Source: Deuterostichococcus epilithicus
Taxonomy: Eukaryota; Chlorophyta; Trebouxiophyceae; Prasiolales; Stichococcaceae
Direction: 5' to 3'
Length of the DNA stretch: 64,000 nucleotides
Assembly (NCBI GenBank): GCA_033439295.1
Contig: JAVTLE010000015.1
Span: 2,666,001 to 2,730,000, forward strand
In this document: piece after piece, positions 1 through 64,000 of the stretch
Numbering within the stretch: the first letter of the stretch is position 1
How the letters are laid out: every line of letters starts with the position of its first letter
Notes under the pieces: model-generated
The model's input: only the letters and a program-made list of their open reading frames with translations
Told to the model about the DNA's origin: nothing
The model's database searches: none
Position numbers and translations under genes: made by a program

Positions 1-3000
1 GAATGCGGCAGGGAGCTGTCGTCCGCAAGGCATGCTCAACTGCTGCTGTTTGCAGACGAGCAGACGAGCAGAAGGGTTTCAAATCATGCTTGGAATTGCG
101 CACCTGGCAGGCCGATGCCAGGGGCTCCCACGGGTCCTTGCGCTCCCGACGGCCCGGGGCCGCCAGGCCCCCCTGGAGCGCCTGGCGGTGCTGGCAGCCC
201 CGGAGATCCTGGACGGTGAGACAGCACGGTGCATGTCGATGGCCTATTTGGCAAAGCATATTCGTTGCAGGCTGCGCCCTGTCTGCGGCTGTTGGAATCG
301 CCAGGCTGCCATAAGGTGGCGCACTGCAGGCGCCGTAAGCCTTCATGCAGGCTGCATCAGCAGCACGAGCCACGGGCTAGTCCGTCCTTGCTTGAGTGGC
401 CATGCAGTCTTCGGCAGCCTATCTGGCGCAAAGGGCATCGCAAGTCACATCTGAGCATTGTGGCGCGCGTGCTTTGTGTGCCATCAAGGCCGAGAGCTGC
501 TCAGTGTTTTGAGCTTGGAGAACATGCACGCAGCAGCTGCCATGCAGCAGCTGGCGGCCCTGCCAGACACATTGCTCTGACTGTGCATCCGGCGCGTACC
601 ATCAGGCGGCGCTGCTGCCGGCTGCGGACCCGTGCATCAGCCTCGCAACACTGCTGGTGCTGCGGGGAACTCCGAGAGCCGACTCGCTCAGGAGGCGACA
701 ACTGGACAGGCGCAGCAGCGGCACCAACATGCCGTGGACACATGAGAGCAGCTCAGTTCTCTGTGTTCGAAGATGAATATATATGTCACCTCCGGGACCT
801 GGCGCTCCAGCGAGGCCGGGGACGCCGGCGGGCCCGGGGGCGCCACTCTTTCCACTGGAACCCGGTGCGCCTGCGCCAGGGTCGGGCAGGCTCAAGGATG
901 GACAGTCAGCATGCGTGACGCCCTTCCGCTGTGCGCGTCTGGCTGTGCGCCAGAGTGTGCATGGGGATGACGCATCGTCCTGTGCATGCACTGCCGCCTG
1001 TTTGGACAAAGGCAGCATCAGGCCACATGGCAGTGCGGACGATCGGCGACTGGCCACCGGCGCGCCATCTCAAGGGTTTCCATCAGACGAATCAGCCTGG
1101 GGTGCAAACGGACCGGGACGAGAGGCGGCGTCGTGAGGGTACTAGTGTGCACAGACGACAAGAACCATGCGCACCTCAGAGCGAGCGAGGCGGCCTTACA
1201 GGGCTGGTGTCAGCGCGCTGCCATGGCAGAGCTGCCAATGCAGTGCAGTGCGCTCGGGGGAGTGCAGCTGCCTGCGATGCAACGATGGCTGGAGGGCGGT
1301 GCAGACGGCGACAGCGGCTGCACCCGATCCCCGACATGCGCCGCACCTGGCAGTCCGATTCCGGGCGACCCCTGCTGCCCCGGCGGCCCTGGAATGGGGC
1401 CTACAGAAAGAGGAAGCCGTAGGTTTCTCATGTGCACCGATGTGCTGTTGCTGCAAACAGCAAACTAGCAGGCCAGCGGTCGATCGCTGCATGTGCCCTG
1501 TGCAACAGGTGTTTTCACGAGGGGACATGTGTGACGGGAGCTGACAGCAGCCAGAACTTCCTAGGCCGGCAGGTCGTGCGCTCTTTACATCCAGCTGTTG
1601 CTGCCGGCATTCGACTGCTCCATCGCACCAGCGGCGATGGCGAGGCCGGCAATCTGGGCGGCGGAGCCGGCTGCCGTGGCGGCCTGGGCCGCCTCGGCGG
1701 CGGCGCCAGAAGCCGCTCCTGCAGCCTGGGCACTCTGACCTGGAGGAGCACAAGCAGACCATGGTGCATACATCAGCTTTGACGACGTTGCATCGTGCGT
1801 ATGAATTCCTACACAATAGTGTGATAGCTTGAACACCACTTGCCAGATTATCGAAGCGATTGAGAGTGTGCTGGGAAGATGTGACTATCGCATGTGCACA
1901 TGCGTCAGCAGTTGTCTGCGTGCGCCGCCAAACATATTCGACAGTGCCCAGAGAGCAGCTACTTATTTGATCCTATCAAGCACTTCAGTTGCAAGATCGC
2001 ATGCGCAGCTAGGGTCGGCCTGTACTACGCTGCAGCCACAGCAACGCAGCTGCAACAGTTGGTCGGTCGCGGAGCCCAGTGTGCAGCATGTCAGCACTGC
2101 ACAGCCCCGAGCCATGAGCTTGTACATGAGCTGTATTCGTTTACGGTCAGCGTGCTGAGGGCTCAGGGCGCACTGGCGGCTGCGAGGGCGGCAGCGATCG
2201 CGCTGCCGGTGATGAAGGTCCGGTTGGCGCTGCTCAGCGAGCCATTGCTGAGCAGGGGTATCGTGGCAAGGGCGGTGCCGTTCAAGGCAGTGAGGTTGAG
2301 GCCGGCGAGGCTGGTGGCATTGAGCGCGGTGCTGTTGAAGACGCTCAGGAAGTCGTTGGTGCCGTTGAACGGGATGTTGAAGACTTTGGTGCCGCCGCCC
2401 GTCTGCACCAACATCAGTGAAAAGATGGTGGTTTCAATACAGAGAAGAGACAGGAGGCTGTGGTGAACGGCTGCGCTGCTGAACAGGACTGCAGAGTTGA
2501 GACAGCCACTGATGATGTTGAGAGCTGGTTCTTTTGAGTCATGCAGTCCGCTTCAAGACGAAGAGAGTCTGCACAATGGCTCGGCAGCACAGCCAGTGTC
2601 CTAGCCATCCTGCCTGGTCTCAGCTACGACCTATCTGGCGACAGGTATGTTTGAGTGGTGAGACTTGTGATGCTTGACACTGCAGCTGACGGAATGAAAG
2701 TGGGTGAACGCACCCCACCGTGTTTGCAAACTTGGTGCTCTGGGTCTGGAGCAGAGCGCGAGGCTGCGCATCCACACTGACGTCCGCAGCGCCATCTACA
2801 TCTGCAGACATCACGGTGCATGCCCAGTCAGCAATCAGAAAGAGCGGCTCCCCTGCAGAGTGAAACACCGAAACACCTGAAAGGAAGATCGCCCCTGTAT
2901 GCCACAGGTCCTCTGAAGACAGCTCAGTCACCAGCAGCCAGACTTGCGACTGCCTTGCGTGCACGCAGATTACCATTCACTAAACATACTGCTTGCCGAC

Positions 3001-3690
3001 ACATAGGGAGGCCCAGCCCCTTGCTTCTGCCAACAAGATTCGCTGTCTCTAGTATGAACGACGGCATGCTACTCACCGGTCAGCGCGCTCGCGTCAGCAT
3101 CAGCCTGTGCCGCGTCACCAGTAAAGCGCCTGGCGTCGTCTGATGTGGCTGCAATGGCACCTGTGAGCAGAGTGCGAAGTTTCCTTGTCATGCTGCAAGT
3201 TCGTTCGTGAAGTAGTGGGCTCGCAGAAGCGCTTGGCAGGATGTGGCATGCGCCGGAGTTCGGAATTGACTGCAGACTGTCCGCCTGGGCAGGCTGAAAG
3301 AACGTGCACCGGCCGTCGCTCAGTTTGTTCAGCAGCGGAGGGGATCATATGTGCTGCAGCTGGACACATACCGCGCAGAGAGAAGACGCAGTCTGCCCGA
3401 AAACCTCGGCCGATGACTTGCACAGCAGTCAACGTGTGCTGACATGCATGCATGCAAAACGCACGCGACAGGTCGAGCCGGTAATCTTGCTGGATTTTAC
3501 ATTGAAAACGTTTCAACTGCTAGCCAGATAACTGCAGCAGTCTACAGAGGCCTGCGCGTCATTCGATGGCAGGTCTGAAGGCCGCATTTTTCATCGAATG
3601 CAGCAATCTGGACTGGCTTCCCTTTCACTCACCGGCGGCTATAGCCGTCAGAAGCAGCAGACAGTGCAGCACAGCTTTGGCTTCCGCCAT
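1..3690 (-). CDS. Secreted collagen-like (Gly-X-Y) protein, 3' part outside the window
   Basis: Exons on the minus strand are 3633-3690, 3077-3148, 2719-2801, 2174-2402, 1629-1739, 1347-1400, 790-870 and 104-208; the gene continues past the left edge. All junction phases agree. Exon 1 encodes a signal peptide (MAEAKAVLHCLLLLTAIAA). The next exons are acidic and alanine-rich. Exon 4 is packed with N-glycosylation sequons (NGT, NST, NAT, NLT, NGS, NRT), and exon 5 is almost pure alanine, glycine and small residues. The last three exons encode Gly-X-Y repeats, for example GAPGSSGKSGAPGPAGVPG. They are 54, 81 and 105 bases, start and end in phase 1 within a Gly codon, and two of them end in GIGLPG. 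The product is probably an extracellular or cell-wall protein with a triple-helix-forming stalk. The plus strand also reads Gly/Pro-rich here, but regular Gly-X-Y and the splice signals fit only the minus strand. Function in the alga is unknown. Confidence 0.75.
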
Positions 3691-4500
3691 GGTGCCGCAG
3701 CCGCCACGAGTCATCTACACTGGTGGGCCACCAGGCCACGCCCTCAGACCAGCACTCGTTCGTCGGCAGCTGCGGGAAAGAGGGCGGCTTGACTTGTCGG
3801 CCGATTTGGGACTGGCTCCGAGAGGCTGTTGGCACATGCGGGCGCCGGAGCCCTGCTGAAGCAAACGCAGGCAAAAGGTGCACGAATGCCTGACCGGAGT
3901 TGCGTGATGAAGATGATGAACAGAAGGGTTTTGTGAACAACCTCAAGGGGTGTTCGATTGAGGTATTGTGCACGCGTAAGCACTATCCCTAAATCCCCAA
4001 CCCAAAATAAATCCTTACATCACTCCTGTGAAGACGAAAATGTCGTGGAACTAGTCCCACTCAGGCTGAGAAACTCCCAGGTAGGCACACAGGTCACATG
4101 TATGGGTAATGCGGACGACTGCTTGGTCCAACCTCATTCGTGGCATCTCTGCTTGACACACATGGCTTACCTTCATCAGTACAGCCGTAGCATTATCACA
4201 TTGGCATGTTCGGGCAATTCATACTGATCACCGCTGAGAGTGTCACAGCAAGCTTTGAAACTGCGTGTTGGCCTGCGGTCTTGGAGGAAACGACCCCGCT
4301 GATTGAATAAGTGGCGGTCGCAACCTCTAATCATACACGTGCGCGTCAGACTAAAATGACCCCCGGCGCATTGCTGAAAAGGTGAAAACGTGACTCAACA
4401 CGGCGCCTTCGCTTGACAACAGCATTGGTGCGGCAGCATTCCCTTGACCTCGTCTGCAACAAGCCTGTATCTCCTTCCGAGTGCACATCTGAACATCACC
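3691..4500. promoter_or_regulatory. Divergent intergenic region between two secreted-protein genes
   Basis: These 810 bases separate the start codons of the collagen-like gene (leftwards) and the small secreted-protein gene (rightwards). They must contain both promoters and 5' UTRs. The middle, around 3980-4060, is more AT-rich than its surroundings. I could not identify a convincing TATA box or other named element. Confidence 0.5.
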
Positions 4501-6736
4501 ATGGCATCGCGAGCCTTTCTCGTTGTGCTGCTGGTCCTTGCCACGACGGCGGCCACCTTGGACATCGCTGCCGCCCAGGTGAGTGTGGCATAGAGGTCCC
4601 AGTCACGCTAGAGCATCGTCTTCACAGGAACGCGATCTCACAGTCGGATGTACGATGAGCCAGCGCTCTTTGCAGTGTTGCTCAGCGAGGCCGCCTGATT
4701 CTTGGCGCTTGATGCTTCACGAGACGTCGTACTTGACGGGTGCACAAGAGCGTGTGTTTGAACACGCTAGTGCTAAAAAACGCCAACGAATGTCGGCAGC
4801 ACTGAAACCAGGATGCAGGCCGTACTGCCGGGTTGTTGATGGCATCGCACTTGTGTTATAGTTGAGATAGAGACTTCCTTTATAGATTTGTTGTTCACAC
4901 AAATCATTTGTGCGGAGGCCACCAACCTCACCAGCTCTGATGCGTGTATGTATACACGTACATGTGGCGACTTGAAAGCACTGCTAGTGTTGCCACAGGC
5001 GGGCACGGCCGCATCGCCTTTCGTGTGGGGCCGGCCACGCAAACTGGTGAGGCAGCATGGCATGCAGGCTTACCCAGCAAGGACATCATCATCTGCTGAT
5101 GGGCTGTGCAATGGCTTACAGTAATCAGCACGTACTGTAGGCTGACCAAGCAGTAGAACTACCTTGTCTGCACTGATACCTGCCTTCGTACATTCTATAT
5201 TGCAATCGTCATTCCTGAGCGCTGGCAGGCGTTGCCATCAACCATAGACCGTAACAAGCTTGTGATGCCTGGTGGCTTTGTATCACCAGCATTCTGCTCG
5301 CCAATGCGGAGACAGCGGGAGCTGTTGCCGTAGGCCAGCTGTGGCTATTTAGCAGCCACGCCAGCGCCAGTGCCAGCGACGCAGCAGCATGTTTGTGCAT
5401 ACCGGCCTGACTGCGCTGTTGCGCTGCTACATTCAGGTAGGGACGCCCTATGCCCCCGAGATCGAGCCGACCGGCGATGGTGGCTACCGCTATGTGGTGT
5501 GTATGTGTAGCTGCCTCATACCGCCCATGTGACCAGCAGCTTCAACCCATAAGGGGTACCCCAACACGAGCGTAATGCCATTGGGTTTGAGCGTATGTCA
5601 CAGCAGACAGATGAAATGCGCTGGTACTGCCATTGAGGCGAATATGATTGAGGGAAGATCCGCTACGAGCTGAAAGTGCGCGGACGAATTACTGACCGAA
5701 CGCTTTTGCCGTGCAGCCGGTCACGACCAGCGCGGAAAATTTCTACATCCGGTGCGCCATGCTACGCTGCATGCGGGACATGCCAGAACCACACCTTCAG
5801 AGTTGATTTGTTGCGTCTGCTTGCATATCACCACAAGCTGTTTGTCCTTGCCACACTGACCCGCCTGTCTCGGACGTGAGGTTGCAAACCATCGGAAGGA
5901 AAAGGCCCAATGTAACATCTATTCATGCGCGTCAGGTACAACAAGACACCGCATCACCTGTATCTGAGCAAGGTCGCCATTGGCGGCAAAGATCTCGGAG
6001 AGGTTGCTCCCGAGGTGCGCAAACATAAACTCATGTACATCGGCAGCAAGTGTGCACATTATGGCCGCAAACTCTTGACTGCAAGATACAGTAGCTGTTG
6101 CGTCGCTGCTACGAGCTGGGTTTTGACAGGCCATGGCTAAACTAGCTACCAGAAAGCAAGACATAGATGCTCAAGAAGTCGATGGACTCACTTTTTACAC
6201 AGGAATTCGTTGAGGGCAAGGTGTACAAGGTTCCTCTTGCCGCACCCGGCAAGTATTGGATTTCAGGTGCCGCGGACGGCAATAAACCATGGCACTCAGC
6301 GCCTGCTGCCTGGCCTTTGAAGTATCTCGCAGACCTCATGTGATCACGGAAGCGTTTGTGCAGAGCGGAGCTAAAAGCGGCCATTTGCATGGCATCCATC
6401 TGCTTTCATTCGGGCAGCTGCGAGTGGCTGCTTTTCGCCAGTAAGCAGCGGGTGCGCGGCGACTGGCTGCTGCTAAATATGTATTTTGACTGAATACTGA
6501 ATACTTGATGTGTGCGTGCGACATGCCAGACGTCTATCAGAACTACTACACCACCGAGGTGAGTAGCACACGACGCCTTAGCTTCGGAATGTGGCTCATG
6601 CTCATGAACCGCGTCAGTGGGCTGTTCTCACGTCAGCCTCGAGTCCCCCGGAGTGCTCACGCACTGCTTACTCTGTGCGTTATTCTCCGATCTTTCCTTC
6701 ATGCAGAACGCGTACCTGCCCATCACCCGGACTTGA
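4501..6736 (+). CDS. Small secreted protein of unknown family (149 aa, nine exons)
   Basis: Phase-consistent exons are 4501-4578, 4999-5046, 5437-5500, 5653-5675, 5717-5751, 5936-6014, 6203-6266, 6530-6558 and 6707-6736, giving 150 codons including TGA. Residues 1-26 (MASRAFLVVLLVLATTAATL...) are a signal peptide with likely cleavage near AAA/Q. The mature part has alternating hydrophobic and aromatic residues (GGYRYVVWKIRYELK, ENFYIRYNKT, LYLSKVAIGGKDLGEV, GKYWISDVYQNYYTTE), which suggests a small beta-sheet domain, with one N-glycosylation site (NKT). I do not recognise the family. The 23-base exon 4 uses a GAG rather than CAG acceptor and is the least certain piece. The gene is head to head with the collagen-like gene, so both may act outside the cell, but that is inference. 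Confidence 0.68.
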
Positions 6737-7281
6737 TGCAAAACAATCATATGGACGCCGGAGAACGGCTCAGAATGATACCGCCGCCAACAGTAGTATG
6801 CTGCAGCCAGCACGCACGCAGTAGGGCTGTCGCTTCATGTCACACAATTGGTCAAAAGTTCACATGGCGAATGCAGCATCATCGCACTATAGTGAAGTCC
6901 AGCAGGTCATCGGCTTGCACAGGACGAACTGCCGTGTGCAGTGCCGTCTTGCATCAGCATGTTTTGGTACGATTTATGTAGCCTCGGAATGAAGGTACAT
7001 GACGATCTGTCAACACAATGGGATGTTTACGGGACTCGTTCACATACGCTGCATGATTTTCTCTGTGGGAGGGTGTGCGGCACATACAGCCAAACCCTTT
7101 ACACGCTTGGTGGAGGTTGCCACCACTGCACATACATGACGCAGCCTGTCACGGATCCACATAAATTCCAACTGAGCAGCAGCAAAATCACACAGTCGAG
7201 ACAGATCTGCAGCCACTCACACTTGCATGGATTGTCAGTGTCTCCAGACCCTGTCCACCCAGCCTCCCCTCTCACATTCCT
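6737..7281. other. Convergent intergenic region, no gene seen
   Basis: This stretch lies between the stop of the small secreted-protein gene and the stop of the CSDE1-like gene, so it should hold both 3' UTRs and polyadenylation sites. A minus-strand TGTAA, the usual green-algal polyadenylation signal, occurs near 7097, downstream of the CSDE1-like stop. I see no coding exon. Confidence 0.45.
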
Positions 7282-10200
7282 TCATGCGGCCGGCAACTTT
7301 TCGGCGCCAGTGCGGCCTGCCGCAGCAGCAGCTGCTGCCTGACCGTCCTGCACGCCATCGCTGTTGGCATGGCGGGCGCTGTCGTGGGCGCTGCCATGGT
7401 CAGCACGCGGCGCTGCGTCATCGCTGGCAGCCTCGGACGCGCCGGCAGTGGCTGCGTCGCTGCCGTTGGCGTCGCTGCTGACTGCCAGAGCACTGTACTG
7501 CTGCTCTAGGGCCGCCTGCAGGCGGGCAACAGTGGGTCGGAATAGTTTCAAACAAGCAGCCCCACGCCCTGTATGCGCTGCTTGTAGTCGCTTTCCTTGC
7601 CCCCTGCGCCACGCCACCCTGCTGCGGGTATACCGCTGCAACAACCGCCATTGTACCGGATACCTTTCCATACCAGAGACCCTGACCTGCATTCTGCATG
7701 GCCCACCTGCAGCTGCGCCGGCAGCAGTCCCGAGCCGGCGGCCTCCAGCCCCGCAGCCAGCGACGCCGCCGGCGTGAAGAAGACATCTGAAGCCGTCCGC
7801 TGGTGGGGCCCCAGCCGGCTGCGCGGCTGCTGCTGCTGCTGCTGTGAAGGCGCCGTGTCGCCGCCCGCGCCGCTGCCAGCCGCTTCCGCGGCCATGGCGT
7901 ACGCCGCCACGCTGTCTGCAGCATGGCAGGGGGGAGAGCTGCGGACCGAGCCACTTGCCGGGATCTGCTACAGAGCCCGACTTGCCACACATGTGATATT
8001 AAATCCTTACATCCAGTACTGGAGGAGATCTCCTTCTAGCGTTCACCGAGCAGCAGCCACTCTCCTGCCCCAGCCCCAACGCAATACATACCATTTAAGA
8101 TCAACCTTACTACAATAAACGGTCAGTATGGAAACACTACTACAAGAGTAATGAAACTGCAATATATGCAACCAGTAACCCACCCAGTGACTCAGCGGGC
8201 GTGACGAAGGCGGCATCTGACGCGCGCCGCGTCAGCTGCTGCGCCGCCAAGTCGGAAAGCGAGCCCGCCGGCGTCAGGAAGCCGCCAAAGTCGGAGTCGG
8301 CAAAGGAGCCGACGCGCGGCACAAACTCCGGCGCGTCCGCCTGCGGGGGGTCCGGGTTCATGGGTTTTTCTGAGGAAGGTCGGGGTTGCACATGTGCTAA
8401 GACAGACGATGCCGTGTCAAGGACAGAGGCCGCAGACCCAGAGCAGAGCAGCTGCAGGCAGAGCGCCGAACCTTAAGCTGGCCGGAGCTGAGGCGGCTGC
8501 TCAGGCGGTTGCTGAGCCGCCGCACGTGAAGCGGCGAGCTGCCCGGTGGCGGTGTCGCCTCGCCTGCAAAGTCACATGATGCCCAGCTGTCGTCAGCTTT
8601 CGGCTCCAGTCTGACAGCCTCGAAAGGCCGGCAGTGGATAGCGACATGCCAAGTGAGCGGCTGGCGCTCAGTTGCACGCCCTGGCAGAACAAGCATCCGC
8701 GACGGTACATGCGGCACAGCCAGTCATGAGGCTGGTGCAGCAAGACAGTCCCCAGTAGCACTGCCTGCGGGCATCGCAGAACGCCAGGCTTTCGGAGCTG
8801 TCCAGTGGTGTGGCTGCCCACCTGGCGGTGTGGGCGGCTCGGCCGCCGCTGACGCCGCCTCAAACGCCGTCGCCGCTGCGCGCTGCCCCGATGTCGGCGG
8901 CCGCGGCGACGGCGATGCGGCCGCCGCCNNCCTGCCTGCAGGCCTGCCCGCTGGCACCGGCACTGCCGCTGATGCCGGGGACGGGGCGGCGGGCGGCGCT
9001 GCCGTCGCCGGCTGTGGCCGCAGCGGCAGCCGCTTCTCGCACCAGGCGCCCGGCTCGAAGCCGCGACTGCCGTCCGGCATCCTGGGCTTCGGCATCGTCT
9101 GCATCTCCTGTGCATGCACGACCAAAGGCTGTCGTGACGCTGCCCTATCACGACGAGCAACTATATGAGCCACAGTCTGTGCGCAGGCATGCGCCTCGCC
9201 ACCAGCATCAGCCGCAGTGGCACAGCCCAACCCCCAACCTTCGCGACAGACAGCCTCGGCAACTCCCGGCTTGCGGCCAATCCGCGGGCCAAGCAGGCCG
9301 CGCCTGCAGCGCGCACCGCCAGGGGATACTCACTTCGACTATGACTCAGCATCCCCTGGCGCTGCTGATCGTCTCCACACTGCAGCTGGCAGCCCCCCGA
9401 GTGCCACAATCGACAGCACCGAGATACCAGCACCAAGATACATACAGTTTCTCACCAGCCGGTGGCCGACGTACTTGACGGCGTTTGGGTTGCGCTCCGC
9501 CACGAACTCTGGCTTCTCCTTCTCCGCCGCCTCGCCCGCCGGCCGCTCCGGGGCCTCTTTCACGCGGCGCACGCGGCGCCCATTGCGCTCTCCGGTGCGC
9601 GTGTTCATGGCCACGACCAGCTGCACGACATCGCCGACGCCCAGCTTCACGCCATCCTGCACCTGTGGGTGTGCAAATTCGGTGCCTGGATCAAGGGCGA
9701 GTTCACGGCCACGGTGTCAGCCGCGCCCAGCTCAAAGCCCTCGTGCGCCTACGCTCACATGGAGGAGCGGCCTTTTCAACTCTCTGTAATATTCTTGTGA
9801 GAAGGCGAGGGGTATCTGAAGGGAGGAGCTTTCTTGAGGTCATTGGCCATTAAAACAGGGTGTGTCCGTAGCCGTGATCAGATGCACAGCCCTCCTGACG
9901 CCCAGCTACACCCTCCTGCACCTGCAGCGGTTCCGAGGCATAGCACGGCGACGGGCGGTCTCAGAATGACGAAAAGGAAAAGTTCGTCGAGTACGAAGAC
10001 GACACGTGTTCCAAAGCCCGCTCGAAGCGCACCTCGGAGGTGTGGAAGAACACGCGCGGGTGGTCGCCCAGGCCCAGCTGCGCGGCGCCTGCCGCCTCCA
10101 GCTCCGCAAAGCCGTAGTGCCCCTTGACCGACACCACTGCACCCTCCACCGCCGGCGGACCCACCTGTGGGCATTTGAAGCAGCTTCGAGGGAAGCTGAG

Positions 10201-13200
10201 TCGCAACGGAGGCCTGCCTCGAATCAGCGGGATGGGTGACGCCTCCGCAGAGCCGCAGTGGTCGATTGAATACACCACCACTCCGGCCGCCGTCAGGTGA
10301 CCGCACATGGGGCTACCGGCAGCATGCCGGCAAGTCGAATGCACAGCTGGCGACGCGTCAAAGGAGGGTGGGCTCATACTTTCTTCCCATGGTGCCTGCG
10401 CTCACCTGCGTGGCGCGGCGGCCGGCGTGCGCCGCTGCAAGGCCGCCCGCCTTCGCAGCCGCCTTGACCGCCGCGTGGTTGACGGCCAGCCGGAAGGCGA
10501 CCGGCTCGCCGACCGCGGGGTTGATGCCGCCGTCCTGCGGCAGAATTATAGGATTTAGAGGGCGGCGGCAGATGTCTGCACCAGCGGCGCGTTGACAGGG
10601 AGCCTGCGATCCCAATCGTTTGGCAGCCTCCCCAGCAGATCTGTAATGATGACGAAATGATAGTGCAGACCTCCACAGAGGGCGGCCCATCACTGCGGCA
10701 CACATGATTGTGCAAAGGCAGCTCCGAAGAGCCGTGCCTTGCAGAAGCAGCATCCGCAGTGAGAACCGCACCAGGTCATAGAAATCAGGGTCATGCAGGC
10801 AAAGCGGCGCGAGCGCCGCCGACTGGCCCAAAGCTGGGTCCCTGTTGTCTGACTGTACGGTGCACCGTGGAACTGCATAGTCGTGGAGCTTGCTGTGGCG
10901 AGGACTCTGTTCAATACTACCCCATGGATGAACGACTTGATCGGGGCGGATAGAAGAATTGAGACAGGCAATAGATCACTGCCAGGTCTAGCAGGCAGTA
11001 CGAAAGGCACGGGTGCACGGTTTTCGGACCAGGGTGGCCGACAGCCCTCAGCGCGACGGCTGCGGCAATCTGCCATCGAGGTTCTCACCGCCAGGTCGGC
11101 CAGGCCATACGCCAGGCGGGAGGGCACGCCGTCCGGGCCAGTGTAGTCGACGGCGCCCGGCGCGACGGTCGCGCCGCGGTGCACCGACAGGCGCTCCGCC
11201 ACGCGGCCCTGCAGCACCTCCTCCGACAGGCTCTCGAAGACCGCGGCGCCGGGCTCCGCGCGGCACACCCTGCAGTGCAATGATGGAAGCGTGGAGGAGC
11301 TGCATAGACGCGGCTGGCCCGACATTGTGCGGCACACCCGGCACACGGCGTTGGGGGCGGGTCTTGATTCGTTACAGGGATGCATGAGGGTGCGGTTCGA
11401 GTGGGAAGGGAGTCGCGGGGCGGTGCAGGAGGCAGGAGTGCAGGCCTTTGAGATCACTGCATCGCAGACCTTGCTGGCACCTCACACGGCGTCAGGGAGT
11501 GCTGGCAGTCTCAAAAATGCTGTGTGCACTTCTGGCAAGCGCGCGTCATTTGGGGCAAACATGACAGTGTTGCCGACACAGGCTGGACAGGCTGCAGAAG
11601 AGGCGTGGCATGAGCGCCTCCCTCAAGTGCAGGCTGTTGAGCCGTCTGCCTTCGGCAAGACTGCCCAGCCCAGAATGCACGGTCGCCAGAAACCACAGCA
11701 CGTGGTCGCCGCTGTTGAAGCAAGCAGCTCGGCTACGGGGGCCTTACCTGACAGCAGCCAGCTTTTTGGATTCCGCGTCGCGTGCCTTTGCCTCCGGATC
11801 CCGCACCACCGTGAATTCTACATCGTCGCCCACCTGGTACAGGAATCGGCAAATCTCAACGACCACCTTGAATGCCGGCCAGCGGCACAGCAGGCGCCGA
11901 AGTACCACGGCACGTGCCCCGATTTTGGCGCTGCCGTGACGTGTCTGAAGTCGCCCACCTGGCGCAGAGCAGAGGCGTGCACAGATTGACGAGAGTCCAC
12001 CAGGGAAGTTTGAGTCTGGCCGTGCACAGACGCACAGGACACCGGCATGTGGAGGGAGCCTGTGCGTGCACAGACATGCCGCAAGTCCGGCTGAGCACCT
12101 CCCTCCACGGCTCTGTACACCTCCTGGAGACGGCGGTGACGATGCAGGCCCACAGAAGCGGTGGGGGGCCGCAACACGGCCGCCCCCAGGGCACGAGTTG
12201 TGAGACGCTGCGCCGCACCTTGAGCGCGCCCTCCAGGCCGTCGGCCAGGCTGCTGAAGTGGAAGAAGACGTCCAGCGGGCGCTCCACCGGCCGGATGAGG
12301 CCCCAGTTGTTTTTGAGCGTGGACACCTGCACAGTGCAGCGGCAACCCGACGGCTCAGCGCCAGCGGGGTTTGGAGAACAACGCATGCAACGGCCCGTCA
12401 CACAGACGGCTCGGAAGAGGAAGAGGAAGCACATGTTGCTGTATGACGTATGTGATGCATGCGGAGGAAACAGCTCTGGTACGGAGTGTCAGAGGTCAGG
12501 GTTCTGCGCCCGCGCCTGGCCCAGCTCGCGGCGGTCGGCAGCCTTAGCGAGCAGCGACGCGGACGTCGCTCGGCGGGCGCCTGTGCGCGTGTTGTGCACG
12601 ACCGACAGCAGCAGCTCGTCGCCCTCCCCCAGCGCGCCCGTCCCCTCCGGCAGCTGCACAAGCGAACAATTTTGCAGCTTAAAGGTTGACGCCAGCCTCG
12701 AGATGAAGGACCATGCAGCAGCAGGTCGTCGCCCTCGCTCAGTGTCCCCGCTCCCTCCGGCAGTGGTCGGAATCGTCGGTAGCATTCAGAGGTTCACTGT
12801 TGTACTTGAGGGACTCATGTCGCTCAGCAACCCGAGCACGCGTCCCCACGGTGCGGCGCAACCCGCGTGGCATGCCATGAAGCTCCCGCGCAAGCAGGCT
12901 CCGTCCCACGGGCAACCAGGCTCAGGCGCACCTGCAGCTGCGGTATGGCAGTCCACAGGCTGCGCGCCACTCCCGTTAAACCCTGTCTCGCACCTGGTGC
13001 TTGCCAAAGGCGCAGTGGAACTCGAGGCCGGCCTCGTCAACGAAGGCTGCGACGCCGTCCTGCAGCTGCCGCGCACGCGCCTCCGCCGCTGGCCGCACCA
13101 CCCGAGCACGCACCGGGCCTGCGCGCCAAACCCTAGGACTTTGCCGAACTCCAGGGAACTGTACATGTTCGGGGCCTGATCCGGTTCCGATATCAGGGCA

Positions 13201-16200
13201 CTTCAGCAGTGGGCGCGCCATGAAGCGCTGGGTTTGACTCGTGTTCCAGTGCCGATGCGTGAAAGTCGTTTCAGAGCCTGCGCGAGCGGCGGTGATATGG
13301 CACACATCACACCGGTTGTACCTGTCCCAGGCTAGGCTGTCCAAGACTGGGTAGGCTGGGCGCGGTGTCAGGAAAAGGTGGCGAACAGCGCTCACCTGGC
13401 AGCGGGCGCTCAGCCGCCGCTGCAATGGTGCCGGGCGGCAGCAGCTGCAGCGCGACCGCCGACTCGCGCCCCGACTCCTGCGCAGCAGAAGGGGGGGTCT
13501 CACCCTCGGCCCCGTCGCAGCAGCGTCAGCCGCGCTGGCGGACACACACACTGGGGCATGCCCCATGCTGTGTAAATCCCACTGGCTGTCCCTGGAGCAC
13601 CTCCAGCAGAAAGCTGCAAACATTCTGGGCCGGCCCGGGTTTAAACCCTAGGTGGCAGCACCTCGTCGGCGGCCGCGGAGAAGGAGACCTCGGCGCCTTC
13701 TGCGATGCTGGCCTTTGGGAAGCCGGCCTCGCTGAAGTGGAAGAACAGGCGCGCGTCCCGGTCCGCCGCCCTGTAGAGGAAAGAGCGTCTGCGGTTTCGA
13801 TTGGCCCCTTCCACAGCCAGGCCCGGCGGCTCGGCAGGCCGCTGCGCAAGAGGCTCGTCAGTACATGTGCGAGCGACCTGGTCCGCTGCTCTGTGGCGCA
13901 GTGGGGCGTGGAGCTCCGAACACATGCTGCTGCCCTGCACGCCTTCGGGGTGGTGCATTTGCCCGCTGGTCAGTAGCTGCAGGGGGGGCATGAGCACGCA
14001 CACTCAGAGAAACAACTTCTGCAATCGATGTTGAGGGGGCCTGTGTGGCCTCGAACCTTTAGTGTTTCCGACCGTGACTCCGGTGTCTCTGGCAGGTCAG
14101 GCAGGAGCCACGAACCTGAGGAAGCCGAAGTTGTCCTTGGTGGTCACGATGAAGCCGTTCTCGCGCATGCCAGCAGCAACTGGCGCAGCGCGGCGGGCAC
14201 CCAGCGGCGGCTCCACATGCGCCGGCTTCACCAGCACGACCTGTGCATGTACGCACACTCGTCAGTCAGGCGCAGCAGTTGCAGGTTCTGAGTAAACCAC
14301 ATTACATCGTGACGCTGTGCGTCCGCCCCACCCCTCAGGCGGGATGGGACGGCGCAGCCGCAATCGTTCTCCAGGATGCTATCACACACCCTGGCCACCC
14401 AAGCCCGCCACCGCTTCAGGCTGGCTAAAGGCTCAGCAGGGCGCTAATGGTCCATGTACAGGGCGGCCCCCACTTTCTTTCACTCGCAGGCATGCCAAGC
14501 TGGGCGGCTTGCTCGCTCACCTCCATGGCTCACTTGAGCTGGCCAGGGTGCAAGCGTGAGGTCATAGTGAGAGTACGGTGAGTCCTTCCATAAGGGCAGC
14601 TTTACGAGGAGCTTCTCTTAGGCGTGCCACACTCTATAGCTGTGAGCGGCCCGGAGCAGCAGTTCGGGCCACGAGGCAGAGCTCCACCTCGTCGTCAACG
14701 TGCACCAGGCAGCCTTGCTCAAGGTCCTCCTTCCAAATTTTCATGGTTGCACGTCAGGTCACTCCTCACCTCCGTAGCCTTGAGCTGTCCGGAGCGGCGG
14801 TCCAGCGACAGGCGGAAGTCCACCTCGTCGCCGACGTGCAGCCGTGGCGCGTCCGCGGCCAGGTCTCCGCCCTCGAAGGGCAGGCCCAGCACCTGCCCCA
14901 CGTGCTGCTGCTTTCCCTCCTTTCCCTCCTTCCCCTCCTTCCCCTGGTTCCTGCCGCTCGAGCCCACACCCGCCTCCTGCTGCCTCTGCGGCTGCTGCTG
15001 CGGCTGAGGATCCTGACCAGACTCGTGCGGGTGTGGCGTGTCAGGCGACTGCTCGCCGCCCTGCCGCTGCTCCCCGCCGGCGTTGCCGTTAGCGGTGCCG
15101 CCAGCGCTGTGCCCAAGCCCCGGCGGCATGCTGTGCGGCCGTGCCGCATTTGAATCGGGTTCCGGCGCCGCCGCCGCCGTGCCAGGCGCCGAGCTGTCGC
15201 CACTGAGTGTCGCGGGCAGTGGCAGCGGCGATGTCCAGCTGATGCGGCCGCCGTACGCCTCCTTCACTTCCAGGATTGCAGGTGTCATGGCGGCGGCAGG
15301 GCACTCAAGGCTGTGATCACACCCACCCAGAAACACAGCACCCCGTGCGGCTGCATGCGACAGCTCCAAGCGAGCTGTGCTGGGCAGCATGCGTGCAGGC
15401 AGGAGCCACTCCTGCCGAGATGCAGCAGCAGCAGCAGCACAGGCGTGCAGACCCTCACCTCGCGATGCCTGTGGCCGCCGCGCAGCTCGCGCTCCACAGT
15501 GCCACGGTGTACCTCATCCATGAACGGCGGCAGCACCCGCACCTTGCAAACAACATGCAGCACATTTTTTTGAGATCTGAAGCGCTGCGCCTGTGCCTTT
15601 CTGCAAGCCGATGTGTGAGCGCTGTGCCTCTCTGCCATCTGGTGCATCCTGGCTGAGCTGCTCACGACTCACGAGATTGGACAACCACGCTGAAATGCCT
15701 GCCTTCTGGTGTGCACCATGCAGATATCAGGCGTGCAGCATGCACGAATTCAGTTCCGAGTAGGCACGCCTTTTTCAGACGAAGAAGCATCAATGTGTTA
15801 GTTATGAGACGCAGACGCTCACCTCGATGGCGACTGTGCGACGGTTCTGCTGCGGGTCGCCTTCCACGATGGTGAACTCCACTGGCGTGCCCGGCTGAAT
15901 GGCCTCGGATAGAACGATCCGACCCTGATGCTGCTGCTTATCCGACGACTGCTGCTGATCGGGCGCTGCTGCGTCAGCGCCGTCATGGCTGCTCCTGCTG
16001 CCGTTGCCGCCGCCGCCGCTGCCGCTGCTGCTTGCCGAGTGCGGTCCGAGCTGCAGCTCGCTGGCGTGGAAGAAGACCTGGTCCCGGCGGCCCGTGTAGC
16101 ATCTGCGATGCGGTCCATACCATGACGATCAGTTCGGCATTGTCAAAGCGTGGCGTGGTGCAACACTTGAACCAGGCGGCTCCAAGGATGTCATATCCCC

Positions 16201-16613
16201 AATCAGCAGTTGTTTGTGCGCAGTCTGCAGCTTGTGTCTGATGCAAGCCGACTGCGGCAGGCCCGCAGGTGTGCAGCTCAGCTCGGCTTCCGAGAGGCTA
16301 AATGGCCTCACTTGATGAACCCGAAAGTCTCCTTGACGGTCACGACGACACCGAAGTGGCGGCCGCTGTCCGAAACGACCGCCTCAGGCGGCAGCGGGTT
16401 GTGCCCCCACCGCGCCACCTGCTGCGATCGGCTCTCTGGCCTGCTGGCACCTCTGCCGCCCCGCCCTGGTGCGCCTCGGCCGCCTCGGCCACGGCCCTTG
16501 GCGCCTCTACCGGGCATGCCGCCACGAGTCTGGGAGTCTGGATGATCGTGAGAAGCATCGTTGCGGACGTCCTGCATCGGCGGCTGCGCGGCAGCGCCGT
16601 TCGTTGTGGCCAT
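7282..16613 (-). CDS. CSDE1-like: CSDE1/UNR-like protein with multiple cold-shock domains
   Basis: Exons (minus): 16312-16613, 15823-16102, 15459-15542, about 14770-15266, 14116-14240, 13662-13770, 13396-13477, 12994-13118, 12516-12653, 12219-12326, 11748-11833, 11089-11269, 10406-10534, 10033-10164, 9456-9662, 8822-9098, 8184-8369, 7707-7915, 7282-7515; about 1,160 aa. All phases agree except at the left edge of exon 4, which I could not settle. After an RG/RGG-rich N terminus come cold-shock units: VKETFGFIK...DQVFFHASEL, TTKDNFGFLR...RLFFHFSE, STLKNNWGLIR...DVFFHFSSL and VSVKGHYGFAE...RVFFHTSE, plus a degenerate VKEAYGG copy. Linker motifs such as MNTRTGERNGRRVRRVKEAP and PRMPDGSRGF are typical of UNR. 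UNR proteins bind mRNA and control translation and decay in the cytoplasm. The Ala/Pro/Gln-rich tail carries a PAM2-like APEFVP and three TPA-x-SL repeats. The intron after exon 9 needs a GC donor (CAG then GCGCGG). Two Ns lie in exon 16. Confidence 0.88.
8317..8334 (-). other. PAM2-like core motif (APEFVP) in the CSDE1-like tail
   Basis: Exon 17 of the CSDE1-like gene encodes ...MNPDPPQADAPEFVPRVGSF. APEFVP matches the A-x-E-F-x-P core of PAM2 peptides, which bind the MLLE domain of poly(A)-binding protein. The usual Leu-Asn lies three residues before the Ala; here a Met-Asn sits further upstream, so the match is partial. Confidence 0.5.
8929..8930. other. Two undetermined bases (NN) inside a CSDE1-like exon
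   Basis: Two Ns lie in the Ala/Pro-rich exon 8822-9098. The reading frame and both flanking splice phases hold if exactly two bases are present, so this looks like a base-calling problem in GC-rich repeat sequence rather than a gap. Another single N is at 55584, just outside the TrpB stop codon. Confidence 0.8.
12715..12763 (-). repeat. Relic copy of the first part of CSDE1-like exon 9
   Basis: The stretch closely matches 12605-12653, the start of exon 9 on the minus strand, including the acceptor side. It sits in the intron just upstream of that exon in gene orientation. It looks like a local tandem duplication that is no longer spliced. Confidence 0.65.
14643..14706 (-). repeat. Relic copy of the 3' end of CSDE1-like exon 4
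   Basis: About three quarters of the bases match 14782-14840, the last coding part of exon 4 (GDEVDFRLSLDRRSGQLKA). The copy lies in the next intron and no longer keeps the reading frame with a usable donor. It resembles the relic exon pieces in other genes of this window. Confidence 0.6.
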
Positions 16614-17085
16614 CCAATCCGTGTCGATCCAAGTTTCCAAAAGTTGCTCTTGGCAAGGCTGTGATGGAGTGTGCGAGGTGCGCCTTGGTGCGCTCCTCTT
16701 GGTGTGAGGCCTGTGATGGCGCACAAGCGAGATGTGGTTCGGCTGCACCCAGCGAACCGACTCATCAAATGCACAGCTTGCATTGTCAACCCTTTCCCGG
16801 CAGCGCTTTCCCGTGCGCTCCTGCAGTGTTGCTGTTATGCATTTGCATCGCTAGAATCAGCTATATTGACCTGCACGTAACGTCTGCGCCAAGTTTCGCA
16901 GTATGCACTTCGTCGTTCTGGACGCCTGTACGAAAATCCGAAACCTCAGCGACTTGCTGCAAGCGGGCTGTCCGCCGTGAAAACTGCTCCACTCGTGTGG
17001 CATTTGACGACCGCACAGCTGGGCTTCCTCAAAGTAGGCAACCTTCGCCAGTCGGCGAGGCCCGACCGTGCCGGGGCAGGCGCAC
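16614..17085. promoter_or_regulatory. Divergent promoter region of CSDE1-like and RRP36
   Basis: These 472 bases separate two start codons pointing away from each other, so the region must serve both genes. I see no recognisable core element or open exon. Co-regulation of the two genes is possible but not shown by the sequence. Confidence 0.5.
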
Positions 17086-19647
17086 ATGCCGGCGCACGCA
17101 AAGGCCGGCCGGCGGCAGCCGCCGGCCAGCGAGATCACTTTCGAGCAGTTTCAGCGGTCGACAGGCAGCGACAGCGACGACAGCGACAGCGACAGCGGCC
17201 CGGAGGAGCAGCAGCGGCGGCGGCCTCCGCATGCAGATGCACGTGCGCTGCGGCGCATGGAGATGGGACCCTCAGATGAGGATGAAGACGACGACGACGA
17301 TGATCAGGATGCCGGCGAAGCGTCCGAGGATACCGCTGGCTCCTCAGGCACCGAGGTCAGCGACGAAGAGGGGGACGCGTCGACATCGGAGGCCGGCATC
17401 TCGTCCTCCGACGATGATGGCGACAGCCTGGTGAGCGGCGCGCTGCGCATGCTGGTGCATCTCTCCAGCGAACAGGCTGCACCGCCCTGCAGCCGTCGTG
17501 AACACATGGGCGGCGAAGCAGCTGGATCGAGTGTCCATCGGGCTGCAAGTTTGGCGTCGCTTATGCGCCAATGATTGGCAACATCTGACATGCAGCAGCA
17601 ACAGGCAGTTAGGCAGGGAGAGGCAGGCGTCAGCGACGAGCAGAAGCAAGAACCACTAGCCTCAGAGCACTCCCCTGCTGTCATCGGAGGCCTGCCCACC
17701 GCTCTGCTGCAGGAAGACGTTCCATTCGAGGAGCTAGCAGCACGGCGGGCCGGTGGTGGGAGAGCAGGGCCGTCAGGCCGAAGCGGCAGCGGCGGCGTCG
17801 GCCGGCAGACAGACAGCAAATCGGAAAGACGCAAAGCAGCAGCGGTGGCGCACCGGGAGAACAAGAACCGCCCGGCAGAAGCCAGCTCGAAGCGGCCCAT
17901 TGGCCGCCTGCGCGATGTGATGCAGGCCCCCAAGCTGTGAGCCCTGGCTTCGCCACACGGCAGCACGAAGCTGTGCCTCCTAATTGTGCATGCGACGGGC
18001 AGTTTTTGCCAGTCTGCGTCGCACAGCAACTGCATGGCAACCGGGCAAGGACATCAGCACGCAGGGGGCAACGATGCCGCGGCAACAACTTCATCAGCAA
18101 AGTTGTATTCTCTTTTCGCCGCAGGGTGGCGAAGGACCCGCGCTTCGAGGACCTGAGCGGCGCGTACAATGCGGACCGTTTCCGGAAGCAGTACTCCTTC
18201 CTGTACGAGGAGCAGCTGCCGCAGGAGCGCTCCAGCCTCAAGGCGGCCTTGAAGGTGCAGCGGCTCAAAGGCATTTGTTTCATTTCTTGCGATGCGCATT
18301 TTCGAAGGTCATGTACGAGGGACCTGTACGAGGAAGGCCTGGCGCGGGAGCGGTCCAGCCTGGAAGCCGGCTTGAAAGTGCGGCGCTCAGCCGTGCAGAG
18401 GTCGTGTCTATCCTAAGCGGCCGCCCCGCAGAGGAGCGTAGCGCCACGAGTGCGGCAGGGGAGAGCTCGGTAGGAGCCCGCCTTCAGAGGAGTCACCAGC
18501 CTGCCGCGCTTTACAGCTATGACGTCAAGGTAGCTGCCGGGCGCCTGCGCTGGCCAGAGGCACATACCGCCGATCTACACCCCACCTGACGCTGCCCTGT
18601 GCAGAAATGCGAGCAGTGCGCAGCGCTGGCTGTGTGGCACTGGGCATGGTCGGGCTGCAAACCACCCTGGCTGCGAACCCGCCTGACGCTGGCGACTTGG
18701 TCCCTGTGCATTAAGCCAAGTGTGGACCAGCGGGTAGTTCCAGTGGCGCGGGGTGCACTTTTAGGTTCAGGGTTGTGCACAGTCTGAGCCGCAAATCTTG
18801 CCAATGGTGGCACTCACATTCCGTGTGCAGAAAGCCAAGAGCGTGGGCATGCTGGATCAGCTGGCGGCGCGGGCGCAGGCCTTGGGACACGAGCGTGTTG
18901 CCACTTTAGGCACCCCTTCCTGGGCGGGCGGCTCCGGCCTCGTAACCACCTGATGCTGGCCCGAAAGCATTCGACACCGGCCTGAGGCCCTTCCGCGTGT
19001 GATGTTTGCACACAGAAAGTCAAGAGCGCAGACCGGCGGGAGGAGCTGGCGGCCCGGGCTGCGGGTGTGGACGCTGCGCTGCGGGAGGACGCGGCCCGGC
19101 AGAAGAGGCGGCGCTTTGAGGAGGGCCTCAAGGCAAGTGGCCCGCTCCTCGTGGGTGTTGCTGCTGCGAGTTGCACTGGGTCCAGCAACCTTATTGATGT
19201 GAACAGTCGTGGAGGGTCAATGCGTCAGACGAGGAGTGCAGCTTTCAGGATGGGCTGAACGCACGCAAGGTCCAGCTCTCCTGCGGAGGTTGATTCACGA
19301 AGACCAGTATATCTTCAGTCGATATTTGCATTGGTGATGACAAGACGGGGGTGCCATGCGGCACCACCAAAAACACGTTTCTGCGGAGGAGAGAGGCTCG
19401 AGGCGCAGTGGCCCTCAGCACGCATCGTGCATGCCCTGCACAGGCGAAGGAGCGGGCGGCGGTGCGTGCCGGCAAGAAGCCCTTCTACCTGAAGAAGGCG
19501 GACAGGCGGCGCGCAGAGCTGCTCACAAAGTACGAGGAGCTGAAAAAGGGCGGCCAGCTGGAGCGGTACATGGCCAAGCGGCGGCGCAAGAACGCGGCCA
19601 AGGACCACCGCTACGTGCCGCGCTCTGGCGGGCGCGGCGACGAGTGA
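17086..19647 (+). CDS. RRP36: rRNA-processing protein RRP36
   Basis: Exons 17086-17430, 17596-17936, 18125-18254, 19016-19132 and 19444-19647 give 378 aa with consistent phases. The N-terminal third is a low-complexity Ser/Asp/Glu-rich stretch. The conserved RRP36 core follows: SSKRPIGRLRDVMQAPK, KDPRFEDLSGAYNADRFRKQY, then a basic helical region and the diagnostic end GKKPFYLKKADRRRAELL...KYEELKKGG...KRRRKNAAKDHRYVP. RRP36 works in the nucleolus in the 90S/SSU processome, in the early cleavages that release 18S rRNA. The ATG was chosen because it is the first in frame. Intron 4 starts with GCAAGT after AAG, a GC-AG intron. Introns 3 and 4 flank a region with relic copies of exons 3 and 4. 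The gene is head to head with the CSDE1-like gene. Confidence 0.93.
18321..18377 (+). repeat. Relic copy of the 3' half of RRP36 exon 3
   Basis: These 57 bases align without gaps to 18198-18254 (42 of 57 identical by eye) and still read LYEEGLARERSSLEAGLK against the true LYEEQLPQERSSLKAALK. A donor-like GTGCGG follows, as GTGCAG does in the real exon. I saw no clean in-phase acceptor before it, so I treat it as an unspliced duplicate. Confidence 0.7.
18831..18885 (+). repeat. Relic copy of the 5' half of RRP36 exon 4
   Basis: An acceptor-like GTGTGCAG is followed by codons reading KAKSVGMLDQLAARAQALG, matching the true exon start KVKSADRREELAARAAGVD at 19016. A second, weaker copy follows a GTGCAG at 18605. 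The copies lack a matching donor and read into stops, so they appear to be dead exon fragments. Confidence 0.65.
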
Positions 19648-20454
19648 CGGTTGCTGTACTATTTGTTGCTCGTGCAGAGGCGGTTGTTTGCGGGCGAACT
19701 GGGAGGGACAAGTCGGGGAATGCCGGCTGGATCGCGTTGCAGCTGGATGGATGTATCTCAGTATGTGTTCAATCGGGGCCATGGTCAGATCAGCCCCGCC
19801 GTCAGATTGATGCGCATCTGGGATAGCGATCGGCAAACCGCACACGAGCGAGGCGCTCCCACCGCAGGAGGTAATAAAGGGGTGCGGCCGCCGCAGCGCT
19901 GTCTGCGAACAGGAAGCAGGCTCACGGCCGGCTGATGTCGCGTAAGCTGCGTCAGAGACATCGAATAGGCAGATTTGCAGGCATACGAGGCATACGAGGC
20001 ATACTCGTACCCCTTGACACAGCCGGAGTAAAGGGTACGAGTATGCTCTCAAAACTCGTCAACTCGTAAACTCGTACGCTCTCAAAACCTGAAAGCGGAT
20101 GCAGGAAGTAGCGGCAGGATACAGGAAGTACAGGGCCTACGCAGATTGAGCACACTTGGCGTTTGCAAGGTTTCTTTGAACAACTCGGACTTTGAAAGTG
20201 CAAGGCTATCTGCTCTGCTGACTAACAGTGAACCGGCACGGCACCATCGCAGATCTTGAGCGTTTGCCATCCGAATTCGCACTGCTGCAACTGGCTCAAA
20301 CTCTAGCACGTGCATGAACCAGCACAAGATGGCCTCGTTTCGAGCGATGAAACTCCTTTGACAGCTCCCGAAGGTATTGTCTGGCGATCCGACACAATTT
20401 TACAGTCGGCATCTGATAGCCTGCAGCACGCTCGCTGGCCAGCAACCCGCCGTC
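19648..20454. other. Intergenic region between RRP36 and THOC5
   Basis: Both neighbours are on the plus strand, so this holds the RRP36 3' end and the THOC5 promoter. Besides a hairpin and short tandem repeats near 19980-20090, I see no coding exon or named element. Confidence 0.45.
19980..20092. repeat. Short tandem repeats with a perfect 14-bp inverted repeat
   Basis: AGGCATACG is repeated from about 19979 to 20000. GCATACTCGTACCC at 19999-20012 is perfectly inverted at 20033-20046, giving a 14-bp stem with a 20-base loop. Beyond it, ACTCGT-type units and two copies of CTCTCAAAAC occur. It could be a transcription-termination or replication-slippage hairpin; no function is evident. Confidence 0.7.
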
Positions 20455-23400
20455 ATGACGGTGGAAGAGCCGCAGCAGGTGGATGAACAGGTGGCGGCGC
20501 TGCACCGCCACTGCGCCACGCTCCAGTCTGTGCTGCAGCAGCTGACGGACGGCGGTGCCGGCGACGATCGACGGGAAGGCCTGCTGACAGCCGGCGCCCT
20601 GTCCATTTTGGACATTAAGGCGAGTACATCTGGGTTGCGTGAGAGGTGTCATGCAGGTCATGCGGATGTGACGTCCAGCGCAAAACGGCACGCCTGCAGT
20701 GGAGTTCAGCCCCGTCGCAGGCTATCGTGCCAGGCTGCTTCACTAGGCCATTTGCCATGCCCACGCCTCCAAATCCTGGTAAAATTGACTTGTTACCTCC
20801 ATCTCCGTGCTATGTTGCCTCTGTTATGCATGTCAAACCCACCTCTTGGGTTTCGGGGTGTTATCGTATTCTTCAACTGTGAAATCGGCATGCTTTCGCC
20901 GCAGGGGGCGCACCGGGCGGTCTTTGAGGCGGCCGAGGCGGCACGCGGCGCCACCGCTGCCGCTAAAGACGGCCTGGAGGGCCTATCGCTGCAGCTGGCC
21001 AACCTGCAGTACCAGCGGCGGCACCACGAATCCGACATTGCCGCATGCCTCGACGCCCGCAGCGCATACACGGAGGCGGACATCTCGTTGCTGCCCGAGG
21101 CCGAGTTCCGCGCCACGGTAAGTGTGACAATTCGCAAAGTGTTCAAAGGAGGAAGTATGGATCCAGTCGCGGACGTCCGTACTGGCAGACAGCAGGGCGG
21201 ATGATTTCCACGTGCTGCAGGCCCAGATGTGCACGACGATCAATTGCTGGTTGCCATGGCAGACCACCTGCGAGGTCTGAGCGAGCGATTACAGGCAGCC
21301 ATGATGCAAAGGCACCGAGGCCTGACACACGACACAGTGTTTGGAGCCTGGAGGCATGACTGTCGCTCTTGTGGTGCCGCCACGCCGTGACTGGGCAAGG
21401 CCCGATGTAATACACATTATGCGCCCCACTCGCAAATACTTATGGCGCTTGCAGGCGGGCGAGAAGTGGACGGCTGGCCTGGCGGAGGGTGACGAGCATG
21501 CGCTGGCTGTGGCGCGATTGCAGCACGAGGCGTCTGCACGGCAGACGCTGCTGGCTGAGCTGCAGCGCACACGCGCCCGTAAGGTGGGGTGTCACAACAG
21601 CGCAACCGTCGTGTGACCCAGTAGATCGACTCATCCTGTCATAAAAGGCATTCGCAGAGGCCTTTGGCAAGCACCCGCTGTCTGCCGTGCCGTTGGGGTT
21701 CGGGCTCTAGGGTCTGAACTCTAAACCTGGTCGAGCGCAGCTGCCGGCAAGTTACTGGATAGGCACCCGCCCTTTCTGTCGTGCTTTCGGTGGCAAGTTT
21801 AAATCTGGCGAGGCTGTGCACACCCGCCGCCACAGTAGGCCGCAGCCAATCGAATCGGCACTCCTCCGAGTGGGAGCCCAGCGGCGGTGTGTCGGCGACG
21901 TTGTCTGCTACCTGCTCAGTCGTGCTTGCCCTACTTGGAAGCTTCCGTACGGCACATCGGAGGCCGGCCACATGCTGCTAGCAGAGAGCACCACTGGAAG
22001 GCGGAGTGTCCCGCCCAGCGCTAACGCTGGCGCGTCCTGATTCTCAGCTGATTCAGTTCTGCTCCCCAGCGCCGTCCGCGCGCCTGTCGTGTACACTGCC
22101 TGCACACGTCATCCCCGCCTTGTAGCAGGGCCTCCACACTCAGCATCTATTCCAATCCGACTGCGACAGGATGGGCTGGCGGCGGCGGTGGCGCAGAAGC
22201 GACGCTTTGCGGACAGCCTCGGCGCCGAGCTGGGCGCCATCCGTGAGGCGGCGGCGCCGCTGCGGAGCGCGCTGAGCGCTGCACCTCCTGGCGTGGCGCT
22301 GCCGCCGCGCGCAGAGCTTCTGCCGCTGCCGCTGCACATCGCGCTGGCGCAGCTGCTGGCGGCGCGGGTGAGTGCGGCGCCCTCCAGTCGACTTCAGAAG
22401 AGACTGATCTGACCAGCCTTTCTCAGTTCAGACTGATGCGGGTCAGCTTGTCACGCTGACACGTCGACATGAGAAGTGCCAGCGTTCTGCCGTCTGCCTG
22501 ATGCTGCTGTCGTCAGACGAGGCGGTGATACGACGCCGCATCTGCACGAGATGTCCCGGCGCATGTCGCACAGTAGCAGGGCGCTGCCACCACGACTGTT
22601 GGCCGCCCAAACCTGATCCGCAAGGCCGCATCGTGCAAACTGTGCCTGTCCACAAGGCGTCTCCGCTGTGCAGGCCGGCTTCGACACGCCAGTCCAGGCG
22701 CGAGTCGTGGACCGGCAGCAGCCGCCCGCGGCGGCGACGGCGGCGGCGGCCGTGGCGGCAGCGGTGGCCCCCGCCGACGACACGGAAATGGCGGAGGCCG
22801 GCAATGCGTCAGACGAGGAGGAGGCGGAAGAAGGGGAGGACTTGGGGAGCAGCACCGGCCCAGAGCGGCGGGCGGATGCGGCGGCAGGAAATGCGAATGC
22901 GGCAGCACCGCCGCCGGCCGCTGCTGCAGAGGTGCGTCCCCCTCGTCTGCCTCTGGGCTGCTGGGGCAAGCACTGTGCTGCCTCTGCATGCCAGAAGCTG
23001 GTGCTGTGGTCGTGCCCCTCCTTGCACCCCAGCACCGCCGCCGCAGTTTTGCTGGGCTACGGCTCCAGGTTCAAGGTTCAAACGTGCTGGCGCCGCTGCT
23101 TCCGGGTGCCGACCTACATTGCTGGGCAATGCGCATTTTATGTTGTGCTGCAGCCAACCGCTGAACTCCTTTTCCTTATATGGTTTCAAGGTGCCATCTC
23201 GCGAAACTTGTTCTGACCTGGCTGCACCTGACGCCCTGCCCAGATGGCTGCTGACGGAAGAACTCCGTCCTGCTCTCTCCTGCACTGCCGAGCACACTGC
23301 CAAAAGTCCCTCAAACGCTGCCCAGGTGCCGCTGCAACCGCTGGCGGTCGAGCTGGTGCTGGGGCAGGAATCGGCGCGGCTGCTGACGGTCACGCTCGCC

Positions 23401-24253
23401 TACAGCGCCACGCACCACAAGGTGCGCTTTCGGACTGGTGTCTTACCCTGCTCGGCGTCGTCTGCCCAACAGGCAGCGGTTGTGCGGCTCCCGGTTGCAG
23501 ACGCTGTGACCGGCCCTTTGACGCAGAGCCAGCCACAGCTGGTCGATGGTGTGCTGGTGGCCGGGATCGGCAGACCGTTCTGTCTGTTCACGCTGAGTCG
23601 CTCGGGCTTCCTTGCTGCCGCAGGTGTACGCCAGCGGCGCCGACGCGGATGAGGCCCGCGCCCTGGCAGCGGCCGACGCGGTGCCAGCCGGCAGCAAGGG
23701 CGCCACCGCCGCCACACCGGCCGCAGCACCCGCCGGCCCTCGCCCCTTCAAGTGCGCCGCCTCTCCGGCCTGTCCGGACCCCGCTCCCGCCGCCTGCCAG
23801 CCTTCTATGTGCCACACTGCAGGCATGACTGTCCTTCGGAGGGTAGAGAATGGGCTACCTGTCGCGGCTGCTCCTGCCTGTGGTTTGGCAAGCTGGCAGT
23901 GGTCTGACGGAGCCGCTGTCCCATGCGGGGGCGGCCGTCTGCACTGCAGGACGCCACGCTCGTGCAAATATTATTTATCATATACTATAGGGTTATATCG
24001 TATAATATTTAGATGGGAATTCTGCGGGTTGCACCTCGGCGACCGGGTTCCTCCCACCCTGTGCAGGTGGGCGCAGCAGCTGGCGGGAATCGACTTCCTG
24101 CCGCCTCCGCCGCCCGGCGGCCCGCCGCCGACGGCCGCCGACGTGGACGGCCACGTGCTGGCGGGCCTTGCGGAGCACCGCGCTGGCGGGCGGGCGCTCA
24201 AGACGCTGGAGGCGCTCCGGGCGGCGTGCGCACCCGCTGCGGCCGAAAAGTAG
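20455..24253 (+). CDS. THOC5: THO complex subunit 5
   Basis: Exons 20455-20619, 20905-21117, 21455-21583, 22170-22367, 22674-22931, 23326-23421, 23624-23751 and 24067-24253 give 457 aa with all phases agreeing. THOC5 hallmarks are the coiled-coil segment LEGLSLQLANLQYQRRHHES followed by CLDARSAYTEADISLLPEAEF, the block ELLPLPLHIALAQLLAAR, an acidic Ala-rich insert, and the C-terminal RPFKWAQQLAGIDFLPPPPP. THOC5 is part of THO/TREX, which couples transcription and splicing to nuclear mRNA export. Intron 1 needs a GC donor (AAG then GCGAGT) to join ILDIK to GAHRAVFE in frame. The start is the first ATG of the conserved exon. The protein is shorter than human THOC5 (683 aa), mainly because the C-terminal half is reduced. 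Confidence 0.92.
23966..24010. repeat. AT-rich palindromic island in the last THOC5 intron
   Basis: AAATATTAT at 23966-23974 and ATAATATTT at 24002-24010 form a perfect inverted repeat around a nearly all-AT spacer. It stands out sharply from the GC-rich surroundings. Confidence 0.7.
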
Positions 24254-25067
24254 CAGTGGAACCAGCGATGGGCAGCAGCTCTGCAACGCGGCAGCAGCAC
24301 ATGCGTCAGCAGAAGCGTGCAGCAGCAGCCGCGGGCTGTTGGTCAGCACGGCGGGAGACGCGCGCATGGGAGGGAATGCGGCCTCTGGCCGCTGTCTGCG
24401 TCAGCCGGATGATGCGGGGCCTCAGCTGCGGCACTGCTGCGTGCGGGTTGCACACTCCGAGCAGCTCAAGTCACGCTTGCCCGCTGATGGTATGTGTCGC
24501 AATAGACACCAACTGCGTTTGGCGCATGAGCGTGAACGGCCATCTCTCACGATGTGGTTGGCGTTGCAAGAGGTTTGTACTGTGTCTTGGAGTTCTGGCC
24601 GCCTGGGCAATCTCGTAAAGGGATGGCTATTTGGCGACATGCATTCGTCGGTGCCGTACGGTGTCAGAAAGGCCAGAGCGAGAATCAGCTGCAGATTACG
24701 GTGCGTAAAAGATCACAGATACGTTGAGATGTGACTGATGGTGCCCCACCCGGTGACCAATCCATGGTCTTGGGGTCGCACCTGAATGCTTGTCTCTGAC
24801 GCTATCGAACCACAGCAGATTGGCGAAAATGCACTCGCATATAGTTTTCAACCAGCATAGATCGTGCTTCCAGCCTGCAATGATTTGCCGGCAGCACTGC
24901 ACAGCGCAGTCACATCAGGCTGGCGAGGGTGGCTGTCATCGCCACTGCAATGCTAGCCAACCCTGGCTAGACCGCGGCGTGGCCCAGAGAAACTCTCAGC
25001 CGTCCGGCGGCGAATTTCAATATATGAAATATCCGTCTGCCGCTGTCTGAACACAAGCTGCAGCACT
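24254..25067. other. Convergent intergenic region, nothing recognised
   Basis: This lies between the THOC5 stop and the stop of the UVR/NTF2-like gene, so it should contain both 3' ends. I found no coding exon with sensible splice sites and no named element. Confidence 0.4.
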
Positions 25068-27111
25068 TCAGACGCGCTGCGCCGGCTGTGGCGGCGGCGG
25101 CGGCGACGGGCTGCCGTGGTGGTGGATGATGCGCCACTCCCCGTTCTGCAGGCACAGCACCAAACACTGAACGGAGTTGTCATTCGAGGAATGTGAACAG
25201 GGGCACAAACAGTCCTCGAATGACAAGCTGATCCACACAGACACGGCAGTGCGCTGAGATTGCCGGCAGTTGTGCGCCCTGCGGCCATTTGGCATCCTGC
25301 TGCAATGACGCAGCCACCCGTGGCAGCGCAGCCAGGACACTCGGCAGCGTCGGGCAGAGAAATATGACAGGTGTAGGTACACTTGCGGCGTTTGCACACA
25401 GCACTACCTACAGTCGTGTGCAAGTCCCCTGGAGAGCCTGGCCATCAGGCGTCTGCCGCGCGCCTGCTTCTCGAAAATGTTGGTGGCGGCGATGCGGCCG
25501 CGGTTGTCTGTCGCATTGATGAGCTCGGTGCAGGTGACGAAGGCGCGACTGCTGCCGAGGAGCGCCACCCGCAACTCCGCCAGCCGGATGTTGACGCTGC
25601 CGCCGGCGCCCAGCACCATCTCCCAGCTGGCCAGCACCTGTTGCTTCACACGGGAGTTGTTCAACAGGTTGTCCCGTGTGACTCTGGCATATCATGTCCG
25701 TTGGTCAGTCCGCCAACGACTAGCGTCATCTCTCAGCGCCTGCTGGACATGCAGAGGCAGCACTGCTGGGTGACCGGTTTAGTTGGCTCCTTCAGGTGGA
25801 CAGCGGCCGTCATTGTCCAGGGTTGACAAGCTAGAGCTGCGGCACCCGCTCCCGGCATTACGACGCCACCAGCGCAGAGCAGCGGCAGTCGCTGCCGCCG
25901 GTGACGCAGCATGTGCAGCAGCAGGTGCCCCGGTTGCATGTGATTTAACAGATTATGGGGAAGCACTGCATGGCCGCGGAGGAGCGCACATCCTCGCGGC
26001 CGGCGATGACGCCCGACACCGGGTGGATGCACTGCACATAGTCTCCCTCTCCCCACACCTCTGCCATTGCCTGCGGCACGGTACACGCTATGTGCATCCC
26101 TCGGCACAAGGTTTACAAAATCAAGGGGTGTATGAGAGACGCTTGCAATGTCGCAGCCCAGCTCTATGAGATTCAGTCCCCTCGTTCACAAGCAGCCATC
26201 GCCTGATACGCCAGGGCATATGGCAGCAACGCCGCGGCTGCGTTTCCATACAGTAGCAGTTGCTGCACCCCTCGCACGGTGCATACACCATCACATGCGG
26301 GACACACCCGAGGGCTGCACGACTGGAATGCGTCATAAAAGCGCTGGTTTGCGTCCAGCACGGCTTCCCGACCGTCTTGCGTTCGTCGCCTGCAGAGTAA
26401 AAGGGTGCTGTTCAGATCGCCGGCGCCAGTCAGACCTGAGAACAGGCACTGCAGGTTGAGCCGTTTTCGAGATGAAGGCCCCTGCAGGATGGACAGGCGG
26501 CCTGGCATGTCTGCTGGGACATATTGTCTGACACAAGCGATTCGCAGTAATGTTTGACCAAGGCAGCTCCTGGGCATCAGGTGACAGCTGTCAGAGAAGA
26601 AACTCAATGCTGGGGCGGGGCAGAGCCACGGTTACTTGAACGCACGCTAGCTCATCTCGCAATGCCGCAGCGCGCTCATAGTCCTCCGCCGCCACTGCCA
26701 GGCTCAGACGGTCCGCCACCGTGGCGAGGCCGTCCCCGTCCCGCGCGTCGTCGGCGTCTGACTGTCCTGCGGCGCCGCGGTCAGCGCCGCTGCTCGGCGC
26801 GGCGGCGGCGACGGCACCTTCCCATGGAGCTTTTCGCCAGGTTGGCCTGCTGTGCGTGATGGGGCCAAGTCAGGTTTGATCATCGAACGCAACTAGAGAG
26901 AGGAAAGTCACGCAGGGATGTCTGCACTCCTGTACCTGCGCTTCTGACCCACGCTTGTGAGACATGTCTCACAATGTGGTGCGCACCGACCACCCGGCTT
27001 CGACGGCCTCACCGTGTTGCTGCAAAACCTCGGTGTTGCGTACAGGCGTTCGACGAGCGTGGGTGCTGATGAGGCCACGAAGCTACACTGGGACAGCCCA
27101 GCGCCAACCAT
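25068..27111 (-). CDS. UVR-motif plus SnoaL/NTF2-like domain protein
   Basis: Exons (minus) 26936-27111, 26646-26846, 26308-26389, 25990-26070, 25464-25637 and 25068-25145 give 263 aa with consistent phases. The Ser/Arg-rich N terminus resembles an organellar transit peptide. Around residue 110 lies a UVR motif (SLAVAAEDYERAAALRDEL). Then comes a SnoaL/NTF2-like fold: NQRFYDAFQSCSPRAMAEVW, GDYVQCIHPVSGVIAGRED, VLASWEMVL, and the end AATNIFEKQ-NGEWRIIHHHGSP. This UVR plus NTF2-like arrangement is known in plant, probably plastid, proteins; the UVR motif usually mediates protein contacts and the role is not defined. The intron after EKQ must begin GCGCGC (GC-AG) to keep frame and homology. The start codon is the first ATG giving a transit-like N terminus. 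Confidence 0.82.
25179..25224. repeat. 12-bp inverted repeat in the last intron of the UVR/NTF2-like gene
   Basis: GTCATTCGAGGA at 25179-25190 is perfectly inverted at 25213-25224, with a 22-base loop. It lies just inside the intron from the final exon. It may only be a chance hairpin. Confidence 0.6.
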
Positions 27112-27298
27112 CTGCGGCTCGGCAGAGCTGGAGCATGTTGCCCTGTCGGGTGCACGGCGCCCGAGGCGTGCAGACTCCGCATGGTGCGCCGGTATCGGAT
27201 TTAGGTTGCAAAAGGGGCAAAATCACCGCTCAGCAGCTGCCTAGACCGGACTCCGACACCAAATGAGTTCACGGATGCGGTGACACCCCAATCACCAG
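27112..27298. promoter_or_regulatory. Short divergent promoter between UVR/NTF2-like gene and small unknown gene
   Basis: Only about 190 bases separate the minus-strand start at 27111 from the first plus-strand exon I can support. If that small gene has a 5' exon, it must lie here or overlap the minus-strand gene. No core element was recognised. Confidence 0.35.
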
Positions 27299-29023
27299 CT
27301 ACCTCTCGAAGCTGTGGCAGAATGCTGACGCACAGCGACTCGAGAAGCAGCCTGATTTTGGGACTAGGAACTGGAACCAGGATGAGGTGTCCGCCGAAGC
27401 AGCAGTGCAGCGCCACTGGGAGCAGGAATACGAGCACAGTCGTCGGGAACGCTCGAATTTACAGAGATGTGTAGCAGTTTGAGCAGTTGCCACCACTTCA
27501 CCAGGTCCGCGTCTCAGACCCACATCAGAATTTTAGTGCTCCTGCAAAGCTGGCAGGCCGCTGACCCTCTGCAGCAGGAGAGTTTGGACAAGCTCGAACT
27601 CGGCAACTGGACAGCGCCCATCGGAGCTGGAAGCCGAGGACCGACAGTACGGAATGACTTGCGCCGCTGCCGGTGGCCTACTGAGCGCCGCACCCAAGCC
27701 CAGTCGCTTCCGTAGCGTGCCCAGCAAGAACAAGACCAGCGCCGCAGCCTCGGCAGACCCGTCGCTGATCCTGCAGTCCGCGCTACTAGACGTGTCCCGC
27801 GAGCTGGCGCAGCTTCGACAGGTGAGCTGCTCGTCTACGACGGCTTCTGGTCGTTCGTCTCTATCAGCAAGCAGCGATCCTCCCATTGGGCGGTTGTGTG
27901 TCCCCTCGGCGACCTCTGGGCGTGCGCGCCGGGTTTGCGAGACAAATATTCAGCGCCAGGCTTCGGTACTCGCCACGGAGCTTGCTCAAGCCGCTACGGC
28001 TCGCCGACGGCGGATCGTTTCCTAGATACTGTCGCCTGAAGCACGACGCCCCCAGTCTGTCCTGGCAACCACCGAGAATGCTGAAACCTCGTATTGGTGG
28101 CTGTCAACCTGCGCCGTTGCCGTTGCCGCTGGGCATTCAGCAACCCTACTCTCAAGTACATCATGCAGTGCATGATGCGGTGGTCGTGCGACTGAAGGGC
28201 GCCTGTGTCCCCGGTTCCGGAACCCTGCTGCGCGCTGTTTGTCAGCCACGTGCTTCCCGAAACCGAGACAGCTCGGCGCGCGCCACGCTGTCTGTTGCTT
28301 CCACCTTGCGCGAGCGTGCTGTCCTGCAGCGTTGGGCACCAGTCGGCCTGACCTCCTCCTGGCGATCCGCCCTGCTTTTTAAAACCATTCGGCCGGGGGT
28401 TTCGGGGAACGCCGACCGCAAACCGTGTTGGTGTGATCCGGCAGCAGCAGCGTTACCAACCGACGCCATCAGCACGGCAGCGGTGCCGCCACACGCATTG
28501 GACGCATGGTGCCGCAGCAGTCACGGGCACATAGCACCTGCGGCAGCTGGGGCTCGCCTGCCGCGCCTCCCAACAGACGGTTGTTGCACCCTCCACTGTG
28601 GTCCTATCTGATCCCTGTGGTATGTCCTTCCCATTGCAGTGCGCCCAGCAGCGGCCGGAGGTCGACGCGGAGGCGAGGCACCGGCGGCTGCACATGTACC
28701 TGGCGGACTGCGCGGCGCACCGCAGCTGCGATGCAGGTGACTCCATGGTCTGCTCGTCTCGCATGTGGGCAGTGCGTGCGAGCTGCGCTGCAGAGTCCTG
28801 GCTGACACATGCACAGCAAGCCAACCGCATGTGCGTACAACAGGCGCGCTAGGTTTGCACGCGCAACCCATGCCGCTGCAGTACATGCCAACTGCCCGCT
28901 AGGTTAGTGCGCTGATGCATCGTTGGCTCACATCCCACGCTCGACAAATATGTCCTTTGCCGCCTTCTCGATGCTTCGGCCCACTTTTACTGCTTTTGTA
29001 CCGCAGGCAACCCCACCGCCTGA
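27299..29023 (+). CDS. Small unknown protein, 5' end unresolved
   Basis: Likely exons are 27299-27470, 27615-27821, 28640-28736 and 29007-29023 (TGA). The first is open, hydrophilic and coding-like (NADAQRLEKQPDFGTRNWNQ, AVQRHWEQEYEHSRRERSNL) but has no in-frame ATG. The second includes MTCAAAGGLLSAAPKPSRFR and a leucine-rich helix (LILQSALLDVSRELAQLRQ). The third is CAQQRPEVDAEARHRRLHMY followed by LADCAAHRSCDAG. I do not recognise the family; the three cysteines of the last part are too irregular for a CHCH domain. The donor of the first exon is uncertain (GTAGCA at 27471, or GTGTCC further upstream). A TGTAA at 29102-29106 could be the polyadenylation signal. Confidence 0.42.
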
Positions 29024-29905
29024 AATGGCGCCTGGTAGCAAAATTGCACCGCCTGAAGAAGGGGTCTGCACAGCGACTATACGGAGATCTGGAGCTCCGG
29101 CTGTAAATCCTTCAGCTGCCTAGGCTGCCGCCCCAGCGGCAGTGCTGTGACCGGCGCGTCAGCGACCATGGCAGGCAGAGCAAGCACAGCCACCATTCAT
29201 CCTCGGAGCGCCTTTCCATAGCTGGGAAGCAAGGCCTCGGGAGCTTCTGACGCAAAAAGTGTACATAGTCTGATAACGGAGATGGCGATGTATTGATAGA
29301 GCTTGCGGGTGTGTCTGCGCCGCTGGCGCCGCCGGGCTGGATTGGCCATGCTGCAGGTTTCCCTCTCAGGAACTGATGCCGGCACGGCATCTTGAGTTGT
29401 GTGTTTGCGGGCGTCGTGGCTGGCGACTCTGCTGGGTGTTGTCGCTTGGGATCAAACTTTGTGTTCCTGGCTGTTGGGGTTTCCTGGTTGTTGGGGTTGG
29501 TTGTTGGGTTTCCTGGTTGTTGGGGTTGACAGGAGCGGTCAGACAACATCAGAACAACATCACACCGGGTCCGCTATATCCGCGATACAGGCGGCAGCAG
29601 AGAGTTGCTGGATTCGCACTAGTGCAATGTATCCTTGTGCGAGTACCTCTCAGGTAGAAACAGGAAGCTGTAAAGTGAACAATCGAGCATGGTTATGAGG
29701 TCAATATAACAGTGACCTATCGCAGGGTTGAATATATCCTTCGACAAAAACAGACGTCAGCTGCTCGACGACTGCGCAGAGTTGCATCCCTTACGCGGTG
29801 TGGCCGCAAGCCTGCTTTACGCCCGCCATCACTGCAGTCATGCAAAGCGGACGAAGTCTTGCGTGGGCATCTCGGATGTAGCGAGAACGGTGCTGCCCTT
29901 GGTGA
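29024..29905. other. Convergent intergenic region
   Basis: This lies between the stop of the small unknown gene and the stop of the UVSSA-like gene. It contains a GT-rich minisatellite at 29464-29528. A 145-codon open frame on the minus strand (29112-29549) is partly translated minisatellite and was not accepted as a gene. Confidence 0.45.
29464..29528. repeat. GT-rich minisatellite
   Basis: Three copies of a unit close to TTCCTGGTTGTTGGGGTT lie at about 29464, 29481 and 29510, with a shorter TTGTTGGG piece between the last two. The strand bias (G and T on top) suggests a locally G-rich structure. It is not a telomere repeat. Confidence 0.75.
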
Positions 29906-32900
29906 TCAAAATCGGCCAAAGTGGTGGCCGCGGCCCGGGATCGAGTGCTTTGGCCCGTCTCGGCTCCGCGTCTCTGCTACCGCCAGCTTTTTGGACAGCC
30001 GCCCAAACAGCGATTCCTGCTTGCCCTTGCGCTTCTGCCCTCTCTTGCCGCCCGCATCCTGGTTGCAGACATGAACACGGTTCTGGCCTGCTATACATCT
30101 TGAAGGCAACGCATACTCGGATTTCTCGGCGAGTACCATGACGCCATTCACCTTGTAAGACTGCCCGGATCGATGAACACATGTCACCCTGCCATCACGC
30201 ACGCTGGAGCCGCATGGCTGCATGCCTGCCATCTGCTCGCTGGCCGACGCCCGAGAGAGCGTCAGGCACGGTCACCGCCAACAAAGCGGTCACGCACATA
30301 ACTGTGCAGGCACAAGCTTCGTGCCCCCGAACCCACCTCCATCGCCAGCGCCTTGGCGAGCTCCTCGTTCGATTGCGCGCCGGCCAGCACCTCGTCGTTG
30401 TGTCGCCGCGCTGCTCGCCGGTCTGCCACGGCGGCCACACCTCCGGCAACGTCGGTCTCTGACGCTGTGGCTGCTGCGGAGGTGGCACCGTTCCGCCACC
30501 CGCCGTCCGCCCTGAGCGGCGGCTGCGGCGCCGCGGCTGGCGCTACCACGGCGGCAGGCGCTGCCTTCGCCGCTGCGCCGCTGACGAGCTGCGCCAGCCT
30601 CTCGGCGGCTGTCTGTTTCCACTCCGGTGGTGCTGCCGCCGGCGCGTTGGGCTGGGGCTGCGAGCTGGTCGCTGTCTGTGTGGCCGCGGGCTTTGACGGC
30701 GTGGGCGACGCCACCGGTGCGCCGAAAATGCCAGACGGGCGACGTGCGTCGATGCAAGTGACGAGCGGGCTGCCCCCAACACGTGTTACCGCAGGGCCGC
30801 CGCCGATGTGGGTGACGGGCGCCGCCTGGCTGGGTGCAGGCTTATGAGCCTCGTCTGCGCAAAGAGCAGGCAGGGCCAAGGCATGCGTGGGTGTCCAGAA
30901 GCAACTGCGTCGCTCATGGTTGCTGCCCCCTGGCGGCAGCAGGTAGGGCCCTGCCCATCACCTTGCAGCTTTGCCGACAGCGACGCCTGCCATGGGAATG
31001 GCGTCGCCTGGCTGGCACAAGCTAGCATGCACTTGCCTGCTGAACTCAGTCCTCCAGCGCACAGGGTCCTGCCTCACAGGGCCCGCCTCCATGAGTGGTC
31101 CAGCCCAGCGCAACCCAGCTGCACCTGTAGGCGGCGGCGTCGACGGCGCGGCCGCCGGGGCTGGGTCCTTGCTCTTGGGCGCCGCGGGCATGTAGTACTC
31201 TGGCACATGGTTGACCGCCATCTCCTCTAGCTGCGCCATGCTGATCTGCAGGTGCAGGAGCTTCGTCGAGGTCCGGGTGCTGGTTGTGCGCAAGTGAAGT
31301 GCGCCAACTGCACCAGGTGTACCTGTGGGCACCGGATCTGGCGCATCTGGGACGCAGGCACAGACGAGCATGAAAGCCGCAGCAGATGTGCAGGTGCAAG
31401 TGAAGCAGCTGGGAGCCAGGCAGGGGACCCCAGCTGAGACACCCCAGCTGAGGCGCCGGGCAAAACAGATGCGTCCCTGCCCGACTGGCCCGTGCCCCTC
31501 GCCATGGGCAACCTGCCATGCAGGATCACGGTAATGCTGACGCAATAAGGGGACGATGCACGCTGTGTGCGGGTTGCGCTGCCGTGATCGCCGCGATCGA
31601 ACCCTCTCCAGGCCCCAGTGCCTGGAGCTGCTAAGTTTCGGCACCCGCTGATGTTTCAATCGGTTGGCAAGCAACGATACCCTGCCCTGCCGCGTTACCA
31701 CCAAACCAGATCAGTGCAAACGTTGGTAGAAAGACCCTCACCTCGGCATCGTGGTTGACAGGCCCCCAGTGGTTGCTGATCTCCATGCCGGCGCGTGCCG
31801 CCGCCGCAGAGCCCGAGCCACTGTCCCAGTAGCTCAAATGGCCGCCTGCCGCCACGACCGGTGCCTGTGGGCGGAAGGTAAGGGGAGGGCTGAGAAAACC
31901 ACTGCAGGCCAGAATGCACCTGGATTGCATTGCCAGGGAGGTACGGTGTCGTTGCTGCTCAAAGTTTCGTCAGCGTCCGGCCCTGGTGGGCGCTCGGTGT
32001 TGAAAGCTTAAACGCACCGACTGCAGCAGCTTGCGCTTGACGTCATCAGGCAGGTTGGCGCCGCCGTTGCTTCCCGCTTCCCGCCTCCTGCGCACAGGCG
32101 ACCCTGCCCCCGCAGGCGACGCCGGCCCGCTGCCCACAGCCGGGCTGCCAGACCGCGACGCTGCAGCGATGGCGGCGGCCCGAGCCACGGCGGCCGCCGG
32201 CGGCGGCGCGGCGGCCTGCTTGCCCGAGAAGCGGCCGTCCAGGGTCCATTTGGACCGCGGCGCCGCAGGGTCCTGCGATGACCAGAATTTAAGGGTTTCC
32301 AGCCAGCCAGCGGCTCGTGCGACTCGGAGTGCTGCCAACTGGCGGCTCGGAAGCAGCGGTGCCTCTGCACAAAGCACCCAGGCGGCTGCACTTGCATGCC
32401 TCAGAGCCTGGTGCCAGTGAACACTGCGGCGCACGCAGCAGGACTGGCCCTGAGGACGATCTGAGGATGCCGTGGATCCTCGCAGGTGCGGCTGAACCAG
32501 AGGTGGTGCCAGTTGTGTCTCGCTTGACGTGCCTGGTGCTGGAGAAAGCCGCGTTGTGGCGGCAGGCAATGCTGAAATGCTGGGAATCCCAAGCGGCACC
32601 GGGTGCAGCACACCTGCAGCGCAGCATGCCGGCGGGCAGACTCTAGGATGTCGTCATCGCTCGGCGGTGCCGGGCTGTCGATCCGGCCTGCCACGGTGTG
32701 GCCGCCGGCGGGTCGTCTGGCGGTCGACGCGGCGCGCGCAGCGGCAGCCGCCTCCACAGCCTGCGCAGCGGGTGCCGATCTGAGGTCACGCGCTCGAGCA
32801 CAGCAGCCACCAGGAGCCGCGCCCACCGCGACCGCTGCTGTGCAGACGATGGCGCAAGAGCAGGAACCGGCCCTCGGAAGCGATGGCAAGAGAAGCTTGC

Positions 32901-35253
32901 GAGGGTGCCCACCGCGGGAGCCCGCGCCGCTTCCGCTGCATCCAGCGCTGCCGCCAGCGCCGGCTGCCGCACGCGCGCTGCGCCCAGCCCCGCCATGGCT
33001 GCGTCGGCGCGCCGCCGCTGCTCCAGGGCCTCCCGCAGCAGCCGGTCACGCGTGCGCCGCTCGGCGCTGCCAGCCGCGCCTGGGTCGGCCTGTGCAGGGA
33101 GGCGGAGAAACCAGGTCAGGGGCTTCACGATGCACGAACGATGCGTTGCTGCCAGGCTCTTTCCGCCAAGCTGCACCCGAGACGGTGCGAGCCAGGTCGG
33201 CCAGGCCGGGCGCCTGACTTGATCCCCGAAGACTGCCATGTCTCCAATGTCTGACATTGCTGCAGCCGTCACAGCGGGTGCACACGCTGCTTCGGCCATT
33301 GCGGCGCACCTTGACAAACACGTCCAGCCACCGGCGCAGCGTCTGCAGGTGCCGCCCCGTCAGCAGCCGCTGCAGATCCAGTATGGTCTGCGCCAGCGCC
33401 GCGTCCACTGGCGCCGCCGGCGCTGGTGGCTGAGCTGCGCCTTCCACTCCTTCCTGTGCACATGCGTGCTGACAAACTCAGCCCGCTGGACGCCAGACCT
33501 GCAGCGGTGCAGCAGGCAGCGTTCGTGGCACGTCCTTGTTGCTGCGCAATGGGCTCGACCCCTTGGGCAGATCGCTGCGCTTCGTGCAGGCCCCTCACAG
33601 GGGTTCCCTTCCAAGCACCTGCCCGGCTGCTGGCAGATCATCGATGGCGTACGCCGAAAAGCCGGCGTCCTCGTCGTCCACATCTGCTTCGCCAGCACTC
33701 GCTTCGGCGTCCGTCCAGCCCATGTCCGCGTCCTCCGCCGCTGCTGTGGCGGAAGAAGCGGCAGGCGCCTCCGCAAGCGCCATGGCCTCCTCCTGCGGCA
33801 GAAGTGAGAGTCGTCCTACTTGACCAAACCAGCGATGTGTCTCGCAGCTGCGAAACTCTGATGGTGTCGCGTGATGCGCCGCGCTGCTGTTAGCTGGTTA
33901 CTGCTGCCAGTGAGCAGCAAATGCCTGTTGCCCAGCTGCGACAGTGCGTCACAGGCATCAGCCACGGCACGCTCAGGCACACGCCGCCCTGCCGGCCACG
34001 CCCGCTTGCGAAGCCACCGAGATCCACCGTGCTTCACAGGCCCCAGGGGGCGGCTGAGCCCGGTGGAAAGAAAGGCGCACCAGCTGCGCCAGCGTGGACG
34101 CCACCTCCGCCGACGTGGCCTCGTAGTCGCCCAGGATGCGGGTGTAAGCCTCGTTGGCCGCCGCCTGCTGGCGGGCGCGCTCCGCCGCGGCCCGCCCGGC
34201 GACCTCGGGGAAGTCGTACTTGAGCGTGTTTTTGAGGTAGTTGCAGCCCAGTGCCACCTGAACGGCAACGCCGAGTTCGGCCAACTGAGGGTTTGCGGAC
34301 TGGTGCAGTGGCACCGGATCATCAGCCTCTGCCTGGCTGCAGTCAGGGCGGCCAACCCGGTTCGATGTTCCGCCACCTGCATACACCATTCCAGACCAGC
34401 ACCACATGGGGGGACTCCGCCAACCCTGCTGCTGCCGGCGGCGGCACCCCAGTCACACGCCAGCCCTGGCGCCGACTGCTGCGTCTGCCTGCCCATCCCT
34501 TGCGCAGGGCTTGGCACAGGGCTTTGCGCAGGACCGTGCACAGGAGCACGGCAGGCCGGTCGCTCTGCGGCCCCGACGAGGCGGCTGCTTCCCTGACCCT
34601 TGGGGAAGCCGGAGAGCCCACCTGGTGGTACATGCCGCCGAACTTGTCGTTCCACGCCTCCAGCACCTCCAGGCCACGCTCCCGCAGGGTCGCGGCCGCC
34701 GCTTCAGGGCCCGGCAGCGGCGCCTCGTGGCGGTAGCCGATCGCCGCTACCAGGAAGGCTGTCAGCCGCGGCGCCAGCAGTCCCCGGAACACGCGCGAGC
34801 GCTGGAACAGCACGTCCGTCAGCTCCACCGCCAGCAGCCGCGTCTGTGCACACGAAGCGAGTCGCAGTGTCCACACATCCAGTCACTCAGATTTGGTGAC
34901 ACCGTCGCCATTTGTCCGGTGGCTTATCGGTTCAGAGCTCACACACCGATCGATCTCCCTTCCAGCTGCCAGGGCGCAGCTCTGAGCACCAGCAGTGAGC
35001 ACTAGCAGCAAGTGTGATCCAGACTGCCTTCAGAAGCATGCAGAGTGTGCCTGCTTGCCTGCGCGTGCGTCGCCTTGAGCGCCTCCGAAATGGCGTCAAA
35101 CGCGGTGCGCACGTTCGCCTCGTCCACCCGGCACATGCCCTTTATGTCGCGCAGCACGTCCGGATCCAGCGAGAACTGCCGCTTGTCGGTGGCCTTCTTC
35201 ACCAGCGCCTGCAGGCGCCGCTGCGCTGCAACATCCAGCAGCGGCTCCGCCAT
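29906..35253 (-). CDS. UVSSA-like: UVSSA-like transcription-coupled repair scaffold
   Basis: Exons (minus): 35059-35253, 34622-34843, 34081-34257, 33619-33792, 33310-33453, 32913-33089, 32614-32760, 32018-32272, 31742-31864, 31125-31245, 30337-30854, 29906-30058; 801 aa, phases consistent. Exons 1-3 form the N-terminal VHS/ENTH-like domain of UVSSA: LVKKATDKRQFSLDPDVL, VELTDVLFQRSRVFRGLL, VLEAWNDKFGGMYHQ, LGCNYLKNTLKYDF. Exon 9 (ISNHWGPVNHDAE) and exon 10 (MAVNHVPEYYM) match the DUF2043 region. UVSSA recruits TFIIH and stabilises CSB at stalled RNA polymerase II. The Cys-rich CPFHG-type zinc motif that should follow VPEY is not found; Pro/Ala-rich sequence follows instead. The end is basic (KRGQKRKGKQESLFGRLSKK). 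Intron 1 is GC-AG (CAG then GCAAGC). The gene is head to head with SRPRA. Exons 11 and 12 are less certain. Confidence 0.85.
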
Positions 35254-36083
35254 GCTGCGCTGGATGCGCTGAGTCTCTGTAGGACTGTTCCGGGCACGAA
35301 TGGCGAGGAGCGACTCTCAGGTCGGTGGCTGCCCTGGCGACCGCTGCGTGGAGAGTACTTTCGTCACGAATGTGATGGCATTCCGCTGTTCACAGACCTT
35401 CGTAGCAGTAACGTTGCAAAGCAGATCGCCACCTCCTTGCATCTGTCACGGGCTCCCTGCTGAATATTGAGAGTCGAGGTTCACTCTGCGCACAAGTTGG
35501 CGAATGGCGCAGCATGCGAAGCTGGGGGGAAGACGTTTACGAAGCTCAGGGTTTTGGACTTTACCATTTCGCAGCTCTTAGTACAATACTCACGGGGCAG
35601 TCATACAGTGTGTTGGACTGCCTTGCAAGGGGCCTCGCACTGCAGGCCCATATAACACAGCTGCAGGGTGCGTCTTGCATCGTATGCATTGTTTGCTTAC
35701 AACCGCGAAAGGTTGATTTGCACGTGGCACACGATGCGCTACCGCTGTGTAGCATGAAGAGCAATCGCAGGCCGCCTCGGGCAGTGATGATATGCATTCA
35801 ACACCCAAGGCTCATGCAACGAGGCTGCACAGGGCCTGCTCAGCCATTGTCGGGGGTGGAGCTCAGCAGAGGGATCTGACCCCTGGTCCCTGGCTTCCAC
35901 ATCGCTGAGGGTTCAGTTCCTCCTTGATCCTGACGGATGGGACATCGTGTGGTGTGAGTGTCGTACCCGGCACTGACTCTCGAGGGTGCAGTCCCCATTG
36001 ACCTCGCTGCACCTGATGTGCCGCGTGCGCAACTTCAGGGCAGGGCATAGCTTGTACAGCCGCTGGCTGGCGCCGCGGCCGCG
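35254..36083. promoter_or_regulatory. Divergent promoter region of UVSSA-like and SRPRA
   Basis: About 830 bases between two start codons pointing outwards. It is somewhat AT-richer in the middle (35450-35800). I found no coding exon or clear core element. Confidence 0.5.
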
Positions 36084-39000
36084 ATGCTGGACTACCTGGC
36101 CATCTTCACCAAGGGTGGTGCGCTGCTGTGGGCGTGGCAGCTGAGTGCGCTGCGGGGTGACCCGGTCGGCGCGCTTGTCCGCACCTGCCTGCTTGAGGAC
36201 CGCTCGGGCGAAAAGACGTTCGCCTACACGCCGCCGGGCGGCACGGGCGGCGGCTACACCGTCAAGTGGACCTTCCACAATGTGAGAGCCGCGAAAATGG
36301 TTTTCCGCGATGCTCATGGCCGTGGTAACTGCGGCGGAGCCCTGTCGACATGTACGACATGCAGCATGTGTGCTCATAGAAAGCGCAGGATACGACCTCG
36401 CAACCTGCGAGGGCCAAGTCTGTGCCTCCTGACACACGGCGGCTGATGCCAGTGGCTCGGCCGGCTCCTCACTTTCTTGTCTCCAGAAGTGCAACTTGTG
36501 ACCAGAAATGGTCGCCCCCCTCAACTCCAGACGTTGCATGCCAGACTGAAACCGTGATTGCAGAGAGCCCCGTGTGCGACTGGTCGGTTGTTATGTGTTC
36601 ACAGGCGCTGCAGCTGGTGGTGGTGGCGGTGCACGCCCGGGCGCTGAGCCTGCTGTACGTGGACCAGCTACTGGAGGAGGTCAAGCAGGTGGGCGCCTGC
36701 ACCCCAGCCTTGCATGACCTTGTCAAGAACACATAGTGGATAGCGCTCGCGTAGGCTGCTGCTGCCACACGCGAGCTAGCTGCTGGTGAGGACCAAGCAG
36801 ATGGATATCCGGAATATGAAACCTGGCTCACTCCAGAGATCCATGCGCTTGACTTCAAAACCAGCAGCTAGCTCTCGTGTGGCAGCAGCTGCACATCCTG
36901 AAATCCTCATGCTTGAAACCGTTGGGCTCAGTGCTGGCAAAACCTGGAACATGTCGTCAGGAAGGCACTGCACCGCATGCCGACCGGAAGCCCCGAAGCT
37001 GTTCCTATGACCCCAGGCGCCACCGCTGCCGTCCCTCAACCTGCCGTCCTGCAGGCATTCTGTTCATTCCGTAAAGCATGTCAGGTTCCAGAGACGAACG
37101 CCTTTCATGATGCAGGCTTTTGTGGTCAAGCACTACCAGCCGCACTTATACGAGTACCCCCAGTTTGACGCCGCCTTCCGCCGCATGCTGGCGAATGCCG
37201 AGGCGGCGGCCGAGGCGGCGCGCCGGCCAACCGCGGTGCAGTGGAAGGCGGGGCCGGCGGGCGCTGCGGCCAACGGCCGAAGAGTGGGTCGTGCTCGCCT
37301 GTGTTTCATCATCCTGATGCAGTGCTCGCTCATGCCCAGAAAGGTCGGACTGCTGATCTGGCCAGCCTCGAATGGCCAGGCGGGGGTGAGCTGGCACATC
37401 AGGCAGGCACTTGCGACTGTCTGACCGGCTGCAGCTGCGGCTGCAGCCCAGCGGCGCATTGCATGCACTGTCAGGGCTTGCGGCCAGGGCCCGATGCAGC
37501 TCCGAGCAGAACCTGCCCTGCTGTCGGGCGTGCTGGTGCCAGACCTGAGGGTTTGACGTCTTGTCGCGGCCGGATTGCACACGTGCGGGGTTATCAGTCG
37601 GCTCTGCACTCAATGCTTGCTTCGAGGCGGCAGATTGCAGAACTGGACTGTTGGGGCTTCGGCGTGGCGATCCGGCTGTGCGCTGTCAAACATGTTTCAC
37701 TGGGCAGAGGAACTGCACTTATTGGCTTGGGCTGGGGTGCCAGCCCACAGCGGCCCTTCAAGCTCATGATCCCAATGCTCAGCTGCTGCCTCACGGCAGG
37801 CTGCGCGGCAGACGGCGGCCGGCGACGGGCAAAGCAGCGAGAGCGGAGACGACGAGGATGGCAGCGATGAGGCGGGCCGGGACACTGGCGGGCAGCATGC
37901 CGCGAAGACCGCTGCTGGCAAGCTGGCACACATGGCTCTGCAGGTGGAGGCCGCAACCTCGTCGTGGACCACACCCTCTGCTTGCAACACGCTAATTTGC
38001 AGGGGCGTGCCCCAGCACAGCCGGCAGTTTACCTGCCCCTGCCGCCCGTTGCTCTGAGCCATTGCTGTCGGAGGGACTGTCGCATGGCGTGACGCTCCAC
38101 TCCTGAACCCCGAGAACAGCGTGTCCCTGCTGCTGCACACTCCATAGCAGCATGGTGAAGCACTGACGAACGCACCCTACAGGACGATGCGCCGTCCTCT
38201 GGCGCCTCCTCTGGTGCCGAGACCACCAGCGCCGAGCGCGGCGCTGGCGCGCCAGCAGCCGGCGGCAAGGCCGACACGGCGTTCGACACCAGCGCACTCG
38301 GCAAGCGGCTGGGGCGGCGGCGCCCGGGCCTGGGCCGGGGCGGCGCCAAGCCGCCGGAGCCGGCGGCAAATGGCAGCCCCTCGAAGGACGATTCGAAGAA
38401 GCCCAAGAAGAAGGTGCCCCATTTGAGGCCGTGTTTCACATTGCCTGTCTGCCAGCGAGGTACCGGTGGGTTGGCGGCAAATTCTGCACGGCCGCAGCAT
38501 GCACGCCCTCCGAGCTCATCTCGCCAACGCCTGTCCCTGCCAAGGGCTGCACGGCCTCGTAAGCTTGTTAGGTGCATCGCATATCCAGCTATATGGGCAT
38601 GTAATGAGTCGAGATTTGATCTGCATGGCAACCGTGCCATACATTGTGCGGGCCACCGGCACAGCATGCTGCGAGTACCCTCGGAACTTGACTCAGCACC
38701 TGGCTGTCACAGGAGGCGCGCACCTGGGATGACGCCAAGGGCAAAGCCAAGGACCTGGACTTTTCTGCGGAGCCCAATGGCAGCGCTGCGGATGTCAAGG
38801 GAAGCGGGAAGCAGCTAGACCTGGGCGCCAGCCTCGTGGATGCCGCTGACGCCGCCTCCGACGACAACTTTTCCGAGGTGTGTTCTTTGAAGACCCTGTA
38901 TGCAGACAGCGGATGTCGGGTAGGGAAGAACCTGCGGCAAACGGTTATCCGCCATTTGTAGTAGGCATTGGTGCACCGCCTGAGCAGCGGCAATTTCACG

Positions 39001-42000
39001 ATACACCACAATCGAGTCTGGGACGAGGGCAACATTCACTGCCTCAGCCGTATTCCATCTCATGTAAGGCCTAGGTCCTGCCTACACGCAAGTCACACGC
39101 TGCCACCGGCAAGGCATTCGTGCAGGCTGTGCATGACACCTTGCCTGCAGGCGGTGCTCATTGCATGTGCACATCGGCTGCAAATGATTCCATGTACAGC
39201 ATCCTTCAAGGTCCTGGCCTCCCTCTTCAGGACATTTCACAAGGATTGGCGGGCAGGCACAGTGGCAGCAGCGGCCCACCAAACACTGACATGAGCGCGT
39301 ATCTATTCATTTGGGGCAAGGATGTCAGTCATACACCTGCCATCAGGGGCCGCCTACCATCATCTACGTTGCATATGTCATCCCCGAGCGGCACAGACAA
39401 TGGGAGCCCTGTCGAGAATGGAGCAGCTCGGCGTCCGCTGCAAGGGGTGCCCTGTATATCGCTCTTTCTCAGCAGCTGAACATTCTTGGATTTGCTAAGG
39501 CTGCACGTCTTGAGGTGTTTCAAGACATGCCACCAGTGCATCATGCAGCCGCAACGGTCGCAAAACTGGAAGCACCTTCAAGAGGGGCACTGCCGCGTCA
39601 GCAAGCTGTTCGTCCGTACGTGTCCTCAAGGTCCAGGTGTGCCTCCCGGGTGCCCCAGGGACATTCTGTCCCCGTGCCACACCACAAACCTGTGCCATAC
39701 CTGCTGCAGGGCGATGAGGAGGCGCTCGGGGCAAGCGCCGGGAGCGGCGCAGACACGAAGGGCTGCCCGAGATCCAGTCTCAGGTCACAAGCAGGCACGA
39801 GTGGTCATCAGACGGGTGCCGACTCTCTTGCCTCTGTGCTCAGGACGAGGACGCGCTTGCGGCCGGCGGCGCCGGCGCCGGGAAGGGCGGCTTCCTGTCC
39901 ACCTTTGTGCGCAGCCTGGGCGTCAGCGTGGTCGGCACGGGCGCGCTCACCGCGGAGGACATCGCTCCTGCGCTGGAGGCGCTGCGGCGCAAGCTCATGG
40001 AACGCAACGTCGCGTCGGAGATCGCCGACAAGTGAGTGCGGGGGTTGCTCTCTCAGATGTCTCCCTAAAATCATCATGATGTTGGTATCTTCAAGCACAG
40101 TGCCTGCGCTCGAGGCGCCTCGCAGCAAGCTCAAGGTGCGCAGCATCGCTGCAGAAAACCTGTGTCAAGCGTGGTGCCCTATGGTGTTCCATCGCAACAG
40201 CCTGAGCTGGCCTTGAACATTTAGCGGTGGCTGCTGCTGCACCGTGCGTTCACATTTCATGCTCCAAGATGTCCAAGAAGGAAGTTCATTTGACTGTGAG
40301 CAGCCGTGGGGCTGCCACTGCGCGCTTGGAAACACCAGGGTAGCGGGACATGATTGCCCGCTGGTGGTCGATCCCGTTACTGAGAGCCAGACAACGAATG
40401 AAATGGTGGAAGACAGCGCTGCTGGCAGTGCGGGCCTTCAACGTGTGGACACCACCTGCAAAGAGAGGAGTCAGCATAGTGCTGCCTGTCTGGCCAGGAC
40501 ATCTTGGGACGTCCCTGCAGTCCTGATAAGAGCTTTTAGGCTGGTGCAGCGCTGCATGGTCTCTCGCAAAGCCTGGTGCTGGCAGCTCAGGGTTTGGCGA
40601 GTAAGGGTGTGGCGCTGCACTGCTCCGCTCCCTGTCCCTGTGCTGCAGGATGGTAGTCCGTGTGTGCGGCAGACTCTGATGCGCATTTCAGACTGGTCAC
40701 CGTACCGCATACAGTGGCCCTTGGTTTGTCCACAAGCGCAAGACGATTGGCATGTGAGCCTGCCTGTGCCGCAGAGTGGTGGGCTGTGTGGCCCGCGGGC
40801 TGAAGGGGCGGGCGCTGGGCTTGCTGGCTCCATTCCATCACCAGCTCAACACCAAGTCACCAACTCGAAGCGACAGTTCCGCCGCCGGGCGGTGGACAGC
40901 GTTTAGGAGGGCTGCAGGGGCGGGCGCCGGCTGCTGACTCAAGTCAGCCTCGTGCCACAAGCATCATCAGACTCCATGGACTAACGCTGCAGCTGTCAGA
41001 AAAGCTACAGGGTGGTGGACAGCATGCGCGGCTGGCTGGAGGGCTAGGCGCTGGGGTCGCTGACTCGAGTCAGCTTCGTCCCAGAAGCTTCATCACATTC
41101 CCTGTACAACCCTGCTCTCTCCTGCACTACAGGGTAGTGGACAGCGTGCGCGGCGGGCTGGAGGGCCAGGCGCTGGGGTCGCTGACGCGGGTGTCGACGG
41201 CGGTGCGGGCGGCGGTGGAGGCGGCACTAACACGAATCCTGACACCCAAGCGCTCCATCGACATCCTGCGGGAGGTGAGCGCTGCTGGCAGCAGTTCGTC
41301 AGCGACCCTCTGCACGCGGCTTTGCCGTCCAGGCGACTGAAGCACGTCCTGGGCTCAGGGCGCTGGCCTTCCTCACGCCCATGTGGGAGTCGCGACTCTG
41401 GCGTGTTGAAACGTGGATGTGTTGAAGCGTGGATGTGTAGAAGCGTTGGAAGGAGGTTTTCTCGGATGGGGTAGCCGTCATGGGGTTGCGGCAGGTCCGT
41501 CAGCGCCTGAGGTGGTCTCGAGCATGGAGGGGCCACGGCCGCTGCGTGGGTGCCATGCCGAGTGCTTCACAAACGTCCTGTGACAGCTATGCAGCCAGCT
41601 GCAGGAACCTGCATGCAAGCGTGTTCCAGAAGGCTGCCCAAATATGCCATGTACAAGAGGTTGACGTGCTACAATGCCTGTGCGCACGTCGACATGGCCG
41701 GAAGAGGGGAGCTTGCAGTCTCGTCCGTGAGCCGAGCTGGATCTGGCTGGCAGCTGCGGGCCGTGCGCCTAAGCGCAGACGCAGCTCCCCTCGTGCAGCA
41801 CGGTCCGTGCGCACAGGCATCCCAAGACCCGCGAGCCAACAACTGGCTGTCAGCAAGGCAGTTCGACGTTCTTTGCTGACGCCAGTCGAAATGGCTGCAC
41901 AAGGAAAAGGCAAATTGCTGTCGAGGCCTCGAGACTCGTACAGAGGCATCTCCGCAGCCGAAAATTCCTCAGTTCCTCAGAGGTCTGTCCTGTGCGACCC

Positions 42001-44576
42001 TGCGCCCGGTCGAGTGCAAGCGTCGCACACATGCGGGCAGCCCTGCAATATCGTCTGCGGTGGCATCCATACCGCGCATTTGACACCCCTGCTTTCGCCT
42101 CAATCATGCTGTCCTGCCCCCGCAGGCACGGGGGCGGCGCAGACGCGCGGGCAGCTCTCACCTCCGTGGTTCAGGAGTTGCCAACTTCCAGGCCTGAGGT
42201 CGATCCTGCGCCCTGCTGTTTCCCAGGTGCGGGCAGCGCAGGCGCGCGGGCGGCCGTACACCATCGTCTTCGTCGGCGTCAACGGCGTCGGCAAGTCCAC
42301 CAACCTGGCCAAGATCGCCTACTGGCTGCTGCAGAACGACGTCAAGGTGAATGACTACATGTACCGTTTTTTCGCATTTTCATGCAACCATCCAATTCTA
42401 TTGCAGCTCAAGCAAGGCCACTGCTTTTCGCCAAGATTGCATACTGTACGGTTCAGGCCAATGCCAAGGTGGTCGTGCAGGTTGCAGAGAATGCAAGCCT
42501 TGCGATTCGCGACGCTGTACGCCCGGCGGAGCAGGCTGCCTGTCCGCTGCCGGGATGCAGCAGCTTACTCGTAGTCGGATGTCTTTCATGCCTTTTCCAA
42601 CAGAGTTGCTCCTTTTCTCTGCCAAAGCGCTCCGCTACAACCCCCCGCACGCCGCGTGTCGCGGCGCTGGCGTGCATTGCAGCAAGCGGCAAGATTTGCA
42701 CCTGGTGCACCTGCTCGGCAGCTGCTCAGCACCCTTGTAACCTCTTGCCTGCGCGGTGAGACCGTAATGCCCTTTTGCGCTATCGGCTTCGACCACTCTT
42801 TCATTCTCGGAGCTGCCTCGTCTCGTGTGCTGTCCGCCAGGCGCTCATTGCGGCGTCCGCCGGTTACCACTCTGGCGCCATGGAGCAGCCAAAGACGCAG
42901 TGCTGGCGGCGGGGGTGCCGCTTTACGACCCAAAAAATAAGATCCTTTTGACCCTGCCCAATGTCCTGTATAGGTTCTCATCGCCGCGTGCGACACCTTC
43001 CGCTCGGGCGCGGTGGAGCAGCTCAAGACGCACTGCTCGCGGCTGGGGGTGCCGCTGTACGAGAAGGGGTACGAGAAGGACCCGGCGCGCGTGGCGGCAG
43101 AGGCCATCAAGCAGGCCGCCCGCACCGGCTGCGACGCCGTGCTGGTGGACACCGCCGGTGGGTCTGTCGACCTATTTTTTGTGCTAGAGATGAAGATATG
43201 CTTGGGATCATTTGGAAACACCAGCAAATGCTGCGGAGGCCATTAAGCAGGCCGAAGCGCACCGGCCGCGACGCTCGCACATACTACAGAAACATACGTC
43301 TGCTGTGCACAGTTTTACAGACGTTTACGTCTGTAGGCAAGCAGACACAGCCGGTAGGCTCGCCACTCAGTTGCTCGCCTCCACGCACAAGGACTCTCGG
43401 TGCTGCTGCACTTTCGAGTGTTGAGCATGGGGCGGTGCACCAGCACATAGCAGGAGGCAGCAGGCTGTTCAACCCAGCATTGGTCACACTGCCGGCGCCC
43501 TACGAGCCCTGCGCAAAGCCCTCGCTGTACCGCCTCGCCGACTGCCTGCAGGATACTCTGAGCTGCCGATGTGGTGCTGACGCGGACCCTTGCTCCCCAG
43601 TCCTGCGCCAGCAGCCGTCGCCACCCCCACACGCCCGCGCCTCCCTCCGCAGGCCGCATGCAAGACAATGAGCCGCTGATGCGCGCGCTCAGCAGCCTCA
43701 TCGTCACCAACCGGGCATACTCCTGCCGCCGGGTCCACAACCAGTCTCCATGTTGTGTCACTTCACTTCCGTGCACCCCTCCGCAGGCCGCATGCAGGAT
43801 AACGAGCCGCTGATGCGCGCGCTGAGCAGCCTCATCGTCACCAACTCGCCGGACCTGGTGCTGTTCGTGGGGGAGGCGCTCGTCGGCAACGATGCCGTGG
43901 ACCAGCTGTCCAAGTTCAGCTCCCGGCTGGCGGACCTCGCCACGGGGCCGGGCGAGCCGCACACCGTGGACGGCATCGTGCTGACCAAGATGGACGCCAT
44001 CGACGACAAGGTGGGGGCTGTACTGTTTGGAGCTTCAGGGTCGTTGCAGATTGCGGCAGCAGGGCGCCAGCATCCAAGACGGCAGGGGACATTCGTGTAA
44101 GTCAAAGCAGCTACTGCCGCCGCTGCCGTCTGCGGTCTTGGACCAACAATACATGCCGCCATGGCCCGCCGCCACTAGGCATGAAACGATGCTGTGACTG
44201 CCACCATACCGCTGGGAGTGCTCCTGCAGGCCGCTGGTCTTTGGGGTGATATCGCCGGTTGCTGTCAGGCCGAACCCCACGCTCGTCACGGTGAACACCA
44301 GCTTTAGGATACACCGGTGACACTTGGCATGCTACAATTTCTAGCATTCGCCTGCCACCGGATGCGTGCGGCGGTCATGGTGGTTCAGTGGACCGGGAGT
44401 CGACAGCTGACATTCAATTGGTCTCAGCCTGTGCCATTTGTGCCTGCCAGGTGGGCGCTGCTCTCAGCATGGTGTACACCAGCGGCGCGCCGATCATGTT
44501 CTGCGGCGTGGGCCAGACCTACGTGGACCTGCGCCGCCTCAATGTCAAGTCCGTGGTGCACTCGCTGCTCAAGTGA
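36084..44576 (+). CDS. SRPRA: Signal recognition particle receptor subunit alpha
   Basis: Exons 36084-36281, 36605-36688, 37116-37283, 37800-37943, 38183-38413, 38713-38877, 39844-40031, 41133-41274, 42227-42346, 42974-43157, 43787-44010 and 44451-44576 give 657 aa, close to the animal length (638), with every phase agreeing. The N-terminal SRX longin domain ([31 protein letters not shown]) binds the beta subunit. A charged linker with KKPKKK follows, then the helical N domain ([20 protein letters not shown]) and the GTPase: P loop [25 protein letters not shown] split by an intron, TKMD and GVGQTYVDL. It is the ER docking protein for SRP-bound ribosomes. The large introns contain several relic copies of exons 8 to 11 and a MITE-like hairpin. 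Confidence 0.97.
36758..36889. mobile_element. MITE-like 132-bp element with 30-bp terminal inverted repeats
   Basis: Arm 36758-36787 (GCTGCTGCCACACGCGAGCT...) pairs with 36860-36889 with one mismatch in 30. The 72-base middle is AT-richer and has no open frame. It lies in SRPRA intron 2. I saw no clear target-site duplication, so the mobile-element call is tentative; it could be a simple inverted duplication. Confidence 0.45.
40775..41195 (+). repeat. Tandem array of about 120-bp units ending in SRPRA exon 8
   Basis: Units start near 40775, 40887, 41011 and 41133; each begins after an acceptor-like or pyrimidine-rich stretch and contains a version of GGTGGACAGCGTGCGCGG...GGCGCTGGGGTCGCTGAC. 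Only the last unit keeps an open frame and continues into the functional exon 8 ([18 protein letters not shown]). The upstream units carry in-frame stops and are relic exon fragments. Confidence 0.75.
42430..42478 (+). repeat. Relic copy of the 3' end of SRPRA exon 9
   Basis: CGCCAAGATTGCATACTG...CCAAGGTGGTC aligns with GGCCAAGATCGCCTACTG...TCAAGGTGAAT at the end of exon 9, including the donor; roughly two thirds of bases match. It lies about 80 bases into the following intron. Confidence 0.55.
42841..42943 (+). repeat. Relic copy of the 5' half of SRPRA exon 10
   Basis: After a CCAG, GCGCTCATTGCGGCG... follows the true exon start GTTCTCATCGCCGCG... at 42974 for about 100 bases, including GGCGCCATGGAGCAGCC against GGCGCGGTGGAGCAGCT. 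The frame is broken, so it cannot replace the real exon. Confidence 0.65.
43222..43275 (+). repeat. Relic copy of the 3' half of SRPRA exon 10
   Basis: GCGGAGGCCATTAAGCAGGC and the following GCGCACCGGCCGCGACGC match GCAGAGGCCATCAAGCAGGC and the following CGCACCGGCTGCGACGCC near 43088-43138. Together with the copy at 42841 it brackets exon 10 with duplicated halves. Confidence 0.6.
43653..43711 (+). repeat. Near-identical copy of the 5' part of SRPRA exon 11
   Basis: The 59 bases after a CCTCCGCAG match exon 11 from 43787 with four differences, all synonymous (CAG/CAA, GAT/GAC, AAC/AAT, CTG/CTC). The acceptor is duplicated too. There is no matching donor after the copy, so splicing to it would not give the normal protein. 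Confidence 0.85.
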
Positions 44577-45536
44577 GGCGGCGCCGCATTAACAGCCGCC
44601 GGCTGCAGCGGCGGCACTGTGGCGATCAGCTGGCTGGCTGGCAGTGGGCCGGCTGGCGGCTGGCGGTGGTGGCGGCAATCGTTCAAGGGGCTGGTGTTAA
44701 TGGCGGGCAGGAAGGTGCTGTCGGGGTCTGGTGCCCGCCGTAGGTCGCGCCGGAACGCGGGAGCCTGAAGCTGACTGGTTACTGGCGCAAGCTGCAGCGG
44801 GCTAGCGTGGTCTGGTGTGATTGGTGCGTGCGCGATTTTGCTGGAATTTGCGCATGTCGCGCGTCACGGGTTCGATTTATATTCGCCTATGGACGTATCA
44901 CCTCGCACGACATGCTCGCAGTGGCTCAGAGCACGTGCAGCTTCAGCCTGAATCGGTAGTCTACTACTCAAATCCGTATTCGAGCATCCACACATGGAAC
45001 AGCAGCACCACAAACCGCCTCCTCGACAGCAGCCAGTCCTGCAACAGCATGTGTGTATTGGGCGTCCTCTTGTAGCATTCCACCTGTGTCCGCCATGGAC
45101 AGCACCAGGCTTGGCATGCAGTGCAGGGCTGGAGGCTTGAAACAACATGCAAGTCTTGAACTCGCATGGTGCGCAGGCGCTGCTCGCACGCTACATTTGT
45201 AGCTGTAGAGATGCACGGCCGGTGAGCAAATGCGATAGACCCGATCCCGAATGAGGTCGGCTGACCTGACATAGGAGCGTCAGCAATCGAACACAACTAG
45301 CCTCAAGCCAGGGGCAGCATTCTCATGTGCAGAGGTATGGCAGTATCAACAACATCGAGCTGAGCTGAAGCTACTGCGAGACGGGCTCTTGGCATACAAA
45401 TGCCCCAGTTGATCTCTGATGTGGTTACGCTCGCCGGCTGTGTGTCAGCGCCCGCGCACGCCTTGAATATCCTCTCGCTGTGCACCAGCTGTTTGCCCAA
45501 ACCTGAGGAACTGTTGTTGCCGATTGATCCCCAAAA
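44577..45536. other. Convergent intergenic region, no gene seen
   Basis: This lies between the SRPRA stop and the stop of the unknown minus-strand gene. A minus-strand open stretch at 45303-45490 looks weakly coding (LVHSERIFKACAGADTQPAS), but its phase does not join the gene next door. No named element was recognised. Confidence 0.4.
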
Positions 45537-48396
45537 TCATGATGCAACCTGTGTCACGTCAATGAAGCTGGCGAACCTGCGGCGGCGCTCCGCAGTCGTT
45601 GTTGTGCTGTCAGCGACACCAAAGTCCTCGTGGTACTGCACCTCCAGTGCGGCCAGCCTGCCCATCAAATATATTCAGTTAAGGTTCAGAAGCACCTCGT
45701 AAGGATTTGAAGCACTGATAGATAGACAGGCCAAACAAGGCAAGCAGCCGGCACACAGGCCGCACAGCCTCAACCCGGCCATGCGCCGCCGCAGATGGTG
45801 TAGAGATAGGTGTGTCTCCTTGGTGTGACATGCGCCATGCAGCTGCAGGTCGTATTTGGCAGCTCAGCATGATCTACATCCGAAAATCCGAAGAGCCCTC
45901 TTCGGCTTCACTCTTCGGCTTCAGGTTGTACATCAAGCTGGCTGATGAGAATGCGCCACTCCTGCGCCGCTTGTGCCTATGTATGCTCCGCCACAGCTTA
46001 GTTGCTGCAAGTTGGTGACACGTGACAAATGCTTACCGGGCAGCGTTGAGGCTCTGCAGGTCTGTCAGGGTTTCCGGGAAGACTGGCGGCGTGATGGTGG
46101 TGCCCACTGGGCAGGGGCCGCCTGCAGCACAGAGAGAGTGTGCTCACCAGTTGATCACGCACATCATAAGGTCTTATCTCACAGCTGGCACCTAGACTCA
46201 TGGCTGCATGCTCTGTGCCAGGCATGCTGCTGCGCTGAGCGAGGAACTGCAGTGGACACCGGCCGAGAGTTGAGGAGACGGCTGGCGATTTGCGACAGTT
46301 CGTTTATGCATGCGGCATTGCTCGCGCTGCGCTGCTCACCTCTCGACACCACCACCAGCGGCTTGAGGGCAGGCAATGCAGGCCCAGGGCCGTCGCAGCC
46401 GTACACGGCGTCGCTGGCCTGGTGAAGACATGATACAGGATGTGGCGTTGCCGTCAGGCTCACTTACTTATTAGGTTCACTTGCATTTGACCTTGCAAAG
46501 ATATCTCGTCATCTTCCGTCACGCAGTGAGGGTAGATGCCTGCCTTGCCCGGCTGCTATAATTTTCCAGGCGATGGAGATAAAACCATAGTGCAGCTGCA
46601 CAGCAGTGCAAGATGTAGTGCAGCCTGCGACGAAGTGAGAGCAGGCGTCTGGCTGCCGCTCCGGTCGGTGGAATTTTGTATCACCTGCCAGCGCCCGGCA
46701 TATGACGGTCGTGATGCATTACGGTTGGCTCAGCGCATCTCCACATCCGCGCTGATGGCCGCCACCACGGCCAGCTGCGCCCACTGGACCTCAACCTGTA
46801 TGTAGTGGGGCACAGGCCAGCCTAGGGCACTGGCACTCAAGTCATTCAGATTCCTGTTGCGTCACCACCAGTCGCTACTGATGGTCTGCAGTTTGCAGTG
46901 GCATAAAACAACCCCCCAACACTCCATCGGCTGTTCGACTTGAAGGGACGAGTCGTCCCGGACGACAAGCGAGGCAGCAGCCCCTAGCTACCTGCATGGA
47001 GGTGCACAGCGTGTTGTGCTATTCTCCTCGCTCACCCGATTCTCAGAGAACAAGCCACACGAGGCACCACCTGGGCTTGCATAACCTTGTTTTGCATACT
47101 TCAAGTTCTTGTTTGCCATCCGGCACGAACACGTGAGTAGGAGGGTATGGAAGCGACCTGGGCGCGCAGCTCGTTGTGGCTGTCCACCAGCTGGTCGATG
47201 CGGCCGACGAGTGCGCCCAGCACCTCCCGCAGCACGTTTGTCTCCGTGCGCAGCCCTGCCACCAGGTCATGGCGGAAGTGCGGGTCGCTGCTGCTGGCAG
47301 GCGCCGTCGGGGCGGCGGCGGCGGCGGCGGTAGCGGTCATGCCTGGCGGCGACACATGCAGCATACCTTCGAGTTCCATTGCCACATCTGCGTGCACGAT
47401 GTTATGCGTTGTGCAAGCCAGCACACTAGAATCTGAGCTTGCAGGTCAACCACATCCGGAGGCACCTCATGTCCAAGCAGGCAGTCGAGTGCAGGTCGTC
47501 CACCTGCATTTGCAGCTGGCGCTTTGGACACGTCAGACTGTCTGAAGCTTACCTGCTGTGCTTTGCGAGTTGTATGACTGTCGCTCGCACTGACTCGAGG
47601 GGTTTTGGCCATCGCTCGGCAGGTGGTCGAGCCTATGATCAATACACTTGTGCTTTGTGGACAACGCATGCTCATGCAGGAAACTGCAATCCGGACGAAG
47701 CAAGCAAAGCTTATGCACAAACCTGGAAGACCAGGGAGCAGTGACTCTTCGCCATTCGCGCCAACCGGGTCCGGATACAGCCGTGCGGCCGCAGCGCGCG
47801 AGCCGCCGATCCAAGCGTCGTACCCCGCGAGCAGCTGCTCGCGAGCATCTGCACGCCCTGCGCGCAGGGCGGCCGTCGCCTCGACAGGCGCCAACACCGG
47901 CTGCGCGCCACTGGCGGTTTCTGTCAATAAGGCACAGAGATCACTCAGCACTTACTGGTACGAGGACGGCTCTGCAATATGTGAATCCGAATGAGGGGTT
48001 CCATTTTTATGCCGCCAGCCGCCTGCCAATGCACGTTGTGTGCGCCGGCATGGCAGACGCCGTCTGCTGGGCTCGTCATTCACCATGCCATTCCCACATA
48101 TGCTGTGATACCTTCATGTATGGTTATACGCTTCCTCACACACCCTTGCGATTGAAGCGACTTTTCAAGACAAGGGCATGCAGTTGATAGCGCTGTTCAC
48201 GAATCGCTATCCAGCACGATGCATGCTGAGCCATCAGCCCATCAGAAACCTCTGCTAGTCCTGTTGCGGCTGCCAGGGTCTCGGTGAGACGAAATATAGG
48301 CGAGCAAATGCCACGGTCTTGCATGCTCTGATGGATATCTCCGGCCCTCTCGGCTGTCCCAACGCTGCCGAGGCACTCATCGGGTGATGCGCGCAT
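45537..48396 (-). CDS. Unknown protein, tentative seven-exon model (320 aa)
   Basis: Minus-strand exons 48144-48396, 47732-47920, 47158-47342, 46745-46795, 46340-46418, 46037-46121 and 45537-45657 join with consistent phases. Exon 3 has an alanine run followed by an amphipathic helix (LRTETNVLREVLGALVGRID, then QLVDSHNELRAQ), likely a coiled coil; exon 4 continues as VEVQWAQLAVVAAISAD. The later part reads DAVYGCDGPGPALPALKPLV, GTTITPPVFPETLTDLQSLN and LAALEVQYHEDFGVADSTTT. I do not recognise the family. Exons 3 to 7 are well supported by splice signals and phase. Exons 1 and 2 and the end are less certain: splicing at 45557 (GTGACA) to a further exon is possible. Confidence 0.45.
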
Positions 48397-48986
48397 GGCT
48401 CCGATGCATTCTGGCTGCTGGTCACTGGTGCTCAAACCATCTCAGGAACAAGACGCACCTGTCGCAAGAGTGCTCTTCACCCTCCGATGCCATGTTTACT
48501 TGAATGCCAAACAAAGCGGTGCAAACTCCGAGATTTGAGCAATGTTTGCCGTGGTTTTCAACAGCTGGGGAGACCTAAGCACAGCATCAACAAGGGCAAC
48601 CTACCTGAATTAGCAAGAAACTGCACTAACTTGCACGATAAGATCACGCGCAGCACGATACAAATCCTGGCTGCAGTTGTGCGAGCAAGACGCAGATGCA
48701 GGCAAGAAAGTCCGGAACAGATAGTCGATCTCGTCGTTTCAGCAGCTGCAAGCAAGTTTTGGATATCCAGCAACCCCATCCACCACGTTGGCCATTTGAC
48801 ACCATCCCAGCGTAAAGTCACATCAGAAGCCGCTGCAATCATCACGAAATCACCTTAGAGAGCAGCTGCATCACAGCGCAGCAAACTGTCGCGGATGCAT
48901 GCAGGCATCGCTCAGTCGCCACTGCATGCTGGCAGCCATCCTCGATCAGTAGGCAAGGTAGTGAGACGCCGCACAGCCCTGTAGAA
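48397..48986. promoter_or_regulatory. Divergent promoter region of unknown gene and TraB gene
   Basis: If the model of the minus-strand gene is right, about 590 bases separate the two start codons. The stretch 48560-48845 is AT-richer than the coding sequence and holds an open minus-strand frame without good splice sites, which I did not call. Confidence 0.35.
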
Positions 48987-51900
48987 ATGCAGGATTTCCC
49001 GCGCACGTTTGAGCCGGGCCCCGGGCCTGCTGGTCTGCAGCGAGCGCAGACACGCGGCCACCATGTCAGCGGCAGCATCAGCAGCAGCAGAAGCAGCCCT
49101 AGGCCGTGCACCCACTGCCACACACAGGCGGCCGGACGCGACCTGTACCACACACGCGTCAGATCGGCGGCCGCGCAACCGCTGCGGGCGTCAGCCATTG
49201 CCGAGGCCCCGGCGCCGGCTCGGGAGCAGCAGCCGGCGGCAGGCACCAGCAGCGCGCAGCCGCCGCTGGGCCCGCCGCAGCGGCCAGAGTCGCCGGCAGA
49301 GCTGCCGGCGGAGCTGCGAGACGTGACGGCGGTGTTGAGTGCACCAAACCCTGACGCCCCTGGCGGCCGCACGCTAGTCTATGTGCTCGGCATGAGCCAC
49401 GTCAGCCGCCGCTCCGTCCAGCAGATCGAGCAGCTCATCCGACTGGTGAGCAGTGCTTTGCGTGGCTGGTCTCCTAGGTGGCAGCTCTGCCGCGTGCTCG
49501 ACAGGCAGCCTGACACATGGCGCGTCGGTGCACCGCCGGACCCTGGCTTGGGACTGCCCGCCTCTCAGTTTGGCGCGCATGACCAAGCGCCGCGCGAAGC
49601 CGAGTGCAAGGTGCAGGCGCAGGTGGCAGTGGACATGTGCAAGGATAGCGAGACAGACAGGGACAGCAGCCTGACCACCTGGAAAAGCCCAGCTCAACCC
49701 AGCTCAACTGCGGACTTGTAGCTGCTGACGGCGGGTCATCATGTAAACCTCCAGGTGCAGCCGGAGGTGGTCATGGTGGAGCTGTGCAAGGACCGCGTCA
49801 CGGGGCTGGTGGACCGCGACGCCGTGGAGATGGCTCGCTCCCACTGCGCGCGCGTCAAGCTCAGCGGACTGCCGTCCGACAAGAAGGGCTGGCCGTCTGC
49901 GGAGCAGCTGCTGCGCCTTGTGCGGACGCGCCCCGGCGAGGCCGTGTCTTACCAGGTGGGGTCTCAGAAACATCCGCAGGTGCCCGCTAACGCAGCTTTG
50001 CAGGTGTGGAGCCACGCGGCTGCACGGGCCTGTGCCTGACAGGCTCATGCGCAGCGGAAGATGTGCGGAGGTAGGAAGTGCAGAGGACGTGCGAAGAGCG
50101 GACGCAGTGGGGGCTGGCTTCACATCCCTGATGCCATTCAGCTGACGTGTCCATCACTCATGTCCAGGCGTCGATACGACGCTGTCTCATGTCAGCTCAC
50201 CGTGCGCAGGACATAGAGGAAGACCCCAGCCGGCTGCTGTCCACGGGACTGTTCAAGTCCTGCCGCCCTGTGGTCTTCCCGCCCGCGCACGCCGGCGAAT
50301 ACTACCCCACCTTCCTGCAGGTCAACCCTCGATCGCTCCTCCTGGCCACCTCTGCGCTTCGCCAGGCTGGCTTGCCAATCTGTGGGAGTTTTGCGCAAGC
50401 TCGCCTACTGCCAGCTGTGTGACGATCAGAGAGAGGGACACCCAGCTGTGTCACGAGTAGAAAGAAGCACACCACCCGTCAGCCACCTGCACTTCATGTT
50501 GCGGCACATCGGTGCAGCCTGCTGGCCTGACCACCCTTTCGTTTCACCGGTCTCGTTGGCGGGTCACTGTGCGCTGAGCAATTCTGCTGTGTGACTTGGC
50601 GGCGCAGGACCAGGAGTCGGGGTCGCTCAAGGCGCTGCGGCCGATTGGCGCCGCGGAGTTTGTGCTGTCGCCGCGGCAGCTGCCGCCCATCAAGGGGTTG
50701 GATGTCCGCGTTGACAGCAGCCTGCGCAGCGTCGCCGACAAAGTGAGGCCCGGACGAGCATTCTAAGTGCCGAACGCTCGGCAGCTGCTGGCTTGCAGTT
50801 GCAGGCCAGGAGCGAGTCAGGGTCCAGAGCAATGGTTCAGACAGGGACCAGAGCAACAGGAATCGGTCGCACGGCTGGACCGTTGTAGCCGGCGGCTCAT
50901 GGCAAGCAGACTCTGCAGGCGCACCGCAGCTGCGCAGCACCTCTGCTGGCTGAGACACCTTGGCCGCCATGTCCGTGCCTGATACCTGGCCCCCAGAGCA
51001 AAAAGGAAAAACGATTCAATGCACCCAGGCGCCGGCAGATGCGCTGGAGGCAGCCAGCAGGTCAGCTGATGGCGCGCGACTGCTGCTGTCAGGTGGTGTC
51101 GCAATATCATCTGACATGTGCGGGTGCTGGCCGAGGCGCCACAGGCGCAGCGCGAGCAACGCTGGGCGCTACTGTCGCAGCGGCTGACTGCGCCACGGCA
51201 GCTGTGGACTCAGCTTAAAGCTCAGACTCACTGCGCTCAGGTGCCGGCTGAGGCACTGGAGACGGCTCGCAAGGCCGCCCTGGCCGCCGCCAACGCCACC
51301 GCCGACCGCGAGGCGGGCTCCACAGTGGACATACTCATGGCGCTTCGCGCCGACCTGCTGGCCGCCGCCGCCGCAGCTGGCCTGGAGGAGGGCTCCGTGG
51401 AAGTCCTTTTCCAGGTGTGCAGCACTAAGGGGGTGTTTTAGGATCTGCTCATGATGGTGACCTGCCAACCAGCTGCAGAGTGGTGAAGCAGGCTTTGCAA
51501 GAGCCTTTCGTACGCTCCTTCTGGCTGCCGCCGCGGCCGTTGGTTCGGAGAGCAACTCTGTGGAAGTTCTGTTCCGTGTGCGAGCCGGCAGTCAGCCTAC
51601 TTTGTGTGTCAGGTGCGATGCAGCGCTGGCTGTGGCGCAGCGCCGCATCGAGACATGCGCAGCTGCACCCCTTCGACGATGCGGCACCCAGACTAAAGAC
51701 TGGGCCCTCTGACAGTCCTTGCAGCCCTGCTACACCTGGGTTCCTATTTGACAATGCCCTGGTCCTGATGCAGTACGCAGAAGCAAGCCAGCACACAGAC
51801 GTCTCGCGTCATCCCTGCGCTGGGGACGCGCCACCGGCATTCGGACTTGCCCACCAGTCGAGGGGCTCGCGAGCAAAATCAGTGCGCGCAGCGGCGATGC

Positions 51901-54900
51901 CGCAACACATTCGTGTGCACGGCTCCGCAGGGCACGGAGAGCAGCCGGGTGGAGGCCATTCTTCGGGCGGTGCCGGAGGGACGCGCCCAGGCGCTGAGCG
52001 GCCTGGAAGCGACGGCGCCCGGCGGGGACGGAGAGGGCATCGAGCCGTTCCGCCCCTCGCCCCGCCTCGTGGAGATCGGCATCTCCATGCGCGTGCCGCT
52101 CGACAAAGTGCGTGTTCTGTGTCAGTTGCATTTGCAATGTCTGGGCACATCATGTGGCTCAGCAGCGATGCGCCAGGCTTGCAGTGCGGCACACATTGCG
52201 GAAGCGTGGGCGCAGCCTTCGTCGTGGCCTTGGGTTTGCCTCTGGAACCGGCCTGTGCCGGCATCGTCGTGACACTTCAACCTGCGAGGACGACTGACAC
52301 CCTGACCCTGCCCTCCGCCTGGCCCCCAGGTGGCGGAGAACCTGCCGCCGCGGCCGCCGCCAACGCCGCTAGACGCTGCCATGGCGGACGCCGCTGAGGC
52401 CTGCCGCACCGACTGGCGGCGGTGGAGCGAGGAGGAGGTTGACAAAGCAATTGACGACGCCAAGGAGGGCAGGCGACCAGACCCGCTAAAGGGTCGTGCG
52501 GGCATCTTTGCCGGCTGGCTCAGCGGCACCTACGCCCGGTGCGGCATCAGGGGTCTGAAGACAGGCCCTTTCAGCAGGAGCCCTGCATGCAGCGTGTCAA
52601 AGCCGGAGCAGATCACATCTGTGGCCAGTCCTGACACAGCGTCATTTCCAGAACGTTTGTGTCAGGACTGCACAGTTGTTATCTGCAGCCAGCCTTGGGC
52701 TTGCGTAGTTTGGCGCTGGGAGCCAATGGACTGGGTCACACACAGCGCATGCGGTAGGCGACCAGGCAGCATGGACATGTGCTCTTGAAGGAAGGCTGCC
52801 TCCTCATACCATGCAGGTTTCAGGACGCCGCTGGGCTGACGGTTGGCGTGGAGTCAGGGGAAGCCTGGCGCGCCGCCTTCTGCGCGGCCGCGGAGACAGG
52901 TGCGGCAGCCGATGCAGACGTTGGTCTTCGGTCTGCTCTTGATGAGATCACTGTGCGGAAAACGGTAGGCGACACCATCGGAGCTTCGTCATGAGCTTGA
53001 GTGCAGCCGGATTGCGTACTACACTGTGGGCTCAAAACGGGTGGCACCCTTGCAAAGCATCTTGCTGCCATCCCGCCTCTGCGGTTGAGAGCAGAGTCAC
53101 CCTGCGACGAGCAGGCGCGGCGCAGGTGTTGCTGGGCGACCGGCCATCGCCAGTGACGGCGCGCCGCATGGGCGACGCCGTCGCCGGTGCAGTGGCGCCG
53201 CTGTTTGGCGGCGCGTGCGCCCTCAGCCTGACGGCGGACATTGCGGCGGCGCGCGGTGTGCTGCCAGGTGACTGCAGTGGTTGTGTCTTCTCGAAGGCTG
53301 TGCGTTGCTCAGTACGTGACGTACTTGTCAGGGACTGCAGCCGGACGGCGGCAGAGGTGGCTGCTAGTGTTGGCGCTAGATTGGTTCACGCACTCTGGGC
53401 AGGATACTGTGGCGTAGTCATCACACCCAAGGTGACCTGTGTGTGATCGGATAGTCACACTGCTGGCCAGCATTGCACAGCCAGTGTCCTCCTGCAATTG
53501 GGCATCAACAGGACATGATCAAGCCTGTGTTCATGCAGACGGCACCGCCGCATACGCCGTGTTGGGCGGCCTTGCGGCTGTTGTAGCATCGGTGTGGCCC
53601 ATCTTCGGTCCGCTTTGGGAGGTGCGTGGCTTTGATCTTGCGTGCTTTGGAGCCGCATTCTCCTGCCCCGGTTCTTTTGTTGTGCTCAATGCGTGCTGCT
53701 CACGGTTCTCGCCTGCTGGAGCCTGGCACGCTCGCTTTCTGCGTGGTCCCGCGCCTGACCAAGAAGCGCTGAGGCCAATTCCTCCGGATCTGCACACTGC
53801 TGTGCGACCCTGCTCCCGAGTCTCCCTGCGCTGAAGACGCGTGATGCACACGCGACTCGGCTACGGCCGCGGTGCTGCAACTGCTTCAGCACCTCATAGG
53901 ACCACTAGAATAACGCCTTCCCCCGCACTCCTTCCTTCCTTCTACAGGTCCGCTCGCTGAGCAAGCTTGACGCGGATGGCATCGAGGCGGCGGCTGCGGT
54001 GCCAGAGCCGCTACAAAACAGCGACGGTGCCGGCATCGTCAAGCTGTGGGGCGAGGATGCTCTCCTGGACTGGCCCGGCGCCATGGATCCAGGTAGCCGG
54101 GTTGCCTGCAGGTTCCTGGGATCATGCCTCTGTCATGGCTTGTCGCATCTGCACCAGCAGGTTTGTCGTGTCTGGAACGACCAAGCAGATGCCTTGCAGC
54201 CAGAAGGAGGATCTGCAGAGCAGCATCAGCGGTCTGCTGTGCTCTGCTCTTGAATGTACAGCTATCGCTGTGGTGTCAGGCTTGCGCTCTTGTCGAGCCT
54301 CTGTCCTCACGCCGCGGGTGCCGGCGGTCCGGACGTGGTGGCACGTGACTGTCATATGTCTGTTCAACATCTGAGCCTGCTCCCTTCCTCGACCTTGCAG
54401 TCATAAATGAGCGCGACGAGTTCATGGCACGCACGCTTGCGGCGGCGGCGACCGGCCGTGCGGCGCTGGCGCCCGTGCTCGCAGCGGACGCCGGCGCAGA
54501 CGGCGTGCCGCTGTGGCGCTACGTCATGGGCGCCGACGGACCTGACGGTGAGGCGAATTGCACGGCCATACAAGAATCAGCATCGGAGAGGCAGCTTGCC
54601 CACGTTAGTGGCTGACTCATGCTGCGGGGGGCTGCACCTGGAGTTTTATGGGGCTCTGCGTTGCGGTTGCCAGGTCAAATTCATATGCTCCTTGCCTCCT
54701 ATGTCTGCATTACCAGCAATGTGGTGGCAGCACCCGTTTGTCTCAGCCAGCTCCCGACCATGACTCTGTAGCACATTGCTCGTCCCTCTGCGCAGGTGTG
54801 AGCCCCGCGGCCGAGGGCGACGGGCAGTACCGTCCGCTGCCGGGCGTGGGCGCCGTCGTGGGCGTTGTAGGCACAGCGCATGTGCGTGGCATCATCCGCG

Positions 54901-54953
54901 CGTGGCCTGACGCACAGGGCAACCAGGACCTCGGCGGCTTCACCGACGTGTGA
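48987..54953 (+). CDS. TraB-domain-containing protein
   Basis: Exons 48987-49445, 49755-49955, 50210-50320, 50608-50742, 51241-51414, 51931-52107, 52330-52538, 52817-52899, 53115-53267, 53539-53621, 53948-54092, 54401-54547 and 54796-54953 give 744 aa with all phases agreeing. The TraB (PrgY/gumN-like) domain is shown by YVLGMSHVSRRSVQQIEQLI, PEVVMVELCKDRV, GAAQVLLGDRPSPVTARR, VINERDEFMARTLA and the closing VVGTAHVRGI. The spacing between these blocks is stretched by Ala/Glu-rich insertions. The family has a putative metal-dependent, peptidase-like fold with conserved His and Glu; bacterial PrgY controls pheromone, and plant members have been linked to mitochondria. The N-terminal 100 residues are Ser/Arg/Pro-rich and may be a targeting sequence. 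One exon (LGGLAAVVASVWPIFGPLWE) is hydrophobic enough to contact a membrane. Relic copies of exon 5 flank that exon. Confidence 0.9.
51029..51061 (+). repeat. Relic copy of the start of TraB-gene exon 5
   Basis: After CACCCAG, GCGCCGGCAGATGCGCTGG resembles the exon 5 start GTGCCGGCTGAGGCACTGG at 51241; a shorter echo lies near 51124. The copy soon loses frame. Confidence 0.5.
51546..51582 (+). repeat. Relic copy of the end of TraB-gene exon 5
   Basis: GGAGAGCAACTCTGTGGAAG and TTCTGTTCCGTGTGCG match the exon 5 end GGAGGGCTCCGTGGAAG, TCCTTTTCCAG and its donor at 51388-51420. It lies in the following intron. Confidence 0.5.
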
Positions 54954-55590
54954 TGGGGCGCTCGTGAGGAACCGAGGCGGTTCGGGCAGATGTCTGACCC
55001 GGGCTTTAGCGACCAAAGAGAACACAGCAAAGTCCTGTGGCCGAGCTGCGGGAACTGGGGCTGCTGGGCAGACTGCGCCCGTGCGGGCGCTCGGTGCCCA
55101 GCAAGCCGCTAGGAGGGCGGGCGGGGGTCAACGGTGCTTCCGGCATGCTTGGGCACCCGTGTGAACGACTCTCTGATGTGCCATGGCAGAGGGGTACGTA
55201 AGTCGTTCGAGTTGGATGCAGTGTCCCCCGGACCTACATGTCTGGCGTCAGCACATGGGTGAGCCACTGTTCCAACCGCATCTTCACAGCATGCCAGCAT
55301 GAAACGCATTGCTGTCTCTGAAAGAAGAGAGAACGACATGCTTACACTGCTGTCCAACAAGACTACTGGTGTCAAACCACACAGTGCCTCGTCTCACAGC
55401 AAATAATTTAGCAGAGTTTATCATCGGCTGCATCAATCAGTAGCATCAATAGGCGGTCAAGGGATCTTTTTGAGAGCCTTTACAGCATGTTGCGATGCTG
55501 CTGGTGCCCTCACCGAAAAACACGCGTGCCTCATTGCGAGGCCGCGCGATTGCATGCGAGCAGCTGTTGGCGGACGGCGCCCCNCCCCCA
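54954..55590. other. Convergent intergenic region between TraB and TrpB genes
   Basis: Both genes end here. A minus-strand TGTAA lies at 55480-55484, about 110 bases past the TrpB stop, where a green-algal polyadenylation signal would be expected. One N is at 55584. No coding exon was seen. Confidence 0.5.
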
Positions 55591-58500
55591 TCATGTCAGC
55601 TCGTTGATGTTCTTCCGGATCTCCCCCGACTCGATGTCGAAATACCGCATCGCGGCGTTGACATCCTTGTCGCCGCGCCCCGAGCAGCACAGCACAATGC
55701 GCGCGCCTGCCGGGACGTCCTTTGTCAGCTCCTGCACACAGGCACCAGAATCAGGCGCCTGTGACGGTTTGTGCAGGTGTGCATGAAACGCCACCGGCGC
55801 CCAACCTCACTGCGCCGCAGCTGCCCCCGCCGCAGCTGCCGCCGCTGTCGCTGCTGCTGCCGCAGCCCGAAGCGCTGCGGCGCTGCTGCAGGCCAGCGCG
55901 GCTCGACCGGACGTGCTGCCCCGATGCCGCAGCTCCTCCACAGGAGCAGCAGCTTGCGGTGCACACACATGCAGGCTTTCAAAGGAGGAGGCGGCGGCCG
56001 CGCCGGGCTGGGGTGCGCACCCCCAGGTGCGCGAGCGCGTGGCTGGTCTCCAGCGCCGGGATGATGCCCTCGGTGCGGGACAGCAGCGAGAAGGCCTCCA
56101 GCGCCTGCGCGTCGGTGGCGGACGCATACTCCGCGCGCCCGATGTCCTTGAAGTAGCTGTGCTCCGGCCCGATGCCCGGGTAGTCCAGCCTGCCGTGGTG
56201 CGAGGAGTGGTTCAGTTGGCAGGCCTGTCGTCTGCGCCCGAGCAGACCAGTGGATGTGACTGGCTCACATCGGCATTGAAGGCGACGCGGCGCTGCAGGC
56301 AGGCCCGTCGCTGGTCTGCACTTTCAAGGTGCTTTGACACCGCTGCACTTCTGTCCGCGCGAGGCTTGGAAGAGCTGGTGTGGTCGGTACGGCGCGAAGA
56401 CCACAGCCTGCCTGATGCCCAGGGCGCTGCCGTCTGCAACCGTCAACTCTGATAGCAGCAGAGGGTTCCGGCGGTGATGATCCTCTGCCCTAGTCCCAGT
56501 GCACGGCGCACGACTCACTCTACTGCTGGCGCCAAGCAGCAGTGCGCACTGCATGCGACCGCGGCGGCAGGCGGAGGCGCTGCCAGGCGACACGGGGGCG
56601 CTGCCGGTAGGCAGAGGTATCAGGGTCAGGTTTCAGGGCCTGCGGCGCGCACCCGGCGGAGATGGAGTGCGGGTCGATGACCTGCCCCTCCGCGTCTTGC
56701 AGCAGGAAGGAGTAGGAGCCGTGCAGCACGCCAGGCGACCCCTTGGTCAGCGTCGCCGCATGCTTGGACGTGTCCAGCCCGTGGCCACTGGCCTCCACGC
56801 CGACAAGCCGAACACCCGCCTCGTCCTGGGCGAGAAACAGAATAGGCAGATAAGATATCACATCAGTGATGAAGCCAAGCCTGCGTGATTGGTGACCTCC
56901 ACGCCCACAGCTGAATGCCCTCCTCGCCCTGCGGGCGGGGGGATCCAGGTCCGAGAACTCGCTGCTGCCGTTCACAAAAGTTGTTCACAGACGACAGCAC
57001 AGCAGGAGCTCATGCTGTGCGGGTGGCTGATGCAGCGTCACGGCCGCAGCACACAGCCCCTTGTGTGGTCGACGATAGCAGTGTGGCTCGGGCAGGTGGA
57101 ACTCTGTGACATGGCGCACCACGAAGTCGTGAAAGAGGCCAATGGCGTTGGAGCCGCCGCCGACGCAGGCGAGCAGGATGTCAGGCAGGCCGCCCCACTG
57201 CTCCGCGCACTGCGCCTTCGTCTCCCGTCCGATGATGGCCTGGAAGTCGCGCACCTGCCCGGGAGAGGAAGCATGAAGCCGAGTGGACACAGCTGCAGGA
57301 GAGGAGGACAGCCATCCGGCCAGCCAACTGCTCACACACGCTGCAGGTGCGCTGCAGCCGACCTGGGATGCAGTGTGGAGCAGCTATGCAAAAAACAGCA
57401 CATTGCGCATTGAGGACGAGTAGAGGCAGCACCCGGAGGGCCCCCAAGTTGGGCTGACACACGGTTGCCCATGTCTGCAGCAGCTGCGGCAGGTGAGCCC
57501 AGCGTGCATCCAGCACCGCAAGCCAATCGAGCCGCTGGCAGCGCAGTGCAACGCACGGAGCGCCGGGGACGCAGCCTGCCGCACAATCTGTCACAATGCC
57601 CCAACGCTGACACACACAGCCACCCGTTTCATGCCGGCCCGCCCAAAGCCCGGAAAGCCTCACCATCATGGGGTAAGGGTGCGGCCCTGCGGCGGAGCCC
57701 AGGATGTAGTGCGTGGTCTCCACGTTGGTGACCCAGTCGCGGATGGCCTCGCTGGTGGCGTCCTTCAGCGTGGCGGTGCCCGCGGCCACCTCCCGCACCT
57801 CCGCGCCCAGCAGCCGCATGCGGAACACGTTCAGCTGCTGCCGCTCCATGTCCTGTGAGCCAAGCAGACGAGGAGGGCTTTGCGGGCGGAGAGGCAACAG
57901 CCTTGTTTGGGAAGGTAGCCGGAGGGAGTCGGCCTGCCTGTCGATTGTGAGCATTCTAAAAGTTCAGCATGTCCTGGGCAGGCAGGGCATCAGGCGCAGC
58001 GCCGCTCGAGTGCTTTCCAGACTGCAGGCAGGCTGACGATCTGAGCACCACACACAATTCGGCAGCTGCCAGGGCCACGCACCTTTTTGCCCATGTACAC
58101 GATGCACTTGAGCCCGAACTTGGCACACACCGTCGCCTGCACGTCATTTGGCCAGACTGCATCGATCTGCAGCCGGCTAACGGTGGCAACATGCAGATAG
58201 GCCGCCGACTACACGCCAACGGGTCAATCACAGCGCCCAAGCAAGGCACCAGGTGCTGATGGTGAGCCTGTGTACCGGCTTGATTTTCGATGGACTGCGG
58301 ATACAATGGGCAGCACAGCCAGCGGCCTGAGAAGCCAGCATGATTCCAGACAGGATGCAGGTTAAGTGGTCAACAGCGCGGCCGCAACCTGGTTGCAAAC
58401 GCTGTAGCAACCTGCGAGAAAGGTCGCCGTGGACCGAGCCCTGTTCAGGCATTGCGCAGTGCTCACCGTGGCGACGCCGTGCTGGCCGGCGCCGGTCTCC

Positions 58501-59551
58501 GCGATGATGCGCTGCTTGCCCATGCGGCGGCACAGCAGCACCTGCCCCAGCGAGTTGTTGATCTTGTGCGCGCCCGTGTGGTTCAGGTCCTCACGCTTCA
58601 AGTAGATCTCCGCCCGAGTCCCGTCCGACCTGTCCAAGCGGACATGTAGCAGGCGATTGCGGTTCCGCGCCCAGGGTGAATCAGCATGCAAAATCGCTGA
58701 GGCACAGTCAGCGGCAACTTGCTGACGGCAATGTGTTGCGAGGCAGCGAATCTATGCAGGCGCTCGAGACGGCCCGTCAGGCGGTCGATGCTATCACCGC
58801 CGCAGCCTTTCCAAGGCAGCCAGCAGCAGGCGGCATGCTGCAATGCTGCTTCCCGGCAGGGGCTCTGCGAAGGCGCTCGCGATCATGAAGCGACAGACAG
58901 AAGCGAAAAATTTAACATTCATCAACAGAATGCAGTGCGCGCACCGCTTGTAGTGCTCTGATAGCCGCTCGGCATGATACAGCGGCGATGGCCGACCCAC
59001 ATAGTCCTTCAGCAGTTGGGCGTATTCCCTCTGCAGGCGATGGGGCAGTTCATCATGCAGACAGAATGCACACATAGGTGCCGACACAAATGCTTGCGAG
59101 ATCACAGAGTGCATCAGAGTTGCGAATGCGATGTCCTTGCAGCGCGAATGGGTGACGTAGATGCATGTGAGCAATATGAATAGCCGATTGCAGCAATCAG
59201 GGACGCGCGTGGCCTTGCCTGGAACTCGGGATCCGACTGCGCCTCGCTGTATGCGACCTCTAGCTCCGACAGCGCGGCGATGAGCGTCTCCGGCACGTAT
59301 TTACCACCAAACCTGCCGAAGCGGCCAGCAGCGTCTGGCCGCTGTGCTGGCGCCTGTGTCGGCAGCGGAGTCTCGGGGACAGCCACCACTGCCGCTGCTG
59401 CCATGGGCGCGCCTCGCCGCTGCGCGTGCTTACTCTGCAGGCGCTGAATGACTGCCGCGAAGCTGCTCTGGCGTCCTGGAACGCAGACGGGAGGACACCT
59501 GCCGGTGCCTGCCGCTGCGACTCGCCCGCTGGTCGATGCAACGCCAGCCAT
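55591..59551 (-). CDS. TSB (trpB): Tryptophan synthase beta subunit, plastid-targeted
   Basis: Exons (minus) 59219-59551, 58945-59030, 58467-58629, 58083-58136, 57664-57852, 57120-57254, 56653-56825, 56021-56189 and 55591-55731 give 480 aa with all phases agreeing. The first 70 residues are Ala/Ser/Arg-rich, a likely chloroplast transit peptide. The mature enzyme starts at [16 protein letters not shown]. Signature elements are [17 protein letters not shown], the PLP lysine in [24 protein letters not shown], the GGGSNAIG phosphate-binding loop, [11 protein letters not shown] and the end [10 protein letters not shown]. The enzyme condenses indole with serine to tryptophan, working with the alpha subunit in the plastid. 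Intron 1 must use a GC donor (CAG then GCAAGG) to join DPEFQ to [13 protein letters not shown] minus-strand TATAAG lies only 15-20 bases upstream of the ATG. Confidence 0.96.
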
Positions 59552-60635
59552 GGCTGCTTGTGACTTATAATTGTGTATGCCAGCTGAGTGCGCGGAGTGG
59601 GCACTGCAGCGTAGCGCGGGAGTTCGATGAAAACCCTGCAGATGCCGTCATGTGTCATCTGCCGCCCGGAAGACAAGCGGCGGCCCAGAGCAGACAACGG
59701 CCGCGCCGTCTTAAGCACCTGTTGACAACCATTCACAGGTGCTGTGCAGATTTTCAAACTTTTCATCCTGGTGGTATAAGCCGACTATCCTTACAAGCAC
59801 AGCACTGTGCATAATTAGTTGCCGCCGCTGGTGGCCGAAACAATGCGGCCGGTGGTGCTTTTCGGCGAACCACAACAATGTGAAACCTATTATCAATCTT
59901 TACCTGGTGTGCCTCGACAGTCACTCAAACCTCGCTTTTTCAGGGGCCGTTAGGTGCACAGGATACCGTCTGATCGAGTTTGACACAATTGTCTGTCCTA
60001 CTGACGCGATGTTTGTACGTACGTTAGTTAGTATTGGCGGGTCGCCGCCCTTTCGCGCGCACCCAGCCCCTCCTGTCCGGCAGTCTCAAACATTGGAACC
60101 TTGGCCGCAGCATCACAGAAGTTCTCATGCAGTCCCACGAGACTATGTTGGCGGCGTCGGCAACAAGATTGTTCTACCTATGTTGTGCTTGTCTGTGAGT
60201 CACGACATCGTACGATTTTCGAACTTTGAACAGCTACGACACCCGACGAGGATCGCTTTGATCTAGAGTCAGTCTGCGCAACAAGCAAAGGGCCGAGCGA
60301 CAATGTAGCACTCGAGACTTCGCCGCTGGCGCAACTGCATCTGGTGCATCTGATTCGCCAAGACAAACACTACGCGTCTAAAAGCATCAATACATTGCCG
60401 GTCTAAGATATCAATCAGCCAGAGTAGTGCAGCTGATGATCCGACGGAGGATCAAACGGCTGCTGATGCGCGCCCGCGGTTGCATAGTCTGCTTGCGAGG
60501 CTAGGCTGGGTTTCTTGCCAGAACCTGCAGTGCACTGACTTTTGATCAAACGAAGTAGCAGTCGTACGTAGCACATGCAACACCATGAAGAGCATGACTT
60601 CTTTAGCTGTATAGCATGTACTACGCCATGCATGC
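59552..60635. other. Intergenic region: TrpB promoter and 3' end of the membrane-protein gene
   Basis: Both neighbours are on the minus strand. This 1.1 kb is AT-richer than the genes and has no open frame with credible splice sites. The TrpB promoter should lie in its left part. Confidence 0.45.
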
Positions 60636-63600
60636 TCACGCAGACGCACTTGGGGTGCGTGCGCCCCCGGGGTTTGTGCTGGAATCTGCAATACTGATGA
60701 CGACGGGGGAAGGCGGTAATCCTTTTTCAGGGTCGTGCGTGCGGCCCCAGCGGTTGAAGCTTCGGCCGTACATTTTGTGCAGCTCCGGTCGGCTACGTGT
60801 GCGCCTGCATTTTGCGCGTTTTCAGCTGGTCACAAGCAAGGAGATCTGCGTGCAGCATGCGACTTCTATCATGTGCACGAGAAAAGCCCCAGTATCTTTA
60901 AGAGAAGAGCAACTGCGCACGTGAAGACAAAAATGCCGACTGCGATCAGCACAGCAGCAGCCACCACGCTGCCAATGACGATGCCGGCAGTCGCTCCGCT
61001 GCTCAGGCTGCTGCCGCCGCCGCTGCCGCCGCCGGATGCAATGCTTGAGCCAACCGTCTGCATCGCACAAGAGTTCGATAGTCTTGGAGGGCATCCCGTC
61101 CTTCTTAGATGGAAGCAGACTCGCAGACCGGCAAGCAGATCCTGACGAGGGGCCTGTCTGCACAATTGCAACACGGGGTCCACAGACGCACGTCTGCGAC
61201 AACATGAGTCTCACCTCATTGGGCAGATCGGCGTTCAAGCCGGCGCTAGGCGTCGAACTGGTTGCAGCATTGCCAGCAACTCCTCCTCGAATCCCGGGCA
61301 GCGCCACAATCGCATTGTCGCCACGAGCAGAGAAGGCATCCAAGAGAGCATTGCCTGCAGCAACGATCAACGACGAACTTTTTTGTGCTCGTCGGGAAGC
61401 ACGAGCACTGCATGCCCACAAGCCGCTGGCTCCAGTCTTGCTGAGCTCTGTAAGTCTGCGAGCAGGTTTGTAGGATTGCATGTCTGCGACTCTGCAATGT
61501 AGAGCAGCGCTCACAGAAGTGAGTATTTGGTGGGACTTGGGACTAAGTAGGGACAGTCGACTGTACCTTCAGCCTCATCTGGCGCAGCAGCTGGGCTTAT
61601 AACAAGCACAGCATGGCGTTTCAACTGTTACACAAACAGTGAGGACCACAAGCCTTAAACGGAATCAGACAGCACACCACCCGCCTGCTGCCGCAGAGAC
61701 GGAGAAGACTGGAATGCTCGAGCGCGGCGCGCCCTGCCCGGCCACGACTGTCGTGGCAGAGGCACCAGCGCCTGATACAATGAGCGCCGCCGCCCCAGTA
61801 GCCGCGGCTAGAGTCGCCACATCAATCGCCGGTAGGAGGCACGGACCACCTGGGGCAATGAAGACCTGCAGAAGGATTCGAGGCTCAAGACGTGCGGTAG
61901 CCTGGTGTGCTTTGCTGTTAAGCGCCCAGGCTGAGAACACACTTGCGACGCGATCTCCTTGGCGCAGATTGATGGCACATGCTGAACATCAGTCAACAGC
62001 TTGCTGCGTGCCGGCAGAGACTACTTCCGAGGGAACAGGCGCCGGCCAAGCCAGCTGTATGACCTGACATGGCTGCACATTGCCCCCAGTCTCTGAGTTG
62101 CAAGTTCAAAGTGCAATATTGGTCCGGCAAGACAGCCTGAGAACGCTCACCCCAATGCGATCAGCCGCAGGGCCCAATGTACGGTCCGCGCCAAGCGGAA
62201 GCACCCTGGCACCAGGCGGCAGTGCGAGGCAGGCTTCACACGAGCCACCAGCTGAACAGAACACGTCGAGTGAGCTCATTTCAGTTTGCCATACTGTACT
62301 CACACGCAAAAGTCTTGAAATTTCAGAATGCGCCATGACCAGTATGTCATATTCGTACTAGCACGTAGGCACACATGTATTCCAGGCCGTACCAAAGAGG
62401 TCAGCTCGTGCCAACATGGCAATGCGTGCATGCTTGAGGAGCACCCTGAAGGCGTGGGTTGGTGGGCGGAAATGGGATGACCTGCTGTGTTGCGTGCCTT
62501 GCACTGCTCAGCGGGGGCAAGCTGGACCAGGCGAGCCGAAATAGAGTTGCTCGTGCTTGGGTTGAACCTGGCCTGCCCGGCGGCAAAGTCTGCAGCCGGA
62601 TTGCCGGCTGACGCCTGCAAGGTGAGCTCAGCAAGTTCGACACCGGGAAGCACGAGAAAGATAATACTCGTTTGATTTCGCTCAAAGGCGCCAGCCCTTT
62701 CTGCACAGCACGACGGACCCTAGGTCCTGCATCGGCAGCCAATCGCCCTGATTGGTTGGACAGCCATTCAGGTCAGAGTTTGTGCGCACTCGAAGGCACT
62801 TACCGCTAGCCGTACTGATGTGCCGGGCAGGCTTAGCGCGCGGCTACCTCCCGGCAGCAGAGTTAGCAGCGGCAGGCCTGCTGCGCTGAGGCCAAGACTG
62901 CTGGCAGCCGCTGCAGCCAGGCCTCGGGCAACGGCCGGCGTCTGCACGAGCGCCGCAAGCGGCGTGGTTGCTGAGGCCGCTGCAATGCCGGAAGCGCACA
63001 AAACCCAGCAATTTCGAGTGAAAAATCCAGACACTCTACTAGCAAAGTGCTGCTAGACATGACACGACCAGGGTGCTCATTGCAATGGAAGTTTTGATGG
63101 CCATCACATCCCTTGCACTGTCCGCCAATACGATCCACATTGGCACAGTGTGAGCAACCTTGCAATCGATTCACGCATGGCTTTGAAAGTAAAAACAGCA
63201 TGTGCGCACCGGCTGAGCGCCTGACCACTGCCGTCGCAGCAGCCTGTGCCGCACATGTCTGCGAGATGCTGAAGACAGGGATGGCAGCCCTATAGTCCGC
63301 CGCATCCTGCAGGGCACCCAGAGTCTCGATGTGGGTGTGCGGTTGGCGCCTGCACCATGGTGTGCAGTGGCTGCCCAGCCACCGAAACATTCTCAACATT
63401 TGGCAACGAGGGGAGAGGATTGCCCATGCATAGCAGAACAAGACGTAGAAGAGGCGTCGTTGGCCGTGTGGCATGCGAACTCTGTGGTGTGACAGCAGAT
63501 CCAGCTCGTAGTAAGAACAGTATAAAGCGCCTCACGGACATTTCTGGGTACCTGCAATGTGTAGGCGGTGTCCAGCAGCGGCGCCGACACAATAAGTGCT

Positions 63601-64000
63601 GCAGCGCCGCCGTCGGTGGCCATCGTCACGAACTGTCGCCAGCTGTAAAAGGGCTCGAAGTCCTCTTGGTCGAGCACGAGGACCTGCAAAAAAGAAGAAA
63701 GATATGCACGCACACGTGACTGAAACCGTGTGTGTGTCTTTGTTCGAATACTGGTTTCGAGGCATGCTGTGACTTAGGTTCGAGACATTCTGTGACTGCA
63801 AAAGGGCCGAGGCGACACATTGTGCACGTCCAGAGATCGCACAGCCCACTCCTTTGCAAGAATGAGAAGTTCCACACCTTGCCACGGCTGATCGCTCGTG
63901 TCGCTGCGCCCAGCTCACAGCCATTCGGGTTGGCGAATGTGCAGAAGCCGGCGGGTCGGGCAAACACAGCCTCAACATCGTCCAGGGCGGCGGCGGTGGC
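60636..64000 (-). CDS. Type I membrane protein with two PA-like segments, 5' part outside the window
   Basis: Minus-strand exons are 63879 to past 64000, then 63552-63683, 63210-63306, 62804-62979, 62482-62614, 62151-62251, about 61677-61865, 61215-61354, 60921-61057 and 60636-60804. Two segments resemble protease-associated (PA) domains: SRGKVLVLDQEDFEPFYSWR with MATDGGAAALIVSAP and AAIPVFSIS, and GVFIAPGGPCLLPAIDVATL with AAATGAAALIVSGAG and SIPVFSVS. A Gly/Ser linker and one transmembrane helix follow (GIVIGSVVAAAVLIAVGIFV), then a basic tail beginning TRTRSRPELHKMYGRSFNRW. PA domains usually sit on proteases or sorting receptors facing the lumen or cell exterior; no protease domain is seen here. 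If the last intron is retained, the tail becomes short and hydrophobic. The donor between exons 7 and 8 is the weakest junction. Confidence 0.7.

Follow-up and report, generated by a model that had tools for sequence, protein, structure and literature searches.

Exon-edge copies in the introns of several unrelated genes of Deuterostichococcus epilithicus suggest intron lengthening by local DNA duplication

Introns of several unrelated genes in the green alga Deuterostichococcus epilithicus contain fragmentary copies of the edges of their neighbouring exons, which suggests that introns have been growing by local duplication of DNA. Our analysis covered a window of 64,000 nucleotides of contig JAVTLE010000015.1 (positions 2,666,001 to 2,730,000). 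SRPRA, the CSDE1-like gene, RRP36 and TraB are affected, and TSB and THOC5 weakly so. The copies are local and direct, lie on a particular side of the exon within a narrow range of offsets, and differ from the exon as a free copy would differ from a constrained one. Intron lengthening is often attributed to transposons.

Excess, direction and position of the copies

The gene models were obtained with a self-trained gene finder, whose starting exons included some wrong-frame pieces, and were then curated to 8 models with 79 exons and 71 introns, each stop-free in one frame; their first coding exons are not well determined. Seven of the 8 models have Pfam matches. The TraB model had no Pfam match at E 1e-3 and owes its name to an earlier, sequence-only reading of the window. 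The SRPRA model aligns through the copied borders to 6y32_B, a solved structure of the SRP receptor alpha subunit (E 4.1e-101). Scans for relatives gave none that was usable: those of viral collections returned one locus (tryptophan synthase, 47% identity) and that of genomes one bacterial MAG locus (36%).

The sequence-only reading had claimed exon-edge copies in SRPRA, the CSDE1-like gene, RRP36 and TraB, and had named shuffled sequence as the control. Both the copies and their excess were confirmed. A local score of at least 20 was reached in 14 of 142 comparisons of an exon with an adjacent intron (9.9%). The controls reached it far less often: 14,200 dinucleotide shuffles in 0.08% of cases, reverse-complement introns in 2 of 142, and 4,462 exons from other genes in 0.5%. 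Scores with z above 4.5 occurred in 18 of the 142 comparisons, spread over 14 of the 71 introns (SRPRA 6, CSDE1-like 6, RRP36 2, TraB 2, THOC5 1, TSB 1), and UVSSA (11 introns) and a SnoaL-like fragment (2 introns) gave nothing above that level. A scan of the window independent of gene models found 20 close repeats, 16 of which paired an exon with its own intron; three shuffles, which preserved base composition per 50-bp block but not dinucleotides, gave zero.

The copies were also directional, with 5' halves upstream of the real exon and 3' halves downstream, as had been proposed. With 60-nt exon edges, which overlap in exons shorter than 120 nt, a score of at least 16 was found on the predicted side in 18 of 142 cases and on the opposite side in 2 of 142 (Fisher p=1.3e-4); at a score of at least 20, the counts were 14 and 0 of 142. 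A rank test of the two sides over all 142 was not significant (p=0.074); most borders lack a detectable copy.

In SRPRA (forward strand), the 5' edge of exon 41133-41274 is repeated as a ladder, with rungs at 41011-41070 (54/60 identical, offset 122 bp), 40887-40938 (offset 245 bp; its own intron part is not alignable) and 40772-40826 (offset 358 bp). The 5' edge of exon 43787-44010 recurs at 43653-43711 (offset 134 bp). This is the most similar copy, and its reported four differences in 59 bases proved exact (55/59 against 43787-43845). Further copies of SRPRA 5' edges lie at 42844-42928 (exon 42974-43157, offset 133 bp) and, for exon 42227-42346, at 42014-42067 (offset 213 bp) and 42127-42171 (offset 99-100 bp). 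Segment 43094-43137, which ends 20 nt before the donor border, is copied at 43230-43274 (offset 136 bp), and segment 39967-40013, near the 3' edge of exon 39844-40031, at 40103-40149 (offset 136 bp).

In RRP36, also on the forward strand, the 3' edge of exon 18125-18254 is copied at 18323-18376 (offset 123 bp) and the 5' edge of exon 19016-19132 at 18831-18879 (offset 185 bp). TraB (forward strand) has copies of both edges of exon 51241-51414, the 3' edge at 51524-51577 (offset 163 bp) and the 5' edge at 51013-51059 (offset 212 bp), and of the 5' edge of exon 49755-49955 at 49609-49650 (offset 144 bp). In the CSDE1-like gene (reverse strand), 3' edges are copied at 10981-11064 (exon 11089-11269, offset 109 bp) and 14632-14704 (exon 14770-15261, offset 136-138 bp), and 5' edges at 12704-12763 (exon 12516-12653, offset 110 bp), 9862-9921 (exon 9456-9662, offset 259-261 bp) and, more weakly, 10243-10306 (exon 10033-10164, offset 141-142 bp). 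In the tryptophan synthase beta-like gene (reverse strand), the 5' edge of exon 56653-56825 has a weaker copy at 56893-56937 (offset 103-104 bp). Copies thus occur within the originally proposed span of 12500-51600, and their real extent is wider, from about 9.6 to 57 kb of the window.

For detailed analysis we used 18 pairs: 16 of the 18 comparisons with z above 4.5, plus 42227/42127 and 51241/51029. A mid-exon match in the CSDE1-like intron 9663-10032 and the match in THOC5 intron 23422-23623 were dropped. The copies lie close to their exons, with an offset of 100-145 bp in 13 of the 18 pairs. The same range held 10 of the 14 best matches scoring at least 20, against 16% in shuffles (p=4.7e-6), 3 of 4 of those scoring 16-20 and 7 of 13 of those scoring 12.5-16 (p=0.002). 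As to the claim that the adjoining splice site is copied too, the border of the copy coincided with AG in 8 of 12 acceptor-type pairs (9 of 12 allowing a one-base shift) and with GT in 3 of 6 donor-type pairs. Copy-bearing introns were longer than the others (n=14, median 522.5 nt, against n=57, 299 nt; p=0.003), a comparison in which longer introns also give more room for finding copies.

Similarity falls away at the splice site in most pairs

If a contiguous segment had been duplicated in tandem, homology over the whole offset would be predicted. The sequence-only reading had proposed such units, of 80-220 bp spanning the border and then decaying; direct, local and directional copying of exon edges with decay, in several unrelated genes, is supported, and contiguity is not supported, apart from the nearest rung of the 41133 ladder. 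There the intron part is also homologous (45/57 aligned, z 7.7). Of the 18 pairs, 12 were tested for this, and in 11 of them the intron part of the supposed unit scored no higher than its best mismatched control. We also divided the intron next to the border into four blocks of 15 nt. With the 41133 pair left out, these matched at fractions of 0.50, 0.46, 0.43 and 0.40 with growing distance, whereas contiguous duplication, simulated 300 times at the estimated clock, gave about 0.65 per block, with minima of 0.53-0.57. Apart from that one rung, intron-side similarity is at or near background already within the first 15 nt.

The strength of this conflict depends on the clock, which may have been estimated as too slow because exon-part lengths were chosen by hand and well-kept stretches are preferentially detected. 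With the clock doubled, simulated blocks fell to 0.48-0.50; the first two observed blocks then lay inside the simulated range and the outer two at or beneath its lower bound, and the conflict with contiguous duplication narrows. Even at the upper-bound clock with 30% large indels, contiguous duplication was rejected for pairs 43787 and 43157 (p=0.01 each). For the remaining 9 pairs outside the ladder it was rejected at the estimated clock without large indels (p<0.05), but not under those more lenient conditions. Plain tandem duplication fits only the nearest 41133 rung, which is compatible with simple decay of a duplicate (p=0.06-0.12). In favor of the tandem proposal, global alignments of intron parts in the 17 other pairs leaned positive (mean z about 1.1, splice-site bases included). 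The alignment of the most similar pair also runs some 23 nt into the intron (17/23 by eye).

Duplication that struck exons and introns indiscriminately should also produce copies confined to introns, some of them young and about 120 bp long. Non-exon DNA amounts to 50.1 kb here, and within it no independent pair, whether intron-only or intergenic, combined a comparable offset with a score of at least 20: the intergenic pair seen had a 30-bp period and the two intron-intron pairs were part of the 41133 ladder. A lower-scoring 31-bp intron duplication was observed at 50411-50473.

Origin of the copies

We favor local break-repair duplication of exon-edge segments, with the complete exon kept by splicing, and give this reading a probability of about 0.55. 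Local DNA duplication would copy segments at an offset of mostly 100-145 bp, and the likeliest source would be repair of nicks or staggered breaks by fill-in and rejoining. When a segment includes an exon edge, one copy would remain joined to the complete exon, which would continue to be spliced, splicing presumably making the choice. The other copy would be stranded in the intron as a fragment, free of selection, and would decay, while the intron would gain approximately the offset in length. Repeated events at one border could build a ladder such as that of exon 41133. On the intron side, the supposed unit extended at least 24 nt in all 18 pairs, a count taken without a null and with hand-set exon-part lengths; a need to leave the working splice site intact would lead one to expect this. 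This best explanation does not account for the sharpness with which, in most pairs, similarity stops at the splice site.

Alternatively, a piece of exon edge of about 45-120 bp might have been copied into the neighbouring intron as a templated insertion, or a staggered break might have been filled in and its ends joined through unrelated filler; either would leave two copies with non-copied sequence between them. The homologous stretch is shorter than the offset in most pairs, and among 17 of the 18 pairs a clear match beyond the copy was found in the spacer of the 41133 pair alone, the long-offset pairs 9662 and 51241 showing weak matches near the top of their own shuffles. Staggered breaks in Daphnia (PMC4202315) likewise leave direct repeats, and introns there tend passively to lengthen; the exon-linked repeats of Daphnia, however, measure 4-12 bp against about 34-118 bp here. 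Random pieces should also often miss the border, whereas nearly all copies start at or near it (43157 being the exception) and no opposite-edge copy scored at least 20. We regard this origin as possible but somewhat unlikely. Gene conversion from the live exon could have refreshed the exon parts of old tandem duplications while the intron parts decayed fully, which would yield a sharp edge at the exon border and account for the absent intron-only pairs. Conversion should, however, have covered the intron parts too while they were still similar, and would have to recur in most pairs, and the nearest 41133 rung is compatible with decay in its absence; we consider it improbable. It is slightly more doubtful still that introns in this lineage grow by copying anchored at the splice site, perhaps coupled to transcription or splicing, with exon edges copied about 100-145 bp away and hardly any intron beyond.

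Alternative exons, for example mutually exclusive ones, were suggested by the most similar pair, whose four differences all fall at third codon positions. Coding constraint would then be expected on both copies. Over 973 sites in the 18 pairs, differences amounted to 56/328, 59/323 and 90/322 at the three codon positions (0.171, 0.183 and 0.280), which fits a free copy beside a constrained exon. Moreover, aligned indels are present in 8 of the 18 copies and an in-frame stop in 2 of them, and the offset is a multiple of three in only 4 of 18 pairs; we reject this explanation as very unlikely. High G+C raises the background, but every control (shuffles, reverse complements, exons of other genes, edges on the opposite side) scored far lower, so the probability of chance or compositional similarity is negligible. 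Copies derived from cDNA were rejected as well, since the neighbouring exon was not joined to the copy and 17 of 18 flanks were at shuffle level (the single raised flank, 42227/42127, scored 11.9 against 7.3±1.3). A Rogers-type intron gain did not apply, as in none of the 18 pairs did the offset equal the length of the intron, nor, within the window, did an introner or shared repeat family, since self-BLAST of the window at E 1e-3 gave 7 pairs, six local and direct and one palindrome. No Rfam match at the gathering threshold and, with ARAGORN, no tRNA were found.

Relation to known duplication processes and significance

Among duplication processes already known, this one counts as a variant, its sharp boundary being unexplained. 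Insertions in rice are most often tandem duplications, with an enrichment at 50-200 bp and a share that drops above 125 bp (PMC7971508), and a CST/Pol alpha-primase model derives short tandem duplications from break or nick repair (PMC8355091). Such duplications are direct, local and of tens to about 200 bp, like the copies in the window. In contrast, a perfect tandem duplication is contiguous, while our pairs mostly lack a recognisable intron half, and unlike plain short tandem duplications, pairs in the window with an offset above 60 bp nearly all touch an exon. In the potato RdRp gene (PMC4974935), a tandem duplication crossing an intron-exon border made a new intron; the segment crosses the acceptor border and both copies hold the splice site, as here. 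The potato gene gained a new intron and a piece of exon, whereas in the window one copy became intron, at many borders in several genes. In the Rogers model (review PMC3443670), introns are gained when an exon segment containing AGGT is duplicated in tandem, and the shared feature is a direct duplication adjoining splice sites; the resulting intron is one unit long and starts with a copy of the downstream exon, whereas the copy in the window lies near the other end. Repair of staggered double-strand breaks lengthens new introns in Daphnia (PMC4202315) and resembles our case in direct repeats flanking unrelated sequence and in passive intron growth, although the repeats differ in size as noted above. 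Exon-edge copies that lengthen introns were not described among the matches listed from open-licence papers.

The simple model does not predict that similarity should drop so abruptly at the splice site; if this drop holds genome-wide, it would point to preservation of the exon copy or to copying anchored at the border. Conserved exon edges serve as markers that reveal small local duplications after intron homology has been lost, and the rate, size and position of duplication could thereby be measured in any intron-rich genome.

Exon-edge similarity in introns

The G+C content of the window is 54-69% per 2-kb step over 64 kb. Multi-exon models from a self-trained gene finder comprised, after curation, 8 genes, 79 exons, and 71 introns with a median length of 311 nt. 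Pfam matches agreed with seven of the eight models: a CSDE1-like cold-shock protein, RRP36, Thoc5, UVSSA, SRP receptor alpha (SRPRA), a SnoaL-like fragment, and a PLP-dependent enzyme (PALP), which from its sequence we take to be tryptophan synthase beta (TSB). The TraB model had no Pfam match and keeps the name given by the sequence-only reading.

The exon copies in introns claimed from the sequence alone were borne out. Introns resembled their adjacent exons far more often than shuffled sequence did: the score was at least 20 in 14 of 142 comparisons, against 0.08% of 14,200 dinucleotide shuffles, 2/142 reverse-complement controls, and 0.5% of 4,462 tests against exons taken from other genes. 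Self-BLAST of the window (E<=1e-3) returned 7 pairs, one a palindrome and the other six direct repeats spaced by 110-138 bp, and an ungapped scan at offsets of 20-800 found 21 segments scoring at least 17, while the top score in three local dinucleotide shuffles was 15.8. An annotation-free scan yielded 20 pairs at a score of at least 20, of which 16 joined an exon to its intron, two were rungs of one ladder of repeated copies, one lay within an exon, and one was a short-period repeat between genes. Nothing reached even 18 in three shuffles that kept the base composition. The pattern is uneven within the window, since UVSSA and the SnoaL-like fragment showed no copies, and a single weak case was seen in each of THOC5 and TSB.

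Other repeats were also observed. A strong hairpin at 36755-36892 in SRPRA intron 36689-37115 (fold of 36740-36905, -90.6 kcal/mol, z -9.3 versus shuffles) looks like either a long precursor of microRNA type or a duplication in inverted orientation; an Rfam search of the window gave no match. The annotation-free scan found four inverted similarities between an exon and its own intron, with scores of 19-21.3 (15369-15458 and 15973-16062; 51008-51066 and 51349-51410; 25861-25909 and 26767-26810; 9181-9219 and 8961-8999); the 2/142 reverse-complement comparisons at a score of 20 likewise stand against 0.08% of shuffles. A TraB intron holds two 31-bp tandem copies at 50411-50473 (81% matches), a short intron-only duplication; an SRPRA intron holds 2.8 copies of a 16-bp unit at 41403-41446; and an intergenic tandem repeat at 29464-29528 has a short period of 13-29. 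The repeat within a TraB exon at 51274-51395 (offset 75, or 25 codons; score 21) is alanine-rich and may be compositional.

Direction, offset and decay of the copies

When 60-nt exon edges were compared with both flanking introns, copies of 5' edges lay mostly upstream and those of 3' edges mostly downstream, as the sequence-only reading had proposed. Scores of at least 16 occurred in 18/142 comparisons on the predicted side and 2/142 on the opposite side (Fisher p=1.3e-4), and scores of at least 20 in 14/142 and 0/142; a rank test over all borders gave p=0.074, because most borders have no detectable copy. Ten of the 14 best matches scoring at least 20 lay 100-145 bp from the border, compared with 16% in shuffles. 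Some weaker matches, scoring 12.5-16, are probably also genuine copies, since 13 were observed against 4.7 expected and 7 of the 13 had offsets of 100-145 bp. Some, but not all, long offsets were accompanied by a nearer rung, as at the SRPRA exon borders 41133 (122, 245, 358) and 42227 (99, 213). For the TraB border 51241 the nearer rung was marginal (p=0.04), and for the RRP36 border 19016 none was found around offset 93.

The splice dinucleotide was exactly present in 8/12 acceptor copies and in 3/6 donor copies, indicating that the copy extends over at least a few intron bases. Over 18 pairs, differences by codon position were 56/328, 59/323, and 90/322. About t, t, and 2t is the pattern expected when one copy is free and the neighbouring exon is constrained; with constraint on both exons, the first and second positions would have changed far less often. 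The copies thus look like relics rather than working exons. An origin from spliced RNA was considered, but the flanks gave it no support, 17/18 being at shuffle level.

Proposed contiguous duplication and the probable origin of the copies

Tandem duplication of segments spanning exon-intron borders, the process originally put forward, predicts an intron part about as recognisable as synonymous sites. This held for the nearest 41133 rung and failed in the other 11 of 12 tested pairs, where the intron part did not exceed mismatched-pair controls; the two older 41133 rungs also lacked an alignable intron part. Among 17 pairs, 41133 alone had between-copy sequence with a clear match past the copy; the CSDE1-like border 9662 and 51241 scored near the top of their shuffles. 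Without 41133, successive 15-nt blocks in 17 pairs matched at 0.72, 0.68, 0.65, and 0.68 on the exon side and 0.50, 0.46, 0.43, and 0.40 on the intron side (mismatched controls, 0.46-0.48 and 0.43-0.47, respectively), the first two intron blocks being slightly over controls (z 1.4 each). When contiguous duplication was simulated with a separate clock for each pair, intron blocks matched at about 0.65, the lowest in 300 runs being 0.53. The SRPRA borders 43787 and 43157 each rejected contiguous duplication singly, even under lenient settings, and nine further pairs did so under strict settings only. As counter-evidence, the intron parts leaned positive when they were aligned globally together with their splice-site bases (mean z about 1.1, 17 pairs).

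The sharp edge of similarity at the border has three readings. The duplicated unit may have been shorter than the offset, through spaced copying or filler; the exon parts may have been preserved by conversion; or the edge may be an artefact of a clock estimated too slow, because the well-kept stretches are those detected. Simulations at twice the clock gave intron blocks of 0.48-0.50.

The most likely source of the copies is local break-repair duplication, as they are direct, close, and sized like short tandem duplications in rice (PMC7971508), and the nearest 41133 rung behaves as a plain tandem duplication. A tandem duplication event crossing an intron-exon border is described from potato (PMC4974935), and staggered breaks are proposed as a route of passive intron growth in Daphnia (PMC4202315). 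Local break repair would duplicate a segment that includes an exon edge, and splicing would then retain the copy that is still part of the intact exon.

Scale of the proposed intron growth

Copies at z>=4.5 occurred in 14 of the 71 introns, whose median length was 522.5 nt against 299 nt for the rest (p=0.003), a difference confounded by search space. A genome-wide process of intron lengthening, as the sequence-only reading suggested, would be an extrapolation beyond the window; within it, 18 units of about 125 bp would, by simple arithmetic, make up roughly 2 kb of the 27 kb of intron.
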